DNA of 64,000 nt from Tubiluchus corallicola. Its lineage: Eukaryota; Priapulida; Priapulimorpha; Priapulimorphida; Tubiluchidae. Both the position numbers and the translations under genes were made by a program. The stretch is taken from NCBI GenBank assembly GCA_030141605.1, contig JAQGDQ010000040.1:774501-838500 (forward strand), in the 5' to 3' direction. The notes beneath the pieces are model-generated. The model saw only the letters and a program-made list of their open reading frames with translations, did not search any database and had not been told where the DNA came from. This document shows positions 1 to 64,000 of the stretch, piece after piece; within the stretch, counting starts at the first letter, position 1, and the number at the start of each line of letters is the position of its first letter.

Positions 1-1123
1 TGCAGAACACTAATTACAAAAACCATGTTAAGCTTTTCCAATTCATCACAAAAGCACTTTTTGCCAAATTCTTAAATTCCAACTGATAAAAACGCACTTT
101 CCATACAGTGTGGTGATCTTTCTTGACAAATGAGGCCAGAAACAGCTTTCTCGGGTGTCCATTAATTAAACACGCTTAACTTTGTAGCTTGGCACACACC
201 AAGTTCACTCAGTTGACTGAGGGCAATATGTGAATTTACAGTTACCTCCCAAAAATCAAAGTAGTGGTTTCCAGAGCTGCTTTCATACAGAGCTCTCTTC
301 TCTTTTCCCTCAGAAATTTACAGACATTTGCACAACGTAACTTAGGCTCTCAATTATTATAGATTCTTGAAAACCACTTTTGTTTTTTTTGTCACATTTT
401 CAAACTTCTTGCGACTTTCCAGAATGACACACTTATTACTCTCGGGTATTTTTTTTAAATGACAGTCTTTTGTTCTTAGCAAGCCATACGTTAGATTTAA
501 CGAAAAAGTAACTATAACTACATACATCATGACCATTAATTTTACTGGATTCAAAAATTTAGTCGTCTGTGTGTACGGCTGTTATCATATCTGCGTCCCA
601 ATTTTCTCCTGATGTATCAAGCCGCTTGAGTAGCTGCAGCTAATTCAAGGACAGAGATGAAAGAATTTTTAACGTTTAACGTGTAATCATCAAGTTACCA
701 TAGAAAATCCAGTTTTTGGCAGTTACTAAATTATTAGCCGCAGGGAAAATGACGCTCACGAGATGAAAAAATCAAATGGAAAAATACATATATTTGCGAG
801 CTATGGTTACAGGGGTCATTTTACTGAGAAAAAATGTTTAACATTCTATACTATGTTTTGCTGTTTTGTTCCCTTTTCAATCTATATTCAACTCCACGCT
901 GAACTTGCAAAAGAATGTACAGCTACTATACCATTTAGCTTCTTATCAACAATTTCTCATCAAAATTACGATATATCAGCAATTCTGCTGCTTTATGCAA
1001 GTCATACAGTAGTAATTTGTTTTTCCAGGGATGAAAAACAAACTCCAGGCCCAAACAGGCCACCAAATATTACAGGATTCAAAACTACGTCGAAGCACTA
1101 GCGATATTCCTACATTCGAATCC

Positions 1124-1315
1124 AGGTAATAAATTCACAAGTAATAAGACACAGGTAATAAAGTCACAGAAAATCACTGGAAAAAAGGCACAGCAAAAAA
1201 GAAGTAACACTAACTCTAACCCTAACCCCAAACAAAATTGATGGTGATTTCTTCCCTGTGAATTTTTCTAGCCAGAATTGTGACTTTTTTCCTGTGACTT
1301 TATTACAGGTCAGGC
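1124..1315. repeat. MITE-like imperfect inverted repeat
   Basis: The left part contains GGTAATAAAGTCACAG followed by an A-rich stretch and GGCACAG. The right part contains the reverse complement, TGTGACTTTATTACAGG, preceded by another copy of the TGTGACTTTTTTCC motif. The arms flank a short TAACCCTAACCCC spacer. A non-coding element with repeated inward-facing arms fits a miniature inverted-repeat transposable element or a foldback element. I see no transposase. The exact ends are uncertain. Confidence 0.5.
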
Positions 1316-2590
1316 GGTCACCCTAGATTCAAACCATATCGATCCGAGCACTACTTTGTTTATTATATTGTAGTCTGCTAACATTGTTTATTGGTTGTAA
1401 TTACTAATGGCAGAAGCTGTGATAACATAATCATGCAAACGAAGTAAAATAAGGTTTACACAAGAAACTACAAACGGATAATTAAAGGCTAGGCAAACTC
1501 AATTCTCACAGCTGGAAAACAAGAGAACAGCTGCGCAGCCAATCCAAAATTGCTCCATACTTCTCATTAAAAAGTGCAAACGAATCACAGCCTACAGAGT
1601 TGTGAAGGTGAAAAAATAAACAAAACGAGTACTTACAGAACAAAAACAAAAACTATACTGCCCCATATCATAGGTAGCTCATCTAGTAGCTGCAAACATA
1701 AAATTAAAGGAAAACTATATCAAAAACAAGGCTCATAACATACAACCATTAAATGCGGGAAAGCAGATAGTAGAAATTGCTAAAATAAAGCTGAATTATG
1801 ATTTATTAAATCTGGAGAATTAACAACTGTGTCTATTAATTATTATGATAATTTAGCACAACTCATAAGCTAAGCTAAAAACCAAATTAAATGTTGGCGC
1901 AAAACAGCTTTACTGTCTGGGATCTACTAAGCTACTTCCCGCATCAAAGAACTAACGGTGTCATGCTAATGAAAGAAAAATAGCCCCCATTGCTGTACAT
2001 TTGTATAATAAACAACCAGAAACTTTTCTGTATTTAAAAATACCAGTAACATTCTGACAACACTGAGCAGTTCTAAATGGAAATGGCCATGATATTACAG
2101 CAAAGATTTGCAACCACACTGTGCAATAGTATCAAACAAAATGTACAGAGAAAAAAATACTGACTATATATAAATTGTTTTCATTTTTCATAAAGCCTTA
2201 GGCTGAACCTAAAGGAAAGGCCAAGCATTCTGGCTTATTTCAATGTTTGAGAAAAATATTAGAAGGATTTAGTAATAAAAGTGTGATAAGTGCCTCATGA
2301 AATTAGTAAAATCACTTTAAAGTCGTGGTCATTTCGTGCTTAGACGCTCCCATTTTGAACGCCCATTTTTTCCACCAATGACGTGGTTCATCGACTGAAG
2401 AAAAGCAGTGCACTGGCAATTTCCATCAAAATATAATAAGTTTTTACAAAAAAATTGTGATATTTTTGAATGAACATTAGATAAGCTGCAGAAGTTTGAA
2501 TTAGTTTAAACAGCGCACACTTACGGAAAGCCACGATGCGCTTACGAAAAGTCACTAAGTCCACAGGTTAGGCTTTAATTTTCTGGTGAA

Positions 2591-2612
2591 GGTAAGTAAG
2601 TAAGTAAGTTTA
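2591..2612. repeat. TAAG tetranucleotide microsatellite
   Basis: About five tandem TAAG units directly visible. This is a simple sequence repeat of the eukaryotic type, possibly the tail of a retroelement, since AT-rich sequence follows. Confidence 0.7.
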
Positions 2613-4574
2613 TTAGTTTATCACCATTTTTAAAATAGCAAAATACATAACTAACAGATTTATAAATCTATGCAACATACAATAATATTACAAAGTACAA
2701 AGTAATTATTAATTAGTGGTGAAAGGGTGGCGAAAGAATTATAAGTTATCGAGGTCAGTTAACAGTAGCTGCACCCGCCTGAAAATGTCTGTATAACGGT
2801 AGTATAGATTAGATTAGCTTCATGTTTTATCGACAGTTTTTTTTGCATTTTTTGTTATTTTTCTAAGATTAAATGATAACAGTAAAATAAGCCATACATG
2901 CTAAATCGACTTGCCATTTCCTCCAAGAAAATTTCAAAGCTTTTTTAATAATGAGCAATTTACCAAGTTAAGTCGAGTCAGTGGGACAGTGTTCATTGTC
3001 AGAATGCGCAAGTGTAAAAAGCAACAAACAATAATTACAATCTGTCACGCACTAGATGTTTTAACATGCACACTTTCACCCAACTTGAAAATGAGGGCCT
3101 GACAAGCAAAAATTTTGCCGACTACAGTTACGCAGTTGGGTGCGAAATAATAATATAACAGCGGTACTGTAGTACGCTCACTACGTTGTCTAGAGTAAAA
3201 GAGCAACATCTAATTATTTTGCAATAGAAGAACTGTAGCGTTGTTGTAAAAAAACGAACAGTTAGTTAATTACAAAAGTTTGGCTGATATGCTGATAGCT
3301 ATGTTGTTAAGGTCAAAAATAATAACAAAAAAAAACAACGAACAAATTAAAGAAAAAAACTTCATAAGTACACTACGTTTTTGTAATTACTGTAATTTTA
3401 AACTGTAATAAATGTAAATACTGTCAATTTCTTTTATAAGCAATTCGATTTATTACTGTACTATTGCTTGCTTAATGTACTATGCATGTATCTCACCTGC
3501 CAAGTTGTATACATATTTTTGAGCTGCAATACAATAAATCCTTGACCCTCAGTGCAAATCTACACTAGCCTTTTAACTTACTACATCAATATTGTTTGCG
3601 AAACTCCAGGAAGTGGGATATTAGGTACAATGATTTAAATTACCAGTAATAATGACACTCCAAGCAAGCAACTTGTTTTTGAAAATTGATACATGTAGTA
3701 AACTGCAAAGTAAACCAATAAACTGTAATTGTGCTTTGCAAAATTGAATCAAACTTAACTTTTTTCATGCATAGAAAGTTACACATGGCAGCAAAAAAAT
3801 TTGTGATTATACTTCTGCATAATCCTGCATAGACTTGTAAGAGTAAGCTGCATATCTTTTAATAAACTAGGAAAGCAAACGGTTTACAGATATCAAATTA
3901 CTTTGCAATTATCAGGCCTCTCATTAAAACCAAATGAGGTGCATAGTGCTACTACCCTCTTTAAATCAACAAAATTATGTGTCTAACATGCAATCCATCC
4001 AAGCAAGAAAAAACACAAGACAGCATACAAATGTACAACAAGGAAACTACATTCTTACAAGCTGATATCCATCTAAACAGAAAATGCTTCCTGTTTCACA
4101 ACTTACAATGTATAATACAGTAAGCTTGTTCCCCAAATCATAGGCACTTCATCCAGGAGCTATGAGACGTAATTACCAACATTAATGCGATCAAATTTTA
4201 GAGCTCATTTCAGTTAATCACATAACAGCATAATGTTTTAAGACAGTCGAGACCAAAGTGCATATAAAAATATGAAAATTCAGTTTTTACCGTAAACACA
4301 CAAACATGATCACTTAACAGGAATGAACAAACAAATTTAATAAAGTAAACACTGATATACAGTGAGCAGTGTAACATAGCTAAAATGATGTTTACGTTTA
4401 AATTCTGTATGCTTAAGCTTAACACAATATATTTGAGTATTGCAAATTTAAGTATATTTGAGACTTGCAAATTAAAATCAAATTCCTGTATATTAAAAAG
4501 TCTTACCTGCATTTCATATAAAAGTGTCATATGGAAGCACCATGAACCTATTCCTACACCTGCAAGCACAAATA

Positions 4575-4665
4575 CATTCGTGTAGTGGCTAGCATATTAT
4601 AATAGCTGCCCTGATAGCTGAAGACCTGGGTTCAAGTCCCAGTGGAGAAGTAAAACTTTTCCAGG
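4575..4665 (+). repeat. tRNA-derived SINE-like fragment
   Basis: A stretch reading GTAGTGGCTAGCAT resembles an RNA polymerase III A box. About 50 bases later GGTTCAAGTCC matches the B-box consensus GGTTCRANTCC closely, inside a T-arm-like CTGGGTTCAAGTCCCAG. The anticodon arm is not convincing, so this is not called as a functional tRNA. A tRNA-derived SINE head is the best reading. Confidence 0.4.
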
Positions 4666-4714
4666 CTTCTAATTTAGTATTGCTTTTGTTCATTCAAATG
4701 ATTCAACTACTAAA

Positions 4715-5210
4715 CCGTCTAAAAATAAAAATGTTTATATATCTACATTAACATATCTTGGTCACATAATTAACGATAATTGTAAAGATGATGCTAACAT
4801 TTTAAATCAATTGCGCCTTTTTTATATTAGATTCAATATTCTTCGCAGAAATTTTAATTTTTACTCTGCTGATGTCAAACGTATTCTGTTTAAATGTTAT
4901 TATTCAACTTTTTATTGTTCTAACCTCTGGATCACTTTTAATGTTGGTACTATTAGGAAATTAAAAGCGGCCTACTACTTTGCACTGACGTAGTTTTTTT
5001 GCTTACCATAGAGGAACCACAGCATCGAGAATATGTGCCGAAAATGGCTGTAATCATTTTAAATTTATTTTACACAAAAATACTTTTAGCCTTTGTCAGC
5101 GAGTTTTAAATTCAAGCAATGACATCATACGCAGTTTTATTCATAAAACTGATATCATTTTAACTTCGAATATATTTGCCCATTGGGAATATACGCTACA
5201 TTTAGCTTAC
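4715..5210 (+). pseudogene. Non-LTR retrotransposon reverse transcriptase C-terminal fragment
   Basis: Translation of 4724-4992 gives a segment containing LTYLGHIINDNCKDDANIL, then DVKRILFKCYYSTFYCSNLW. This is the pattern of the region after the catalytic core in metazoan LINE-type reverse transcriptases (LGYII...D, then LFKSYCSSLYCCQLW). The frame breaks near 4992, and similarity resumes in another frame (RGTTASRICAENGCNHF and onward) until a stop near 5208. The catalytic YxDD region and endonuclease are absent, so it is a 5'-truncated dead copy. An AAATAA-rich tail follows, as expected at a LINE 3' end. Confidence 0.65.
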
Positions 5211-5464
5211 TAATTCTCTGATCTTTGTGTAAATATTTATTTTATTCGTCTTGTAGAAGTGTTTTAATTGTGATTTTTAACTATGGTTTGTTTATTTTTT
5301 ACGGTACTTTTTATGTACTGAAATAAACGTAAAATAAATAATAAAATTACTAAGATTTACATACGTACACAGAATTCGTAATCGTATATACTAGAGTGCA
5401 CAAATGACTGCATAAAACAGCTTTTTTATTGTTGTATGTTACAATTATCAAAAAAGATCTTGTA

Positions 5465-5605
5465 GGCAACAGAATGAAGGTCGTAGTGAAATGGTTACGA
5501 TATGTGCTTAGCTACCTAATTTAGCTGGGTCTGGTCATGAAATGGATGGGTGACTCCGATCAAATCACTTCTGGACTATCTCATGTACCATACTGCTTCA
5601 AGGGT
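5465..5605 (+). repeat. SINE-like fragment, possibly 5S-related
   Basis: The segment TGGGTCTGGTCATGAAATGG followed by ATGGGTGACTCC resembles the 3' part of 5S rRNA and its internal promoter (GGTCGGGCCTGGTTAGTACTTGGATGGGAGACC). Upstream, GTAGTGAAATGGTTACGATA resembles a tRNA-type A box. A 5S- or tRNA-derived SINE would explain both. The similarity is partial and was judged by eye. Confidence 0.3.
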
Positions 5606-5609
5606 TTCT

Positions 5610-7705
5610 CTTAATGAGCAAGGATTTATACACATACATAACTTAGCTAAAACACCTCTGCTGGTTCAGTGCCTCTTCTTAGAAATTTACCTGTGACATT
5701 GATTAACTTCCCACCACCAAGAAAATTGAAGGCACTACGCATTACTGTTGAGCATAACATCATTAACATCTTTGTTCGTATGACAATACTTTCAAAGAAC
5801 TTCGGGTCACAGCCATCGCAATAACCAATGTCACACAGTACCATACGGTACCTATGAACGTTGACCGAGTTGAACATGTGGTTGTTTTCACATGGGAAAA
5901 TCTTAACCAGTAATCCATCCGCACATCAATAACGATTGTATTGGTGCTACATTATTATTGACACACAACTATCACTTATGACAAGGCCACAAAATTTACT
6001 AACCTCAATACCTGTTTATATTATTAGGCATACTGACAGCTTTGAATATTTTGTTTATGTCACAGCAATGCCTATTCTAGAACGAAAATCCGAGACCGTA
6101 TGTATTATGTGAAACTAAAGTAAATCCTAGCTTATTCGGACAAAAAAACTTTCTTTGGCAAGCAAAACAAAGTACACATGTGATTCTGTTCATCCTCGGT
6201 TTGCAACAGCACCACTGCGTTCTAACTAAAGAGATCAAAGTACAAGTAACCACAACTGTTAAACCAAACAAGTTTCAAGTCAAATGTTTCGTTATATGTA
6301 GCTAAGGCATACAAATCTAGTCTGTCTATGTGCAACTGAACTGATACGAGGCATTTAACAGAATGAGTTTTCTTTTGAAAAAAATGGAGATTGACTAATA
6401 AATTTTTTATCCTACTGCATTAGTTCATGATAGAGGCAGTAAACTGGGTTTCTGTTAACATGTAATAATAAATTGTTCAAAGCATTCCATGCCCAATTTA
6501 TTCTACATGTACTGGGTATAATAAACAAAGACGGCAAATCTTCAAGGTTATAATATCAATTCTTAATTATAGGTGTCCGTGTGTGCATAATTATTAACCT
6601 AATAATCTTGATATTCACAAAGGATTCTAAGGTTCCAGGGCCCACCATTATTATGATCTGACAAAGTCTTAAATTCCGAGTTATTTCAAAACTACTAGCC
6701 TGGGTTCTTCTGAATCTTTGTCTTTGGGTCTTTAATTTAAGTGAAAAGTGTTTACCAGCTATTCTATACTGTTAAGTCCTACAATCTATAGCAAACATAT
6801 TTTTTATAACATTTCTAATCTCTGCATTAACTTTGCAACTCACGGACAATATAAAAAATGTGACATTGTGAATATTAATCATCCTAGTGATCTTACTTTA
6901 ATGTACACATCTATTATACTTATTAATTAATTTAAATGCTAGGCCTAATTAATTTTTTATTTCCTTTTATAAGAGTTCATCACTTTGTGAGCTAGAATCT
7001 AACACTTAATAACAGGGGTCTGCATAACTCACATGGATGTGGCAGGACTATAACCTATCTCATAAACAAGGATAATCTTCAGCAACAGAAGAGTCTTGCT
7101 GGATCACATTCAGCAGTCACTCATTCATCTAAATGTCAAGCTCAATGTTACTTAATGTCAGTTGCTTAGTACACGCCATGATTATTCTATCTCAGTTTAT
7201 CAGTTTGGCTTTGTAATTCACTTTGTAATAAAAACGTACACCTGTTTTTGGTGTTTCCACTTCTATTATCATTCAATAACTGCTTTTTATTACATCTTTT
7301 TCTCTACTTTTTTATGATTACCTTTGGTAGCATCAAATATTTCCTCTACATCAGTGTAACTAAGTGTAACGTTTCATGGAATCATGGACTTAATAGTATA
7401 ATTACTAAAATTTACTACTGATGATAAATGCGTGATAGAGGCATGAAAAATGATGATAACTAGCTGACAATGTTTCTAACAAGGTCAGAAACTGAAGATT
7501 TTGCAAACAATAGTTATAATGTGAGTTACAAAAATGAAGAAATGGGAGCTTTTTTTGAAAGTGCTTATTTTCTTTTATTGAATTCACCTTGCTTGAATAC
7601 ATAGAAAGTGCACTTCGCAATGAAACCACAACATTTAACCGTTCAGCCTGTCACTTATGGATCAAAGGTCAACCAATCTCGGCATAACTTATATCAATCA
7701 GTTTG
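5610..7705. other. Host-type intergenic DNA, no gene recognised
   Basis: AT-rich sequence without recognisable exons, RNA genes or repeats that I could delimit. Short open frames on both strands have no family signature. Confidence 0.55.
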
Positions 7706-7707
7706 TC

Positions 7708-8290
7708 ACATCGAAACCTTTTATTTAATACACTAAGCTAGTTTCTGTTGACAACGGGAAGCATTTGTATCCCTGAACCGCATTTTGCCCTCTAGTGTGG
7801 TCATAGATTAACCATTATTACTGAAACCTATGCCATTCGATTTGCCTCATCAAGAACTTTTATTTGATCTGTTACATGGTACTATTCCTAGACAATCGAT
7901 GCATTTCTGTTCCTGACCTCTTTTTGTAAGTTTTGCCCCCTGCTGGGGTAAAACATTAACCAATCGCTTAAACAATTATTACCATTCAATCTGTCTTCTC
8001 AAATTTGTATACCAAATCGAAGGTCTTAATTGAGACCTTCGATTTGATATACTACAAGCTAGTTCCAGTTGACAATGGAAAGCATTTGTCTCTTCGACAC
8101 CTATTTTGGCCCCTAGTAGCGTTGCGGGTTAACTATTTTCAATGTAACCTACACCATTTGATCCGCCTCACTGAGATCTTTCATTTGATATGCTACAAGG
8201 CACCATTGCTCAATACTCGGTGCAGTTCCGTCCCGACCTCCATTTTTTGGTTTTTGCCCCCTAGTGGAGAATTTTCCTATATGCTCATGT
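7708..8290 (+). repeat. Tandem array of about four 150-160 bp units
   Basis: Related blocks start near 7715, 7855, 8035 and 8176. Each begins with a TTTATTTGATATRCTACAAG-like stretch, continues through GCATTTSTGTYCC and CGACCTC, and ends with TTTTGCCCCCTAGTGG-like sequence. The first and third blocks share CTAGTTYCAGTTGACAAYGG. The second and fourth share a CATTGCTCAATACTCGGTGC-like stretch. The array may be two 320 bp units, each made of two subunits. No coding potential is evident. Confidence 0.6.
8014..8045. repeat. Perfect 13 bp stem hairpin inside the tandem array
   Basis: AAATCGAAGGTCT, a 6-base loop, then AGACCTTCGATTT, the exact reverse complement. It lies at the join between the second and third units of the surrounding array and was probably made by inverted duplication of the unit start. 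Confidence 0.85.
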
Positions 8291-8699
8291 CCCATGTTTT
8301 GTAATGTACAAAGGCACCACATCGCCTACCAACATACCAAATATTATGACCCTAGCTCAAAAACTATGGGAGTAGATGAATCATAAAAAAATAAATGAAG
8401 ACCTGCTCGCTCAGTGACCTTTGACCCGGTATTTCGGGTCACATGTATACACAGATAACTTTGCCCAGAGAGTGTACCCTGTGAATTTTGTGTCCCTAGC
8501 CTTCAGCATGTAAAAGGTCACCAATTGGGGGACCCCAAATTTTGTATTTTGGCAGGTGCACATCTACCTCACAGAACCCAAATACTTGTGAAAAAAATTC
8601 AAAAAACCGAAAGCCTAGGAAAAACTGACCGATGCCCACTGCCCTTCCCATTTGACCAGTAAAATTATAATACTGTAAATTAAACAAATTGACATTATG

Positions 8700-10620
8700 C
8701 TGGAAATTACATGAAATTACAATTACAATCAGAAATAAAATAAATTCATTATAATGGTACTTCTATTTAAAATCTTGTATCAATTTGCTGCTAAAACCAT
8801 TGTCTCAAATGTTATACTTACACAATAAAGCAAAATAACTCAGCGTAACACGATGTTCCATCTCCTCTTTCCAAGATCTCAGGCATCCTAATAGTGGAGG
8901 TATTATCATCACCACATTGCTAATTGTGTTCCCTAAATTGTATAAAACGTTTTTTGATTTATGAACAAAAAGAATGGCATAAAATATTCCATTCACAATT
9001 ATAAAATTTTATAACACAGCCGTTCAGCCATTTCTCAATAGTTTCATCTTGAGAATATTTCCACCTTGTTCTTTGTTTTTTAATCATTGTGTATGCAGGT
9101 TTGTATCTGTGCTGTGCAGCATTCTTTTGGATCATAATTTGCCAAGCCGGAATGAGTACAGAGAGTTGGCAAATACAGTTGTTTCTTTGTACCTTTTTTC
9201 TTCTTCAAGTTCGTGACTCTGACCAAAATTACACAATACAGTGTGTGTTTTATATTATAGTAAACATATAGTTTGGCAACTCTATTTAAACACCAGTATG
9301 AAAAGATCTAATAATATACTCAGATACTATGTAAGAAAATATACATTTAGTCAATATTAAATTAATGGTTTTATTAGTCCATGCATATTTTAAAACAATC
9401 AAACAGCAAACAAAACTGTCCATGCATTTTCTCCCATCATCCTAAAAAGTTCAATAATTTGTCCTGCGTTTTTATTGTATTTTAGTCTAAACTTTTAGCT
9501 TGTAACTATACCTTAACGTTTTATTAACTTTTAATAGCAAATTATTCAAAACAAATAAAATGAAATTTCTTTATTTTTTATTTGTGAGCCTGTTAGCTTT
9601 TAGCTATATGCGTTCTCGCATGTTGTTAGTGTGCTGTTGTAGAAGCAAAATGTAAACTTTGACATGCGTATGCTAGTAATAATAATATATATCAAGGTAC
9701 TGGATACTGGCATTACATTTACATTTTTTCTTGCAACAGAATTTTTATTTCAACAACAAAAAAGTAAAAAAGAAGGACGGCAGTTATTAAATACACTGCA
9801 TTTTTAATAAGTAATTTTACTTACAAAACTCTGCTACGTAAAATGTTACTTCATAATTGGTCTCGCACCAATCAAGAGTGGAAGTAGGATGACCCCAGTA
9901 TCCAATAGGAGCCATGACACCAAAACACCGTATAGCTACGATGGCCTATAATCCACCCGGCACCTTGAATACATAGTGTAATACACCGCCAAAACACAGA
10001 TAAACTTAGTAAACACCGAGCACGAATTCACTATTCAAAACAGCAGCACAACAGCTGAGGGCTATAGCTAGCCTAAAAGCAATATAGGGATTCATTTGTG
10101 AATTCAATTCACATCGCGTTTGATAACTGTTCCATCACGAATGAATCTTATGTAGTCTCATCTACTTTCACAAAAGACCTCTAATATTTGTTATTTTTTA
10201 TTCAAACATTCACATCCATTTCCAATACACACAAAATTAATCGGAAGACTAATTACCGTTTTTATAATTAAAATGATGCTGTCTAGTGTTTTACTGTGCT
10301 GTAGTGTGGTGTGGTTTAGCGCTACATTGAGCTGCTCACACTATTTTGCATTACAATCACAATCACATTCACATTCTCTATGATATTATTCTGATGCTTT
10401 GAGTGTGTTAATTCTGGTGCAGTAAACTGCAGTTGTGTTGCATCAAACTATGTTTAGTTATGTTGAATTTCGTTATTATATTATAATGTCACGCAGTTTA
10501 TGTAAGTAACAGTTTAGCATAGCTGAAATGTAATGGTACTGTTTGTTACAACCATGTTCGCTGCCCTTTCTCAATTCTATTTGAATTTTCTTTGTTTTGA
10601 TTCACATTGTGTTGTACAAC
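8700..10620. other. Host-type intergenic DNA, no gene recognised
   Basis: AT-rich DNA with short homopolymer runs and CA/CAC-rich patches near 10.35 kb. No exon, RNA or repeat element could be delimited. Confidence 0.5.
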
Positions 10621-10629
10621 TTAAGGAGA

Positions 10630-11147
10630 TGAATAAATCAATGGTTCATCTTATATTGGATTATGGTGATCTGATTTGGAGCCCAAATCGTCAAGACATG
10701 ATAAGGAAAATTGAAAGTATACAATGTCGAGCTCCTAGACTTGTACCTGCTATTTTTCATTTACCATATGTTGCACGACTTGAGATTCTGGGCCTTACAA
10801 CTCTGAAGTACAGACGCAAAAGACAAGATTTAATCCAAGGTATAGAAACCATCAACAGCGATATATTTTTCCATCAACAGACATATCATGGTATCAGAGG
10901 TCACTTCCGCAAATTCAAGAAGAGAACAGTTCCCCAAAGGTGCAGTAGAAGGAGATTCCCATTTGCAAGGCGAGTAATTAATGAGTTCAACATGCTGCCT
11001 GACACTGTAGTTCAAGCCTCCAATCCTGCCCAGTTTAAGTCTCGTCTCAATAGACACTGGAAACGCAATCCTGAAAAATATATAGACCCCAGGTTGCCAC
11101 AATGGCGTTACTGTTACCGTCGAAGGATAGAGGTTAAGCATAAATAG
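10630..11147 (+). pseudogene. Non-LTR retrotransposon RT C-terminal fragment, forward arm
   Basis: The frame carries the usual tail of LINE-type reverse transcriptases: MVHLILDYGDLIWSPNRQDM, then LGLTTLKYRRKRQDLIQ, and FKSRLNRHWKRNPEKYIDP near the end. Compared with the inverted copy at 11250-12005 it lacks about seven residues after RQDLIQ, so it is internally deleted. It has no catalytic core. After DPRLPQW the last 40 or so bases match a segment near 11965-12005 that lies about 750 bases upstream in the sense direction of the other copy. This suggests a rearranged end. Confidence 0.7.
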
Positions 11148-11223
11148 CTTATGAACCTCTCCACTCTTCCTTGTTTACTTTATCAATATAAAAAACAAAA
11201 CATAATAGGTGGCCACACTGGGA

Positions 11224-12010
11224 TCATGAAGCGTAGCACAGGGTTTCTTGTTGCCATTGTGGCAACCTGGGGTCTATATATTTTTCAGCATTGTTTTTCC
11301 AATATCTATTGAGACGAGACTTAAACTGGGTTGGACTGGATGCTTGAACTACATGGTCAGGCAGCGTGTTCCACTCATTAATTGCTCGCCTTGCAATTGT
11401 GAATCTTCTTCTACTCCACCTTTGGGGAACTGTTCTCTTCTTGATTTTGTAGGAGTGACCTCTGGTACCATGATATGTCCCATCGAAGGAAAAATATTTC
11501 ACTGTTGATGGTTTCTATATCTTTAAGAATACGAAATGCTTGGATTAAATCTTGTCTTTTGCGTCTGTATTTCAGAGTTGTAAGGCCCAGAATCCTAAGT
11601 CTTGCAACATATGGTAAATGAGAAATGGCAGGTACAAGTCTAGTAGCTCGACGTTGTATACTTCCAATTTTCCTTATCATGTCTTGACGATTTGGGCGCC
11701 AAATCACATCACCATAATCCAAAATAGGATGAACCATTGATTTATATAGCTTGGTCACTATAGATCTGTCAAGGTAAGAGAAACTACGTTTGATCAATGT
11801 CAGTCTTCCATGTGCTTTATTGACAACGTTGTTTATATGTGATTGAAAATTAAGCACACTGTCAATGGTGATATCTTTTTCTTCTGTGATGCTTATAATT
11901 TCTTTAGAACCTTGTCCATGTGCCATTTTATATGTACGACCTGCAGTACCATGCCTTCCAACAGTAAGGAGCTTATGCTTAACCTCTATCATTCGACGGT
12001 AACGGTGACA
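11224..12010 (-). pseudogene. Non-LTR retrotransposon RT fragment, inverted arm
   Basis: Read on the minus strand, this copy starts further upstream than its partner (VKHKLLTVGRHGTAGRTYKM, typical of the region after the RT catalytic core). It continues through SFSYLDRSIVTKLYKSMVHP, LDYGDVIWRPNRQDM and LKYRRKRQDLIQAFRILKD. A frameshift near 11480 moves the rest (GTYHGTRGHSYKIKKRTVPQ to NAEKYIDPRLPQW) into another frame. It is inactive. Its 3' end faces the 3' end of the forward copy across a short spacer, so the two form a large inverted repeat. Confidence 0.7.
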
Positions 12011-13300
12011 GCATATATGTGTGGAGAATACAAAGTTCTCCAACAACTACAGCTTTTTATCAAGTGGAGCTACTTTCCGCTTTGCTCCCCTTCAACTTCT
12101 GGATTTTGTTATCAAGACCGATGTCGCAATCATGACTAATGCCTAACTTAGTCGACTTTCAAGTTCAACATTATTACCTGCAGAAGGCGTCGTTGCGCGC
12201 TGTAGAAAATATTCGGACGTTTTTAGCTGCTGAAAAATTATTATTCGACTTACCGAGTTTCAAAGTTTTCTACAGTGAACTACTAATACTAATTTGAACT
12301 AGAAACAGGGGTAAGGCAGATTCTTTGCGTGAATGTTGCTAGCTTTAAGGTTAAATTAACGCTATTCATGTTATTGAAGTTCAGTTTTGGCCGCTTTAGT
12401 GCAATAATTATAACAAGCCGGTAACACTAACAACGTTACGTCAGCATCTTTCGTAGCAGAATAATAAATATTAATATGGATAGGTAAATTGTCTGGTACC
12501 CTGTTGCAATTCAGATTCGCTTAATTTCAGACGAATATAAGCGTTTTCTCTCTCACTCTCTTCCTTCTCTCAACAGTACAAAAGTAGTCAACATGTCAGT
12601 GAAGTCTGTACTATAATCGTTACTTTTGGATCCAACATGAAATAAAGAATTCCTTTTCTTGGTTATGATGTTGTTGTCATTCCTATCTTTGAAGGCTATC
12701 ACAGACCACTGTTTTCATTGTTGGCACATGAAATTTTCCATGACGGTTCTACAGTCAATTCCACAGACTTATACTTGAGCACGATTTTTCACTTTCCCAA
12801 GACAGCTTTCAAATATGCCTGCTAATGGGATCTGATCCTATACATTGTTACATAATTATGGTTTCCTTTATTCTAATGTATAAATGGGTCACCTTAACAA
12901 TGCGTATTCTAAATTTTTACAAAAAAACTGATTTAACTGAAAATGTTTCTTGTGATTTTCTCTAGGTATGGAAAACATTTACTTGCAAATCAAGTAGGAA
13001 GTGCCATATTCACGCACATTAGTGTTTTCATTCTACTTTCTAACACATGTAATTGAAGCCTGTGCTATGTCTTTGTTCTTTTCCAATGAATTACTCAACA
13101 CTTGTGTGCAATTTGAATATTGTCAGCTCCTGCTCCTCCTATACAGCTCTGTTAAAAATGCATTACTGATTTCTTTGTACTCCGTTTCGAGCCAAGGCTA
13201 GCAGGGTTGCAAAATGACCCTTTGACCCAGAAGGCTATAAACATAATTTAACCGCATATTTGTCGAAACATTTAAGAATGCCGAGACAGTAATTATTGGT
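12011..13300. other. Host-type intergenic DNA, no gene recognised
   Basis: No convincing exon, RNA gene or repeat. Short open frames lack family signatures. Confidence 0.5.
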
Positions 13301-13305
13301 TTACT

Positions 13306-13333
13306 AATATATTCCAGATATTATATATTCCAG

Positions 13334-13390
<57 letters not shown>

Positions 13391-13392
13391 AT
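13306..13392. repeat. AT dinucleotide microsatellite with flanking duplication
   Basis: A pure (AT)n run of about 40 bases is followed by ATGT units. It is preceded by two copies of ATATTCCAGATATTAT. This is a directly visible simple repeat of eukaryotic type, where length errors in assembly are likely. Confidence 0.85.
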
Positions 13393-13395
13393 CAA

Positions 13396-13541
13396 TGATT
13401 ATCAATATTTTAAAGGCAAATAAAGATTAACTGTTTATTATAAAAGGCATATATTATTATATTTATTAAAGATTACATATATTATAATATAATAATATAA
13501 ACAGCTAATCTTTATTTGCCTTTAAAATACATTGATAATCA
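13396..13541. repeat. Long inverted repeat, MITE or foldback element
   Basis: The left arm (13396-13438) and the right arm (13497-13541) are reverse complements over about 43 bases, with one mismatch and a two-base gap. The shared core includes TTTTAAAGGCAAATAAAGAT. The loop of about 58 bases is almost pure A and T. It has no coding capacity and sits beside the AT microsatellite. Confidence 0.75.
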
Positions 13542-13544
13542 CTA

Positions 13545-15289
13545 TAACGTATTCACTGTTCATACTATAATCACTGTAACCTATAACACAGTAATAACTA
13601 TAACCTGTTAACTATAACATCAATGGCTGTTCTTGAATTTTAAAATTTCTTTTGCATGCAGCCTAAAATTTCTTATAAGGTCTTCACTAAGTACCTATTC
13701 TTGAAACGGTTAGGTATATAAAAATTCTAATTTTAGTTGGAAAATGTTATAACTGAATTTTTCAAGCATCCTTAAAGCAGTGCTGAAGGCTTTTTTAATG
13801 TTAAGCTCAAATCACAGTTTTGTCCTCAACTACTTCAATATGCGAAAGTTTAGTACCAAGCTACGGCATGCGAAAGTTTTAGCACGATGTCATTGGTGTC
13901 TCTCACTGAGCTGTTTCATCATTGCAGCATGCTTGAAATTCACAGCATGTGCCATTTTCTGCTTGTGAAATGACACTTATAAAAAAAATGCTTCACTGTC
14001 ACGTGTCGGCACTAACTATAATTCTTAGTATTATTTCAAAACATGCTTGAAAATTGCAGTAAAACTGTAGTCACTAATGCTGAAACGTAGTTCTCGTGAA
14101 ATTTTAGCCAGAATAGGTTAGGGTACCTGTGGTTACTGCATTAGCCCAGAAAGTTGTCACTAGCAGCTAATTCAAGACTTGAAAGAAAAACGCTTAATGC
14201 TACTGTATTTGCTAGTGACTAGAATGCAAGTATAACGAAACTTATGAAGTCTAAGAAATACAGTATGCAGCGCATGTTGATGTATGGCATATTGGCAAGA
14301 GTTTGCAAAAAATTGCATCGAATTTTTCAGAAAAGAGATGAGCGTGTGCTTCAGCTATGATAAAAAATATTTGCAATCACTTTTGATTCATCGACATAAA
14401 ATGGTAATGCTGATGATATAGTGAAACGCTTCCAGTCTGTTCTCCAACACTATATTAATAAGCGTGCCTGCTATGATGAAACTTTGACTGACCAACATTG
14501 TGATCATAAAGGGCTGACAGCGAAGAACAGAAAGAGAAATTTGGTTTCATGCAAAGAGCAAGTGTTGTGAAAAGCTTTCAAGGGTACTGAGTGCTGAAAG
14601 ATACTCAATTTACTAAAGTGATTAGGTTATTGCATTTTTTATTCATTTGTCTGTTCTTGAAATGATTCATAATGTTTTACTAACGTGTGCACCAAAGAGC
14701 CTTTACTTCCTGTTTCCCCCAGAAAACATGGTAATGAGAAATTGGCTAGCTAGTGACAATGTCAACATGGGCTGTGCTTTCCTTCCAGGAAAACGTTTGG
14801 CAAGTAAAGTGTTTGCATTTTGCACACAGTTTTATAAGATGTCATGCAGTTTGAAAACAAGAAAGTTAAAAAATAAGCTAGTTTAATAAAAAAATTTGAT
14901 TACCTCCCTGCTTAACATATTACAAGATTATTTTTGACCTTACGTAATGTGCAATTTTTATAATTCAGCTGAAAACTTCTGATACAGTAGCATTTTGTTT
15001 ATGTTTTGCTTCATAAGCGCATGTATTGTTAAAAGCACTAGAGATACCAATGATGGCATTCGAAAACTAAAACGGCTTAATTTTGCCTGTACAAAACTTT
15101 TTTTCTGTATTTAAATATGACATAGTTATCATCTATGTCTAAGCTGCATTTTCAGCCCCAATCATATTTCGCCTTCAGTGCTGCTTTAATGACAGAGGTG
15201 TGCAAATATAGACTGCATGCATTTAAGTACACACAAGCAGTTTTATATTTATAAACTCTCTTTAACTGATGAAAGTGCTTACTTTGCAG
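13545..15289. other. Host DNA upstream of the scramblase exons
   Basis: No coding exon recognised. A 5' non-coding exon and promoter of the scramblase gene may lie here, because a plausible acceptor (CTTTGCAG, ending at 15290) precedes the first coding exon. I cannot locate them from sequence alone. Confidence 0.45.
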
Positions 15290-15309
15290 TTTTTAAAGCA
15301 CAATCAAGA

Positions 15310-18300
15310 ATGAATCCATCTGGACCACAAGCTCCACAAATGGCAGGTAGTTTTGGAGGACAATTTCGTAAGTAGATTTATTTCCATTAATTGGCAATTG
15401 CCCTTAAGTTAGAAACTATTTTATAACATTATGTGTGGGTAATACTTTTACAAATTGTCAATAATATTTTTTATAATTCTTGCTGTTTTAAGTAAGTTGA
15501 GTTATTTTTATGTAGAGTTTGTTGGACCACCAGGTTTAGAGTATTTGACTCAAGTGGACCAACTGCTAGTTCAACAACAAAAGGAATTCCTTGAAAGTAG
15601 GTTTAATTATTTTCATTATTTCGTCCAAATTAGGATTTACAAGAATTGAAATACTGTTGCTGAATTGTTTATCATTTGAGTATTAAGAAGTATTTTTTGC
15701 ATTATTTATTTAAATCTGGTGTAAATCTAACAAAGGTATAATATTGACCCAGTCTTTTGTCTCTCTTGTACGTTATGGTTTGATGCACTTCATGAATTAT
15801 TGATGTTCCAGCGCTTGTGTTTTCAAGTACCCAGTGGAACTATCAAAAGATCTTTAAAATGTTTCTTTCTCAAACTTGTGGATCTAATAACTGAACCACT
15901 ATGATGATCTCATATGGCCCTGACGTCTTAACACTATATACATATAAATGACTTTTTGTGCGATGTTACTGAAACATTGTATAAGATTTGTTAGTCTTGT
16001 CATAGCTACCCTATCATTATGGGGGTGCATAATGAATATTAAAGCTATTTCCCTCTGATAGTTTATTCTACATCCAAAAAGCAGTTCACTGTATATTAAA
16101 ATATTGGATTCAGTGATTCTGGAAATTTTAGTTTCTTACTTGGTGGGGGGGGGGGGGCTGATTCCAATAATGTAATGATGCATTATAAAATTCAAAACTG
16201 AAAATTGATGAGTAGACCATAAAAATGGCAAACAAAGGTAAATGTCTAAACAAGTTCCAGTCATTTAATTAAATTATTGAAATCATATTTATTGTACTGG
16301 TTTACCAATTCCTAGTTTAATTAGTGAAAGTGTTTCCCCAGTTTTAAAGCAAATACAATAGATTACACTATAAATCCGGCAATGAAAAATGATTAGAGTA
16401 GCACTGTATTATCTTAAGGCTATGGGTATTTAGCAGGTTCATACACATAATTATTTTCATCTATCATGAAACCACGACTTCTGCTTAGTCACAAAGCTCA
16501 ACTGAAACAGTATCGTGGGATCAGTATATCAGTACCAAGGCAATTGGCTAAGAGCACCATACATCGTCCCAAAAAGATTGTATTACTATCACCAATAATG
16601 GCAGCTTCCTGACAATAAAGACTGGCAAAAATGCCTCAACGAAAAACGATAATTTGAAAGAACAAAGTTAATTTTTCAAATTTTTTTACTTGTTTACTCA
16701 GTGATTTATTGGTAAGGAAATTTATTTGTTTGCACTTAGCATGATGGGCGATTCTGAAAATCACTAAGAACTAACATTTTGCAAGTGTTGTGGTGGCACA
16801 GTAACAAAAGCTTCTAAATTCAAAATAGCGGGTGTGATCGCATGCACTAGCGTTGTCTTTTTGTCATTACGAAGTTAGCATCAATAGATTAATGCCTCAA
16901 CTAGATTATTGGGCTAAAATCAACATCATTGTATGTTTATGCACTAATCATACTTTTATGTTACTTGCATTCACCTATTATCAAAAAAATTGTGTTTTTA
17001 GTTTTCACCGGTTGGGAATCACAGAATAAGTATCGAATTTGCAACACATTGGGACAGCAAGTTTACTTTGCAATTGAAAGTATGTATAAAAATACGAATG
17101 CACTTATAGACATCAGTTTCAGACAATGATTTCACATCACAGATACATTTGTTTTGAAATTTCATGGCTTCGTGTATTATACAGGCATGATATAAGTTTC
17201 CTTTTTTATCTTAATATAAAAGTTATGTCTGAGCTTCTGGGGTTTAGATTTTTAAGTCTTACACCTAGGCTGTTTTGGTTTGACAAAATCGTTGAGGGAG
17301 TTTTAGTTCCAGTATAGAGGTTAATCACATTAAATGCAAAAGATTGTCCTCGCTTTAAGCATAAACAAAAAAAAATCAAAAATATTACTTGCATGTACAT
17401 TCAGTGGCAAAAAAATTTTTGTAGCCCATTTTAATTTGTTTTGTATTTTTCATTCTTTTAGAGTCTGATATATGTGGGCGCCAATGCTGTGGAGGTGTTC
17501 GAGACTTTACGATGAGTATTGTCGACAATGCTGGAAAAGAGGTCATACATTTGGAACGTCCTTTATCAGGAACTTCAATGTCTTGTTGTTGCTGCTATGA
17601 CTGCTTGCAGGTAACACTTCAAATCATAGAGTTAGTGAGTTTAATTTCAGTACTAGCAAAAATTTTGTTTTTATTAAAGACTGTCTTGTCATTCATAATT
17701 GCAACTATGTTTATCCTTTAAGAATGAATGTCATTTTTTAATTGAGAGGCAGTGTTTGTCTTGCAAAGTTTTGCAAAATCTGTTTTGTAACTATGCTTGT
17801 TTGTTAAAAAATGAACTATTACATGTTTTTAATTAACAACAGCACTGTTGGCTAATATACTGTACTGTATAATTTCTTTCACTGAACTCACAGTGTAGGC
17901 CACATTTAGTGTGAAAACCTTAAATTTTAAATTTTTTTCTAGTGAGTTTATGAAAATATTTTGTCAACTTTTTTTAATATAATAAAAAAGTCAGGTGAAT
18001 TAATGCCACAGCGGTTTGAAGTTCTATTGTTTCAAATGAGATTGATATTTTAACCTAAGAAATTTGTCAATTAAAAATAATTTTTGCATCTCACAAGCTA
18101 GTTTGTATGTCATCTAATAAAAAAAGACATTTGGTACAATAATCAATTGAAATTTCGTTATTATTATTTGTCACACTTTGATACTAAAAACTTAATGCAC
18201 AAGAAAACCCTCCACTTACATAAAGCTTAAAAAAATTGTCTGGAAATTTTATACCACTTACTATAATTTCGTATACATGGCTTGCATCAGCCGTGAAGCT

Positions 18301-18906
18301 GTATAAAACGTGTAAATTAAAACTCGTGTGAGTGGCCTAGTGAGTGGAGCACCCTGGAGGGTGAGTCAGCAACATTCTACCAATTGGCACAAACATGTTA
18401 AATTATTAGTCTAGTTACATAAGTCTTTACAGCAGGTAAGTGAAATGCTAAGTAATATAGATTTGCACGGAAAGTTTTTTGGGTCATAATTTAACATTGC
18501 CTTTTCTTCAACTGATTTACATGGCATAGTGACGTCATGTAATGGCGCCGTTGGAACAGTATTGCGGGAGATTTAAAATGAAAACAATTGAAAATTCGTT
18601 TCAACTTTATGTGCATAAAATTGCTGTAAAGTAGTCTAATTTTTTAAGGCAATTTTTCTGAAACCTACTTCAGGTGCCCCTTTTCTTGTCCTTTAATATT
18701 ATTATGAATATACACTAATTTCTTATTATTAATCGTAGGAAATGAAGATTTATGCACCACGAGGTAATCTTTTGGGAACAGTTCATGAAAACTTTGACTA
18801 TTGTACACCTCGTTACTCAGTGTATGATGCCAACCATCAAGAAATATTTAAAATAACTGGTGATACTTGTGCAATAGCGTGCCTAGGTGGCAATGTCAAT
18901 TTTGAG
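15310..18906 (+). CDS. Phospholipid scramblase, five 5' coding exons (3' end missing)
   Basis: Scramblases are membrane proteins that move phospholipids between bilayer leaflets or act as membrane-linked regulators. Coding exons: 15310-15367, 15516-15596, 17002-17079, 17462-17610 and 18739-18906. Each is bounded by AG/GT and the phases agree (534 bases, 178 codons). The product has a short Pro/Gly-rich start, then PPGLEYLTQVDQLLVQQQ, FTGWESQNKYRICNTLGQQV, a Cys-rich CGRQCC...SCCCCYDCLQ segment and FKITGDTCAIACLGGNVNFE. These match the conserved scramblase beta-barrel order. The last third, including the Ca-binding-like segment and the C-terminal hydrophobic helix, is not found before the DNA becomes bacterial. 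The gene therefore ends inside an intron at the junction. The first ATG gives a short N-terminus compared with vertebrate PLSCR1. Confidence 0.88.
16145..16157. repeat. Poly-G run in a scramblase intron
   Basis: Thirteen consecutive G residues in the second intron. Such runs are prone to sequencing and assembly length errors. Confidence 0.9.
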
Positions 18907-20415
18907 GTAATTGTTTTGTTTTGTGTAAAATCATGGCAAATTCAATTCAGTTTTCACACTTTATGTTTTCTGTCTTTTATACTTTCATCCTTTGTCAAAG
19001 TGATTTGTATTCTGTTTTGTTTTCGTAGCACCTTCCAATTTTTTTTACCAGTTTATAGGATCCTAGTTTTTTATTCTTGCTTTGCTAATTTTAAGTAGAA
19101 AGACAAAGAAAATGATGCGAGTTTCTTTGAACTGTTTCAACACAAACAAGAATGGATGAAGTACAAATCAGGCATGACTATACATAACACCACAACAAAA
19201 TGCCTAAAAATAACAAAGTATTAAGACTTTTTGGCTCACTTGCCAAGACATTTTCAGATCAGACTTCTTTCAGTATCATAAAGTGACTAAAGAAAAAAAA
19301 TTAGATATAATACAGAAATAATGGAAACTTATAATAAAAGGTTTAATCAAACGAATACATGAAACATTAAACACAACTTAAATTATTTAAATGATGATGC
19401 AGGGATACAACAATTAATAGTGCTCAGTATTAATTTACCTGTTTATAACAAACTACAAAAATAGCTAGTAATATACTAAATTAAATGCAAATAAGCAAGC
19501 AGCACAATTCTAAAAAGTTACTTTAGTATTTCAGCAAAAGCAAAATATTATGCCGTTAATATCACTACATGTTTACAGAAACACTGAAGTTCAAAAGAAA
19601 CATGAAACTTATTTACCGCACGCATTTTCAACCACAAATCCTAATTATATTTTGCAACTAAAATTATGAAGATTTACATTAACTCAAAGGAAAAATGTCA
19701 CATTCAGTGAGCCCAAGATATTTCAGTTACAACTACAAGAAGATAAGGTACATCCATCAACCATCAACTATATAAAGTCATAGTACTATATAGGGCTGTT
19801 ACCTATGTTTAACTAGACAAATTTAGCTCCTTACATTATTAGAATTTAAGTGAAGGAATTTATTTATCTTAGAATAGATGACAGAGTCCCAAAACATTGA
19901 TGCAGTATACGTTACTAGAACTATGAATCAAACATGGTATATGACATGTAAGGTTTCTCCAAAGTCCGTGACATTTTCACAAGCAATTTTTCGTAATTGC
20001 AAATATTTATGTTAGCTTGACTTAACAAAATAGATTATGCGTACAAAAAAAGGTAGTGTATAATACAATGGTGAACTTACAAGTAAACCCGAGTCAAAAT
20101 GGACTCCATTAATGTTATATAAAAATTATACCTATAGAGCATAATAAAGTTTCTAAGCTCATACGTAGTTAGACATCCACGATTAAGGCATCAGATAAAC
20201 AACGAGCACATTTACGAGATTCAAATATTGCATCAGCCTCCTCTTTAAATTGAAGATGCAAAGCAAATCATAACACTACAAATATAAACACATTTAGCAG
20301 TTAACCAAGTTGAATGTGCCACCATGATGACAAAATTTTGCACTGTGATATAATAGTAGATTTAACATAGCAGGAAAAGTCTATAAAATTGATAGGAAAC
20401 GATAATAGCGAGCGA
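18907..20415. other. Intron-like host DNA containing the host-bacterium junction
   Basis: After the donor site at 18907 the sequence stays AT-rich and non-coding, like the host DNA upstream, until about 20.35 kb. At 20416 a bacterial gene starts. No further scramblase exon is visible. There is no N gap or obvious repeat at the transition, so I can only place the junction within this interval, probably in its last 100 bases. Confidence 0.7.
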
Positions 20416-22707
20416 ATGAAATACTTAAATAATCAAAACTTAGTAATCTTAATTTTTGTGATAACACTATCTGTTTTTACTACTTGCAAGCCAAAAACAG
20501 AAAAGAGTAAGAGAGATGTAATCCAACCCGTTGATTTGGTCTATAACCAATTAGATACCGAAAACTCAAGATGGTTTTTATTCTCATCGGCATGCCGCCC
20601 ATTTGGAATGGTAAACCTGAGCCCCGATACTCAGATTGGAGGAGCATGGGGGAGTGGTTATCGCTATCTTACTGATACTGTGAAAGGCTTTAGTCATATT
20701 CACGCCTGGCAATTATCTGGCCTGTCAGTTATGCCTGTTGCATTAACCGATGATAACAAAGAGAATATTTTTACCGATTTCTACTCGCACTTTAGTCACG
20801 AAACTGAAAAAGTTAATCCGGGTTATCATTTTCTGAATTTGGACAGATACAATATTGATGTGGAAATTACCAGCACCACACGCGTTGGTTTTCATAAATA
20901 CACTTTTAAGGGGAGTGGTAACCCCGCCTTACTGCTTAACTTGAATATTTTGTTGGGACCATGCAAGAACATCGATGGTATTTTGCACAAATCAGGTGAG
21001 CATTTTGTTATTGGCGAGCTTACCAATGCACCAACCCGTCGCCGTCCGAAGCCAACCAAGGTGTTTTTTAAAGTTGAATCAGATACCAAAATTGTAGATT
21101 TAGTCAAAGATGAGAAAACGGGTAATTACCTTTTAGCTTTTGAGGAAACGGCAAAACAAGTTCAGTTAAAAGCTGGAATTTCCTACACTTCAATGGAAAA
21201 TGCTGGAAATAATATTCAAACAGAATTGCTGCATTGGGATTTTGAAAAAATTGTGGACGAATCGAAAAAAGAGTGGAACAAACTTTTAAGCCGCATTCAA
21301 ATAAAAGGAGGAACAGAAACTCAACAAAAAAGATTTTATACAGACTTATGGCATGGCTTGCAAGGTCGCCGTATTATCAGCGATGCAAACGGAGCTTATC
21401 CCGATTATACTGGCGATGAATTTCGTATCGGTCAAATCCCACTTGATGGGAATGGTAAATCAAAATTCAACCATTATAATTCCGATTCTTTCTGGGGTGC
21501 ACAGTGGACCATAAATACACTTTGGGGTTTGGTTTATCCGGAGATTTATAAAGAATTTGTACAGTCGTTGATGCTGTATTATCAAGATGGTGGAATGGTT
21601 CCAAGGGGTCCATCTGGAGGAAATTATACCTACGTAATGACTGGGGCTTCGGCAACGCCATTTGTTGTAAGTGCTGTTCAAAAAGGAATTGTAACTGAAA
21701 ATTTAGAGGAAATTTACCAAGCCCTAAAGAAAGGGCATATGCCAGGAGGAATTATGGCAAAAGCCGGTTACGAGCACTATACAGAATTGGGTGGAGGTTT
21801 GGATTATTACATAAAGAACGGTTGGGTACCATATCCAATTCCTGAGGGGAAGTTTGGATATCATCAGGATGGGGCAAGCTTAACCATGGAGTATGCTTAT
21901 CAGGACTGGACTTTGGCACAGTTGGCAAAGAAACTTGGGCATACCGAGGATTATGAATATTTTTTGAAACGCTCTGAGAACTATAAAAACATTTACGATA
22001 AGGAAACTACCTGGATGCGTCCACGTGATGTAAATGGTAAATGGCTGGAAAACTTTGATCCTTATAATTACGAACATGGTTTTAACGAATCGAATGGGGC
22101 GCAGTCAACCTGGTTTGTGCCACATGATTTGGTTGGCTTAGCAGAGTTAATGGGAGGCAAGGAGAAGGCTGTAAAGAAATTAAATCAACAGTTTAAAACA
22201 GCTGAAGCAATTAACTTTACTTCGGGTACATCGCACGACAAAGAGCAGCACCCCGAATATAGACGCATTCCTATAAATTACGGCAATCAACCATCCACTC
22301 AAACTGCTTTTGTTTTCAATAAGCTTGGACGTCCCGATTTGTCGCAGTACTGGGCACGTAAGGTGGTTGATAAGGCATTCTCTGGCTTTTCGCCAGCAAG
22401 TGGTTACAATGGCGATGAAGATCAGGGGTTAATGGGAAGTTTGGCAGTATTGATGAAAATTGGTCTGTTCCAAATGACTGGCGGAACCGAAGAAAATCCG
22501 GAGTACCTGATTGGTAGCCCTATTTTTGATGAGGTGAAAATTAATCTTCCGAATGGAAATGTTTTTTCCATAAAAACGGAAAATAATTCCGCAGAAAGCT
22601 ACAAGGTTAATTCCGTAATTTTTAATGGTAACAAACGCGATAGTTTAATGCTGAATCATGAAGATATTTTGGATGGTGGAGAGTTGGTTCTGAAAATGGG
22701 GGATTAG
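20416..22707 (+). CDS. GH92 family alpha-mannosidase-like lipoprotein
   Basis: GH92 enzymes are calcium-dependent exo-alpha-mannosidases used by Bacteroidota to trim glycans at the cell surface or in the periplasm. The 763-residue product starts with a hydrophobic signal and Cys24 in VFTTC, a plausible lipobox. The N-terminal domain has GGAWGSGYRYLTDTVKGFSH (about 75-94). The (alpha/alpha)6 domain contains FNESNGAQSTWFVPHD (Glu558 at the position of the usual catalytic acid) and NGDEDQG (665-671, the place of the usual catalytic base). The usual GNEPSHH-type stretch reads instead as HPEYRRIPINYGNQPS, so specificity is uncertain. Length is normal for the family. ATG 20416 is chosen over an in-frame TTG at 20389 because it directly precedes the signal peptide. 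An ECF sigma remnant follows immediately, as in polysaccharide-utilisation loci. Confidence 0.85.
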   Translation: MKYLNNQNLVILIFVITLSVFTTCKPKTEKSKRDVIQPVDLVYNQLDTENSRWFLFSSACRPFGMVNLSPDTQIGGAWGSGYRYLTDTVKGFSHIHAWQLSGLSVMPVALTDDNKENIFTDFYSHFSHETEKVNPGYHFLNLDRYNIDVEITSTTRVGFHKYTFKGSGNPALLLNLNILLGPCKNIDGILHKSGEHFVIGELTNAPTRRRPKPTKVFFKVESDTKIVDLVKDEKTGNYLLAFEETAKQVQLKAGISYTSMENAGNNIQTELLHWDFEKIVDESKKEWNKLLSRIQIKGGTETQQKRFYTDLWHGLQGRRIISDANGAYPDYTGDEFRIGQIPLDGNGKSKFNHYNSDSFWGAQWTINTLWGLVYPEIYKEFVQSLMLYYQDGGMVPRGPSGGNYTYVMTGASATPFVVSAVQKGIVTENLEEIYQALKKGHMPGGIMAKAGYEHYTELGGGLDYYIKNGWVPYPIPEGKFGYHQDGASLTMEYAYQDWTLAQLAKKLGHTEDYEYFLKRSENYKNIYDKETTWMRPRDVNGKWLENFDPYNYEHGFNESNGAQSTWFVPHDLVGLAELMGGKEKAVKKLNQQFKTAEAINFTSGTSHDKEQHPEYRRIPINYGNQPSTQTAFVFNKLGRPDLSQYWARKVVDKAFSGFSPASGYNGDEDQGLMGSLAVLMKIGLFQMTGGTEENPEYLIGSPIFDEVKINLPNGNVFSIKTENNSAESYKVNSVIFNGNKRDSLMLNHEDILDGGELVLKMGD

Positions 22708-22851
22708 TTGAAGGCATTGAAAAATGAGGAAATTGCCAAAGGGTTAGGATTATCCAAACGGACAGTGGAACATCATATTTCTTATGCATTAAAAGAGCTT
22801 TGGAATAACTTAACCTTATTTGGTAGCTTCTTAAATTTTAATTCAGAGTAA
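22708..22851 (+). pseudogene. ECF sigma factor C-terminal (region 4) fragment
   Basis: Directly after the GH92 stop, 47 codons read through NEEIAKGLGLSKRTVEHHIS and YALKELWNNL. This is the helix-turn-helix of sigma-70 region 4 as found in Bacteroidota RpoE-type factors (EIAEELGISVKTVENHISKAL). The N-terminal region 2 is missing and there is no plausible start, so only the tail remains. Such sigma genes commonly control SusC/SusD glycan loci, which fits the neighbouring GH92 gene. The abrupt fusion suggests a deletion joined the two. Confidence 0.65.
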
Positions 22852-23148
22852 GATTTTCTTTTATTGCTTATACTTTTGTCATAAGTGTAATCTTCTGTAT
22901 ACGAACCTAACCTCTTTTCATATTCTCTCTTTCTCAATAATCAAAGAAAATTAATTTTCTTTGATTGATATTGAGCTTATTTGTTGTTTTCTTTTTCTTT
23001 TCTCTTACCTAACTTTATTCCTGTAAGATGCCATTTTGGATAGGATCGTAAGCTCATCACATAGAATAGATCTAAAAGGTGAATCGTTAAGAAAAGGAAT
23101 TTTAAAAACTGAAAGCTAAAAATATTGTATTATTGTAGCATCTTTCAA
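22852..23148. other. Bacterial intergenic DNA with a long hairpin, no gene
   Basis: Holds a TACTTTTG promoter-like element near 22868 with no gene downstream. It also holds a long hairpin at 22933-22976: ATCAAAGAAAATT and its exact complement, extended outward by CTCAAT/ATTGAG arms. No open frame is recognised. It reads as decayed spacer. Confidence 0.5.
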
Positions 23149-23194
23149 AGTGGCACTGTTTGACCGAAAAGAGTGGCGCGGTCACACCGAAATA
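23149..23194. mobile_element. IS21-like terminal repeat remnant
   Basis: Two adjacent 23-base direct repeats, AGTGGCACTGTTTGACCGAA and AGTGGCGCGGTCACACCGAA (first 20 bases of each). Tandem GTGGC...ACCG(G/A)AA units of about this length are typical of the multiple terminal repeats at IS21-family ends. No istA or istB is nearby. The tyrosine recombinase relic is cut exactly at this border, so the element probably inserted into it and was later deleted. Confidence 0.5.
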
Positions 23195-23775
23195 ACCAGA
23201 AGGCAGGTCCGCATGTAGTAATCAAGGTCGGTAATGAATTTATAGTTTAGTTGCGTTAAAAAAATATCATCGACTTTTCTTTTTTCTTTTAGAAATCCGA
23301 ACACGTAACTTTTGGTTATTTTGTAGTTCTTATTCGTGCTTGTCGATAACTTTCCTGATTCCGTACGATGATGATAATCGAACAATTCAGTTAATTAATG
23401 CACATTCTCATTTTCACATAGGAATCGTGATTTTAAAATATCTGCAGTAATAAGTTCTCTTTTAAGTTGAAGTTCCTGGTAGCATTCAACTAATTTTGAA
23501 TGAACAAACTCAAGGTAGGTATTAAATGCACTGTAATCAGGTGCAGTGTGTTTTAATTTGCCTTTTGAACCATCCCAATGTTTGGCTTTAACTGTTTTTC
23601 TAAGCGAAATTTCTACCCTTTTTTTGTTGACAGTAACTTTTGCATAACCCAGACTGTAAATTGTTTTTCCTCTTCGTCGGCTAATAAGTTGAATATCAAA
23701 TGATTGATTTGTTCTTATTTTTTCAAGTTTTTTAGTTTGTAGTTCATTTTTGTTCCTTTTGCTGATAAATAGCCA
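23195..23775 (-). pseudogene. Broken tyrosine recombinase (integrase), N-terminal half
   Basis: On the minus strand the frame reads KVTVNKKRVEISLRKTVKAK, then HWDGSKGKLK and KLVECYQELQLKRELITADI. This is the arm-type DNA-binding domain of Bacteroidota tyrosine recombinases. After an in-frame TAA near 23386 it resumes with LFDYHHRTESGKLSTSTNKN, NYKITKSYVFGFLKEKRKVD and FITDLDYYMRTC, the SAM-like core-binding domain. The catalytic domain (R...HxxR...Y) is absent and the relic stops at the IS21-like end. No in-frame ATG is present at the 5' end either. It lies downstream of the 3' end of tRNA-Gln, the usual attachment position for such integrases. Confidence 0.7.
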
Positions 23776-23873
23776 ATTGCCGAATTACTGGGAACATTCA
23801 TTTACAAACATCTGTGAGCTAATTCTGTGAATTTTTTAGCTTGTAATTATTTGTCGGATAGTGAATTGCAGAG

Positions 23874-23930
23874 TTCTGGTGAGCTGTAAATCTAAAAAAA
23901 CTTTACAACACACACTATAACTCACCAGAA
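23874..23930. repeat. Hairpin with 10 bp perfect outer stem
   Basis: TTCTGGTGAG pairs with CTCACCAGAA. An inner TGTAAA/TTTACA can also pair. It lies between the recombinase relic and the tRNA-Gln terminator. It could be a recombinase-related site or a terminator; neither is proven. Confidence 0.5.
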
Positions 23931-23961
23931 ACTTGAATTTATTTGGTTGAGTAAAAATCAA

Positions 23962-23995
23962 AAAAGCCTGAAAATCAATGGATTTTCAGGCTTTT
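23962..23995 (-). terminator. Intrinsic terminator of tRNA-Gln
   Basis: AAAAGCCTGAAAATC and GATTTTCAGGCTTTT form a perfect 15 bp stem with a four-base loop. On the minus strand it ends in a run of T and lies 25 bases beyond the tRNA 3' end. Confidence 0.85.
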
Positions 23996-24019
23996 GAGTT
24001 CGTTTAGATTTCTTTTCTG

Positions 24020-24092
24020 TTGACCCGCCAGGGCTCGAACCTGGACTCTTCTGAACCAAAATCAGACGTGTTGCCAGTTACACCACGGGTCA
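24020..24092 (-). tRNA. tRNA-Gln (anticodon TTG)
   Basis: The minus strand folds into a full cloverleaf. The acceptor stem is TGACCCG/CGGGTCA. The anticodon stem TCTGA/TCAGA carries loop TTTTGGT, giving anticodon TTG. The T arm is CCAGG-TTCGAGC-CCTGG. The discriminator is A and no CCA is encoded. A promoter with -7 element TATTTTTG and an upstream TTTG lies about 45 bases before it, and an intrinsic terminator follows. Confidence 0.95.
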
Positions 24093-24135
24093 ATCTTATT
24101 AAATAACATATAGTAGCCCTGCCGTTTAGACGAAG

Positions 24136-24143
24136 CAAAAATA
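24136..24143 (-). promoter_or_regulatory. tRNA-Gln promoter, Bacteroidota type
   Basis: The minus strand shows TTTG, then about 18 bases, then TATTTTTG. This matches the Bacteroidota primary-sigma consensus (TTTG and TAnnTTTG) and lies about 45 bases upstream of the tRNA. Confidence 0.6.
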
Positions 24144-24250
24144 CAAAGTTTTTTTTCCCTGCAAACAGTTTATCCTATAATTTAATGAGAGTTGGAGGTA
24201 ATAAATAGGAAGTAAAAGTTGTATATGAGATTTGTATTGAAAAATATTAA

Positions 24251-24380
24251 GGGTTTTTCAAACCTCATTTTTTTATTAATATTTTTTCAAAACACTCTCC
24301 ATTTACATTGGTAAGGAGTGGATTTTAATCAATTTTTTTCTCAATACGAACTAAAATCTTTTACCCTGCGAAGGCTTCAT
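24251..24380 (+). repeat. Intergenic repeat family, copy A
   Basis: Upstream of coaD. It shows the family pattern: a left end with CAAACCTCATTTTTTTATTA, a centre with CTCCATTTACATTGGTAAGG, then TTTTTTCTCAATACGAAC and a right end with CCTGCGAAGGCTTCAT. The left end is diverged from the consensus GAGGCCTTTGCAAAA. Confidence 0.75.
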
Positions 24381-24395
24381 ATTATTCAAAACTGC

Positions 24396-24403
24396 TAAAT
24401 TTG
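24396..24403 (+). promoter_or_regulatory. Promoter -7 element for coaD
   Basis: TAAATTTG matches TAnnTTTG and lies about 78 bases before the coaD start. The -33 element is not clear. Confidence 0.45.
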
Positions 24404-24480
24404 CATGGTTTTCGCTGTTTCGTTATTTGAGATTGTTATGCTTAGACGAGCAGTGCTACTTTAAAGTAAGAAACTTAGTG

Positions 24481-24969
24481 ATGGAGAAAATTGCAGTTTT
24501 TCCGGGTTCGTTCGACCCGTTTACCATTGGGCACGAGTCAATAGTATACAGGGCATTACCTCTTTTTGACCAGATTATCATTATGGTTGGATATAACTCT
24601 AATAAGGGCCCTTTTTATCCAGTCGAAAAGAGAAAAAGATGGATCAAACAAGTTTTTGAAGATATACCCGAAATACATGTAGGAAAATATGAGGGGCTGA
24701 CTGTTGATTATTGCAGGAGGGTACATGCAAAATATATACTACGGGGTATCCGTACAGCTGCCGATTTTGAATATGAACGCGCAATTGCGCAGGTAAACAA
24801 AAAAATGCATCCGGACATTGAAACTGTCTTTCTTTTGACAACACCGGAACACACCTCTATAACATCAACTATAGTGAGGGATATATTTCGCCATGGTGGC
24901 GACGCAGGGATGTTTATCCCTGATAAGCTTGACGCTTCTGAATTTTTAGTACACAATGATGAGAAATAA
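24481..24969 (+). CDS. coaD: Phosphopantetheine adenylyltransferase
   Basis: Transfers AMP from ATP to 4'-phosphopantetheine, the penultimate step of coenzyme A synthesis in the cytoplasm. The 162-residue product has the usual family length. It carries GSFDPFTIGH (about 9-18), whose TxGH motif binds ATP, then RGIRTAADFEYE and the C-terminal TSITSTIVRDI. ATG 24481 is chosen because the family begins a few residues before GSFDP; an in-frame ATG at 24427 would add an unconserved 18-residue extension. The last 14 bases overlap the next gene, so the two are probably translationally coupled. Confidence 0.96.
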   Translation: MEKIAVFPGSFDPFTIGHESIVYRALPLFDQIIIMVGYNSNKGPFYPVEKRKRWIKQVFEDIPEIHVGKYEGLTVDYCRRVHAKYILRGIRTAADFEYERAIAQVNKKMHPDIETVFLLTTPEHTSITSTIVRDIFRHGGDAGMFIPDKLDASEFLVHNDEK

Positions 24970-26398
24970 GGTCGTAGCGGTGCTATCTATTTTATTTTGC
25001 ACATTGCATTTCAGCACCTTTTCACAAGCAACAAGGATGAGTGGGACAGATCCCGACTATGCGGGTAGAGAGCTTGTGTTTTACTGTATGACAGAGCCGA
25101 TTTTGGCAAAGAAAACTACAGTAGGGAAGGTCGTACCGGATAAGGAAGGCCACTTTGAGATAGAGTTTAATCAATCGCAAACTTCTGAAATATATGTTGA
25201 TGTAGGAAAATATAAGGGTGTTGTGATAGCTGCACCGGGGGGAAATTACCGCATAAGCCTCCCTCCATATCGGGAAAAATCACTGGCTGAAGCAAACAGT
25301 ATTTACTTTAGGCCCCAGCTATACTGGATGGGAGTGCTAAATGCTCAGAAGGATGATATAAACTACAGTGTCCGAAAGTTTATTGGCCGCTACAATGATG
25401 AGGTAGATAGGTACTTATCAGAGACATTTACGCACATTTCAAAAGACTTTGCCTATAGTGTAATTACGAAGCTTGAAGCAGAGTTTCCCGATACTGAGAA
25501 TCATTTTTATAACAGCTTAAAGCTGTACTATTATGCAGAGCTGGAGTATACGGTAAATGAGCACACTGTAGAGCATGTTATTGATAAGTATTTTGCCGGC
25601 AGGCCTTTAGAGGGGAATAACCCCAAATACTATGACATGTTTCGTATTCTCTTTGTCAACTATCTTTATCAGAACTCACAAGACCCGGAGGGGCGGCAAA
25701 TTATTGGGCTGGTCAACAGGGGAGACTTTGCAGGGCTTGTAAAGTACTTTACAAGCAAAGGGTATTTATTGGAATTTGCAGAAGCGGTTGTCTTAAAAGG
25801 GTTACATGATGGCTTTTATACTAAAAAATTTAATAAAAAAGGTGTACTTGACACCTTGACAGAGGCAAATAAAAAAGCATCATCATCACATAATCGAGAT
25901 CTTGCCTTGCATATTTATAATGATGCCTCTTCTATGATGGAAGGTAGCCCTCCTCCCTCTTTTGTATTACAGAATATTGATGGGAAGGCGGTTTCACTTG
26001 AAAGTTTTAAACAAAAATATCTGTACCTCTGCTTTGTTAGGGTGGAAGATAAGATAAGCATGGAGGAGGTGCGGCTGCTAAAAGATACTAAACGTAGGTA
26101 CGGAGAGGTGCTTGATGTGTTATTTGTTAGCATGGATGATAGCTTTGAAACAGCGAAAAAATACTGGGTAGACCAAAATATAGAGTGTGAACTGCTAGAT
26201 GGAAGTAAGAGACCGGATATTAAAGAAAGCTACCGTGTACATGTTTTCCCAACCGGTTATCTTATATGCCCCGAAGGAACAATTTTATTATCTCCGGCAC
26301 CTTTGGCATCAAGGGGTTTTGATGCTGCATTTGCAAAGGTATTTGAAGTCCGCCGAGTCGAAAAGAAGCGACGGGAAACTAAGACTCAGAATAGATAA
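24956..26398 (+). CDS. Exported thioredoxin-fold (TlpA-like) protein without CxxC
   Basis: A 480-residue product with a signal peptide (hydrophobic 5-22, cleavage likely after TFSQA). It has a beta-rich N-terminal domain like the DUF4369-type region of Bacteroidota TlpA proteins, a long helical middle, and a C-terminal AhpC/TlpA-like domain from about residue 327 (PPPSFVLQNIDGKAVSLESF, then FVSMDDSFETAKKYW). Redox-active relatives read FWATWCGPC where this one has LYLCFVRVEDKISMEE. The CxxC motif is therefore absent and a disulfide-reductase role is unlikely. It overlaps the end of coaD by 14 bases. Role unknown; periplasmic or surface location is inferred. Confidence 0.75.
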   Translation: MMRNKVVAVLSILFCTLHFSTFSQATRMSGTDPDYAGRELVFYCMTEPILAKKTTVGKVVPDKEGHFEIEFNQSQTSEIYVDVGKYKGVVIAAPGGNYRISLPPYREKSLAEANSIYFRPQLYWMGVLNAQKDDINYSVRKFIGRYNDEVDRYLSETFTHISKDFAYSVITKLEAEFPDTENHFYNSLKLYYYAELEYTVNEHTVEHVIDKYFAGRPLEGNNPKYYDMFRILFVNYLYQNSQDPEGRQIIGLVNRGDFAGLVKYFTSKGYLLEFAEAVVLKGLHDGFYTKKFNKKGVLDTLTEANKKASSSHNRDLALHIYNDASSMMEGSPPPSFVLQNIDGKAVSLESFKQKYLYLCFVRVEDKISMEEVRLLKDTKRRYGEVLDVLFVSMDDSFETAKKYWVDQNIECELLDGSKRPDIKESYRVHVFPTGYLICPEGTILLSPAPLASRGFDAAFAKVFEVRRVEKKRRETKTQNR

Positions 26399-26500
26399 TA
26401 AATCTTTTTATAACTTTGAGGAAGTTTTTTGTGCATTACTTATGGTATCACCTTCAGGTTTTTATGAAGGGAGAATTTGTTGTTTTATCCACATACGATT

Positions 26501-27133
26501 ATGAAAAAGTTACAAAAAGAAGTTGCAGAGAAGTTGTTAGCTATCGACACGATAAAAATACAACCGGATTTGCCTTTTACATGGGCTTCCGGCTGGAAGG
26601 CACCAATATATTGTGATAATAGAAAAATATTATCATTTCCTGAAACGCGCAGGTTTATTTGTGAACGGTTTGCAGCACTTTTAGGCGATAAGTATCCTGA
26701 TGCTGAAGTGATTGCGGGGGTGGCAACAGGGGCAATAGCACATGGAGTATTGGTTGCTGAAAAAATGAAGCTCCCATTTATATATGTTCGTTCGAAGCCC
26801 AAAGGACACGGGCTTGAAAATCTTATTGAAGGGAATGTGCAGCCTGGTAAAAAGGTTGTAGTTATTGAAGACCTTATATCTACGGGAGGAAGTTCCCTGA
26901 ATACCGTACATGCTATACGAGACTATGGCTGTGAAGTGTTGGGAATGTTTGCTATTTTTACATATAATTTTCAGCAGGCAGCCGATAACTTTGAAAAAGC
27001 GGGGGTAGAACTTACTACTTTGAGCAATTATAACCTTTTGCTTGAAGTGGCTTGCGAATCAGGAGAAATTATACCTGAGCAGATGGAGAGCTTAAACAAT
27101 TGGAGAAAAGCTCCTGAGAAATGGGGAAAATAG
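26501..27133 (+). CDS. pyrE: Orotate phosphoribosyltransferase
   Basis: Makes orotidine 5'-phosphate from orotate and PRPP in de novo pyrimidine synthesis. The 210-residue product has the type I PRTase fold, with FTWASGWKAPIYCDNRKI near the N-terminus and the PRPP-binding loop VVVIEDLISTGGSS near residue 116-130. ATG 26501 (MKKLQKEVAEKLL) is used; an upstream ATG at 26477 adds eight unconserved residues. Followed after 133 bases by an SRPBCC gene, a neighbourhood common in Bacteroidales. Confidence 0.95.
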   Translation: MKKLQKEVAEKLLAIDTIKIQPDLPFTWASGWKAPIYCDNRKILSFPETRRFICERFAALLGDKYPDAEVIAGVATGAIAHGVLVAEKMKLPFIYVRSKPKGHGLENLIEGNVQPGKKVVVIEDLISTGGSSLNTVHAIRDYGCEVLGMFAIFTYNFQQAADNFEKAGVELTTLSNYNLLLEVACESGEIIPEQMESLNNWRKAPEKWGK

Positions 27134-27266
27134 ATTGTGAGACAAGGTGGAACTTTTGAGTTTTATTAAAGCTTTTAATTATAAAGGTATAGGCGGTAGC
27201 TGGGATTTTGTCATCTTGAATTAGAGCTACGCGGCTTCATCACCATCACTATTTTTAGACTAAACT

Positions 27267-27728
27267 ATGGAAAAGTATACAAGCGAAGTAAAAGTTATTG
27301 AACATTCACAAAAGGCAGTATATAGCTACCTGTCAGACCTTAATAATCTGAAAAGCTTTATCGATCCGGACAAGATGGAAAGCATTAAGCATAAGATTCC
27401 CAATATGCCCGGCTTAAAGATTGAAGACTTTGAGGCGAAAGAGGATGAGTGTAGCTTTAAGCTGGACATGGTTGGGCGTGTAGGCATGAAGATTGTAGAG
27501 AAAGAGCCGCTAAAGACTATTAAGCTTACCGGCAATGAAACCGCGCCGCTTAAATTCTTCATTTGGATACAACTTTTACCTGGAGAGGGAGAGCAGTGCA
27601 AGATGAAGCTAACATTAAAAGCAGATATAAGCATTATGATTAAGGTGATGATTAATAAGCAGTTGAGGGATGGGGTTGAGCATGTCGCCAATATGATTGC
27701 AGCAATTCCTTACAGCGATCAGACCTGA
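27267..27728 (+). CDS. SRPBCC (START-like) domain protein
   Basis: 153 residues with the pattern of small START/polyketide-cyclase-like proteins: an N-terminal strand (SEVKVIEHSQKAVYSYLSDL), a helix with LKSFIDPDKM, alternating strands, and a long C-terminal helix (QLRDGVEHVANMIAAI). No signal peptide. Such proteins have a hydrophobic ligand cavity, but the ligand is unknown here. The link with pyrE is positional only. Confidence 0.8.
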   Translation: MEKYTSEVKVIEHSQKAVYSYLSDLNNLKSFIDPDKMESIKHKIPNMPGLKIEDFEAKEDECSFKLDMVGRVGMKIVEKEPLKTIKLTGNETAPLKFFIWIQLLPGEGEQCKMKLTLKADISIMIKVMINKQLRDGVEHVANMIAAIPYSDQT

Positions 27729-27814
27729 TATACCCACGGCTTGTTTAAGCGTATTGGGATTTTAATACAAAGTGCTAGTAAAAAACTGTAAATGCACCTG
27801 CAATTTATAATAGA

Positions 27815-27954
27815 GAGGCCTTTGCAAATCTTGTCCTTTTATTAATATTGTCCCCAAGTACTCTTCAAAGGTCTCATTTACACTGGCAAACTACAGTTTT
27901 TTATCAAATTCCACCTCCAACCTGAGCTAAACTTTTTTGCTTTGCAAGGGCCTC
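27815..27954 (+). repeat. Intergenic repeat family, copy B
   Basis: Starts GAGGCCTTTGCAAATCTTG and ends TTTGCTTTGCAAGGGCCTC, so its termini are inverted repeats. The centre has GTCTCATTTACACTGGCAA and the right half has CCAACCTGAGCTAAAC. It lies between the SRPBCC gene and the M16 peptidase gene. One of the best-preserved copies. Confidence 0.85.
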
Positions 27955-27979
27955 AGAGACTTAGAGCTTGAATTTTTGA

Positions 27980-27987
27980 TACTTTTG
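27980..27987 (+). promoter_or_regulatory. Promoter -7 element for the M16 peptidase
   Basis: TACTTTTG, a perfect TAnnTTTG match, 23 bases before the start codon and just after repeat copy B. Confidence 0.6.
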
Positions 27988-28009
27988 CAGCTTGACAGAT
28001 CATTTATAG

Positions 28010-29230
28010 ATGGAATATATTACCCATACTTTTCATAATGGAATCAGGCTGATTCATCAACATACAAGCTCTCCTGTGGCTCATTATGGCATTATATTTA
28101 ATACGGGTTCGCGTGATGAAGAAACAGATGAGCAGGGAATGGCACATTTTGTAGAACATACAATCTTTAAAGGTACCCGTAAGCGAAAATATTTTCACAT
28201 ATTGAGCAGGCTGGAAAATGTTGGAGGTGAGTTAAATGCGTATACAACGAAAGAGGAGATTGCAATTTACGCCTCTTTCTTATCTCAGTACTATGAGCGG
28301 ACTGTGGAGCTTTTAAGTGATGTAATAGCCAACTGTTCTTTCCCAGAGCACGAGCTGGAAAAGGAAAAAGAGGTTGTTATAGAGGAGATAAACGCATTCA
28401 AAGACAACATTTCCGAGTTAATATTCGATGATTTTGAAGAGATGGTGTATAATGGGCACCCTATGGGCAGAAATATATTGGGTACACCTGAAAATATACG
28501 CAAATTTAATCGAAGCAGAGTAAAGAGGTTTGTAAAGAATAACTTTTCTGCCGGACAGATGATTATATGCTCGGTGGGCAGTATCTCAGGGAAAAAAATA
28601 ATTGAGCTTTCCGGGAAGTATTTCTCAGAATTTGAGCTGTCCGACAGGAAACAGAAGCGCAAAAAATTCAGCAGCTATACTCCACGTACCAAAAAGGTAC
28701 AGAAAGGCACCTGCCAGTCTCACTGTATTATTGGTAATGAGGCCTATCATAGCCAACATCCTCTGAGAATGGGGACAGTGTTGTTAAACAACATACTGGG
28801 TGGGCAATCGATGAACTCACGCTTGAACTTATCGTTGCGTGAAAGGAATGGAATAGCTTATAATGTGGAATCCGGCTATACTGCCTATACTGACACCGGA
28901 ATATTGACTATATATTTTGGGACGGACAAAAAAAACTATCAAAAGGCAATTGGGCTTATAATCAAAGAGATAAAGAAATTGCAGAACCAATGCCTTGGAC
29001 GACTTCAGCTGGGAAGGGCTAAAAAACAGCTTGTCGGACAAATTGCAATGTCTCAGGAGAACAGGGAGGACCTTATGTTAATGCTTGGTAAAAGCTATCT
29101 GCTTTATGATAAAGTTGACAGCTTGGAGGCAGTTTACAAGAAGATTGAAAATATCTCTGCTTTGCAGATTATGGATATCGCAAATGAGGTTTTAGATATC
29201 AAAAAGCTCTCCTACCTTGTTGTGGTATAG
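28010..29230 (+). CDS. M16 family zinc metallopeptidase
   Basis: 406 residues, the size of single-domain-pair M16 peptidases (processing-peptidase/PqqL type). The inverted zinc motif HxxEH is present as HFVEH (46-50). The third metal ligand is expected in EVVIEEINAFKD (about 121-132), at the family's normal spacing of about 76 residues. The C-terminal half has the usual R/Y motif region (LRERNGIAYNVESGYTAYTD). No signal peptide, so the protein appears cytoplasmic. Substrate unknown. It has its own TACTTTTG promoter 23 bases upstream of the ATG. Confidence 0.92.
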   Translation: MEYITHTFHNGIRLIHQHTSSPVAHYGIIFNTGSRDEETDEQGMAHFVEHTIFKGTRKRKYFHILSRLENVGGELNAYTTKEEIAIYASFLSQYYERTVELLSDVIANCSFPEHELEKEKEVVIEEINAFKDNISELIFDDFEEMVYNGHPMGRNILGTPENIRKFNRSRVKRFVKNNFSAGQMIICSVGSISGKKIIELSGKYFSEFELSDRKQKRKKFSSYTPRTKKVQKGTCQSHCIIGNEAYHSQHPLRMGTVLLNNILGGQSMNSRLNLSLRERNGIAYNVESGYTAYTDTGILTIYFGTDKKNYQKAIGLIIKEIKKLQNQCLGRLQLGRAKKQLVGQIAMSQENREDLMLMLGKSYLLYDKVDSLEAVYKKIENISALQIMDIANEVLDIKKLSYLVVV

Positions 29231-29761
29231 AGCTAATTAAACACAAAGTTTAAAGACTGGCTGGGTTGAATATAAGACATTTCGGGTGCATATTTGCTAC
29301 CTTTGGCCAATAAGAAAGACTGAGAGCTTTGGAGAGTGCATGGAGAAAATATTTAATAAAAGAACAAGGTTTGCAAATGGCTCCTGCCTTGAAATTTTCA
29401 TCTCAATTAAATAGTCAATTAGGGAGTGAAGAGACAAGTCGTAATCTGCAAGGTTTTGCACGGAAGTTACAATAATCCTTGCAATTTAGGAGACTGTAAT
29501 TCGTTAGGTTTTAGCTTTATATTGATGGTGTTAGTCAAGTTGGACTTAATTTAAGGAGTGGCTGAATAGAATCTGTATAGGAAAGAGTGGCTTATCTTAT
29601 TTTGTGTATACACACCGAGCTTTAGTGATTCTATTGTGAAAGCTTCAATTCTTTTGCTAGTGTCTGATTTTAGACTTGTAAAAAAATCTTCACTTCAAGT
29701 AGGTTGAATTTTTTCTGATGTGTGGAAATGCTATTTTTGTTTTTTTAATAAAAATTGTACA
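29231..29761. other. Intergenic spacer of about 530 bp, no gene
   Basis: No open frame with a family signature and no copy of the intergenic repeat. It contains CAAGGTTTTGCACGG and CAATCCTTGCAATT-like short repeats, but nothing I can assign. Decayed gene sequence is possible. Confidence 0.5.
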
Positions 29762-30682
29762 ATGTCCATAAGAGTAGAGGGTATAACAAAGAGGTATGGA
29801 GGTCAAAAGGCGCTAGACAATGTCTCTTTTTCTATATCTTCCGATGAGATAGTTGGGTTTTTAGGCCCCAATGGTGCGGGAAAGTCGACAATGATGAAGA
29901 TCATAACAGGATCCCTACCAGCTACAGCAGGTAGTGTGTATATTGATGACGTGGAGGTTACTTGTGATACGGTCTCTGTTCGGCAAAACATAGGTTACCT
30001 ACCGGAACACAATCCACTGTATCATGATATGTATGTATGCGAGTACCTCTTACATGTTGCCGGAATATATAAAATGGCTCAAAAAAAGCAGCATGTAAAG
30101 GAAATGCTTGAAATGACAGGCCTTATTTCAGAGCAGCATAAGAAAATAGGTAATCTGTCAAAAGGATATAAGCAGAGGGTAGGGGTAGCACAAGCGCTTA
30201 TTCACAATCCGGGCATTGTTATTTTGGATGAACCTACAAGTGGCCTTGATCCTAAGCAATTGATTGAAATAAGGCAGTTGATAAAGCAAATAAGCTCTAA
30301 AAAGACGGTGCTTTTTTCTACACATATTATGCAGGAGGTTGAGGCTCTTTGTGATAGGGTGATTATTGTGGATAAAGGAAAAATAGTAGCAGATAAGACA
30401 TCAGAGCAAATGAAGTATGTTTATTCTGGTTTAGCTCAGGCAGTTTTTGTTGAATTTGCATCGCCTGTAGATAAAAAGCTACTACTGTCAATACCCGGCG
30501 TAGAAAAGGCTGATAAGATGGGAGGGACCCAATGGATACTACTAGGTAATGAAGAGGAAGATATGCGCCCCAATATTTTTAAATTTGCTGTTGAGAAGGA
30601 CAAGATACTACTTACTCTCCGCAGAGAGGAGGCCAGTATGGAAAATGTTTTTATCAATGCCACATCTATGGGCAGAGGTTGA
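29762..30682 (+). CDS. gldA: GldA-type ABC transporter ATP-binding protein
   Basis: 306-residue ABC ATPase. Walker A is GPNGAGKS, the signature region is LSKGYKQRVGVAQALIHNP, and Walker B is IVILDEPTSGLDP with the D-loop following. The stretch NIGYLPEHNPLYHDMYVCEY is characteristic of the Bacteroidota GldA family. In gliding species GldA works with GldF and GldG; neither is adjacent here, and homologs occur in non-gliding bacteria too, so motility should not be inferred. ATG 29762 begins MSIRVEGITKRYG, the family start; an upstream in-frame start is not conserved. The C-terminal tail of about 90 residues is normal for this subfamily. Confidence 0.85.
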   Translation: MSIRVEGITKRYGGQKALDNVSFSISSDEIVGFLGPNGAGKSTMMKIITGSLPATAGSVYIDDVEVTCDTVSVRQNIGYLPEHNPLYHDMYVCEYLLHVAGIYKMAQKKQHVKEMLEMTGLISEQHKKIGNLSKGYKQRVGVAQALIHNPGIVILDEPTSGLDPKQLIEIRQLIKQISSKKTVLFSTHIMQEVEALCDRVIIVDKGKIVADKTSEQMKYVYSGLAQAVFVEFASPVDKKLLLSIPGVEKADKMGGTQWILLGNEEEDMRPNIFKFAVEKDKILLTLRREEASMENVFINATSMGRG

Positions 30683-30770
30683 TGCAGGGTATTTTTACTT
30701 GAATATTAATAATTAATAAAAGGGTGAGGCTTGCAGAGGCCTCTCTTTATAAGCGATAAAGCATCTGGTT

Positions 30771-31520
30771 ATGAGGTGTATATTGGCGGCTATAGCGATT
30801 TCTCTTTTTACATTGTCATGTGTGGGCACGCGACAAAATAAATCTCATGTTGTTGCCACAAATGCGTGGACTGCAGCTTTTGCCAGAGCTGCTGGGGTTG
30901 AAAATGTGGTGATGCTTGCGCCTTTTGAGATGCAGCATCCTGTTGATTATGAGATAAGGACGGGCGATATATCGCGTATTTCTGATGCCAGCCTGATTAT
31001 TTATGCAAACTATGAGCGTGTAATTAAGCAGCTAATGGATGGACTCGGTGTGAGCGAGGCGAAACAGGTAAGTATTGAAACACGCTATGATTTTGAAACA
31101 CTTCAAAAATCGGTCATGAAGATTGCGGCAAAGACAGGTACTATGGAGAAGGCGGCTGAGAATCTTACAGAGATAGAGAAGATAAATGCAGAGGCAAAGC
31201 GGATAATTAAAGAAAAAGGTCTGGATAAAATGCCTGTTGCTGTTCACTTCTTTCAGCAGCCTATTGCTGAGGAGTTGGAGTTGAATATAGTTGCTGTATT
31301 TGGGCCTGCACCCCTGGAAGCAAAACAGATTGCTTCACTGGCAAAGAGCGGAGTTACATCAATAATAGATAATAAGCATGGTCCGGTAGGTAAACCAATA
31401 AGAGAGGTACTCCCAAAAGCGAAGTATATTGCACTGCTTAATTTTCCCGGTAAGTCCGGCACCATTACTTTAGCAGATGTAATCCGTTTTAATTTGAAGA
31501 AAATAATCGAAGAAAGGTAA
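30771..31520 (+). CDS. ZnuA-like metal-binding lipoprotein (ABC solute-binding family)
   Basis: 249 residues with a signal ending in LFTLSC (Cys17), a good lipobox. The body matches the zinc/manganese solute-binding family: ATNAWTAAFARAAGVENVVM, then HPVDYEIRTGDISRISDASL (His56 at the first metal-ligand position) and VHFFQQPIAEELELNIVAVF. It is shorter than most ZnuA proteins and lacks the acidic His-rich loop. No matching permease lies nearby; the only ABC gene adjacent is GldA-like, 88 bases upstream. Metal capture is inferred from family. Confidence 0.7.
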   Translation: MRCILAAIAISLFTLSCVGTRQNKSHVVATNAWTAAFARAAGVENVVMLAPFEMQHPVDYEIRTGDISRISDASLIIYANYERVIKQLMDGLGVSEAKQVSIETRYDFETLQKSVMKIAAKTGTMEKAAENLTEIEKINAEAKRIIKEKGLDKMPVAVHFFQQPIAEELELNIVAVFGPAPLEAKQIASLAKSGVTSIIDNKHGPVGKPIREVLPKAKYIALLNFPGKSGTITLADVIRFNLKKIIEER

Positions 31521-31567
31521 AAGAAACTGGTAACATTGTGAAGACTTGGTATCGAAAGTAAAGAGTT

Positions 31568-32008
31568 ATGAGGAGTATTAAAACGGTATTGCTGGTAATT
31601 GTATTTTTGCCTCTTGCCATGATTCAAGAACAGGCTTATTCACAAGGGGTAGAAGGGTTGTGGATAAGTACTGATGAAATAGGTAGGGAAAGGTCAATAG
31701 TGAAAACTTTTATTGAAAATAATAAGCTGTATGGTAAGATATTAAAACTGCTGGACGAAGAAGAAGCAAAAACAAACCCTATCTGTGTGAAGTGTGAGGG
31801 AAAGTTGAAGGGACATCCCATAATAGGAATACAAATTATCAATGGGCTTGAGAATGTTGGCAGAGAGTGGTATAGGGAAAATGGTATTCTTGATCCCTAT
31901 ACGGGGAAGTATCACAACGTAAGAATATGGGTTAAAGGAGATGAACTAAAGGTACGTGGATATAAAGGCTTTTTATATCTCACGATGACATGGAAAAGCG
32001 TAAAATGA
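31568..32008 (+). CDS. DUF2147 family exported protein
   Basis: 146 residues with a signal peptide (hydrophobic 6-20, cleavage near QAYSQ). The mature part has the DUF2147 pattern: VEGLWISTDEIGRERSIVKT, the paired cysteines in NPICVKCEGKLKGHPIIG, ILDPYTGKYHNVRIWVKGDE and LKVRGYKGFLYLTMTW. Function of the family is not established. Starts 47 bases after the ZnuA-like gene and may share its transcript. Confidence 0.85.
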   Translation: MRSIKTVLLVIVFLPLAMIQEQAYSQGVEGLWISTDEIGRERSIVKTFIENNKLYGKILKLLDEEEAKTNPICVKCEGKLKGHPIIGIQIINGLENVGREWYRENGILDPYTGKYHNVRIWVKGDELKVRGYKGFLYLTMTWKSVK

Positions 32009-32028
32009 AGCAAATCCAAGCATAGTAG

Positions 32029-32154
32029 TGAAGCTTTACAAAACCCCACCATTATTTTATTAAAATTTTCTTTAAAATCCTTACTTACATCAGTAAGCTA
32101 CGGCTTTTTCTTACAAGTATGAGCAGGACTCTTTTGCTTTGCAAAGGAACTCTT
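32029..32154 (+). repeat. Intergenic repeat family, copy C
   Basis: Begins GAAGCTTTACAAAACCCC. The centre TTACTTACATCAGTAAGCTA is close to the family core CTCATTTATGTCAGTAAGC. Ends TTTTGCTTTGCAAAGGAAC. Lies between the DUF2147 and DUF5063 genes. Confidence 0.75.
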
Positions 32155-32282
32155 CATTTTGTTTTATCTCCATAATAGGTGTCAAAGAGTTAATTTTGAA
32201 AGCTCAATAACATTATATCATGTGTACTATCTCAAAATTTGCTTACTTTTACGCTGAAAATAAGTTTAAGTGGTATTGTAAA

Positions 32283-32843
32283 ATGAGTGAGGATGAGTTG
32301 TCACATATTGTATACTCCAAGGATGTAATAGAGTTTGTTACAGTGGCTAATGAATACTGTGGATTTGTGGAGAGGCATGGTGATTTTGAGCGCAAAGATT
32401 TCATTGTAAAAATGCAGAAGCTATTACCTCTTTTATACCTGAAGGCGTCGTTAATTCCCGATGTTGACGATATCTTTGATGATACGCCGGGTAAGTTTGT
32501 GACAGAGGGTGATTATGATTTTATTCATGACAGGTTGTTGCAGAAATTTGGGGAGTTTGATTCGTATCGTGAAATATCAGGTTCTTTAGAGCCATTTAGT
32601 GAGGATGGTAGCATGGCTGAGGCTATGGCGGATATTTATCAGGATTTGAAAGATTTTGTTCTTGCTTACCGAATAGGCACAACCGATGTGATGGTTGATG
32701 CTCTATGGGAGTGCAAAAATAATTTTGAGTATTATTGGGGTATGAGGCTTATAAATGTAATGAGAGCGATACACAACCTTATTCATGAAGGTAAGGATAT
32801 AGACAAGGAAGATAATATTACCCTGCAGAGCCCCATAATTTAG
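32283..32843 (+). CDS. DUF5063 domain protein
   Basis: 186 residues, acidic and helical, with no signal peptide. The order YSKDVIEFVTVANEYCGFVE, KMQKLLPLLYLKASLIPDVD and EYYWGMRLINVMRAIHNLIH fits the Bacteroidales DUF5063 family. ATG 32283 (MSEDELSH) is used because a TACTTTTA -7-like element at 32244 would place the transcript start after the earlier in-frame ATG at 32220. The pairing with a downstream 3'-5' exonuclease, 40 bases away, is typical of Bacteroidales. Function unknown. Confidence 0.8.
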   Translation: MSEDELSHIVYSKDVIEFVTVANEYCGFVERHGDFERKDFIVKMQKLLPLLYLKASLIPDVDDIFDDTPGKFVTEGDYDFIHDRLLQKFGEFDSYREISGSLEPFSEDGSMAEAMADIYQDLKDFVLAYRIGTTDVMVDALWECKNNFEYYWGMRLINVMRAIHNLIHEGKDIDKEDNITLQSPII

Positions 32844-32883
32844 AGATTTGTGACAGCAATTGGGGTTTTAATTTTTTTTCTAT

Positions 32884-33480
32884 ATGGGAAAAACTTTAGG
32901 AGAAATTAAGAAAAGTATTACGCATGACGAGTTGGCCAATCTGCCATTAAAACACTTTGAAGGGGATGTTTGTACTATATGTGATCCTGAGCGAGTTGAG
33001 TCTGCTGTTAGCTACCTTAGAAATTTCCCTGTACTTGGTTTTGATACTGAAACGAGGCCTTCATTTAAGAAAGGGTGCGTTAACAGTGTAGCTTTATTAC
33101 AGCTATCAACTGCTGAAAAGGCGTTTCTATTTAGATTAAATATAATTGGGCTACCGCTTGATGTGATTGAGATACTGGAGTCTCCCCATATAAAAAAAGT
33201 AGGAGTGGCGATACATGATGATATTAAAGATCTTAAGGGTGTTAAGCCTTTTCACCCTGGAGGGTTTATAGAGCTGCAGGAGTTTGTTAAGAAGTGTGGT
33301 ATTGAGAATTCTGCGTTAAAGAAGCTTGCAGGAATAGTATTAGGCTTTAGAATATCAAAATCTCAGCGCTTATCTAATTGGGAAGCGCCAAGTCTCACAC
33401 CCCTTCAGAAGCGTTATGCTGCCACAGATGCTTGGGTATCATTAGAGGTGTACAATAAGTTATCATACCTTATGTCATAG
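32884..33480 (+). CDS. 3'-5' exonuclease, DEDDy family
   Basis: 198 residues of the RNase D/Werner-type exonuclease fold. The metal-binding acids are visible: GFDTE (Exo I, DxE), HDDIKDL (Exo II) and YAATDAW (Exo III, YxxxD, marking the DEDDy subgroup). It lacks the HRDC domain of RNase D, so it is a single-domain enzyme. The nucleic-acid substrate is unknown. It follows the DUF5063 gene closely and is probably co-transcribed. Confidence 0.9.
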   Translation: MGKTLGEIKKSITHDELANLPLKHFEGDVCTICDPERVESAVSYLRNFPVLGFDTETRPSFKKGCVNSVALLQLSTAEKAFLFRLNIIGLPLDVIEILESPHIKKVGVAIHDDIKDLKGVKPFHPGGFIELQEFVKKCGIENSALKKLAGIVLGFRISKSQRLSNWEAPSLTPLQKRYAATDAWVSLEVYNKLSYLMS

Positions 33481-33569
33481 CTAGGTTATCCATTTTTTTA
33501 AAGACTAAAAACGGAGGAGTACTCGACTAATAAGCATATAGTGGATGTATCCGATAAAACAGAATAACA

Positions 33570-34799
33570 TTGAAATTTCGCGAATTAAATTTCACCTCCG
33601 AGGTGATGGATGGTATTGAGGCTATGGGCTTTGATGAGTGTACGCCTGTTCAGGCAGCCTCTATGCCTGTGGTGATGGAAGGTAAGGACTTAATTGGTTG
33701 TGCGCAGACTGGCACAGGCAAAACTGCTGCCTACCTTCTTCCTGTGATTAATTGCATGTCAGGAAAAGGCAGTACTGGAATTAATACTGTCATTATTGCT
33801 CCCACACGGGAGCTGGTAGTGCAGATAGACCAGCAGATTGAAGGATTCTCATATTTCTGTCCTGTCTCATCGATACCTGTTTATGGTGGAGGGGAGGGGA
33901 GTGCTTTTGAGCAGCAACGTATTGCTTTGAAAAATGGAGCTGATTTTGTTGTAGCTACACCTGGGCGGCTGCTGGCTCATATGAATCTGAAATATGCTGA
34001 TTTTTCAAATGTGCAGCATCTTATTCTTGATGAGGCGGACAGAATGCTGGATATGGGATTTTATGACGATATTATGCGTATTGTACGGGAGATTCCTACA
34101 GAGAGGCAAACTCTGATGTTTTCGGCAACGATGCCGCCTAAGATCAGAAAGCTGGCAAATAGTATATTAAAGGAGCCTGAAGAGATAAATATTGCCATAT
34201 CAAAACCGGCGGAAAATATTTTACAGGTAGCCTACATGGCTTTTGAAAATCAGAAAATACCACTGCTAAAGGAGTTATTAAAAGATAAGAACGACCTCCA
34301 GAGTATTATTATTTTTACATCTAGAAAGATAGGTGTCAGTCAGATAGTGAGGGAGTTGAAAAGGCTGAATTTTAAAGTTGATGGAATAAGTTCTGATTTG
34401 GAGCAGAAAGAGAGGGAGGAAGTGTTACGCAAGTTTAAAAATAGAAGAACACAAATACTGGTAGCAACAGATATACTTTCGAGGGGTATTGACATAGAAG
34501 GTATCGATTTGGTATTGAATTACGATGTTCCTTCAGATGCAGAGGACTATGTGCATCGTATAGGTCGCACGGCCAGGGCTCAGCAGTCGGGTGTTGCTAT
34601 AACTTTAATTTCTGATAAAGATCAGAGTGAATTTAAAAAGATAGAGGAGCTTATTGAGAGAGAGGTGGTAAAAGTGCCATTGCCGGGTGGGCTTGGAGTG
34701 GGGCCTGAGTACGACCCCGTTATCAAAAAAAAGTACCGAAAGCCAAAGCCTTTTAATAAAAGCAAGGGGAAAAAGTTTGGGGGAAATAAGCGGTATTAA
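33570..34799 (+). CDS. rhlE: DEAD-box RNA helicase, RhlE-like
   Basis: 409 residues with all helicase motifs in order: an N-terminal Q motif (ECTPVQAASMPVVMEGKDL), AQTGTGKT (I), PTRELVVQ (Ia), TPGR (Ib), DEAD (II), SAT (III), FTSRK (IV), ATDILSRGIDI (V) and HRIGRTAR (VI). The short basic tail (KKKYRKPKPFNKSKGKKFGG) probably binds RNA. Such helicases remodel RNA in ribosome assembly, cold adaptation or decay. The best start is TTG 33570 (MKFRELNFT), since no ATG precedes the conserved N-terminus. Confidence 0.93.
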   Translation: MKFRELNFTSEVMDGIEAMGFDECTPVQAASMPVVMEGKDLIGCAQTGTGKTAAYLLPVINCMSGKGSTGINTVIIAPTRELVVQIDQQIEGFSYFCPVSSIPVYGGGEGSAFEQQRIALKNGADFVVATPGRLLAHMNLKYADFSNVQHLILDEADRMLDMGFYDDIMRIVREIPTERQTLMFSATMPPKIRKLANSILKEPEEINIAISKPAENILQVAYMAFENQKIPLLKELLKDKNDLQSIIIFTSRKIGVSQIVRELKRLNFKVDGISSDLEQKEREEVLRKFKNRRTQILVATDILSRGIDIEGIDLVLNYDVPSDAEDYVHRIGRTARAQQSGVAITLISDKDQSEFKKIEELIEREVVKVPLPGGLGVGPEYDPVIKKKYRKPKPFNKSKGKKFGGNKRY

Positions 34800-35061
34800 C
34801 ATATTGATATATGTGAGGCTTTGTAAGGTAGAATATTTTAGGTTTAGATCGAAAAAATCGATGATAGACCGCAGGTTACTTAGTTTAAGAGAGGATTTTA
34901 ACGTTAATATTATGAGTTTTACAAATGGATCATATGCGAGCGTTCCTGGAAAAGTCCATTAGTATTGTTATTTTAGCACTGTGTATAAGCCTTTGAGTTT
35001 CTGCTGTTACTGTATCGTTAAATGCGTGCTACAGAATTTAAATATATAAAATTGAAATATT

Positions 35062-35733
35062 ATGAAAAAAGGTAATCCGGGGTTTTTAAAAAAAACGTTT
35101 AGACCATTCATTACCGGGGTGTTAACTATTTCTCCACTAGTTATTACATTGGCTGTAATAGTTTGGGTTATAAGACGTCTTCAGGAGTTTATGGGGCCAG
35201 AAAGCAGTTTTGGGAATCTTCTCCAGTCTGTTGGGCTGACACTTGTATCCAGCAGTATTATAGCATATATTATTGGCATGGGGATTGTTTTTGCCCTGAT
35301 CTACTTTTTTGGAGTATTGGTTCAGTCAGGACTGAGGAACAGGTGGAATATGTTTGTTGACAGTATTATGAGGCATATTCCTCTGTTAAGGAGTATTTAT
35401 GATGCAACTAAAAAGCTTACGTGGCTTTTTGGTGGGAAAGATAACTCAGTGATAAAGACCATGAGCCCTGTAATGATAAATTTTGGAGGAAAAGGGGGCA
35501 CCTTAATGCTTGGGCTTATGTCCAGTAAGGATAAAATAGATATTGACGGCAAAAACTATTACACTGTTATGATTCCAACGGCACCGGTGCCGTTCGGAGG
35601 AGCTATTTTTTATGTGCCTGAGGAGTGGATAAAACCAACTAATTTTAGTTTTGATGGCTTTTTAAATGTCTATATGTCTATGGGAGTTACTTCAACCGAT
35701 TTTTTTAAAAAAAGTGAAAAGAAGAAAAAATGA
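35062..35733 (+). CDS. DUF502 family membrane protein
   Basis: 223 residues with two N-terminal membrane helices (GVLTISPLVITLAVIVWVI and SSIIAYIIGMGIVFALIYFF). They are followed by RSIYDATKKLT and a soluble part with VMIPTAPVPFGGAIFYVP, the conserved core of DUF502. The tail is very lysine-rich. The biochemical role is unknown; the protein is expected in the inner membrane. The 262 bases before it hold no recognisable gene. Confidence 0.88.
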   Translation: MKKGNPGFLKKTFRPFITGVLTISPLVITLAVIVWVIRRLQEFMGPESSFGNLLQSVGLTLVSSSIIAYIIGMGIVFALIYFFGVLVQSGLRNRWNMFVDSIMRHIPLLRSIYDATKKLTWLFGGKDNSVIKTMSPVMINFGGKGGTLMLGLMSSKDKIDIDGKNYYTVMIPTAPVPFGGAIFYVPEEWIKPTNFSFDGFLNVYMSMGVTSTDFFKKSEKKKK

Positions 35734-35776
35734 TTTTAAGTGCATTATAAAGTGAAAACTAACTAACTAAACTGCT

Positions 35777-36529
35777 ATGTTAAAAGCTGTAGTAATTGAT
35801 GATGATCCTCTCTCCAGGCTTATTTTGAAAAAAAATCTGTTAAAAGAGGTTGGAAGTGTGATCTTTAAGGGTGAAGCTGACTCTGTAGAGTCCGGGCTAG
35901 AGCTTATAGGGGATGTTTGTCCTGATGTTATTTTTCTGGATATCAAGATGACTGATGGCACCGGATTCGATCTTATAGACCGGGTGGAGAAGATTACTTT
36001 TAAAATAATCTTTACAACTGCGTATAGTGATTATGCTGTTGAGGCTTTTAAGTACTCGGCTTTCGACTATCTAGTAAAGCCTATCTCCGGTAATGACATA
36101 AAGGCTACATTAGAAAGATTAAGTAGCAGCTCCGCAATTGATCAGTATAAATATGCTGAAACACTAAAAGAAAACGTAAATGCCATAAAAAGCGGAATTG
36201 CCACTATTGCCTTGCCTGATGCCGATGGTTTTTCTATCGTTAGAGTTGAAGATATTACCTGCTGTGAAGGAGATCGTAACTACACACAAGTGTTTTTGAA
36301 AAATGGGAAAAGTGTACTTGTAAGCCGTACGCTTATGGAGTTTGAAAGCCTGTTGGAACCTCATGGCTTTATGCGTATACACCGAAGCTATATTGTTAAT
36401 TTTAAAGAGGTGGAGAAGCTTATGAAAACTAAAGGAGGTATGGTGAAAATGAGTTCAGGTAAGACGTACAGGGTGTCTCTCAAATATAAAAAAGAGGTAG
36501 TGGAGAAGTTGTTGGCTAATAAGCTGTAG
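35777..36529 (+). CDS. LytTR family response regulator
   Basis: 250 residues. An N-terminal receiver domain (1-120) has the acidic pair Asp9-Asp10, phospho-acceptor Asp55 in VIFLDIKM, the conserved Thr in FTTAYSDYA and Lys in FDYLVKPIS. A C-terminal LytTR DNA-binding domain (about 150-245) has DGFSIVRVEDITCCEGDRNY, then RIHRSYIVNFKEVEKL. It should bind DNA and control transcription after phosphorylation. No LytS-type sensor kinase is adjacent: the DUF502 gene precedes it and an IS element follows, so its partner is unknown. Confidence 0.94.
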   Translation: MLKAVVIDDDPLSRLILKKNLLKEVGSVIFKGEADSVESGLELIGDVCPDVIFLDIKMTDGTGFDLIDRVEKITFKIIFTTAYSDYAVEAFKYSAFDYLVKPISGNDIKATLERLSSSSAIDQYKYAETLKENVNAIKSGIATIALPDADGFSIVRVEDITCCEGDRNYTQVFLKNGKSVLVSRTLMEFESLLEPHGFMRIHRSYIVNFKEVEKLMKTKGGMVKMSSGKTYRVSLKYKKEVVEKLLANKL

Positions 36530-36660
36530 CTGTATGTGTTTACTTGCTAGCTACTTTAGCAGCATAGCTTTTCATTATAGAGCGTGTTTGTTATAGACAT
36601 AAGCGCAATACAGGTTTTTAGCTGAATCCGAACATTTTTTTATTTCAGCTTCTGTTTTGA

Positions 36661-38016
36661 CAATAGTTCGTTAAATAATCATGCAGCGATAGTGCCGTAA
36701 GTTATTAATTCTCTGATTTTGGATTTATTTTTGGTTAAGTTTGGTCTCACCGCGAACACGCTAAAAAATCTATTTAGCAGTAATTCATTGTGATACATTG
36801 TTTTTATATCGGCCATAGAAAAAGCATTTCTATTGATTTTTGGTATAGCTAACCAGTGGTTAATCTTGGCCAAATTGACTGCAGTAAGAGACGCATTAAA
36901 ATGAAAATGTAATTTATTTTCACTTCTTGCCTGACAGTCTTTCAATCCGGTATATTGTTTTGCATCTCTGTAAATGAACTCAATCTGGAATCTGGCTTGA
37001 TAATATTCAAGAATCGTCTCGGCTTTCATTTGCAAATCAGTAGAGAAGTATAACTTGTGAGACCACTTTCGGGATGTTCCTTTTGTAAAAACAACAACAA
37101 GATTAACATCTCGTTTTAATGATTTTGCATAAACTGTTGCTCCGTATATTTTGCATTTTTCGTTTTGCTCAAAGCATTCAAAATATTTTGATTTTAAATT
37201 ATCAAAGTCAATCTTTCCTTCATATTTTCTAGGTCTTCCTCTACCAGCTTTTTGCTGACCATAAAATTTGTATTGTAAGTTAGCATCATCTCTCAGGCGA
37301 CTAATCACTTCAAATCCATTTTCGCAAAGCTTGGTTACAAACTTATTCTTTGAAAAATAGGCATCTGCCAAAACGTATTTTGATACACATAACAGATTGT
37401 CCTTGCGTTGAATCAAAACATTTGCGTAATGATCAACCAGACTTTCTGCTTCAAGATTATTAGGGGTTTGAATAGCTTCTAAATGAAAAGCTGTATGATT
37501 ATCAATATCAACGGCTGCTATTCCTGCAATCTCTAAGCCCCATTTTGTTTTGCCGGCACATCCTGACCAAAAGTAACCAGCCCCAGATGTATGCTTTCCT
37601 GACTTGCTTATATAGCTTGGATCAAAGGCTATGGCTTGATGGTTGCTTGCGTAATGGATTACCGACTCTTTGTTAAAAGTCATAAAATCAAACCCTTTTT
37701 CAAATTGATATCTATAACGTTGCTCACAGTGATTTCCATATCTGCCAAATTGAAGAAAGTTCATCTTTCCTTTGATACTAAGAAATAGTCCGAAGATGTC
37801 TAGCATAAAATCGAATTGCCACTTATTTATTCCTTCCATTTGGTTTAAAATCATTTTTACCTGATCTTTATATCTTGATATTTCCTTGATAATCATGTCT
37901 AAAATTGTCGGTCAAAAACAACTTTAAGATACTGATTATCAGGGGATTATCCTAATTTTTTCAACATTTATTTTATTGATTGTCAGATATTTATGTAAAT
38001 GTTTAACGAACTATTG
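36661..38016 (-). mobile_element. IS4-family insertion sequence, complete copy
   Basis: A 1356 bp element with matching ends. CAATAGTTCGTTAAA at the left is repeated in reverse complement at the right, a 15 bp terminal inverted repeat. It is flanked by direct TTTTGA repeats at 36655-36660 and 38017-38022, a probable 6 bp target duplication. It carries one transposase gene on the minus strand. The right edge touches intergenic repeat copy D. A second copy in opposite orientation starts at 63219. Confidence 0.92.
36679..37896 (-). CDS. IS4-family transposase (DDE)
   Basis: 405 residues, intact. DDE residues are visible: Asp92 in AFDPSYISKSG, Asp168 in YVLADAYFSKN, and Glu296 within YYQARFQIEFIYRDAKQYTG. 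The last fits the YREK signature of the IS4 family (Tyr289, Arg292, Glu296, Lys303). A basic GRGRPRKYEGK segment lies at 208-218. It catalyses cut-and-paste movement of the element. The first 220 residues match the second copy at the window end. Confidence 0.93.
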   Translation of the reverse strand: MIIKEISRYKDQVKMILNQMEGINKWQFDFMLDIFGLFLSIKGKMNFLQFGRYGNHCEQRYRYQFEKGFDFMTFNKESVIHYASNHQAIAFDPSYISKSGKHTSGAGYFWSGCAGKTKWGLEIAGIAAVDIDNHTAFHLEAIQTPNNLEAESLVDHYANVLIQRKDNLLCVSKYVLADAYFSKNKFVTKLCENGFEVISRLRDDANLQYKFYGQQKAGRGRPRKYEGKIDFDNLKSKYFECFEQNEKCKIYGATVYAKSLKRDVNLVVVFTKGTSRKWSHKLYFSTDLQMKAETILEYYQARFQIEFIYRDAKQYTGLKDCQARSENKLHFHFNASLTAVNLAKINHWLAIPKINRNAFSMADIKTMYHNELLLNRFFSVFAVRPNLTKNKSKIRELITYGTIAA

Positions 38017-38020
38017 TTTT

Positions 38021-38164
38021 GAAGTATTTGCAGTATTCATCTTTATTAATATCTTCGTCAGGAATTTTCTTCATAATTTTTATTTTTTTAACAATTTAAT
38101 TGTAGTTTTTATTAAATCTTTTCTCAATTTGGGTCAAAATATTTTGCTTTGTAAGTGCCTTGCG
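38021..38164 (+). repeat. Intergenic repeat family, copy D, abutting the IS
   Basis: Reads GAAGTATTTGCAGTATTCAT, then TTATTAATATCTTCGTCA, TTTTCTCAATTTGGGTCAAA and TTTTGCTTTGTAAGTGCCTT. Its first two bases lie inside the TTTTGA target duplication of the IS, so the IS inserted at the left edge of this copy. It precedes the pullulanase gene. Confidence 0.7.
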
Positions 38165-38271
38165 TTTAAGATACGAGGCAAATTGTTAAATTTGTTTGGT
38201 TAAAGCCTAAGGAAGAAGGCAGACAGGAGATTTAGAAATTGCGGTTTGCACATGTAGTGAATTGAGTGTTT

Positions 38272-40212
38272 ATGGAAGACAGGAACTTTAAAGATATAGA
38301 CTTTTCTAAATATCCATCGTACAATGGAGATGATTTGGGGTTGCTTTACTCCTCTTTTGGAATTTTTATGCGCATCTGGGCTCCCACGGCACTTCGTGTG
38401 TTTTTCAGGTTATATAAGAATGGTATTGGGGGCGTATCTGTTAAGGAGTTGGATATGGTGAAGGATGTAGATGGGACGTGGACACTTAGCCTTGATGGAA
38501 ATTGGAATGGATGGTTTTACACTATACAGGTAAAAGATAGTGAGGGTTGGCTAAATGAGATACCTGACATATATGCGCGAACTACAGGAGTAAGTGGGTT
38601 AAGGGGAATGATTTATGATCCGCTTGATGTAAATCCTGACGGTTGGGGGGAAAACAAGCTGAAAAAGGTACCACCAACGGATATGGTTATTTATGAGACT
38701 CATGTTCGTGATTTTACTATATCACAAAGTTCCGAAATAAAGAACAGGGGCAGGTTTTTAGGTTTTACAGAAAAGGGTACGCGTTCGCGAAAAGGAGACA
38801 CTACCGGCCTGGATCATCTCAAGGAGATGGGCATTACTCATGTGCAACTACTGCCTGTAGCAGATTTTTACACTGTTGATGAGACAAAAAAGAACCCGGA
38901 TTATAATTGGGGCTACGATCCTTTGAACTACAATACTCCGGAAGGGTGGTATTCTACAGATGCACGCAATGGAAAAGTGAGAGTGAAAGAGTTGAAGCAG
39001 TTGGTGAAGGCTCTTCACGATGAAGGAATAGGTATTATATTTGATGTTGTGTATAATCATACCGGGCTGACGTGTGAATCTTATTTCAATCAAACCGTTC
39101 CCGGATACTTTTATCGTCACAATCCCGATGGTACATTCTCTAATGCTAGTGGCTGCGGAAATGAAACGGCATCTGAGAGGGAGATGGTTAGGAAGTACAT
39201 AATTGATTCGATTATATATTGGGCTACGGAGTATCATGCAGATGGGTTTAGGTTTGACCTCATGGGGATACATGATATAGTTACGATGAATGAGGTAAGA
39301 GAAGCGCTTGATAAAATAGACCCGGGTATATTTGTGTACGGAGAAGGGTGGACTGCCGGGAGTAGCCCACTGGATAAAAGCCAGAGAGCAGTAAAGTCCA
39401 ATGCTTCAAAGTTGAACAAGATAGCAATGTTTAGTGATAATATGCGGGATAGCCTGAAAGGGTCAATATTTGATAAACATAGCACAGGGTTTATTAGCGG
39501 AGCTGTGTCGGGAGAGGAGAAGCTAAAGTTTTCAGTAACAGGTTCTATTGAGCATGATCAGGTAGATATCAATCTTGTTGATGCTATATATTCGTTTTGG
39601 GCAAGTTCTCCTGAGCAATGCGTGAATTATGTTTCGTGCCATGATAACTTCACACTGTTTGATAAGTTACGGTATTCTCGTCCTGATGCATCAACTAAAG
39701 AAATAGAGAGAATGGCTCGCTTGGCAATGGGAGTTATATTAACATCACAGGGAGTTCCTTTTTTACATTCGGGTGTTGAGATGCTTAGGACAAAAGGGGG
39801 GCGCTACAACTCTTACTGTTCTCCTGATGCGATAAACAAGATAGACTGGGCAAGAAAACACAAGTTTAGGGATTTTTTCAACTATGTCTGTTCTTTTATT
39901 AAGTTACGTAAAGACCATCCTGCATTTCGAATGAAGCAGTCAGAAATGGTGAAGGGAAAAATGAGGTTTTTACCTGAGTATATCCCCGGCACTGTATGCT
40001 ATGAACTGGGCAGGAACGCCAATAATGACTCCTGGGCAAGGATTTTGATATTATGTAATGGTAATAACCACTCGGTTGAAGTTAATATACCTCATGAAGA
40101 GTGGAGCATTATAGCGCAGGATGGGATGATAGATGCGAGGAGTGGTCTTGGCTATGTTAAAGAGCCCAAAGCGCTTGTTCACCCTATATCTATAATGATT
40201 CTTGCTGTATAA
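38272..40212 (+). CDS. pulA: Type I pullulanase / glycogen debranching enzyme (GH13)
   Basis: Cleaves alpha-1,6 branches of pullulan, glycogen or starch fragments. 646 residues without signal peptide, so it probably acts in the cytoplasm on stored or imported glucans. An N-terminal CBM48-like beta domain (about 18-100) is followed by a GH13 barrel. YNWGYDP (211-217) is the type I pullulanase signature. GH13 regions I-IV are DVVYNH (258-263), GFRFDLMG with nucleophile Asp329, YGEGW with acid Glu358, and SCHDN with Asp458. ATG 38272 is preferred to GTG 38266, six bases upstream. Confidence 0.93.
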   Translation: MEDRNFKDIDFSKYPSYNGDDLGLLYSSFGIFMRIWAPTALRVFFRLYKNGIGGVSVKELDMVKDVDGTWTLSLDGNWNGWFYTIQVKDSEGWLNEIPDIYARTTGVSGLRGMIYDPLDVNPDGWGENKLKKVPPTDMVIYETHVRDFTISQSSEIKNRGRFLGFTEKGTRSRKGDTTGLDHLKEMGITHVQLLPVADFYTVDETKKNPDYNWGYDPLNYNTPEGWYSTDARNGKVRVKELKQLVKALHDEGIGIIFDVVYNHTGLTCESYFNQTVPGYFYRHNPDGTFSNASGCGNETASEREMVRKYIIDSIIYWATEYHADGFRFDLMGIHDIVTMNEVREALDKIDPGIFVYGEGWTAGSSPLDKSQRAVKSNASKLNKIAMFSDNMRDSLKGSIFDKHSTGFISGAVSGEEKLKFSVTGSIEHDQVDINLVDAIYSFWASSPEQCVNYVSCHDNFTLFDKLRYSRPDASTKEIERMARLAMGVILTSQGVPFLHSGVEMLRTKGGRYNSYCSPDAINKIDWARKHKFRDFFNYVCSFIKLRKDHPAFRMKQSEMVKGKMRFLPEYIPGTVCYELGRNANNDSWARILILCNGNNHSVEVNIPHEEWSIIAQDGMIDARSGLGYVKEPKALVHPISIMILAV

Positions 40213-40244
40213 CTAAGAACTGCTGACAAACTCTGTATGCCGTG

Positions 40245-41462
40245 TTAAAATGCTGCCAGCAGCAGATCTAAGTCTTTTACAGGAAGGTCGAGCATCTCCC
40301 CAACATCATAGTTTGTGAGTATTCCATTAAAAACATAGACCCCTTCGCTAAAGCCACGATTATTTTTGATATACTGGTTCACGTTTCTAGAGCGGCCTAT
40401 GTCCAGCAGGATAGGGGCTAATATGTTACTTAGCGCTATTGATGCTGTACGGGCGACCCTGGCTGTAATGTTAGGGACACAATAGTGAATAACATTATGC
40501 TTAATGTAAATAGGGTTATTAAGGTTTGTAAGCCTGGATGTTTCGAAGCACCCCCCCTGAATAATGTTCAGGTCTATAATTACAGATTTCTCTTTCATGA
40601 CTCTTACCATATCTTCAGAAATCGTAATTTTGGGGACTTCATTCATTGATAGTGCTCCTATAATAATATCAGCTGAACGAAGGGCTTTTATCAAAGCATT
40701 GGGGTGAAAAACAGATGTAAATATCCGTCGGCCCAAACGCTTTTGAAGATTCATTAATTTATATATAGAACTGTCAAAAGCTTTTACGGTAGCTCCTTGC
40801 GCGAGTGCGCTTCTGGCTGCAAATTCAGCAGCTGTTCCGGAGCCTATTATAACTATTTCAGTAGGGGACATACCTGTTACGGAGCCAAGCATAACCCCTT
40901 TACCTCCGTGGGAGGTACTAGAGTATTCACTACCTACCACCATTGCTGTGTATCCTGTTATTTCACTCATTATTTGTGTAACAGGGAACATGTCATGCCC
41001 ATCTTTCATATATTCAAAGCCGACGGCTGTTGTTTTCCTTTTCATTAAAAGCCGCATAGTCTCTTTGCATTGAAAAGTTATATATAGAGGAGAGAGAAGG
41101 AGTTGGTTGCTTTTAAGCATACTTATCTCCTTTTTTGTAAAAGGGGACATTTGCAGCACAATGTCTGAGTTGTATATTTCTGTGCAGGAGTCGCATATTA
41201 CTGCCCCTGACTCTGATAAGTCATTGTCAGTAAAGCTTGCAGCGACTCCAGCTCCCGATTCAATGTATACTTCATGTCCATTTTCAACAAGTATCTTGAT
41301 TGACTGTGGTGTAAGTGGGATTCGGTATTCCGTATTTGGAACAGTGTTGGGTATACCTATTTTGTAGTGCTTGGTTTTGTCTTTTGGCTTGTAGAGTTCT
41401 TCTCTGGGAAGAAGTTGATTGTTTATTATCGAGGTGAACTTGGATGGAGTCTGTTTGTTCAT
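40245..41462 (-). CDS. ald: Alanine dehydrogenase (Bacteroidota type)
   Basis: 405 residues. Converts L-alanine to pyruvate and ammonia with NAD. Visible are the N-terminal substrate domain (YRIPLTPQSIKILVENGHEV), SSTSHGGKGVMLGSVTGMSP, the Rossmann NAD loop VIIGSGTAAEFAARSALAQG, and GGCFETSRL through HYCVPNITARVARTAS. This is the Bacteroidota subfamily. The catalytic His region of better-known enzymes (TYLHLA) reads SPLYITFQ here, so activity should not be assumed from distant homologs. It lies 7 bases downstream of tsaE on the same strand, so co-transcription is likely. Confidence 0.88.
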   Translation of the reverse strand: MNKQTPSKFTSIINNQLLPREELYKPKDKTKHYKIGIPNTVPNTEYRIPLTPQSIKILVENGHEVYIESGAGVAASFTDNDLSESGAVICDSCTEIYNSDIVLQMSPFTKKEISMLKSNQLLLSPLYITFQCKETMRLLMKRKTTAVGFEYMKDGHDMFPVTQIMSEITGYTAMVVGSEYSSTSHGGKGVMLGSVTGMSPTEIVIIGSGTAAEFAARSALAQGATVKAFDSSIYKLMNLQKRLGRRIFTSVFHPNALIKALRSADIIIGALSMNEVPKITISEDMVRVMKEKSVIIDLNIIQGGCFETSRLTNLNNPIYIKHNVIHYCVPNITARVARTASIALSNILAPILLDIGRSRNVNQYIKNNRGFSEGVYVFNGILTNYDVGEMLDLPVKDLDLLLAAF

Positions 41463-41469
41463 GTTAGCT

Positions 41470-41889
41470 TTATTTATGTGTCTCGATTATCCGAGTTCCA
41501 TTATCTTTTTCGCTTATTAATAGTTTTATAGTATTTTCAGGAAGCAGGTGCTCAATTACCTCCGGCCACTCAATAAAGCAGTACTTTCCACTATATAAGT
41601 AATCTTCACATCCAAGGTCAAGCGCTTCTAAAGTATTGTTAATTCGATAAAAATCAAAATGAAATATAGTATCGTCCTCCAAAGTTCTGTACTCATTTAC
41701 AATTGCAAAAGTGGGAGAGTTGACGTAGTCTGCAACATGAACCTCTCTGCAAAGAGCCTTGATAAAAGTGGTTTTACCCACCCCCATCTCTCCGTAAAAA
41801 GCATAAACTCTCCCTTTGGAGTAGACGCTGAGGAGTTTTCTTGCAACCCCATTCAGATCATCCAGTGAAGATAACTCAGCCTTAAACAT
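41470..41889 (-). CDS. tsaE: tRNA threonylcarbamoyladenosine synthesis ATPase TsaE
   Basis: 139 residues, normal family length. ATPase partner of TsaB-TsaD in making t6A at position 37 of ANN-decoding tRNAs. Walker A is GEMGVGKTTFIKALC (about 33-47). SPTFAIVNEY and the Walker-B-like FHFDFYRI follow, with IEWPEVIE near the C-terminus. It begins 14 bases after the fumarase stop and is followed by ald, so the three minus-strand genes form a likely operon. Confidence 0.95.
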   Translation of the reverse strand: MFKAELSSLDDLNGVARKLLSVYSKGRVYAFYGEMGVGKTTFIKALCREVHVADYVNSPTFAIVNEYRTLEDDTIFHFDFYRINNTLEALDLGCEDYLYSGKYCFIEWPEVIEHLLPENTIKLLISEKDNGTRIIETHK

Positions 41890-41903
41890 GGTAATACCTG
41901 CAT

Positions 41904-43514
41904 CTATCCATTATATTCCTCAAAAAAGTCGTTCCCTTTGTCATCGGAGATGATAAAGGCAGGGAAGTTTTCAACTTTTATTTTACGGACAGCTTCCATT
42001 CCCAGCTCTTCAAAATCTACCAACTCTACTGATTTAATATTCTCTTCAGCCAATATAGCGGCAGGACCTCCTATGGATCCCAGATAGAAGCCTCCATGTT
42101 TTTTGCAGGCTTCACTTACTTGTTTTGACCGGTTGCCTTTAGCAATCATAATCAATGACCCTCCCATGCTTTGAAACATGTCAACGTACGGATCCATGCG
42201 TCCTGCTGTAGTAGGACCAAAGCTACCTGATGGCATACCTACCGGGGTTTTTGCCGGTCCTGCATAGTAAATGGGGTGATTTTTGAAATAGCCAGGTATC
42301 GGTTTGCCGGCATCTATCATCTCTTTTATACGTGCATGAGCCATATCCCTGGCTACCGTTAAGGTACCTTTAAGGTTAAGGCGGGTTTTTACTGGGTACT
42401 TAGAGAGCTCTTTCAGCACTTCCTTCATAGGTCTGTCCAGATCAATCTCTACCGGAGCTGATAGCTCAGGTGCTTTGGCTGGTAAAAACTTTTCGGGGTT
42501 CCTTTCCAACTGCTCTAGAAATATTCCTTCTTCAGATATTTTTGCTTTAATATTTCTGTCTGCACTACAGCTTACTCCTATTCCTACAGGGCACGATGCT
42601 GCATGTCGTGGTAATCTGATAACACGGACATCATGTACAAAGTACTTGCCTCCAAACTGTGCTCCTACACCATACTCATGGCACATAAACTCTATTTTTT
42701 TCTCCCACTCCATGTCCCGAAAGGCTCTTCCGCTTTCATTTCCACTGGTTGGTAAGTGGTCAAAGTATCCGGCTGATGCCTTTTTTACTGTAGCTAAAGT
42801 AGCTTCGGCAGATGTTCCTCCAATTACTACAGCAAGGTGGTAGGGGGGGCATGCCGATGTGCCAAGGTCTTTAATTTTTTCTTTGATAAACTTTGTCAGA
42901 GACTCTTCATTGAGCAGTGATTTTGTTTGCTGGTAAAGGTATGTTTTGTTACCGGACCCTCCACCTTTGGTAATAAACAGAAATTCGTACGTGTTCCCTT
43001 TTTCTGAATATATATCAACTTGAGCCGGAAGATTCGAGCCGGAGTTTTTTTCCTTAAACATCGAAAATGGGACTACCTGTGAATACCTGAGGTTTTTGTT
43101 TTTAAATGTTTCAAAAATACCCTGTGAAAGGTGCTTAGCATCATCAACTCCCGTCCAAACTTTCTCTCCTTTTTTCCCTAATACGATGGCAGTGCCTGTA
43201 TCCTGGCAGGTTGGGAGTTCTCCTTTAGCAGCTGTTACAGAGTTTCTTAGCATTACATAAGCAACAAAGCGGTCATTATCTGTTGCTTCCGGGTCACTAA
43301 GGATATCTGAAAGTTTCTTCATGTGTGAGTTTCTCAGATAAAAAGAGACATCTGCAATTGCCTCTTTGGCTAAAAGCTCAAGTCCTTTAGGATCGATTTT
43401 TAACACCTTTTCTCCATCAATCTCTATGGCCTTTACGTAATCTTTAGTAATAAGGCGATATTCAGTTGTATCTTTCTGAATTTGAAAATGTTTCTCGTAA
43501 ATAAAGTTGGGCAT
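41904..43514 (-). CDS. Fumarate hydratase class I (Fe-S, single-chain)
   Basis: 536 residues. Interconverts fumarate and malate using an oxygen-sensitive [4Fe-4S] cluster. The alpha and beta parts are fused as in E. coli FumA/FumB. Candidate cluster cysteines are Cys103 (ELPTCQDTG), Cys222 (GTSACPPYH) and Cys308 or Cys316 ([16 protein letters not shown]). The beta-like part contains [20 protein letters not shown]. First gene of a probable operon with tsaE and ald. Oxygen sensitivity fits the superoxide reductase and PerR found at 60-62 kb. Confidence 0.94.
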
Positions 43515-43624
43515 GACTGTGTATTATTTTTATTAACTTATGATACGTTTTAACGATCTTCATGTGAGGTAGCATTGCTCCAGAAACTGCGAGTATTTAA
43601 GCTTAGGCCAGAGACATTGCTTTA

Positions 43625-43765
43625 AAGCCTTTTCAAAACTCATTTTTTATTAGCTACCCTTGTCAAGATCTTCTTCAGTATCCTCATTTAAATTTTTTCT
43701 ATGTGTTTATACTCTTTTTTGAGTTCAAACTTGGGCTTTCTAAACCTGAGCCTGATTGGCAAGGC
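43625..43765 (+). repeat. Intergenic repeat family, copy E
   Basis: Begins AAGCCTTTTCAAAACTCATT. The centre has TCCTCATTTAAATTTT and the right end has ACCTGAGCCTGATTGGCAAG. More diverged than its neighbour F. The orientation is the same as all other copies although flanking genes are on the minus strand. Confidence 0.65.
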
Positions 43766-43783
43766 TAAACTAATTATAAAAGA

Positions 43784-43924
43784 TGAGACCTTTGCAAAAC
43801 TTATCTTTCTTACTAGTATTTTTGTCAAAAATCTTTTTCAAAACCCTTATTCCTCTCGATAAACAGCGGTTTTTATCATTTTTTTTCAATTTGAACTAAA
43901 GCTGTTCACCTTGTAAAGGCCTCA
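43784..43924 (+). repeat. Intergenic repeat family, copy F
   Basis: Begins GAGACCTTTGCAAAACTTAT and ends CACCTTGTAAAGGCCTC, so the termini pair. The middle has TATTTTTGTCAAAAATC and TTTTTTCAATTTGAACTAAA. Only about 18 bases separate it from copy E. Confidence 0.8.
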
Positions 43925-43956
43925 AAGTATAATTAAATAATGTTTTACTCAAAGAT

Positions 43957-45051
43957 TTAAATTTCATTACCTCCATATTTCATCAAAAATGTTTTGATAA
44001 AGCCATCCAGTTCGCCATCTAGCACTGCTTGCACATTGGATGTTTCGTATCCAGTGCGCAAGTCTTTCACCATTTTATAAGGCTGCATAACGTATGACCG
44101 TATTTGTGAGCCCCATTCTATTTTTTTCTTTGCAGCCTCCAGCTCTGTCTCTTTCTCCCGTTTTTTTCTAAGCTCTGCTTCGTAAAGCTGAGACTTCAAC
44201 AGGCGCATTGCATTCTCTTTGTTTTGCAGTTGTGAACGTGATTCGGTGTTATCTACCACTATACCACTGGGGGCATGATGCAGGCGTACTCCTGTTTCTA
44301 CCTTATTTACATTTTGCCCTCCGGCTCCGCCTGAACGGAAAGTGTCCCATGTGACGTCTGCGGGGTTTATCTCTATTTCTATAGTGTCGTCAATCAGGGG
44401 AGCAACAAAAACCGAGGAGAAGGATGTCTGTCTTTTGTTTTGTACATTAAAAGGGGATAGCCTTACCAAGCGATGTACACCGTTTTCGCTTTTTAGATAT
44501 CCGTATGCAAACTCTCCTTCAACTTCTAGAGTTACATTTTTTATACCAACATCTTCTCCCGGTACAAGGCAGGATTCATGAACTTTATACCCCTGTTTAC
44601 CTATCCACCGCAGGTACATTCGCATTAGCATCTCTGCCCAGTCATTTGATTCGGTGCCGCCTGCTCCTGCATTAATTTTCAATACGGCTCCCAGCTTATC
44701 CTCTTCGCGGCGCAACATATTTTTTGTTTCTAGTGCTTCAACAAGTTTTACAGCCTTATTGTACTGCTCTTCCAGTTCACTTTCCTGAGCCTCTCCCGTT
44801 TCATAAAACTCAAAAAGCACCAGAAGCTCCTCTACAGCTGTAGAGACTTCTCCAAAGGAGCTGGTCCACTGTCTTATCCCCCGGATAGACTTCATCTGTT
44901 TTTCTGCCTCCTTAGGAGTATCCCAAAAGTTTGGATCTTGAGTCTTTAGCTCCTCCTCTTCAAGTTGAATAAGCTTTTTATCTATATCAAGAAATCTTTT
45001 AAGCGCTTCACTGCGTTCTGATATACCTTTGATTTGTTCTTTAGATATCAT
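43957..45051 (-). CDS. prfB: Peptide chain release factor 2
   Basis: 364 residues. Terminates translation at UGA and UAA. The stop-codon tripeptide SPF is at 199-201 and the catalytic GGQ at 244-246 ([16 protein letters not shown]). The N-terminal region reads without a break through [16 protein letters not shown], where many bacteria have the autoregulatory in-frame UGA and +1 frameshift. Here the codons are sense, so no programmed frameshift is needed. Length is normal. Confidence 0.96.
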
Positions 45052-45102
45052 TTACAAGTGTATTTGTTTTAGCATCTCTTTCCATTTTGATTAGTGTAAA
45101 AA

Positions 45103-45230
45103 TGAAACCTTTATAGGACTCATTTTTTTATTAATGTTTTTTTCAAAACCTTCATTTATGTCAGTAAGCTTCGATTTATTATTGAATTTTTTCTCAACCT
45201 GAGCCAAAATCTTAGCCCTGCGAGGGTCTC
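45103..45230 (+). repeat. Intergenic repeat family, copy G
   Basis: Left end GAAACCTTTATAGGACTCAT. The centre is TTCATTTATGTCAGTAAGCT, almost exactly the family core, then TTTTTTCTCAACCTGAGCC and CCTGCGAGGGTCTC. Lies upstream of prfB and downstream of recX, both on the minus strand. Confidence 0.85.
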
Positions 45231-45286
45231 AAAGCATGAGAAATGTCTTTTGTCGTCACAGCTGAAAAAGGCTGGAATAGTAAAAC

Positions 45287-45763
45287 TTAATCATCCATAT
45301 TTAAAATTTCGTTAGATATGCGATACACTAGGTCGGGCTCAAATCCCCTGTTTTGTGCAAACCTTGCAAGTTTAGCTTTTTTCTCGTAAAGAGTTGTCGC
45401 TTTTATGCTTTTTGCTTTATTAGTTAATAGTTTTTTGAGTGTGCTTACGTACGCTTTGTCGGACACTTCAGGTAAAGCTTTTTCAATAATATTTTCAGGA
45501 ATATTTTTTTTGCGCAGAGCATAAGATATTTTGATTCTCCCCCAGCAGTTAAGCCTAAGCTTGTCTTTTGCAAAGTAGGAGGAGTATCTTTCATTATCAA
45601 TAAATTTTTCTCTTATCAAAAACTTTACTCCCTTTTTTACGTCATTAGGGGATAACCCCCATTCTGTAAGCTTTTTTTCAATATCAGACTGGCATTTTTC
45701 GTATTTGCTACACAGGTTAGCAACTCTTCTTAATGTTTCTTCATACCCTTTTTGCTTCGACAT
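45287..45763 (-). CDS. recX: Regulatory protein RecX
   Basis: 158 residues of three-helix RecX repeats: RVANLCSKYEKCQSDIEKKL, LSPNDVKKGVKFLIREKFID, NERYSSYFAKDKLRLNCWGR and KISYALRKKNIPENIIEKAL. RecX proteins bind RecA filaments and limit recombination. recA is not adjacent. The start at 45763 (MSKQKGYEE) is preferred over the longer in-frame start because a TATCTTTA -7-like element lies just upstream, inside the longer version. Follows prmC on the same strand, an order seen in Bacteroidales. Confidence 0.85.
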   Translation of the reverse strand: MSKQKGYEETLRRVANLCSKYEKCQSDIEKKLTEWGLSPNDVKKGVKFLIREKFIDNERYSSYFAKDKLRLNCWGRIKISYALRKKNIPENIIEKALPEVSDKAYVSTLKKLLTNKAKSIKATTLYEKKAKLARFAQNRGFEPDLVYRISNEILNMDD

Positions 45764-45817
45764 GGTGTAAAGATAAGATGGTTTTAAGAAAAGACTTTTA
45801 TGTCTCCTATTCATATG

Positions 45818-46666
45818 TCAGTTGCTATCCAGTGAGGCACGTATTATCCTATCTTTTCCGTTTATATCTTTTTTCAACGTGACTCTGCTGAAACCGCATT
45901 CCTGTAGAAGTTGTATAGTTTCACTTCCCAGTGTTTCATTTATTTCCAGGTAGAGTTTCCCCTCTGTCGCAAGATGCTGTTTCGCAAAAGAGGCTATTTT
46001 ATGATAAAAAATAAGAGGATTATTATCCGGGACAAATAGTGCTATATGCGGTTCGTATTCAAGGATACGCCTTTCCATGCTTTTTTTCTCTTTATTTGTT
46101 ACGTATGGAGGATTACTTACTATTATATTGAACTTTCTGTTGGGCGTACTTTTCCACTTTGCAATATCGAATAGTTTGAAATGGATACTCTTGTTATGCA
46201 ATTGCGCATTTTCCTCAGCAACGGCTAACGCTTCAGGGGAGATGTCCCATCCGTGTATATTTGCACCCGGTATGTTGGCAGATAGTGCTATGGAAATACA
46301 CCCACTTCCTACACCAATATCAAGGATGTGGGGATGTTTGGCGCTATTGTCGGAGATAATCCACTCCACAAGTTCCTCTGTTTCCTGGCGGGGAATAAGT
46401 GTTGATGGGTTAACTTTTATTACTAGCCCGTAGAACTCTGTTTCACCAAGCACGTACTGTATGGGCTCATGGTTACATAGCCTGCCTAATATGTGTTTAA
46501 TTTCTGTTAATTTGGCCTCTTCTGGTTGTTCATTTTTTTTTAGGTAGACTTGTGTTTTGGATAGATGTAGTATATGTTTAAAGATTAGAAAACTTATACT
46601 TCTTATCTCCTCCTTGGAATATATTCCGTCAAGTGAAGATTTTATATATTCGAAAATTTTCTGCAT
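45818..46666 (-). CDS. prmC: Release factor glutamine methyltransferase
   Basis: 282 residues. Methylates the GGQ glutamine of release factors; its substrate gene prfB lies 0.8 kb downstream. The N-terminal helical domain is followed by EPIQYVLGETEFYG and LIPRQETEELVEW, the SAM-binding loop DIGVGSGCISIAL and the catalytic NPPY in IIVSNPPYVTNKE. The start at 46666 (MQKIFEYIKSSLDG) is used. The longer in-frame extension would run into the divergent ribD coding sequence. Only 29 bases separate it from the ribD start. Confidence 0.93.
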   Translation of the reverse strand: MQKIFEYIKSSLDGIYSKEEIRSISFLIFKHILHLSKTQVYLKKNEQPEEAKLTEIKHILGRLCNHEPIQYVLGETEFYGLVIKVNPSTLIPRQETEELVEWIISDNSAKHPHILDIGVGSGCISIALSANIPGANIHGWDISPEALAVAEENAQLHNKSIHFKLFDIAKWKSTPNRKFNIIVSNPPYVTNKEKKSMERRILEYEPHIALFVPDNNPLIFYHKIASFAKQHLATEGKLYLEINETLGSETIQLLQECGFSRVTLKKDINGKDRIIRASLDSN

Positions 46667-46695
46667 ATTATTTGCAAAGATATACAGATTACGTA
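46667..46695. promoter_or_regulatory. 29 bp divergent intergenic region prmC/ribD
   Basis: A TATTATTTG element spanning 46666-46674 matches TAnnTTTG for ribD, about 22 bases before its ATG. The -33 region for ribD would lie inside the 5' coding part of prmC, and any prmC promoter would lie within ribD. The two genes must share or interleave promoter DNA. Confidence 0.45.
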
Positions 46696-47757
46696 ATGAA
46701 CAGACTTTTACAGGCGGATGAGAAGTATATGGAGCGTGCGATAGAGCTTGCCCGTATGGGTATGGGGAGGGTTGCACCCAATCCTATGGTTGGGTGTGTT
46801 ATTGTGCTGAATGACAAGATAATAGGTGAGGGATATCATAGAAAATACGGAGAGGCACATGCAGAGGTGAATGCTGTAAACTCAGTAAAAGAGGGGAGTC
46901 TACTGAAAATGTCAACGCTGTATGTAAACCTTGAGCCGTGCTCTCATCATGGAAAAACACCCCCCTGCACAGATATGATTATACGTGAAAATATTAAGCA
47001 TATTGTGGTAGGGGCTGTCGACCCTTTTAACGGGACTTCTGGGGCGGGCATTGCAAGGTTGAAAGAGGTGGGATGTACTGTTGAGTATGGTGTTTTAAAT
47101 AAAGAGTGTGTGGATCTAAACAGACGCTTTTTTACTTTCCACAACAGAAAGAGGCCTTATGTGATATTGAAGTGGGCACAGACGGCTGATGGCTTTATTG
47201 ATATAGAGAGAGGGCTTAATGAGTGTGGGCAGCCAACGTGGATTACTAACAGGTTTTCACGTATAGCGGTACATAAAATGCGAGTGGACGAGTCTGCTAT
47301 TTTGGTTGGAACAAATACTGTATTTAAAGACAATCCATCTTTGACAGCTCGTGAATGGTACGGCAATTCACCTTTACGTGTGGTTATAGACAGAAGCATG
47401 AGGCTTCATCGTGATTTGGCAATTTTTGATGGTAGCACAAAGACTATTGTTTTCACATCCCGTGAGGAAGAGGATGATCCTCAAAGACAGCTTGAGTATG
47501 TAAAAACAGATTTCGATGGCGGAGAGACTGCACATATATTGAGTGAATTGTATAAAAGAGATATACAGTCACTGATTGTTGAGGGAGGCAGGGCCATGAT
47601 AGAGAGTTTTGTAAAAAATGGATTGTGGGATGAGGCGCGGATATTTACCAGTAATAAGGTGTTTGGCAAGGGGGTAGCTGCACCAACTATTCACGGACAT
47701 ATCAAGAGTAGTAGTAGTTATAACGATTGTAAGGCGATAGTGCTTGAAAATCTCTAA
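46696..47757 (+). CDS. ribD: Riboflavin biosynthesis deaminase/reductase
   Basis: 353 residues. Deaminates and then reduces the pyrimidine intermediate of riboflavin synthesis. The N-terminal deaminase domain has the zinc site HAE (55-57) and PCSHHGKTPPC (Cys82 and Cys91). The C-terminal reductase domain has LKWAQTADG, TNTVFKDNPSLTAR and VEGGRAMIESF. ATG 46696 is chosen because the longer form would overlap the divergent prmC start. Its end overlaps the convergent dehydratase gene by four bases. Confidence 0.94.
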   Translation: MNRLLQADEKYMERAIELARMGMGRVAPNPMVGCVIVLNDKIIGEGYHRKYGEAHAEVNAVNSVKEGSLLKMSTLYVNLEPCSHHGKTPPCTDMIIRENIKHIVVGAVDPFNGTSGAGIARLKEVGCTVEYGVLNKECVDLNRRFFTFHNRKRPYVILKWAQTADGFIDIERGLNECGQPTWITNRFSRIAVHKMRVDESAILVGTNTVFKDNPSLTAREWYGNSPLRVVIDRSMRLHRDLAIFDGSTKTIVFTSREEEDDPQRQLEYVKTDFDGGETAHILSELYKRDIQSLIVEGGRAMIESFVKNGLWDEARIFTSNKVFGKGVAAPTIHGHIKSSSSYNDCKAIVLENL

Positions 47758-48695
47758 AAAGGCAGATTCTCAAAGTCAAGGTTCCCTCCAGAAAGAATTA
47801 TTCCTATTTTTTCCCCTGCAAATCGTTGCCTGTTTTCAATAATTGCTGCAAGAGGCACCGCAGATGATGGTTCAATAATGATTTTCATTCTCTCCCAAAT
47901 CAGTCTCATTGCGTTCACAATAGATGCCTCTTCTACTGTGATTATATCATCAACCTTATCTTTTATAACTTGAAAATTAAGGTCTCCCAGTGATGTTAGC
48001 AGCCCGTCTGCAACTGTTACAGGGTTGTTTGAGGGTATTATTTTTCCTGCCCTGAACGATCGGTATGCATCATCTGCACCTGCAGGCTCAGCAGCCACTA
48101 TTTTACACTCAGGATGTATTGCCTTTGAGGTGATGGCTGTGCCTGCAAGTAATCCTCCCCCTCCAACAGGACACATTATTATGTTGGGAATAACCTCATT
48201 TAAGAGCTCTCTAGCAGCAGTGCCCTGCCCCGATATTACTTTAAAACTGTTATATGGATGTATCTCTACAGCGCCGGTTTTTTGAACAACTTTTTTCAAT
48301 GTAGACTCTCGTGCTTTAAGCGTCGGTTTACAAAATGTTATCTCTGCTCCGTAGCCTTCTACTGCCATCTTTTTTATTTTGGGAGCATTTTCGGGCATAA
48401 TAATGAACGCTTTTACTCCTTTGTGTCTTGCTGCCAGAGCCAATGCCGCAGCGTGGTTTCCAGAGGAGTGAGTAGCTACCCCGTTTCTTAAGCTGTCGTC
48501 TGAAAGGGAGAATACAGCATTACAGGCACCTCTAAACTTGAACGCTCCTGTTTTCTGAAAGTTCTCACACTTAAAGGTTAATTCGGCTCCGACAATCCTG
48601 TTTATACTGTCGCATGACATAATAGGAGTGTAGTGTGTGCTCTTTTTTATAAGGCTGTGTGCCTCTTTGATATCTTCAAAACAGGGCTGTTTCAT
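47754..48695 (-). CDS. PLP-dependent threonine/serine dehydratase or serine racemase
   Basis: 313 residues, fold-type II PLP enzyme. The lysine that binds PLP is Lys53 in TGAFKFRGACN. SSGNH (77-81) binds the phosphate side, and the glycine loop is PVGGGGLLAG. The regulatory ACT-like domain of biosynthetic IlvA is absent, so it is closer to catabolic threonine dehydratase or serine racemase. The reaction would be threonine to 2-oxobutyrate or serine to pyruvate (or D-serine). No ilv genes are nearby. Confidence 0.88.
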   Translation of the reverse strand: MKQPCFEDIKEAHSLIKKSTHYTPIMSCDSINRIVGAELTFKCENFQKTGAFKFRGACNAVFSLSDDSLRNGVATHSSGNHAAALALAARHKGVKAFIIMPENAPKIKKMAVEGYGAEITFCKPTLKARESTLKKVVQKTGAVEIHPYNSFKVISGQGTAARELLNEVIPNIIMCPVGGGGLLAGTAITSKAIHPECKIVAAEPAGADDAYRSFRAGKIIPSNNPVTVADGLLTSLGDLNFQVIKDKVDDIITVEEASIVNAMRLIWERMKIIIEPSSAVPLAAIIENRQRFAGEKIGIILSGGNLDFENLPF

Positions 48696-48824
48696 CAGCT
48701 ATATTCTTGTAATAAGTGCCTTCTGTTTCTTATAAAAAAACTCCTGGCAGTTAATTTGTGCACGATGAGGCGTTGAGTAATTAACACCCGAGCATGTCGG
48801 TTAGGTAAAAGTAGTAAAATGCTT

Positions 48825-48832
48825 TAACTTTG
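48825..48832 (+). promoter_or_regulatory. Promoter -7 element for aroB
   Basis: TAACTTTG matches TAnnTTTG, 24 bases before the aroB start, in the spacer shared with the divergent dehydratase gene. Confidence 0.6.
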
Positions 48833-48856
48833 CCCGGAAAACATTATTAATAATAG

Positions 48857-49924
48857 ATGAATGTATCTTCTAAACTCAACACATCTGTCAGAATAACAGC
48901 CTGCATTGAATCTGATTTGAGCAAAATAATTTCTCAGTATCGTAGCAATAAAATTTTTATTGTTACAGAGAAGAATGTGGATGAACAGTGTCTTCCTATT
49001 TTAAATGCTATTCCAGAATTTAAAAACATAAAGAAACTAGTAATCTCATTGGGTGAGGAGAATAAAAGCCTCTCTTCTGTAGAAAAGATATGGCTGTTTT
49101 TGAGCCGTAGCGGAGCGGATAGAAAATCACTAATAGTGAATGTAGGTGGAGGAGCGCTTACCGATATTGGGAGCTTTGCTGCTTCCACATTTAAGAGGGG
49201 GACTGATTTTGTTAATGTTCCTACAACGCTTCTCGCTCAGGTTGATGCTTCTATAGGAGGAAAAACAGGGTTTAACTTCAATGGGCTTAAAAATGAGATA
49301 GGGGTGATTAATCAGCCAAGACAGGTGCTGATAGATACCCGGTTTCTGAAGACTATCAGTAAAGATGAGTTTGTGTCGGGGTATGCAGAGATGGTAAAGC
49401 ATGGGTTGATTTACTCAGAGGAGCATCTTGAAGAGCTGGTAGGGTTTGGTCTGGATAGTCCAGACTGGAAGATATTGCTGAAGATAATATCGCACTCAAT
49501 TGACATAAAAGAGCATTTTGTCTCCAGGGACCCTAATGAGAATAATATAAGGAAAGCTCTTAACTTTGGACATACTATTGGCCACGCTTTCGAAAGTTAC
49601 GCGTTGAAGCAGAAATGCCATATTTTACACGGGTTTGCAGTGGCATACGGAATGATTGCAGAGCTGTATATATCTCATAAAATGTGTGATTTCCCCCTTG
49701 TAGAACTCAACAGGTTGTCGAACTGGCTTATCTCCATATATGGGAGGTTTGAGATTCAACCCTCTGATTATGACTGCTTGTTCCAACTAATGTTGCATGA
49801 TAAGAAAAATGAGGGTGAACGAATAAATTTCACATTAATTTCCCGAGTGGGGGAGGTGAAAATTAACCAGGCCTGTAGTAAAGAAATAATATTTAATTCG
49901 CTTGAGTATTACAGAACTCTGTAG
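48857..49924 (+). CDS. aroB: 3-dehydroquinate synthase
   Basis: 355 residues. Second step of the shikimate pathway, converting DAHP to 3-dehydroquinate with NAD and a divalent metal. Visible are the NAD-binding GGGALTDIGSFAASTFKRG, VPTTLLAQVDASIGGKTGFN, the metal-site region SGYAEMVKHGLIYS, and FGHTIGHAFES with its two His ligands. Followed 40 bases later by aroA, so the two likely share a transcript. Confidence 0.96.
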   Translation: MNVSSKLNTSVRITACIESDLSKIISQYRSNKIFIVTEKNVDEQCLPILNAIPEFKNIKKLVISLGEENKSLSSVEKIWLFLSRSGADRKSLIVNVGGGALTDIGSFAASTFKRGTDFVNVPTTLLAQVDASIGGKTGFNFNGLKNEIGVINQPRQVLIDTRFLKTISKDEFVSGYAEMVKHGLIYSEEHLEELVGFGLDSPDWKILLKIISHSIDIKEHFVSRDPNENNIRKALNFGHTIGHAFESYALKQKCHILHGFAVAYGMIAELYISHKMCDFPLVELNRLSNWLISIYGRFEIQPSDYDCLFQLMLHDKKNEGERINFTLISRVGEVKINQACSKEIIFNSLEYYRTL

Positions 49925-49964
49925 AATAATAGCTGTGAAACATAAACGCCTCTATAAAATTTGA

Positions 49965-51191
49965 ATGGTACTTACAGTAACTAAGCCGGATAAGGATCTA
50001 TCAGGTGAAATACCTCTTCCTGCATCAAAGAGTATCAGCAACAGGGTGCTTATAATAAATGCGCTGAGCTGCTCCTCTTACAGGGTACAGAACTTATCTT
50101 ATAGTGATGACACTAGAGTGATGGAGAGGGTACTTAACTCTGATGCAAATTCTTTTGATATTGGCCATGCTGGCACAGCTATGCGATTTTTAACAGCGTT
50201 TTTGTCAAAGATAGTTGGGAGGTGGGAGCTTACGGGCTCTGAAAGAATGAAGCAGCGTCCCATAGGTATACTTGTTGACGCATTAAACAAGCTGGGGGCA
50301 AGAATAGAGTACTCAGAGAAAAGGGGATTCCCACCCCTGAGAATTTTTGGTTCCAGCTTGCAGGGAGGCGTAATAGAGCTTGATGGAAGTGAGAGTAGTC
50401 AATATATATCGGCACTTCTGATGATTGCCCCCACCATAAAGGGAGGACTGGTATTGCGTCTGAAGAATAGGGTAACATCACGTCCATACATAAACCTCAC
50501 CCTTGGCCTGATGGAAATATTTGGGGTGTGTCACGTATGGAGAGAGAATGAGATAACTGTGGAAGAGCAGGAGTATACTCCTGTAGAGTTTAGGGTTGAT
50601 TCAGACTGGTCGGGAGCTTCGTACTGGTATCAGATGGCAGCATTATCGGAAAAGTGTAATATTCTTTTGAGAGAGCTTCGGTTGGATAGCTTACAGGGTG
50701 ACTCTATTCAGGCTGAGTGGTTTAATAAATATTTTGGTGTTAAGTCAGAGCAAGAAAGCAATGGTGTAAGAGTAATAAAAACCTCCTCCACACAAACAGA
50801 GAAGTTGTCAATTGACTTTATTGAGAATCCTGATCTTGCACAAACTTTTGCTGTCCTTTGTGTGTGCAGGAAAATGCCATTTCATTTTACGGGCCTACAT
50901 ACTCTTAAAATAAAAGAGACCGACCGTATTTTAGCGTTACAAAATGAGCTGAGCAAGTTTGGTGCTACGCTCGTTGAGCCTACTAATGGCGAATTGGCAT
51001 GGGATGGAAGTGTTAATATAGTTGGGAAGTCTCCGTTGATAGAGACTTATCACGATCATCGAATGGCTCTCGCTTTTTCTTCCGCAGCTATCTCCGTGCC
51101 AGAGGTGCGTATTGTTGACCCAGATGTAGTAACGAAGTCATACCCCGGATTCTACGAAGGACTTAGAAGTGCCGGTTTTAAAGTGGAGTGA
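49965..51191 (+). CDS. aroA: 3-phosphoshikimate 1-carboxyvinyltransferase (EPSP synthase)
   Basis: 408 residues. Sixth step of the shikimate pathway. Motifs: PASKSISNRVLIINALS at the N-terminus, GHAGTAMRFLTAFLS, GSERMKQRPIG, the shikimate-binding SSQYISALLMIAP, a DWSGASYWYQMA segment, KIKETDRI and HDHRMALAF. It is slightly shorter than E. coli AroA, as is common in Bacteroidota. Directly follows aroB. Confidence 0.95.
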   Translation: MVLTVTKPDKDLSGEIPLPASKSISNRVLIINALSCSSYRVQNLSYSDDTRVMERVLNSDANSFDIGHAGTAMRFLTAFLSKIVGRWELTGSERMKQRPIGILVDALNKLGARIEYSEKRGFPPLRIFGSSLQGGVIELDGSESSQYISALLMIAPTIKGGLVLRLKNRVTSRPYINLTLGLMEIFGVCHVWRENEITVEEQEYTPVEFRVDSDWSGASYWYQMAALSEKCNILLRELRLDSLQGDSIQAEWFNKYFGVKSEQESNGVRVIKTSSTQTEKLSIDFIENPDLAQTFAVLCVCRKMPFHFTGLHTLKIKETDRILALQNELSKFGATLVEPTNGELAWDGSVNIVGKSPLIETYHDHRMALAFSSAAISVPEVRIVDPDVVTKSYPGFYEGLRSAGFKVE

Positions 51192-51210
51192 GGAGTTTAT
51201 TATAAATCAT

Positions 51211-51218
51211 TACTTTTG
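51211..51218 (+). promoter_or_regulatory. Promoter -7 element for the HAD phosphatase gene
   Basis: TACTTTTG, a perfect TAnnTTTG match, 27 bases before the GTG start at 51245. Confidence 0.55.
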
Positions 51219-51244
51219 TCGTTTATTAATAAATACAGTTAGAA

Positions 51245-51877
51245 GTGAATAAGAAACTTGATGTTCACCCTGATGCAAAGGGGTTGATATTTGATATAGA
51301 TGGAACAATATGTGATTCTATGCCTGTGCATTATATTGCATGGCGAAGCACTGCGCTGGAGTATGGGATAGATTTTACCATTGAGCTATTTCAGACGCTG
51401 GCCGGGATTCCTGTTATCCCTACTTGTGAAATACTGAAAAGGAAATTTCGTAAGGAGTTTGATCCTGTAGAGTTTGCAGAGAGGAAAGAGGCTGAGTATG
51501 AGAAAAATATTGAAAAAGGGAAACCGGTAGAGCCTGTTGTTGATTTAATTAGAGAGTACTCCGGTAAACTACCTATGGCTTGTGGTACGGGAAGCTGTCG
51601 TCATCTGTCGAGAAAGGCATTAGAGATATCTGGTGTGTCCGATTACTTTGAACACATTGTTACGGCTGAGGATGTGCAGAATTACAAGCCTCATCCTGAG
51701 ACATTCCTGCGGGCAGCGGAGCTAATAAAAGTGGAGCCTGGGCAGTGCCAGGTTTTTGAAGATGGGATACCCGGAATAGAGGCTGCCAAAAGGGCGGGAA
51801 TGATAGTAACAGATGTTACGGAGTACTATACGGTAACAATTGGAGAAGAGTTACGTGAGAGAGACTCAGTTAAGTAG
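51245..51877 (+). CDS. HAD superfamily phosphatase / beta-phosphoglucomutase-like
   Basis: 210 residues. Motif I is FDIDGTICDS (nucleophile Asp and acid Asp). The cap domain follows, then motif II in ACGTGSC, the motif III Lys in NYKPHPETF, and motif IV FEDGIPGIEAAKRAGM. The class and cap type fit sugar-phosphate phosphatases or beta-phosphoglucomutase relatives; the substrate cannot be told. Translation starts at GTG 51245, supported by a TACTTTTG promoter element 27 bases upstream. Lies between aroA and uvrB. Confidence 0.85.
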   Translation: MNKKLDVHPDAKGLIFDIDGTICDSMPVHYIAWRSTALEYGIDFTIELFQTLAGIPVIPTCEILKRKFRKEFDPVEFAERKEAEYEKNIEKGKPVEPVVDLIREYSGKLPMACGTGSCRHLSRKALEISGVSDYFEHIVTAEDVQNYKPHPETFLRAAELIKVEPGQCQVFEDGIPGIEAAKRAGMIVTDVTEYYTVTIGEELRERDSVK

Positions 51878-51925
51878 TTAATGCTGCATATATGGCAGTG
51901 CAAGCAAAGGTAAAGTGGTGGTGCA

Positions 51926-53947
51926 ATGGAATTTAAAATAGAGTCAGAATATAGGCCTACCGGAGATCAGCCTGAAGCTATCCGGCAACTATCGGATGGT
52001 GTTTTGTCGGGAGCTCCTGCACAGGCTCTTTTAGGTGTAACCGGCTCTGGTAAGACCTTTACTATTGCAAATGTTATCGAGAAAGTGCAGCGCCCAACAC
52101 TGATATTGAGCCATAATAAAACGCTTGCTGCACAGCTGTATGGGGAGATGAAGCAGTTTTTCCCCAATAATGCAGTAGAGTATTTTGTATCGTATTATGA
52201 TTATTATCAGCCTGAGGCATACTTGCCGGTAACGGACACCTATATTGAGAAAGACCTGAGTATAAATGAAGAGATTGAAAAACTTAGGTTAAGTACAACA
52301 TCCTCGTTGTTGTCAGGCAGGAGAGATGTTATAGTTGTCTCTTCGGTATCCTGCCTGTATGGAATTGGTAATCCCGAGGATTTTGATAAAAACGTTATTA
52401 CTATAAAAGTAGGAGAAGTGATGAGCAGAGATGCTCTGCTGCATAAGCTGGTTGATTCTATGTATTCAAGAAGCGGGGTGGAGTTTAGCAGAGGTACTTT
52501 TAGGGTGAATGGCGACACTGTAGATATTTATCTTGCATATGCCGACCATGCTTTTCGTGTTGTGTTTTTTGGAAATGAGGTGGAAGAGATTGCATCGTTT
52601 GATCCTGATTCGGGGCACGCTATTGATGATTTTGAGAATATACAGGTTTATCCAGCAAATATTTTTGTGGTAACGAAAGATCGTATGTTGCACGCTATTC
52701 ACGCCATACAAGATGATTTGATGGAGCGCGTACAGTTTTTTAAAGAGGTAGGAAAGCCATTTGAGGCAAAGCGTATAGAGGATAGGGTAACATACGATAT
52801 GGAGATGATAAGGGAGTTAGGATACTGTTCGGGTATTGAAAATTACTCTCGCTATTTTGATGGCAGACAGGCCGGAACACGTTCATTTTGTCTTTTAGAC
52901 TATTTCCCCGATGATTTTCTGATGGTGATTGATGAAAGCCATGCTACTGTACCGCAGATTAGGGCAATGTATGGTGGAGATCGGTCGCGAAAGACAACGC
53001 TTGTAGATCATGGTTTCAGGCTTCCCGCTGCTATTGATAACCGGCCGTTAAAGTTTGAAGAGTTTGAGAAAGTTGTCGGACAGGTTATTTATGTGAGCGC
53101 TACCCCTGCTGATTATGAATTGGAAAAGACAGAGGGAGTAGTTGTAGAACAGATAATACGGCCTACCGGATTACCTGATCCTAAGATAGAGGTTCGAGGA
53201 ACTACCAATCAGATAGATGACCTTATAGGCGAAATTCACAATAGAGTGGAGAAGAATGAGCGCATATTGGTGACAACGCTTACCAAGCGCATGGCAGAAG
53301 AGCTGACAAACTACTTTACACGCATGGATATTCGTTGCAGGTATATCCACTCTGATGTTGATACATTGGAACGGGTGGAGATAATGGAGGATATGAGAAA
53401 AGGGGTTTTTGATGTTCTGGTGGGAATAAATCTTCTTCGTGAGGGGCTGGATCTACCTGAGGTGTCATTGGTCGCTATACTTGATGCAGATAAGGAGGGC
53501 TTTTTGCGCTCAGAGCGCTCATTGACACAAACTGCTGGCAGAGCTGCACGAAATCTTAACGGCTTGGTGATAATGTATGCCGATACAATTACGCAATCTA
53601 TGCAAAGAGCTATAGATGGGACGAATAGCAGACGTGCCAGGCAGGTAGAGTATAACAAAAAACACAATATTACACCTAAGCCGATAGTTAAAGCGACAAG
53701 AGAGATTATAGGCTATGAGTACAGGAAGGGCAAGGCAAAGAAGGGTGTAGCGTATATTGCTCCTGAAGAAGCAGATATTGCAGCTGACCCGGTCGTAAAA
53801 TACATGACTCCCAATGCGCTTGAAAAAGCGATTGCCCGGACTCAAAAAGATATGAAAAAGGCTGCCAAGGAACTCGACTTTACGGAGGCCGCAAGGTTAC
53901 GTGATGAGATGTATAAGCTACAGGAATTACTGGAGCAAAAGAGGTAG
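51926..53947 (+). CDS. uvrB: Excinuclease ABC subunit B
   Basis: 673 residues, typical length. The damage-verification helicase of nucleotide excision repair. Walker A is GVTGSGKT (37-44). The beta-hairpin region is SYYDYYQPEAYLPVTDTYIE, the Walker B region DFLMVIDESHAT, and the helicase motifs HSDVDTLERVEIMEDMRKG and GINLLREGLDLPEVSLVAIL. The C-terminal UVR domain, for UvrC contact, is about 633-668. uvrA and uvrC are not in the window. Confidence 0.97.
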   Translation: MEFKIESEYRPTGDQPEAIRQLSDGVLSGAPAQALLGVTGSGKTFTIANVIEKVQRPTLILSHNKTLAAQLYGEMKQFFPNNAVEYFVSYYDYYQPEAYLPVTDTYIEKDLSINEEIEKLRLSTTSSLLSGRRDVIVVSSVSCLYGIGNPEDFDKNVITIKVGEVMSRDALLHKLVDSMYSRSGVEFSRGTFRVNGDTVDIYLAYADHAFRVVFFGNEVEEIASFDPDSGHAIDDFENIQVYPANIFVVTKDRMLHAIHAIQDDLMERVQFFKEVGKPFEAKRIEDRVTYDMEMIRELGYCSGIENYSRYFDGRQAGTRSFCLLDYFPDDFLMVIDESHATVPQIRAMYGGDRSRKTTLVDHGFRLPAAIDNRPLKFEEFEKVVGQVIYVSATPADYELEKTEGVVVEQIIRPTGLPDPKIEVRGTTNQIDDLIGEIHNRVEKNERILVTTLTKRMAEELTNYFTRMDIRCRYIHSDVDTLERVEIMEDMRKGVFDVLVGINLLREGLDLPEVSLVAILDADKEGFLRSERSLTQTAGRAARNLNGLVIMYADTITQSMQRAIDGTNSRRARQVEYNKKHNITPKPIVKATREIIGYEYRKGKAKKGVAYIAPEEADIAADPVVKYMTPNALEKAIARTQKDMKKAAKELDFTEAARLRDEMYKLQELLEQKR

Positions 53948-54039
53948 CAAACTGGGCGTTAATATTGTATAATAAATCTGTGGTAAAAGGAGAAATGAAG
54001 GGATACCTTTTCCATATATTTCTTGTTTAATTGCATAAC

Positions 54040-54166
54040 GAGATTTTTGCAAATCTCATCTTTTTATTAATATTTTCGTCAAAATCCTCATTTATGTCAG
54101 TAAGCGGCATTTTTTATCGAGTTTTTCCTCAACCTGAACCGGAATCCTTCGACCTGTAAAAGTCTT
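54040..54166 (+). repeat. Intergenic repeat family, copy H
   Basis: Left end GAGATTTTTGCAAATCTCAT, then TTTTTATTAATATTTTCGTC, the core CTCATTTATGTCAGTAAGC intact, TTCCTCAACCTGAACCGG and the right end GACCTGTAAAAGTCTT. The copy with the most exact core. Confidence 0.85.
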
Positions 54167-54285
54167 GTAATGAATATTGCAACTAGTATAGAAGATGTAA
54201 GGAAATGTATTTCTTCCGTTTGGGTCAGTATTTGACCATTTTATCAATTATTTAAAAAAAAGTTTCATTGTAATCCGTTTTTGCA

Positions 54286-54293
54286 TACTTTTG
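54286..54293 (+). promoter_or_regulatory. Promoter -7 element upstream of tRNA-Trp
   Basis: TACTTTTG, a perfect match to TAnnTTTG, about 155 bases upstream of the tRNA. The transcript would begin near 54300. Confidence 0.5.
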
Positions 54294-54448
54294 CCTCCTG
54301 ATATAGACACAAATCAGCACCTGAAACTATTTGTTGATTTGTGGGAGATTTGTAGAGAAGCCTTGTATGTTATTCGCAGAATGCGGAGTAAGTTTGGCTC
54401 GGTTGTAAAGCTGTAATATTCGAGGGTATGATTATGGTAGATAGATAC

Positions 54449-54521
54449 ACGGGTGTAGCTCAGTTGGTAGAGCACTGGTCTCCAAAACCAGGTGTCGGGC
54501 GTTCGAGTCGCTCCTCCCGTG
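54449..54521 (+). tRNA. tRNA-Trp (anticodon CCA)
   Basis: A cloverleaf is visible. The anticodon stem CTGGT/ACCAG has loop CTCCAAA, anticodon CCA. The T arm is GGGCG-TTCGAGT-CGCTC and the discriminator is G. The acceptor stem ACGGGTG/CTCCCGT has one T-T mismatch at the sixth pair. No encoded CCA (CAA follows). It stands alone between uvrB and htpG, not beside tuf and secE where many Bacteroidota have it. Confidence 0.93.
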
Positions 54522-54699
54522 CAAAGTTATCTTTAAGCCGCAAAAATTCTGCGTATTTGACATAGATATGCCAGATTTATATTGATAATCCCAAAAACTG
54601 CCATTTCGACAGTAAAGCTAGTAGCGGCATGCCCTTTGACTATCAAAAAATGGTATAGGTATATATAAAAAATGTTTAATTGAAAAGTTTGTAGAAGTT

Positions 54700-56748
54700 A
54701 TGGAAGGAAAAATTGGCGTAACTAGTGAAAATCTTTTTCCGATTATTAAGAAGTTTCTCTACTCCGATCATGATATCTTTCTTCGTGAGATTGTTTCAAA
54801 TGCGGTTGATGCAACCCGAAAGTTGGAAATACTTGCTTCGGCAGGAAACTATAAGGGTGATATTTCAGGATTAAAAGTGCAGGTTAAGTTGGATAAGGAT
54901 GCCGGCACACTGACAGTATCTGATAATGGTATTGGGATGACAGCTGAGGAAGTTGATAAGTATATAAATCAAATTGCTTTTTCTGGAGCCAATGAGTTTC
55001 TGGATAAATATAAGGATGATACAAATGCTATAATAGGGCATTTTGGGCTGGGGTTCTACTCGTCCTTTATGGTCTCTGATAAGGTTGAGGTTGTTTCCAA
55101 ATCGCATAAAAAAGGTGCTAAGCCTGTTAAATGGAGTTGTGATGGAACCCCTGAGTACTCTTTGGAGGAGACAGATAAAGAGGAGATAGGGACAGATATA
55201 GTAATGCATATTAATGAGGAGTCAAAAGAGTTTCTGGAAGAGACCCGCTTGTCAGAACTATTGAATAAATATTGTAAGTTTTTACCTACGCCTATCTTGT
55301 TTGGCAAGAAAAAGGAGTGGAAGGATGGTAAGCACATTGATACTGATGAGGATAATCAGATAAATGACATTACCCCTGCATGGACAAAAAAACCGTCAGG
55401 ACTGAAAGATGAGGACTATAGAAGTTTTTACAGGCAGCTTTATCCTGTGGGAGAAGAGCCGCTTTTCAATATACACCTGAATGTGGACTATCCGTTTAAT
55501 TTAACGGGGATACTCTATTTTCCAAAGGTGAAAAACACCATTGAGATACAGAAAAACAAAATACAATTATATTGTAATCAGGTGTTTGTGACAGACTCGG
55601 TAGAGGGTGTTGTTCCTGAGTTTTTAACACTGCTGCATGGAGTTATCGACTCTCCAGATATACCTTTAAATGTTTCGCGATCATATCTTCAGAGCGACTC
55701 TAATGTAAAGAAAATCAGTGGGCATATTACGAAAAAGGTGGCAGACAGGCTTCAGCAGATATTTAAGGATGAGCGTAATGATTTTGAAAAGAAGTGGGAT
55801 GATTTAAAGATATTTATCGAATACGGAATGTTGACCGATGAGAAGTTTTATGACCGTGCGCTCAAGTTCTTTCTTTTAAGAAATACAGATGGAAAAGTGT
55901 TTATGTGGGAGGAGTATGAGAGTATTATTAAAGAAAACCAGACGGATAAAGATAAAAAATTGGTTTACCTGTACTCAACGAATAAGGATGAGCAATACAG
56001 CTTTATAGAAGCAGCTAAAGAGAAGGGATACGATGTACTGTATATGGACGACTCTCTGGCAACGCCTTTACTGAACAAATTTGAACAAAAATATAGTGAC
56101 AAGAAGTTTGTGCGCGTGGATGCAGACATAGTTGAAAAGCTTATTCAGAAAGATAACCCGAATAAAACGGAGCTGACTTTGGAGCAGAAGAATGAGTACA
56201 GCCCGATTTTTCAGGCGGTAGTCCCAAAAGATAGTGGCCAGTTTGTTATTGATTTTGAAGATATGGGGGAGGACGAGATGCCATTAATAATAACTCAAAA
56301 TGAGTTTATGCGCAGAATGAAAGATATGTCGCAAATGCAGGCAGGCATGAACTTTTATGGAGATATGCCTGATAGCTACAACCTGGTTGTTAACTTCACT
56401 CATCCTCTTGTAAAGCGTATACTGGACGAGAAAGATGAGAAGCTCTCTACGGATCTTAACAAAATAAATGGAAAAATTGAAACCCAGCAAAAGGAGAAAA
56501 GTGCTTTAAGCAAACTTAGGGAAGGAAAAAAGGAAGATGAAATTCCGCAGGAGGAGAAGGATAAAATGTCGGATGTTGAAAAGAAAATATCAGATCTGGA
56601 AGAGTCTAAACGTAGTATGCTTGAAAAATTTGGCTCGGGTAGTGAACTATCAAAAGAGTTGATAGGCCTCGCTTTGCTGGCAAATAACATGTTGAAAGGA
56701 GAAGAGTTGAGCAGATTTGTCAAACGAAGCATCAAAATGATTAAATAA
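54700..56748 (+). CDS. htpG: Chaperone protein HtpG (Hsp90)
   Basis: 682 residues. ATP-dependent chaperone for late protein folding and stress. The GHKL ATP site shows LREIVSNAVDATRKLE (Glu30, Asn34), DNGIGM (75-80) and GHFGLGFYSSFMV (113 on). The middle domain has NVSRSYLQSD with the catalytic Arg region. It is longer than E. coli HtpG (about 624), mainly from a highly charged, coiled-coil-like insert before the C-terminal dimerisation segment (KINGKIETQQKEKSALSK onward). This is a feature of Bacteroidota members. A hairpin terminator follows. Confidence 0.97.
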   Translation: MEGKIGVTSENLFPIIKKFLYSDHDIFLREIVSNAVDATRKLEILASAGNYKGDISGLKVQVKLDKDAGTLTVSDNGIGMTAEEVDKYINQIAFSGANEFLDKYKDDTNAIIGHFGLGFYSSFMVSDKVEVVSKSHKKGAKPVKWSCDGTPEYSLEETDKEEIGTDIVMHINEESKEFLEETRLSELLNKYCKFLPTPILFGKKKEWKDGKHIDTDEDNQINDITPAWTKKPSGLKDEDYRSFYRQLYPVGEEPLFNIHLNVDYPFNLTGILYFPKVKNTIEIQKNKIQLYCNQVFVTDSVEGVVPEFLTLLHGVIDSPDIPLNVSRSYLQSDSNVKKISGHITKKVADRLQQIFKDERNDFEKKWDDLKIFIEYGMLTDEKFYDRALKFFLLRNTDGKVFMWEEYESIIKENQTDKDKKLVYLYSTNKDEQYSFIEAAKEKGYDVLYMDDSLATPLLNKFEQKYSDKKFVRVDADIVEKLIQKDNPNKTELTLEQKNEYSPIFQAVVPKDSGQFVIDFEDMGEDEMPLIITQNEFMRRMKDMSQMQAGMNFYGDMPDSYNLVVNFTHPLVKRILDEKDEKLSTDLNKINGKIETQQKEKSALSKLREGKKEDEIPQEEKDKMSDVEKKISDLEESKRSMLEKFGSGSELSKELIGLALLANNMLKGEELSRFVKRSIKMIK

Positions 56749-56775
56749 GTAAGCTATATATTGTAGACTGCATAT

Positions 56776-56805
56776 TAGAGGGAAGTGTGCTACCACTTCC
56801 CTCTA
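56776..56805 (+). terminator. Hairpin terminator of htpG
   Basis: TAGAGGGAAGTG and CACTTCCCTCTA form a perfect 12 bp stem with a six-base loop, 28 bases after the htpG stop. The T run is weak (TCATAATTTGG). Confidence 0.65.
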
Positions 56806-56840
56806 TCATAATTTGGAGACTTTTGTAAAACAGGTTCTTT

Positions 56841-56965
56841 GAAGCCTTTGCAAAACTTATCTTTTTATTGACACTTTAGTCAAAATATTTATCCACGCCG
56901 GTAGGGTGCAATTCTTTTCATTGAATTTTTCTTTAACCTCAAAATGTTTTGACTTGCAAGGCCTC
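56841..56965 (+). repeat. Intergenic repeat family, copy I
   Basis: Begins GAAGCCTTTGCAAAACTTAT and ends TTTTGACTTGCAAGGCCTC, so the termini are inverted. The middle reads TTATCCACGCCGGTAGGGTG, more diverged than copies G and H. Confidence 0.8.
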
Positions 56966-57216
56966 TTGAAAAATATTTGCAAAACAAAGGGGCAGTTTAT
57001 TTTGAGAAATGACCAGGATGTATTTTATTTGGTGCATTGATTACTTTATTTATTGATTATAGACTATTGCTTTTAAGGCTGCATCAGATATTTGGGTGTG
57101 TCTGTATTCTTAATGTTTGACTTGCTGAAGCCCTATTACCTGACATCTACTAGTAGGTTTATGCCTTTCTTATTCTGTCTTTTTTATATTATCAGTATAT
57201 TGTTCAACAGAAGAAA

Positions 57217-57987
57217 ATGAATGTAATCACATATAATATAAAGTATGATACTTATAGCAATGAAGCTGATGCATGGTCAAATCGGAAGGATGATGTAGTA
57301 ACTCTTTTAAAATTTCACGGTGCTGATGTTTTTTGTGTTCAGGAGGCGCTTTATGATCAGGTAAAAGATATAAAAAGAGAGATGAGACAGTTTGATTATG
57401 TTGGAGTAGGTCGGGATGATGGAGGAAAAAAGGGAGAGTATTCAGCGGTGTTTTATAATGCCAAGCAAATAGGGTTATTGGATAGTGGAAGCTTTTGGCT
57501 CTCTGAAACTCCTGAAAAGCCAGGGCTGGGTTGGGATGCAGCATATCCAAGAATCTGCACATGGGGAAGGCTTAAAGATATAGAGTCAGGGCAGGAGTTT
57601 TTTGTTTTTAACACTCACTTCGACCATAAGGGTAGTGTAGCGCGTCTGAAATCGGCAAAGCTTATCTGTGAAAAAGTACAGGAAATAGGAGAGGGTAATT
57701 TGCCTGCGATATTGACAGGTGACTTTAATCTCACACCTGAAGAAGAGGCAATTGCTTTTATTTGTTATGAGTGGAATGACTCTTTTAAAGTAAGTGAAGA
57801 GTTGCCGTATGGGCCTGAAGGGACGTTTAATGGATTTACTACTGCTCACCCTCTTGACAAACGTATTGATTATATATTTGTTAATAGCATGGTGAGAGTA
57901 CTGCGATATGCTGTGCTTACAGACTCCAAACAGGGGAGGTACCCGTCTGACCACCTTCCTGTCTTTACAGAGCTAACATTCAAATAA
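57217..57987 (+). CDS. Endonuclease/exonuclease/phosphatase family protein
   Basis: 256 residues with the Mg-dependent DNase I-like fold: MNVITYNIKYDT at the start, FCVQEALYDQV (metal Glu43), NTHFDHKGSVARLKSAKLI, LTGDFNLTPEEEA and the C-terminal YPSDHLPVFTEL with the catalytic His. No signal peptide from this start, although many Bacteroidota relatives are exported. It could cleave nucleic acid, phosphoinositides or other phosphodiesters. Only 12 bases separate it from the next gene. Confidence 0.88.
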   Translation: MNVITYNIKYDTYSNEADAWSNRKDDVVTLLKFHGADVFCVQEALYDQVKDIKREMRQFDYVGVGRDDGGKKGEYSAVFYNAKQIGLLDSGSFWLSETPEKPGLGWDAAYPRICTWGRLKDIESGQEFFVFNTHFDHKGSVARLKSAKLICEKVQEIGEGNLPAILTGDFNLTPEEEAIAFICYEWNDSFKVSEELPYGPEGTFNGFTTAHPLDKRIDYIFVNSMVRVLRYAVLTDSKQGRYPSDHLPVFTELTFK

Positions 57988-57999
57988 CAGGATGCTACT

Positions 58000-58767
58000 A
58001 TGATTTTCAAAAAATGTATTTTACTAACAGTTGCACTTTTTATTTGTGTAGCTGCGAATGCACAAAGCGACTTGTCATCATTTACTAGTGATTATGAGGG
58101 GTATACCTATACTGCCTCTAATAAAAAGCAGTTGAGCTATCGTATCCTCTTTCCTGAGGATTATGATTTGGCGCAAAAATATCCACTTGTTCTTTTTCTA
58201 CACGGCTCTGGCGAGAGGGGGAGTGACAATGAGCAGCAGTTGACCCATGGGGCAGATATGTTTCTGTTGCCTGAAGTACGGAAAGAGTTTCCTGCAATTG
58301 TGGTCTTCCCCCAGTGCCCGAAAGAGAAGAAATGGGCAGCCCCGTCGCTATCGAAAAAGCCAGGTGAAATACCAAGGCTGGTAATGGGAATGCTAAAAAA
58401 AATAGTGCGTGAAGAGAGTGTGGATAAAAACCGTATATATGTAATGGGGCTTTCAATGGGAGGATTTGGAACATTTGAAATGCTTTATTACTGGCCAAGA
58501 TACTTCTCCGCAGCAGTCCCTATATGTGGAGGTCATGACCCTGAAGGGGCTTCAAAGTACGCTAAGTATGTACCAGTATGGATATTTCATGGTTCTGAAG
58601 ACTCTGTTGTACCGGTAAAAAGATCACAGGATATGTATGCAAGATTGAAAGGCTTGAATGCGAAAGTGAAGTATACTGAGTTCCCGGAAGTTGGACATAG
58701 TAGCTGGGTAAATACATTTGCATTGCCCGAGCTGTTGCCATGGGTATTTTCTCAGGCAAAGAAGTAG
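58000..58767 (+). CDS. Exported alpha/beta-hydrolase (esterase / prolyl-oligopeptidase-like)
   Basis: 255 residues with signal peptide (hydrophobic 7-19, cleavage after ANAQ). The catalytic triad is readable: Ser152 in GLSMGGFG, Asp201 in HGSEDSVVP and His233 in EVGHSSW. The oxyanion region is LFLHGSGERGSDNEQQ. This type includes CE1-like esterases and phospholipase/carboxylesterases from polysaccharide degraders. Probably periplasmic. It follows the phosphatase-family gene by 12 bases, so one transcript is likely. Confidence 0.87.
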   Translation: MIFKKCILLTVALFICVAANAQSDLSSFTSDYEGYTYTASNKKQLSYRILFPEDYDLAQKYPLVLFLHGSGERGSDNEQQLTHGADMFLLPEVRKEFPAIVVFPQCPKEKKWAAPSLSKKPGEIPRLVMGMLKKIVREESVDKNRIYVMGLSMGGFGTFEMLYYWPRYFSAAVPICGGHDPEGASKYAKYVPVWIFHGSEDSVVPVKRSQDMYARLKGLNAKVKYTEFPEVGHSSWVNTFALPELLPWVFSQAKK

Positions 58768-58792
58768 ATAATTAAAATAATGATTTACAGAT

Positions 58793-59179
58793 ATGGAGAT
58801 TGGTATTGACGAAAAAGATATTAAAAGGATTGTTTTGGTAAGTGATAAAGTTTTGGTAAAACCTAAAAACCCTCAACAACGAACCAAGTCAGGGCTATAT
58901 TTGCCGCCAGCTGCTGTTGACAAAGAGAAAGTGCTGACGGGCTATGTTATTAAAGCCGGCCCGGGGTTTCCAATTCCGGCTATGACTGCTGAAGAAGAAG
59001 AGAAGTGGAAAGGGCATAAAAAAGAGGTAAAGTATGTCCCTCTTCAGGCATCTCCTGGAGATCTGGCCGTGTACCTTAATAATTCAGGCTATGAAATTGA
59101 ATTCAATAAGAAAAAGTATGTGATATTATCTCACTCATCAATATTGATGCTGGTAAGGGATGAGGGGTTATTTGAGTAG
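58793..59179 (+). CDS. GroES-like co-chaperonin family protein
   Basis: 128 residues. It carries the chaperonin-10 pattern: VLVSDKVLVKPKNPQQRTKS, GLYLPPAAVDKEKVLTGYVI, KAGPG, PGDLAVYLNNSGYEIEFNKK and VILSHSSILMLV. It is longer than canonical GroES (about 95) because of an insert, PIPAMTAEEEEKWKGHKKEV, between the mobile-loop half and the C-terminal half. No groEL is adjacent. It is probably a Bacteroidota GroES paralog rather than the main co-chaperonin. Confidence 0.8.
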   Translation: MEIGIDEKDIKRIVLVSDKVLVKPKNPQQRTKSGLYLPPAAVDKEKVLTGYVIKAGPGFPIPAMTAEEEEKWKGHKKEVKYVPLQASPGDLAVYLNNSGYEIEFNKKKYVILSHSSILMLVRDEGLFE

Positions 59180-59195
59180 TACTGTTAAAATAAAA

Positions 59196-59235
59196 AACAA
59201 GAAGGAAGCACTTATCGCGGTACCTCCTACTTGTT
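59196..59235 (+). terminator. Hairpin after the GroES-like gene
   Basis: AACAAGAAGGA and TCCTACTTGTT pair with one mismatch, starting 17 bases after the stop codon. Followed by CTTAAATCTT rather than a clean T run, so it may be a terminator or a leader hairpin. Confidence 0.5.
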
Positions 59236-60010
59236 CTTAAATCTTAACTTTACGTATGAAAAAATTGTTGTATGACAATTGTTTGCAAAGATGTAACATA
59301 TTTAGGTTAACTAGAGTTAAATTATGTTAAAAGAAACTAATACAACAATTTGACATAAGCTTAATCGTTGCAAGGTAAAAGATTCTGATCCAAGCTAAGT
59401 AGTCATCCCTTAAATTAAGCTTAACTCATTTAATGTTAATTATATAAGGTTAGGAGTTTAGCAGGTTGTAGTGACCTAATTTGCAATAATTACTGTAATT
59501 TATATTTGTAAGAGTTGCTGTAACTTCTGTGCAAAATCTTGCAGGTTGTGGTGGAAAAATCGCCAAGTCAAAGCCGGATGAACCTTGCAAACTATGCGAA
59601 ATAGAAAAAACTGCCCTTTAAGGGCTTTGATAGAAAAACAGCGAAGGATGGAGCGAAAAACCTTCTCACTGTTTGCGCCTTTTAACAAAAGGTGAGTCTC
59701 GAGAAGATAGCGAAGCTGTCAGTGTCGTTTTTCATCAAAAGCATTTACAGGCTTGATTTTTGGTTCTTTTGTTTTGCCTATTTTGTGTTAGAAACAAGAG
59801 TACACTACTTCAAAAACAACTGTATAATCGTCAACAGAAACTGTACACTTTTTTTAAGCCGCCTCCAGAGGGATTTATTGTGTCCCGGATCAAAATATAA
59901 CAAATAGTAGATTTTGATCTCAACAAAAATTAATTCTTAAGGAACTTAAGTAAAGGCTTAGTAAAGCCTCAGTAAAACCTCAGTTACCATGGTAAAGGAA
60001 GAGGGATAAA

Positions 60011-60049
60011 AAAAACAGAGTATTGCTGACAGCAGATACTCTGTTTTTT
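60011..60049 (-). terminator. Bidirectional terminator after superoxide reductase
   Basis: AAAAACAGAGTAT and ATACTCTGTTTTT form a perfect stem with A and T runs on both sides, so it works for either strand. It ends the peroxiredoxin-superoxide reductase operon 28 bases after the stop. Confidence 0.85.
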
Positions 60050-60076
60050 TATTCTTAGTAGACAGGCGTTGCTATA

Positions 60077-60454
60077 CTACTTCACCTCTACATCTTTTTT
60101 ATCGCTTTGCCACAGACCATGTTTTGTGCAAAATGCAGTAGCAGTAAGCTTTAAGTTCTTAGTGGGAACGATATAAAACTCTACCTCTGTCTGTCCAGGT
60201 TCATTGCCAAGAGCCCCTGCCGTAAAATGTGCATGAGCAAGCATCTTTTCTCCGTCCCATAGCTGCACCCAGCTAATGTAATGGTCAAAGTCATCAGGGT
60301 GTGCGTATTGATCACCAATTTTAACTTTAACCTTAAATTTATTGCCTTTGGTTGCTTTATTTTCACAATGAATAAAAGCGGAGTGGCGATCTATGTAATC
60401 TTTTTTTGCCTCCCTGTCTATTTGGGAAATATCTTCATAACGATTTAACTTCAT
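60077..60454 (-). CDS. Superoxide reductase (single Fe centre, neelaredoxin type)
   Basis: 125 residues. Reduces superoxide to hydrogen peroxide without making oxygen, an enzyme of anaerobes and microaerophiles. The five ligands of the active-site iron are readable: His24, His52, His58, Cys109 and His112 (RHSAF, AHPDDFDHYISWVQLW, FCTKHGLW). The N-terminal desulforedoxin-like rubredoxin centre of desulfoferrodoxin is absent, so it is the single-centre class. It starts 27 bases after the peroxiredoxin stop, forming an operon in which the peroxide it makes can be removed by the upstream product. Confidence 0.93.
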   Translation of the reverse strand: MKLNRYEDISQIDREAKKDYIDRHSAFIHCENKATKGNKFKVKVKIGDQYAHPDDFDHYISWVQLWDGEKMLAHAHFTAGALGNEPGQTEVEFYIVPTKNLKLTATAFCTKHGLWQSDKKDVEVK

Positions 60455-60481
60455 ACAATTAAGCTTTTTTATTATTAAAAA

Positions 60482-61114
60482 TTAATTGGATGCAAGATAT
60501 TCTGCAACACTCTGGGCTGTAGGCTTCATGGCCTCTTTACCTTCTTGCCAGTCAGCAGGGCATACCTCGCCATACCTTTCGGAGTGACGTAGTGCATCCA
60601 CCGTGCGAATAGCCTCGTCTACACTTCTTCCCAGCGGAAGGTCGTTGATTACGCAGTGGCGTATGATTCCCTCTTTATCAATAAGAAAAAGGCCTCTGTA
60701 AGAAACAGGTACACCATTAAAAACAGTATTACCATCGTCATCAAGATCGTATTCTCCTGCTAATACACCATAATTTTCTGAAATAGTTTTTGAAAGGTCA
60801 GCTACCAAAGGATAAGTAACTCCTTTTATACCTCCGTTGTTTTTGTCTGTGTTCAACCAGGCCAGGTGTGCAAACTCTGAGTCGACTGAGCATCCTACAA
60901 CTGCTGTGTTGCGTTTATCAAATTCTGCTAACTTTCTTTGAAAAGCATGTAGTTCTGTAGGACAAACAAAAGTGAAGTCAAGTGGGTAGAAGAAAAATGC
61001 AACATATTTTTTTCCTAAATACTGGGTTAATGAAAAGTCATTAACAATTTTGTTCCCGTCTACCACCGCATTGGCTTTGAATTCAGGAGCCCTCTTTCCA
61101 ATTAATGTAGTCAT
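60482..61114 (-). CDS. Typical 2-Cys peroxiredoxin (AhpC/Prx1)
   Basis: 210 residues. Reduces hydrogen peroxide and organic peroxides. The peroxidatic Cys51 is in FTFVCPTELHAFQ and the resolving Cys185 in EVCPADWQEG. The C-terminal YLASN tail with a YF-like segment suggests the oxidation-sensitive subtype. It is the first gene of an operon with superoxide reductase. A TTTG...TACTTTTG promoter overlapped by a PerR box lies just upstream, and a PerR gene is divergent. Confidence 0.96.
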   Translation of the reverse strand: MTTLIGKRAPEFKANAVVDGNKIVNDFSLTQYLGKKYVAFFFYPLDFTFVCPTELHAFQRKLAEFDKRNTAVVGCSVDSEFAHLAWLNTDKNNGGIKGVTYPLVADLSKTISENYGVLAGEYDLDDDGNTVFNGVPVSYRGLFLIDKEGIIRHCVINDLPLGRSVDEAIRTVDALRHSERYGEVCPADWQEGKEAMKPTAQSVAEYLASN

Positions 61115-61149
61115 AAGTAAATATGTATTATCAGATTAATGAATAAAAA

Positions 61150-61164
61150 TTATAATTATTACAA
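61150..61164 (-). promoter_or_regulatory. PerR box upstream of peroxiredoxin
   Basis: The plus strand reads TTATAATTATTACAA, matching the published PerR consensus TTATAATnATTATAA at all but one base. It overlaps the downstream end of the TACTTTTG -7 element and covers the predicted transcription start, 36 bases before the start codon. Binding here should block transcription. Confidence 0.7.
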
Positions 61165-61191
61165 AAGTACTCTTTTTTATTTAATCTCAAA
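61162..61191 (-). promoter_or_regulatory. Peroxiredoxin-superoxide reductase operon promoter
   Basis: On the minus strand TTTG (61188-61191), 18 bases, then TACTTTTG (61162-61169), matching the Bacteroidota primary-sigma promoter. Confidence 0.7.
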
Positions 61192-61483
61192 TACAATTGG
61201 TGATTTTTTTTGGTTGAGCTAATTTGTAGTATTTGAGATAGATAGGAGCTTGAAAATATAGATTGCCGATTGTTGTGTGGAGAGAGTAAAAAGAGTGTTG
61301 TCGTCATAATAGTTTGATAATAAGCTATATATTTAAAATATTCTTTGTTGTAAAAAAATATGATAATTTATACAATTTTATGTTTTTGGTGCTCTTTGTC
61401 AACATGGTAGTTTCTAAGCGGACTACTGCTAGTAATAGTAAGAAAAAGTAGAGCAGCCGACTTTCTTTTTACTATACTTTTTT

Positions 61484-61612
61484 AGGCTCTTTGCAGAACT
61501 CATCTTTTTTTATAATTAAGCTTTTGGTAAAACACTCACTTATACCGGTAAATGCAGTTTTTTATCGACGTTTTTAGTCTGAACTAGGATCTTTCGTTTA
61601 GCAGAGGCCTCT
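61484..61612 (+). repeat. Intergenic repeat family, copy J
   Basis: Left end AGGCTCTTTGCAGAACTCAT, middle CTCACTTATACCGGTAAATG, then TTTTTTATCGACG and the right end TTTAGCAGAGGCCTCT. Same orientation as the others. Confidence 0.75.
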
Positions 61613-61807
61613 GCTTTATTCTGACTAGTGATTGGGATAACATTTTATAGCTTGTAAAGCGTTCTGAAAATTTCAGATTATATTACTAAAGATTTATTTT
61701 TGCTTATCTATATGAATATAAAACAACTAACTTTAGCGCAATTTTGTGTTAAAACAGGTTATTTTATATTTTTAGTGCCTGAATAAAGAGTAAAGAAGTG
61801 GTGTAAA

Positions 61808-62260
61808 ATGAAAAAACATAAGATAGCTGATTATTTATGCAGCAAGGGGATACGTCCACTGGACAAGAGGGTTAGGGTAATGCACTATTTGGTTTCGAAA
61901 AGAAATCACCCTACCGTAGATATGATCTATACTAATCTGGCTCAGGATATACCAGGACTATCGAAAGCTACGGTTTATAATATATTAAAGCTGTTTGCAG
62001 AAAAGAATATTGTGTGGACATTAAGTATTGATAGTAATGAAGCAAGGTATGATGCTGATACGTCAATACATGGGCATTTTAAATGTAATGTGTGTAATAA
62101 TATTTTTGATTTTTGTATAGAAGAAAACTCTTTGCCTACTACAGGGTTGAAAGGTTTTTATATAAATGAATCTCATTACTATTTAAAAGGGGTGTGTACT
62201 TTCTGTAAAGATAATTTATCTTCTTTGGGAGTGGCCTCTAAGAGCAGTGTAACTACTTGA
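61808..62260 (+). CDS. perR: Peroxide-responsive repressor PerR (Fur family)
   Basis: 150 residues. Winged-helix DNA-binding domain (about 1-80, with AQDIPGLSKATVYNILKLF as recognition region) and a dimerisation domain with the structural zinc site Cys93/Cys96 and Cys130/Cys133. The regulatory metal ligands of Bacillus PerR (His37, Asp85, His91, His93, Asp104) all have counterparts here at a constant offset of three: His34, Asp82, His88, His90 and Asp101. Asp, not Glu, at the last site marks PerR rather than Fur. It is divergent from the peroxiredoxin-superoxide reductase operon, which has a PerR box. Confidence 0.9.
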   Translation: MKKHKIADYLCSKGIRPLDKRVRVMHYLVSKRNHPTVDMIYTNLAQDIPGLSKATVYNILKLFAEKNIVWTLSIDSNEARYDADTSIHGHFKCNVCNNIFDFCIEENSLPTTGLKGFYINESHYYLKGVCTFCKDNLSSLGVASKSSVTT

Positions 62261-62733
62261 TCGGAGTGCCTGAAAAAATCAAATATATTTTCTCGTAATC
62301 CCTTGCTTTGTAAAATAAAGTAAGTTATGCGAAGAGTTCTTTGCATAACTCATCTTTTAATTGCTTCTCGTTTTAATTGCTTCTCGGTTTGCACTTTATG
62401 ATAAAAGCATTAAAGGTTCTATTAGTTCTAATACTTGTATGATCAAGCTTTCAAGTATATTCTCAGCAACTCTCAATTAAAGGAAGAATAATAAATAAGA
62501 AGCATTCATATAGTCTTAGTCTTTGGCAATTAATCAATGGGGTTCAGCTTTGTGCTTCGAGTATTTTTTGAATAAAATATGCTTAATTAATATAAAAATA
62601 GTTATATTTCGGAGAACCATACTGACATGACTATTAAACTTCGAATGTTAATTCATACGAGTACTATAATAGATAAAGTCATTTGTATAAGGTTTTAAGT
62701 ATAACCGACAAACTAATAAACAGGATTAAAGAA
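62261..62733. other. Intergenic region after perR
   Basis: Contains partial repeat copy K with a 16 bp tandem duplication. The remaining sequence is AT-rich with no recognised gene. Confidence 0.5.
62331..62390 (+). repeat. Partial intergenic repeat copy K with 16 bp tandem duplication
   Basis: GAAGAGTTCTTTGCATAACT followed by CATCTTTT matches the left end of the family. The sequence then switches to two tandem copies of TTTTAATTGCTTCTCG (62355-62370 and 62371-62386). The right half is missing. Confidence 0.6.
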
Positions 62734-63075
62734 ATGGCCCCTGCCACTTGCAGTACACCTAAAAACTGTTGGTATATAGAACAGGTCAGTTTCCAGCTAA
62801 GTATCTTTTTTGATCAGCTTAAAGGCCTTGCTTATATCAACTACCCTGAATTAAAGCACCAAAACATACAAAAGGGAGCAGAGCTGGCAGATAAAAATAT
62901 TCAGGAAAACTCTAAAGTGAAAAATTTACTCCCTAAGGCTTACCTGGATAAACTGAAATGGAAGAGGTATAGCTTAAATACCATTTTTAGTCTTAGAGGG
63001 AGAAATTATCTTATAAGAAGAAGAAATGATAAAATTATTTTTGGCGACACTTGGAGTCCTTTTAATTGTCATTGA
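62734..63075 (+). CDS. Hypothetical protein
   Basis: 113 residues from ATG 62734; an in-frame TTG at 62683 would add 17 residues. Lys/Asn-rich with no signal peptide. It includes NCWYIEQVSFQLSIFFDQLK and a basic end, SLRGRNYLIRRRNDKIIFGD. I recognise no family. Its end overlaps a second frame interrupted by the IS copy, so it may be part of a decayed or frameshifted gene. Confidence 0.4.
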   Translation: MAPATCSTPKNCWYIEQVSFQLSIFFDQLKGLAYINYPELKHQNIQKGAELADKNIQENSKVKNLLPKAYLDKLKWKRYSLNTIFSLRGRNYLIRRRNDKIIFGDTWSPFNCH

Positions 63076-63232
63076 TTTATGTATTGACAATAATACGCGT
63101 TTAATCGTGAAGAATAAGTTTTTGGACTTACAGCATTTTTTTGAGCATGTACGAGATGAAGTTTCATCAAGGAAAGTAATTGATAATATTTTTCGTAAAA
63201 TATTATATGTTTATAAAACAATAGTTCGTTAA
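63026..63232 (+). pseudogene. Hypothetical gene truncated by IS insertion
   Basis: Starts MIKLFLATLGVLLIVIDLCI, a possible membrane helix or signal, and runs on as a helical polar segment (FFEHVRDEVSSRKVIDNIFR). The last codons, TIVR and stop, lie inside the IS terminal repeat that begins at 63219. The native reading frame has therefore probably been cut by the insertion, and any remainder lies beyond the window. Family unknown. Confidence 0.4.
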
Positions 63233-64000
63233 ACATTTACATAAATATCTGACAATCAATAAAATAAATGTTGAAAAAATTAGGATAATCCCCCTGATAA
63301 TCAGTATCTTAAAGTTGTTTTTGACCGACAATTTTAGACATGATTATCAAGGAAATATCAAGATATAAAGATCAGGTAAAAATGATTTTAAACCAAATGG
63401 AAGGAATAAATAAGTGGCAATTCGATTTTATGCTAGACATCTTCGGACTATTTCTTAGTATCAAAGGAAAGATGAACTTTCTTCAATTTGGTAGATATGG
63501 AAATCACTGTGAGCAACGTTATAGATATCAATTTGAAAAAGGGTTTGATTTTATGACTTTTAACAAAGAGTCGGTAATCCATTACGCAAGCAACCATCAA
63601 GCCATAGCCTTTGATCCAAGCTATATAAGCAAGTCAGGAAAGCATACATCTGGGGCTGGTTACTTTTGGTCAGGATGTGCCGGCAAAACAAAATGGGGCT
63701 TAGAGATTGCAGGAATAGCAGCCGTTGATATTGATAATCATACAGCTTTTCATTTAGAAGCTATTCAAACCCCTAATAATCTTGAAGCAGAAAGTCTGGT
63801 TGATCATTACGCAAATGTTTTGATTCAACGCAAGGACAATCTGTTATGTGTATCAAAATACGTTTTGGCAGATGCCTATTTTTCAAAGAATAAGTTTGTA
63901 ACCAAGCTTTGCGAAAATGGATTTGAAGTGATTAGTCGCCTGAGAGATGATGCTAACTTACAATACAAATTTTATGGTCAGCAAAAAGCTGGTAGAGGAA
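63219..64000 (+). mobile_element. IS4-family insertion sequence, second copy, cut by window end
   Basis: Begins with the same terminal repeat, CAATAGTTCGTTAAA, and the same 120-base leader as the copy at 36661-38016, but in opposite orientation. The visible part appears identical apart from one base in a C run (five C versus four near 63288). The other end lies beyond the window. Confidence 0.93.
63340..64000 (+). CDS. IS4-family transposase, 5' part (partial at window end)
   Basis: The first 220 codons of the same transposase as at 36679-37896, including the first two DDE residues, Asp92 and Asp168. The third acid is outside the window. The frame is intact as far as visible. Confidence 0.92.
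   Translation, partial: MIIKEISRYKDQVKMILNQMEGINKWQFDFMLDIFGLFLSIKGKMNFLQFGRYGNHCEQRYRYQFEKGFDFMTFNKESVIHYASNHQAIAFDPSYISKSGKHTSGAGYFWSGCAGKTKWGLEIAGIAAVDIDNHTAFHLEAIQTPNNLEAESLVDHYANVLIQRKDNLLCVSKYVLADAYFSKNKFVTKLCENGFEVISRLRDDANLQYKFYGQQKAGRG

Follow-up and report, generated by a model that had tools for sequence, protein, structure and literature searches.

The repeats and their setting

The 64,000-nucleotide stretch analysed here (the window) lies inside a 343-Mb assembly (G000) and straddles a junction: approximately its first 20.3 kb are eukaryotic and the remainder is Bacteroidota DNA, with no N bases anywhere, including across the junction. UvrB of the bacterial part stands at 78% to Prolixibacter; bacterial 16S was not found in the assembly, the best match reaching 157 bits with five of 1,499 candidates scored. 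Mirrored and duplicate contigs are also present in the assembly.

The bacterial part carries a real family of short repeats (Table 1), which are old MITE copies of a Bacteroidota bacterium. All ten plus-strand copies listed in an earlier, sequence-only reading (A-J) were recovered in place by nhmmer (E 2e-31 to 4.7e-15); nine are full length, but copy E is degraded, and the genome-wide model recognises only its left half (43626-43692, 21.5 bits). The window model was built from A-J themselves, and their recovery shows mutual similarity only; it gave zero nhmmer matches in the reversed, uncomplemented window. Copy H, the top-scoring window copy under the genome-wide model, was used alone as an independent query and found 41 places in G000, including itself, with 40 of 77 candidates scored. 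A tRNA gene lies downstream of copy H, at 54449. The partial copy K is indeed a left-end fragment, and copies A-K all lie within gaps between called ORFs. The termini pair as had been claimed, with 13 consensus pairs across the ten window copies.

Table 1. Repeat copies and junction in the window
Feature	Position	Strand	Evidence
Eukaryotic (left) / bacterial (right) junction, approximate	20300..20400	.	scramblase matches leftward; GH92 gene from 20389; sequence read directly
MITE copy A	24250..24377	+	nhmmer 91 bits (window model), 74 bits (genome-wide model)
MITE copy B	27815..27953	+	nhmmer 104 bits (window model), 94 bits (genome-wide model)
Left-end fragment, opposite orientation	29320..29383	-	nhmmer 22 bits (genome-wide model)
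MITE copy C	32028..32153	+	nhmmer 68 bits (window model), 54 bits (genome-wide model)
Degraded opposite-orientation copy, absent from the sequence-only reading	34819..34926	-	nhmmer 37 bits (genome-wide model)
MITE copy D	38021..38160	+	nhmmer 58 bits (window model), 46 bits (genome-wide model)
MITE copy E, degraded	43623..43765	+	51 bits if part of model
MITE copy F	43785..43923	+	nhmmer 90 bits (window model), 81 bits (genome-wide model)
MITE copy G	45104..45230	+	nhmmer 96 bits (window model), 81 bits (genome-wide model)
MITE copy H	54040..54166	+	nhmmer 103 bits (window model), 100 bits (genome-wide model)
MITE copy I	56841..56965	+	nhmmer 84 bits (window model), 69 bits (genome-wide model)
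MITE copy J	61484..61613	+	nhmmer 81 bits (window model), 58 bits (genome-wide model)
Fragment K, left end only	62331..62363	+	sequence; pattern match C1820:836839-836863; right limit by eye

The single orientation reported for the family holds for the ten good copies but not for the weaker minus-strand ones, two in the window and further ones outside it, at 845, 867 and 869 kb of contig C1820. That no copy occurs upstream of 24 kb is true but trivial, because the left ~20.3 kb of the window, with its scramblase matches, is eukaryotic. The similarity is not one of low-complexity T-rich sequence, a prospect that had been raised: a 25-base end motif, searched in the whole assembly with up to three mismatches, gave 79 matches (duplicate contigs counted), and the reversed pattern gave 0. 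ERIC elements are imperfect palindromes of ~127 bp that lie between genes; by description, the likeness is one of size and form, and an Rfam scan of the window at gathering threshold returned two tRNAs and nothing else.

A MITE with IS5-type ends

The element is ~139 bp long and has terminal inverted repeats (TIRs), GAGACCTTTGCAAAA, of 14-16 bp in the consensus and near-perfect in relatives. Genome-wide, 142 non-redundant copies were counted on 20 contigs, after seven contigs taken to be duplicates, with 16 listed copies, and the mirrored half of contig C1 had been removed; one further row (L136), judged a duplicate of L115, was dropped throughout, and another (L097) was dropped from the gene-context and joint-fit, ORF-gap, covariation and score-class, and two-endedness analyses. 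Mean identity to the consensus is 77%. In G000, a 5-bp target-site duplication is eroded and yet detectable: 112 of 230 flank positions match, against 81.9 +- 6.5 in permuted data, a count that none of 20,000 permutations reached (46 two-ended copies). Perfect 5-bp duplications flank the relatives L137, L140, L146 and L148 (TTATT, TATAT, ATTTT and AATAA; genomes G105, G564 and G565). Clear of ORFs are 76 of 79 copies, and the other three touch a predicted ORF start only. The TIRs, target duplication and dispersed intergenic copies thus bear out the MITE side of the ERIC- or MITE-like reading. A coding element was considered and rejected: 39 codons of the minus-strand consensus form an open frame, yet the substitutions are without synonymous excess in all six frames.

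The earlier statement that no described family has this sequence stands for the body, as far as literature and database searches went, but fails for the ends, because ISNme1, an element of the IS5 family, is tabulated with exactly the same TIR (Table 2 of PMC4596501). In that table, GAGACCTTTGCAAAA differs by one base in 12 from the left TIR of ISPg1 and ISPg9; the end string also occurs in PMC5070880. Unlike these three IS5-family elements, the MITE has no transposase gene and is 139 bp long; its target duplication is 5 bp.

An autonomous insertion sequence with GAGACCTTTGCAAAA ends was not found in relatives, in phylum-level genomes or in the searched part of G000, where all 12 end-motif matches were MITE copies or duplicates of these. 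A transposase in the vicinity (36679-37896), which is IS701/IS4-like and scores below the NCBIfam cut-offs, has ends of its own, ACAATAGTTCGTTAAA, and is therefore not the partner; the insertion sequence to which it belongs (36660-38017) adjoins the left end of copy D. A matching end pair was likewise absent at ten DDE_Tnp_1 loci in four of five relatives. The phylum-level TIR search gave four matches, in 4 of 395 genomes: three lie inside ORFs and are chance-like, and the fourth, L144, sits between ORFs, its 3 kb containing no second end.

Intact relatives with perfect 5-bp duplications occur in one small Bacteroidota family, that of G105, all four genomes of which carry the element. Within the order, 2 of 149 genomes contain the end motif; within the class, 158 of 159 have no match under stricter filters. 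Of 22 Bacteroidota genomes picked by UvrB similarity, six gave a match at E <= 0.01 (best 21 bits), which was taken as chance. Plasmid sequences gave no match of L146 or L152, phage sequences none of L146, and viral contigs none of two exact 21-base ends.

It is very unlikely that the copies, read from the minus strand, are transcribed as structured RNAs or mRNA hairpins in the manner of ERIC or Correia elements. In favour, the minus-strand RNA of two intact relatives greatly outdoes shuffled sequences in folding (z -5.6 and -6.8), two-sided changes occur at least once in 6 of the 13 end pairs of the ten window copies, and co-directional neighbours favour the minus strand as sense (28 vs 14). 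However, for window copy H the gain over shuffled sequences is small (z -1.2 and -0.8), and pairing across 68 copies equals that of shuffles (paired cells 0.767 vs 0.765 +- 0.004; end pairs 0.792 vs 0.796). The suggested covariation check for RNA structure thus yielded nothing beyond shuffles in these 68 copies; the copies are also not co-oriented with genes, and a transcribed element of fixed polarity is unsupported.

Orientation and the replication strand

Orientation calls are unambiguous despite the palindrome, with the own-strand score at least 45 bits over that of the opposite strand in 68 copies. In place of origin and terminus, strand was inferred from the skew of 3-7 kb samples and of a single ~104-kb stretch; because gene strand confounds the raw local measure, corrected and intergenic skew were used. 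On 12 of 13 contigs the majority orientation agrees with the intergenic GC skew (copies masked), as do 103 of 132 copies; 10 copies on contigs without retrieved sequence were left out of this test. Coding-corrected skew is followed by 58 of 82 copies (contig sign-flip 77/5,000, 14 contigs). The replication-strand polarity proposed from the window is therefore statistically supported and genome-wide, but it is a bias of about 71-78%, depending on the measure, and no rule: C1720 disagrees by intergenic skew (+3 -2) and C723 by third-position skew (+2 -7), and C31 is near even (3:4).

Neighbouring copies agree in orientation in 81 of 122 cases, against 60.9 expected (1/5,000), and without C1820 in 72 of 108 (2/5,000). 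That uneven sampling or chimeric, duplicated contigs merely simulate the polarity is highly improbable: the assembly does hold mirrored and duplicate contigs and a bacterial-eukaryotic junction, but the seven duplicates and the mirrored C1 half had been removed before counting, and the bias both remains without C1820 and tracks an independent skew measure.

In a joint fit (n = 64), the leading strand gives LR 31.0, and genes give LR 8.5 with the opposite sign; flanking genes, if anything, point opposite to the copies. The leading-strand label used in the joint-fit, score, hairpin and two-endedness analyses excluded C723, C1720 and other contigs without clear corrected skew. By score, majority and minority copies number 31:3 (>=70 bits), 20:6 (45-70) and 10:6 (20-45; Mann-Whitney P 0.02, n = 76), a trend that is weak, since among 59 long copies the scores are 77.5 (majority) and 63.7 (minority; P 0.41).

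If the element served the host in a polar way (in chromosome architecture, in segregation or as a replication signal) and selection held its orientation, a strand bias extending over 100-400 kb would fit (orientation alike in 96 of 145 pairs). Such a function is nevertheless very unlikely: the copies decay without visible constraint, as their identity to the consensus and the covariation result indicate, 29 of 132 point against intergenic skew, and nearly all genomes of the class lack a match. The argument that polarity speaks against hopping is unsupported; the copies did hop, because they carry target-site duplications.

Insertion, survival and related systems

Replication-fork coupling is reported for Tn7, for IS200/IS605 and, via the beta clamp, for several IS families. 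The family is probably best explained as an IS5-type MITE that the replication fork oriented at insertion. The transposase, suggested by the TIR to be of the IS5 family, would have been supplied in trans; it would have recognised the observed GAGACCTTTGCAAAA ends and placed the element in targets that are rich in AT and loosely palindromic (about AYRWWNYRT), which would account for the 5-bp duplication observed. Insertion would have been coupled to the fork, most copies pointing with it, as the observed bias suggests. Later mutation eroded the copies, which display no visible constraint, and inversions would have scrambled part of the polarity.

Against fork-coupled insertion count the failure to find an autonomous partner, the disagreeing contigs and the weak score trend, as well as the weaker DNA hairpins of minority copies, which an insertion-time bias does not predict. 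With score and length allowed for, the hairpins of minority copies are weaker by 4.6 (plus) and 3.5 (minus) kcal/mol, differences found in 0 (plus) and 4 (minus) of 5,000 permutations, with 8 of 59 copies in the minority. These hairpin data lend some weight to a considerably less probable account, in which insertion was random and copies with the stronger hairpin strand on the lagging-strand template were then deleted or counter-selected, the polarity being one of palindrome survival. In four intact relatives the minus strand folds from end to end and is the more stable one by RNA and DNA parameters; the plus strand, with the weaker hairpin, serves as lagging-strand template in the majority orientation, provided that leading and G-rich strand are the same. 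Moreover, two-ended copies are rarer in the minority (7 of 15 vs 48 of 61; Fisher P 0.022). However, the hairpin test was made after seeing the data and has only eight minority copies; by RNA parameters the minority minus strand is not weaker (-23.7 vs -22.1), and the DNA strand difference is small in decayed copies (means -9.1 and -10.3). This account also predicts that older copies are more biased, but lower-scoring copies look less biased. It is doubtful that the family, with its more than 100 copies of a single full-length palindrome, is a natural record of replication removing lagging-template hairpins, with wrong-way copies surviving only if their hairpin is weak or truncated.

Replication-linked orientation is known for bacterial IS elements (review PMC5371812, which cites Gomez et al. 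2014). The polarity of the MITE cannot stem from selection on transposase transcription, because it carries no gene. The pneumococcal BOX, RUP and SPRITE repeats (PMC3049150) are likewise small, intergenic, MITE-like and biased to the leading strand, but their bias is 61-63%, mirrors coding bias and comes with a preference for convergent genes; here it is 78% by intergenic skew and opposed to gene direction. BrickBuilt of Porphyromonas gingivalis (PMC4596501), with 19 copies in ATCC 33277, is also a Bacteroidota MITE with GAGACCTTTGCA-type ends and is strictly intergenic; it differs in having its own 23-nt tandem repeats, a length of 84-991 nt and target duplications of varying length. MITECca01 of a Cardinium symbiont (PMC9769881) is another very abundant MITE (169 copies) of a host-associated Bacteroidota, but it is ~240 bp long with IS982-derived ends; the word 'orientation' is absent from that text. 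Rickettsia palindromic elements (PMC10969869) are ~150-bp palindromes, and the consensus here resembles them in having one open frame, on the minus strand; but those elements sit in frame inside genes, whereas the copies here mostly avoid ORFs.

The shared direction of most copies suggests that replication steers the insertion or the survival of such elements. A dense family with a strand bias against gene direction offers a clean case in which to test fork-coupled insertion against hairpin removal. For annotation, the repeats are mobile remnants of 140 bp that give no hint of a maintained RNA, and the orientation of copies could help to orient bacterial contigs.

A new MITE family with IS5-type ends

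The repeat is a real, new family of MITEs (miniature gene-less transposons) with strong replication-strand polarity. An nhmmer model built from the ten copies of the sequence-only reading recovered all ten in the window and none in the reversed window. Applied iteratively to the window, to six pieces adjoining it and to another 40 from the Tubiluchus corallicola assembly picked around earlier matches, the model yielded 77 long copies at E <= 1e-6 and a consensus of 138 columns (139 bp with the terminal C). Identity among 68 copies averages 77% to the consensus and 66% pairwise. The ends, GAGACCTTTGCAAAA, pair with each other, and an eroded 5-bp duplication, which sits inside a symmetric target of about AYRWWNYRT, flanks 46 two-ended copies (112 of 230 matches vs 81.9 +- 6.5 when permuted; 0/20,000). 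This anatomy is confirmed by relatives in three Bacteroidota genomes (G105, G564 and G565), whose elements of 139-142 bp have nearly perfect ends and perfect 5-bp duplications on either side. The repeat was found in all four genomes of the family of G105; among 159 genomes of its class, under stricter filters and with the best 19 candidates scored per genome listed, G105 itself gave the one match. In sister genomes, L152 and L148, and L146 and L147/L153, seemingly occupy the same insertion sites with nearly identical arms, and their small palindromic cores differ (CCGTACGG, TTAACAAAGGTTAA or TTTACGTCAGTAAA), which could reflect conversion between copies, hairpin-tip repair or mixing in MAG assembly.

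The repeat has the properties of a MITE save for a parental element: no autonomous element with these ends was found. Its end is that of ISNme1, an IS5-family element whose TIR is GAGACCTTTGCAAAA in Table 2 of PMC4596501, where the TIR of ISPg1, also of the IS5 family, is GAGACCATTGCA. The natural inference from these ends is that the copies would have been mobilised by IS5-type machinery. Membership of BrickBuilt, a MITE of Porphyromonas gingivalis, was rejected because the BrickBuilt interior presented in PMC4596501 is different.

There is no sign of the copies being maintained. No coding constraint on them was seen, and the covariation check for RNA structure that had been proposed gave nothing beyond shuffles (0.767 paired vs 0.765 expected), two-sided change being present in 6 of 13 end pairs of the ten window copies. 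The intact relatives form an end-to-end fold on the minus strand, as any palindromic element would, and it is stabler than that of the plus strand; folding alone shows no RNA role.

Two organisms in one window

The left ~20.3 kb of the window is eukaryotic DNA. It is AT-rich with few long ORFs, the Scramblase family has matches in two of its ORFs, one above the cut-off (1.4e-6) and one below (0.0026), and two LINE-like reverse-transcriptase ORFs, judged by eye, lie in the left part and matched no Pfam family. In the bacterial stretch that follows, UvrB shares 78% identity with Prolixibacter denitrificans, and ribosomal-protein genes (judged by eye) lie on the plus strand. The absence of copies upstream of 24 kb therefore holds as an observation but largely marks where the DNA of one organism gives way to that of another, not an edge between chromosome domains. 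The junction reflects either chimeric assembly or, with lower probability, a bacterial insertion of >100 kb.

The MITE family is present on many further contigs of this assembly, which totals 343.5 Mb. C1, C31/C1798/C2237, C1700/C1721 and C1597/C1800 were judged mirrored and duplicated bacterial contigs by their identical spacing and scores.

Features located in the window and in other pieces
Feature	Location	Description
Eukaryotic/bacterial junction	window 20300-20400	no gap; within one 975-kb contig
Bacterial genes	window 20389 onward	GH92, cytidylyltransferase-like protein, peptidase M16, uvrB, others; no sequence gap
Extent of bacterial stretch	to at least C1820:898500	contig carrying the window, which spans C1820:774501-838500
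Insertion sequence	window 36660-38017	IS701/IS4-like; 16-bp perfect ends ACAATAGTTCGTTAAA; adjoins MITE copy D
Lone repeat end	L144:1501	G455, another Bacteroidota genome; perfect end GAGACCTTTGCAAAAC between genes, second end not found nearby
ORF	L083:3809-4783	like ribosomal protein L17 (by eye), then in frame a long run of EEKATKAEETAATA-type tandem repeats

Orientation and the replication strand

Copy places were pooled from several searches; seven contigs, judged duplicates because spacing and scores matched, were removed, as was the mirrored half of C1. At least 142 copies remain (66 plus, 76 minus), a lower bound because the searches score best candidates only. Neighbouring copies share an orientation in 81 of 122 comparisons, against 60.9 under the null (1/5,000), as do 96 of 145 pairs lying 100-400 kb apart. 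Copy orientation is tied to the replication strand by two skews: coding-corrected GC skew is followed by 58 of 82 copies (contig sign-flip test, 77/5,000), and intergenic skew, with copies masked, on 12 of 13 contigs (C1720 is the exception) and by 103 of 132 copies. Third-position skew agrees on seven of the eight contigs where it is computable and disagrees on C723. Since the consensus plus strand is C-rich (31 C, 15 G), the copies would weaken, not create, the association. The claim that all copies share one orientation thus survives as a strong bias but not as a strict rule, 29 of 132 being reversed and two degraded reversed ones lying inside the window.

Gene direction does not account for the bias: in a joint fit (n=64) the gene effect (LR 8.5) is opposite in sign to that of the leading strand (LR 31.0). 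Pneumococcal BOX, RUP and SPRITE elements, as reported in PMC3049150, lie 61-63% on the leading strand, mirroring coding bias; the bias of the present MITE, in contrast, is larger and not gene-driven. Of the open-access papers listed for the subject, none carries a title or displayed abstract on MITE orientation in Bacteroidota. Among the window copies and L098-L135, convergent gaps look poorer in copies than divergent ones (3 per 5,567 bp vs 25 per 12,332 bp), and between co-directional genes the minus strand of the copy is more often sense (28 vs 14).

Possible origins of the polarity

Insertion coupled to the replication fork would give copies strand polarity and is, by precedent, the best-supported class of mechanism. 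The precedents are Tn7, IS200/IS605 and several beta-clamp-binding IS families, as presented in PMC5371812, which cites Gomez et al. 2014, and in PMC4549789. Higher-scoring copies are more biased towards the inferred leading strand (majority:minority 31:3 at >= 70 bits, 10:6 at 20-45 bits; P 0.02), which fits fork-coupled insertion, with score a rough age proxy only; among 59 long copies, majority and minority scores are alike (P 0.41). Polarity could also come from removal of hairpins. Of 59 copies, the 8 in the minority orientation form DNA hairpins that are weaker by 4.6 kcal/mol on the plus and 3.5 kcal/mol on the minus strand once score and length are allowed for (0 and 4 of 5,000), in a comparison made after the data were seen and on few copies. 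The difference persists in two-ended copies alone (6 vs 46; P 0.0005 and 0.002), but the minority minus strand is not weaker under RNA parameters. Fork-coupled insertion and hairpin removal could both be acting, and the cause of polarity in this MITE family is testable.
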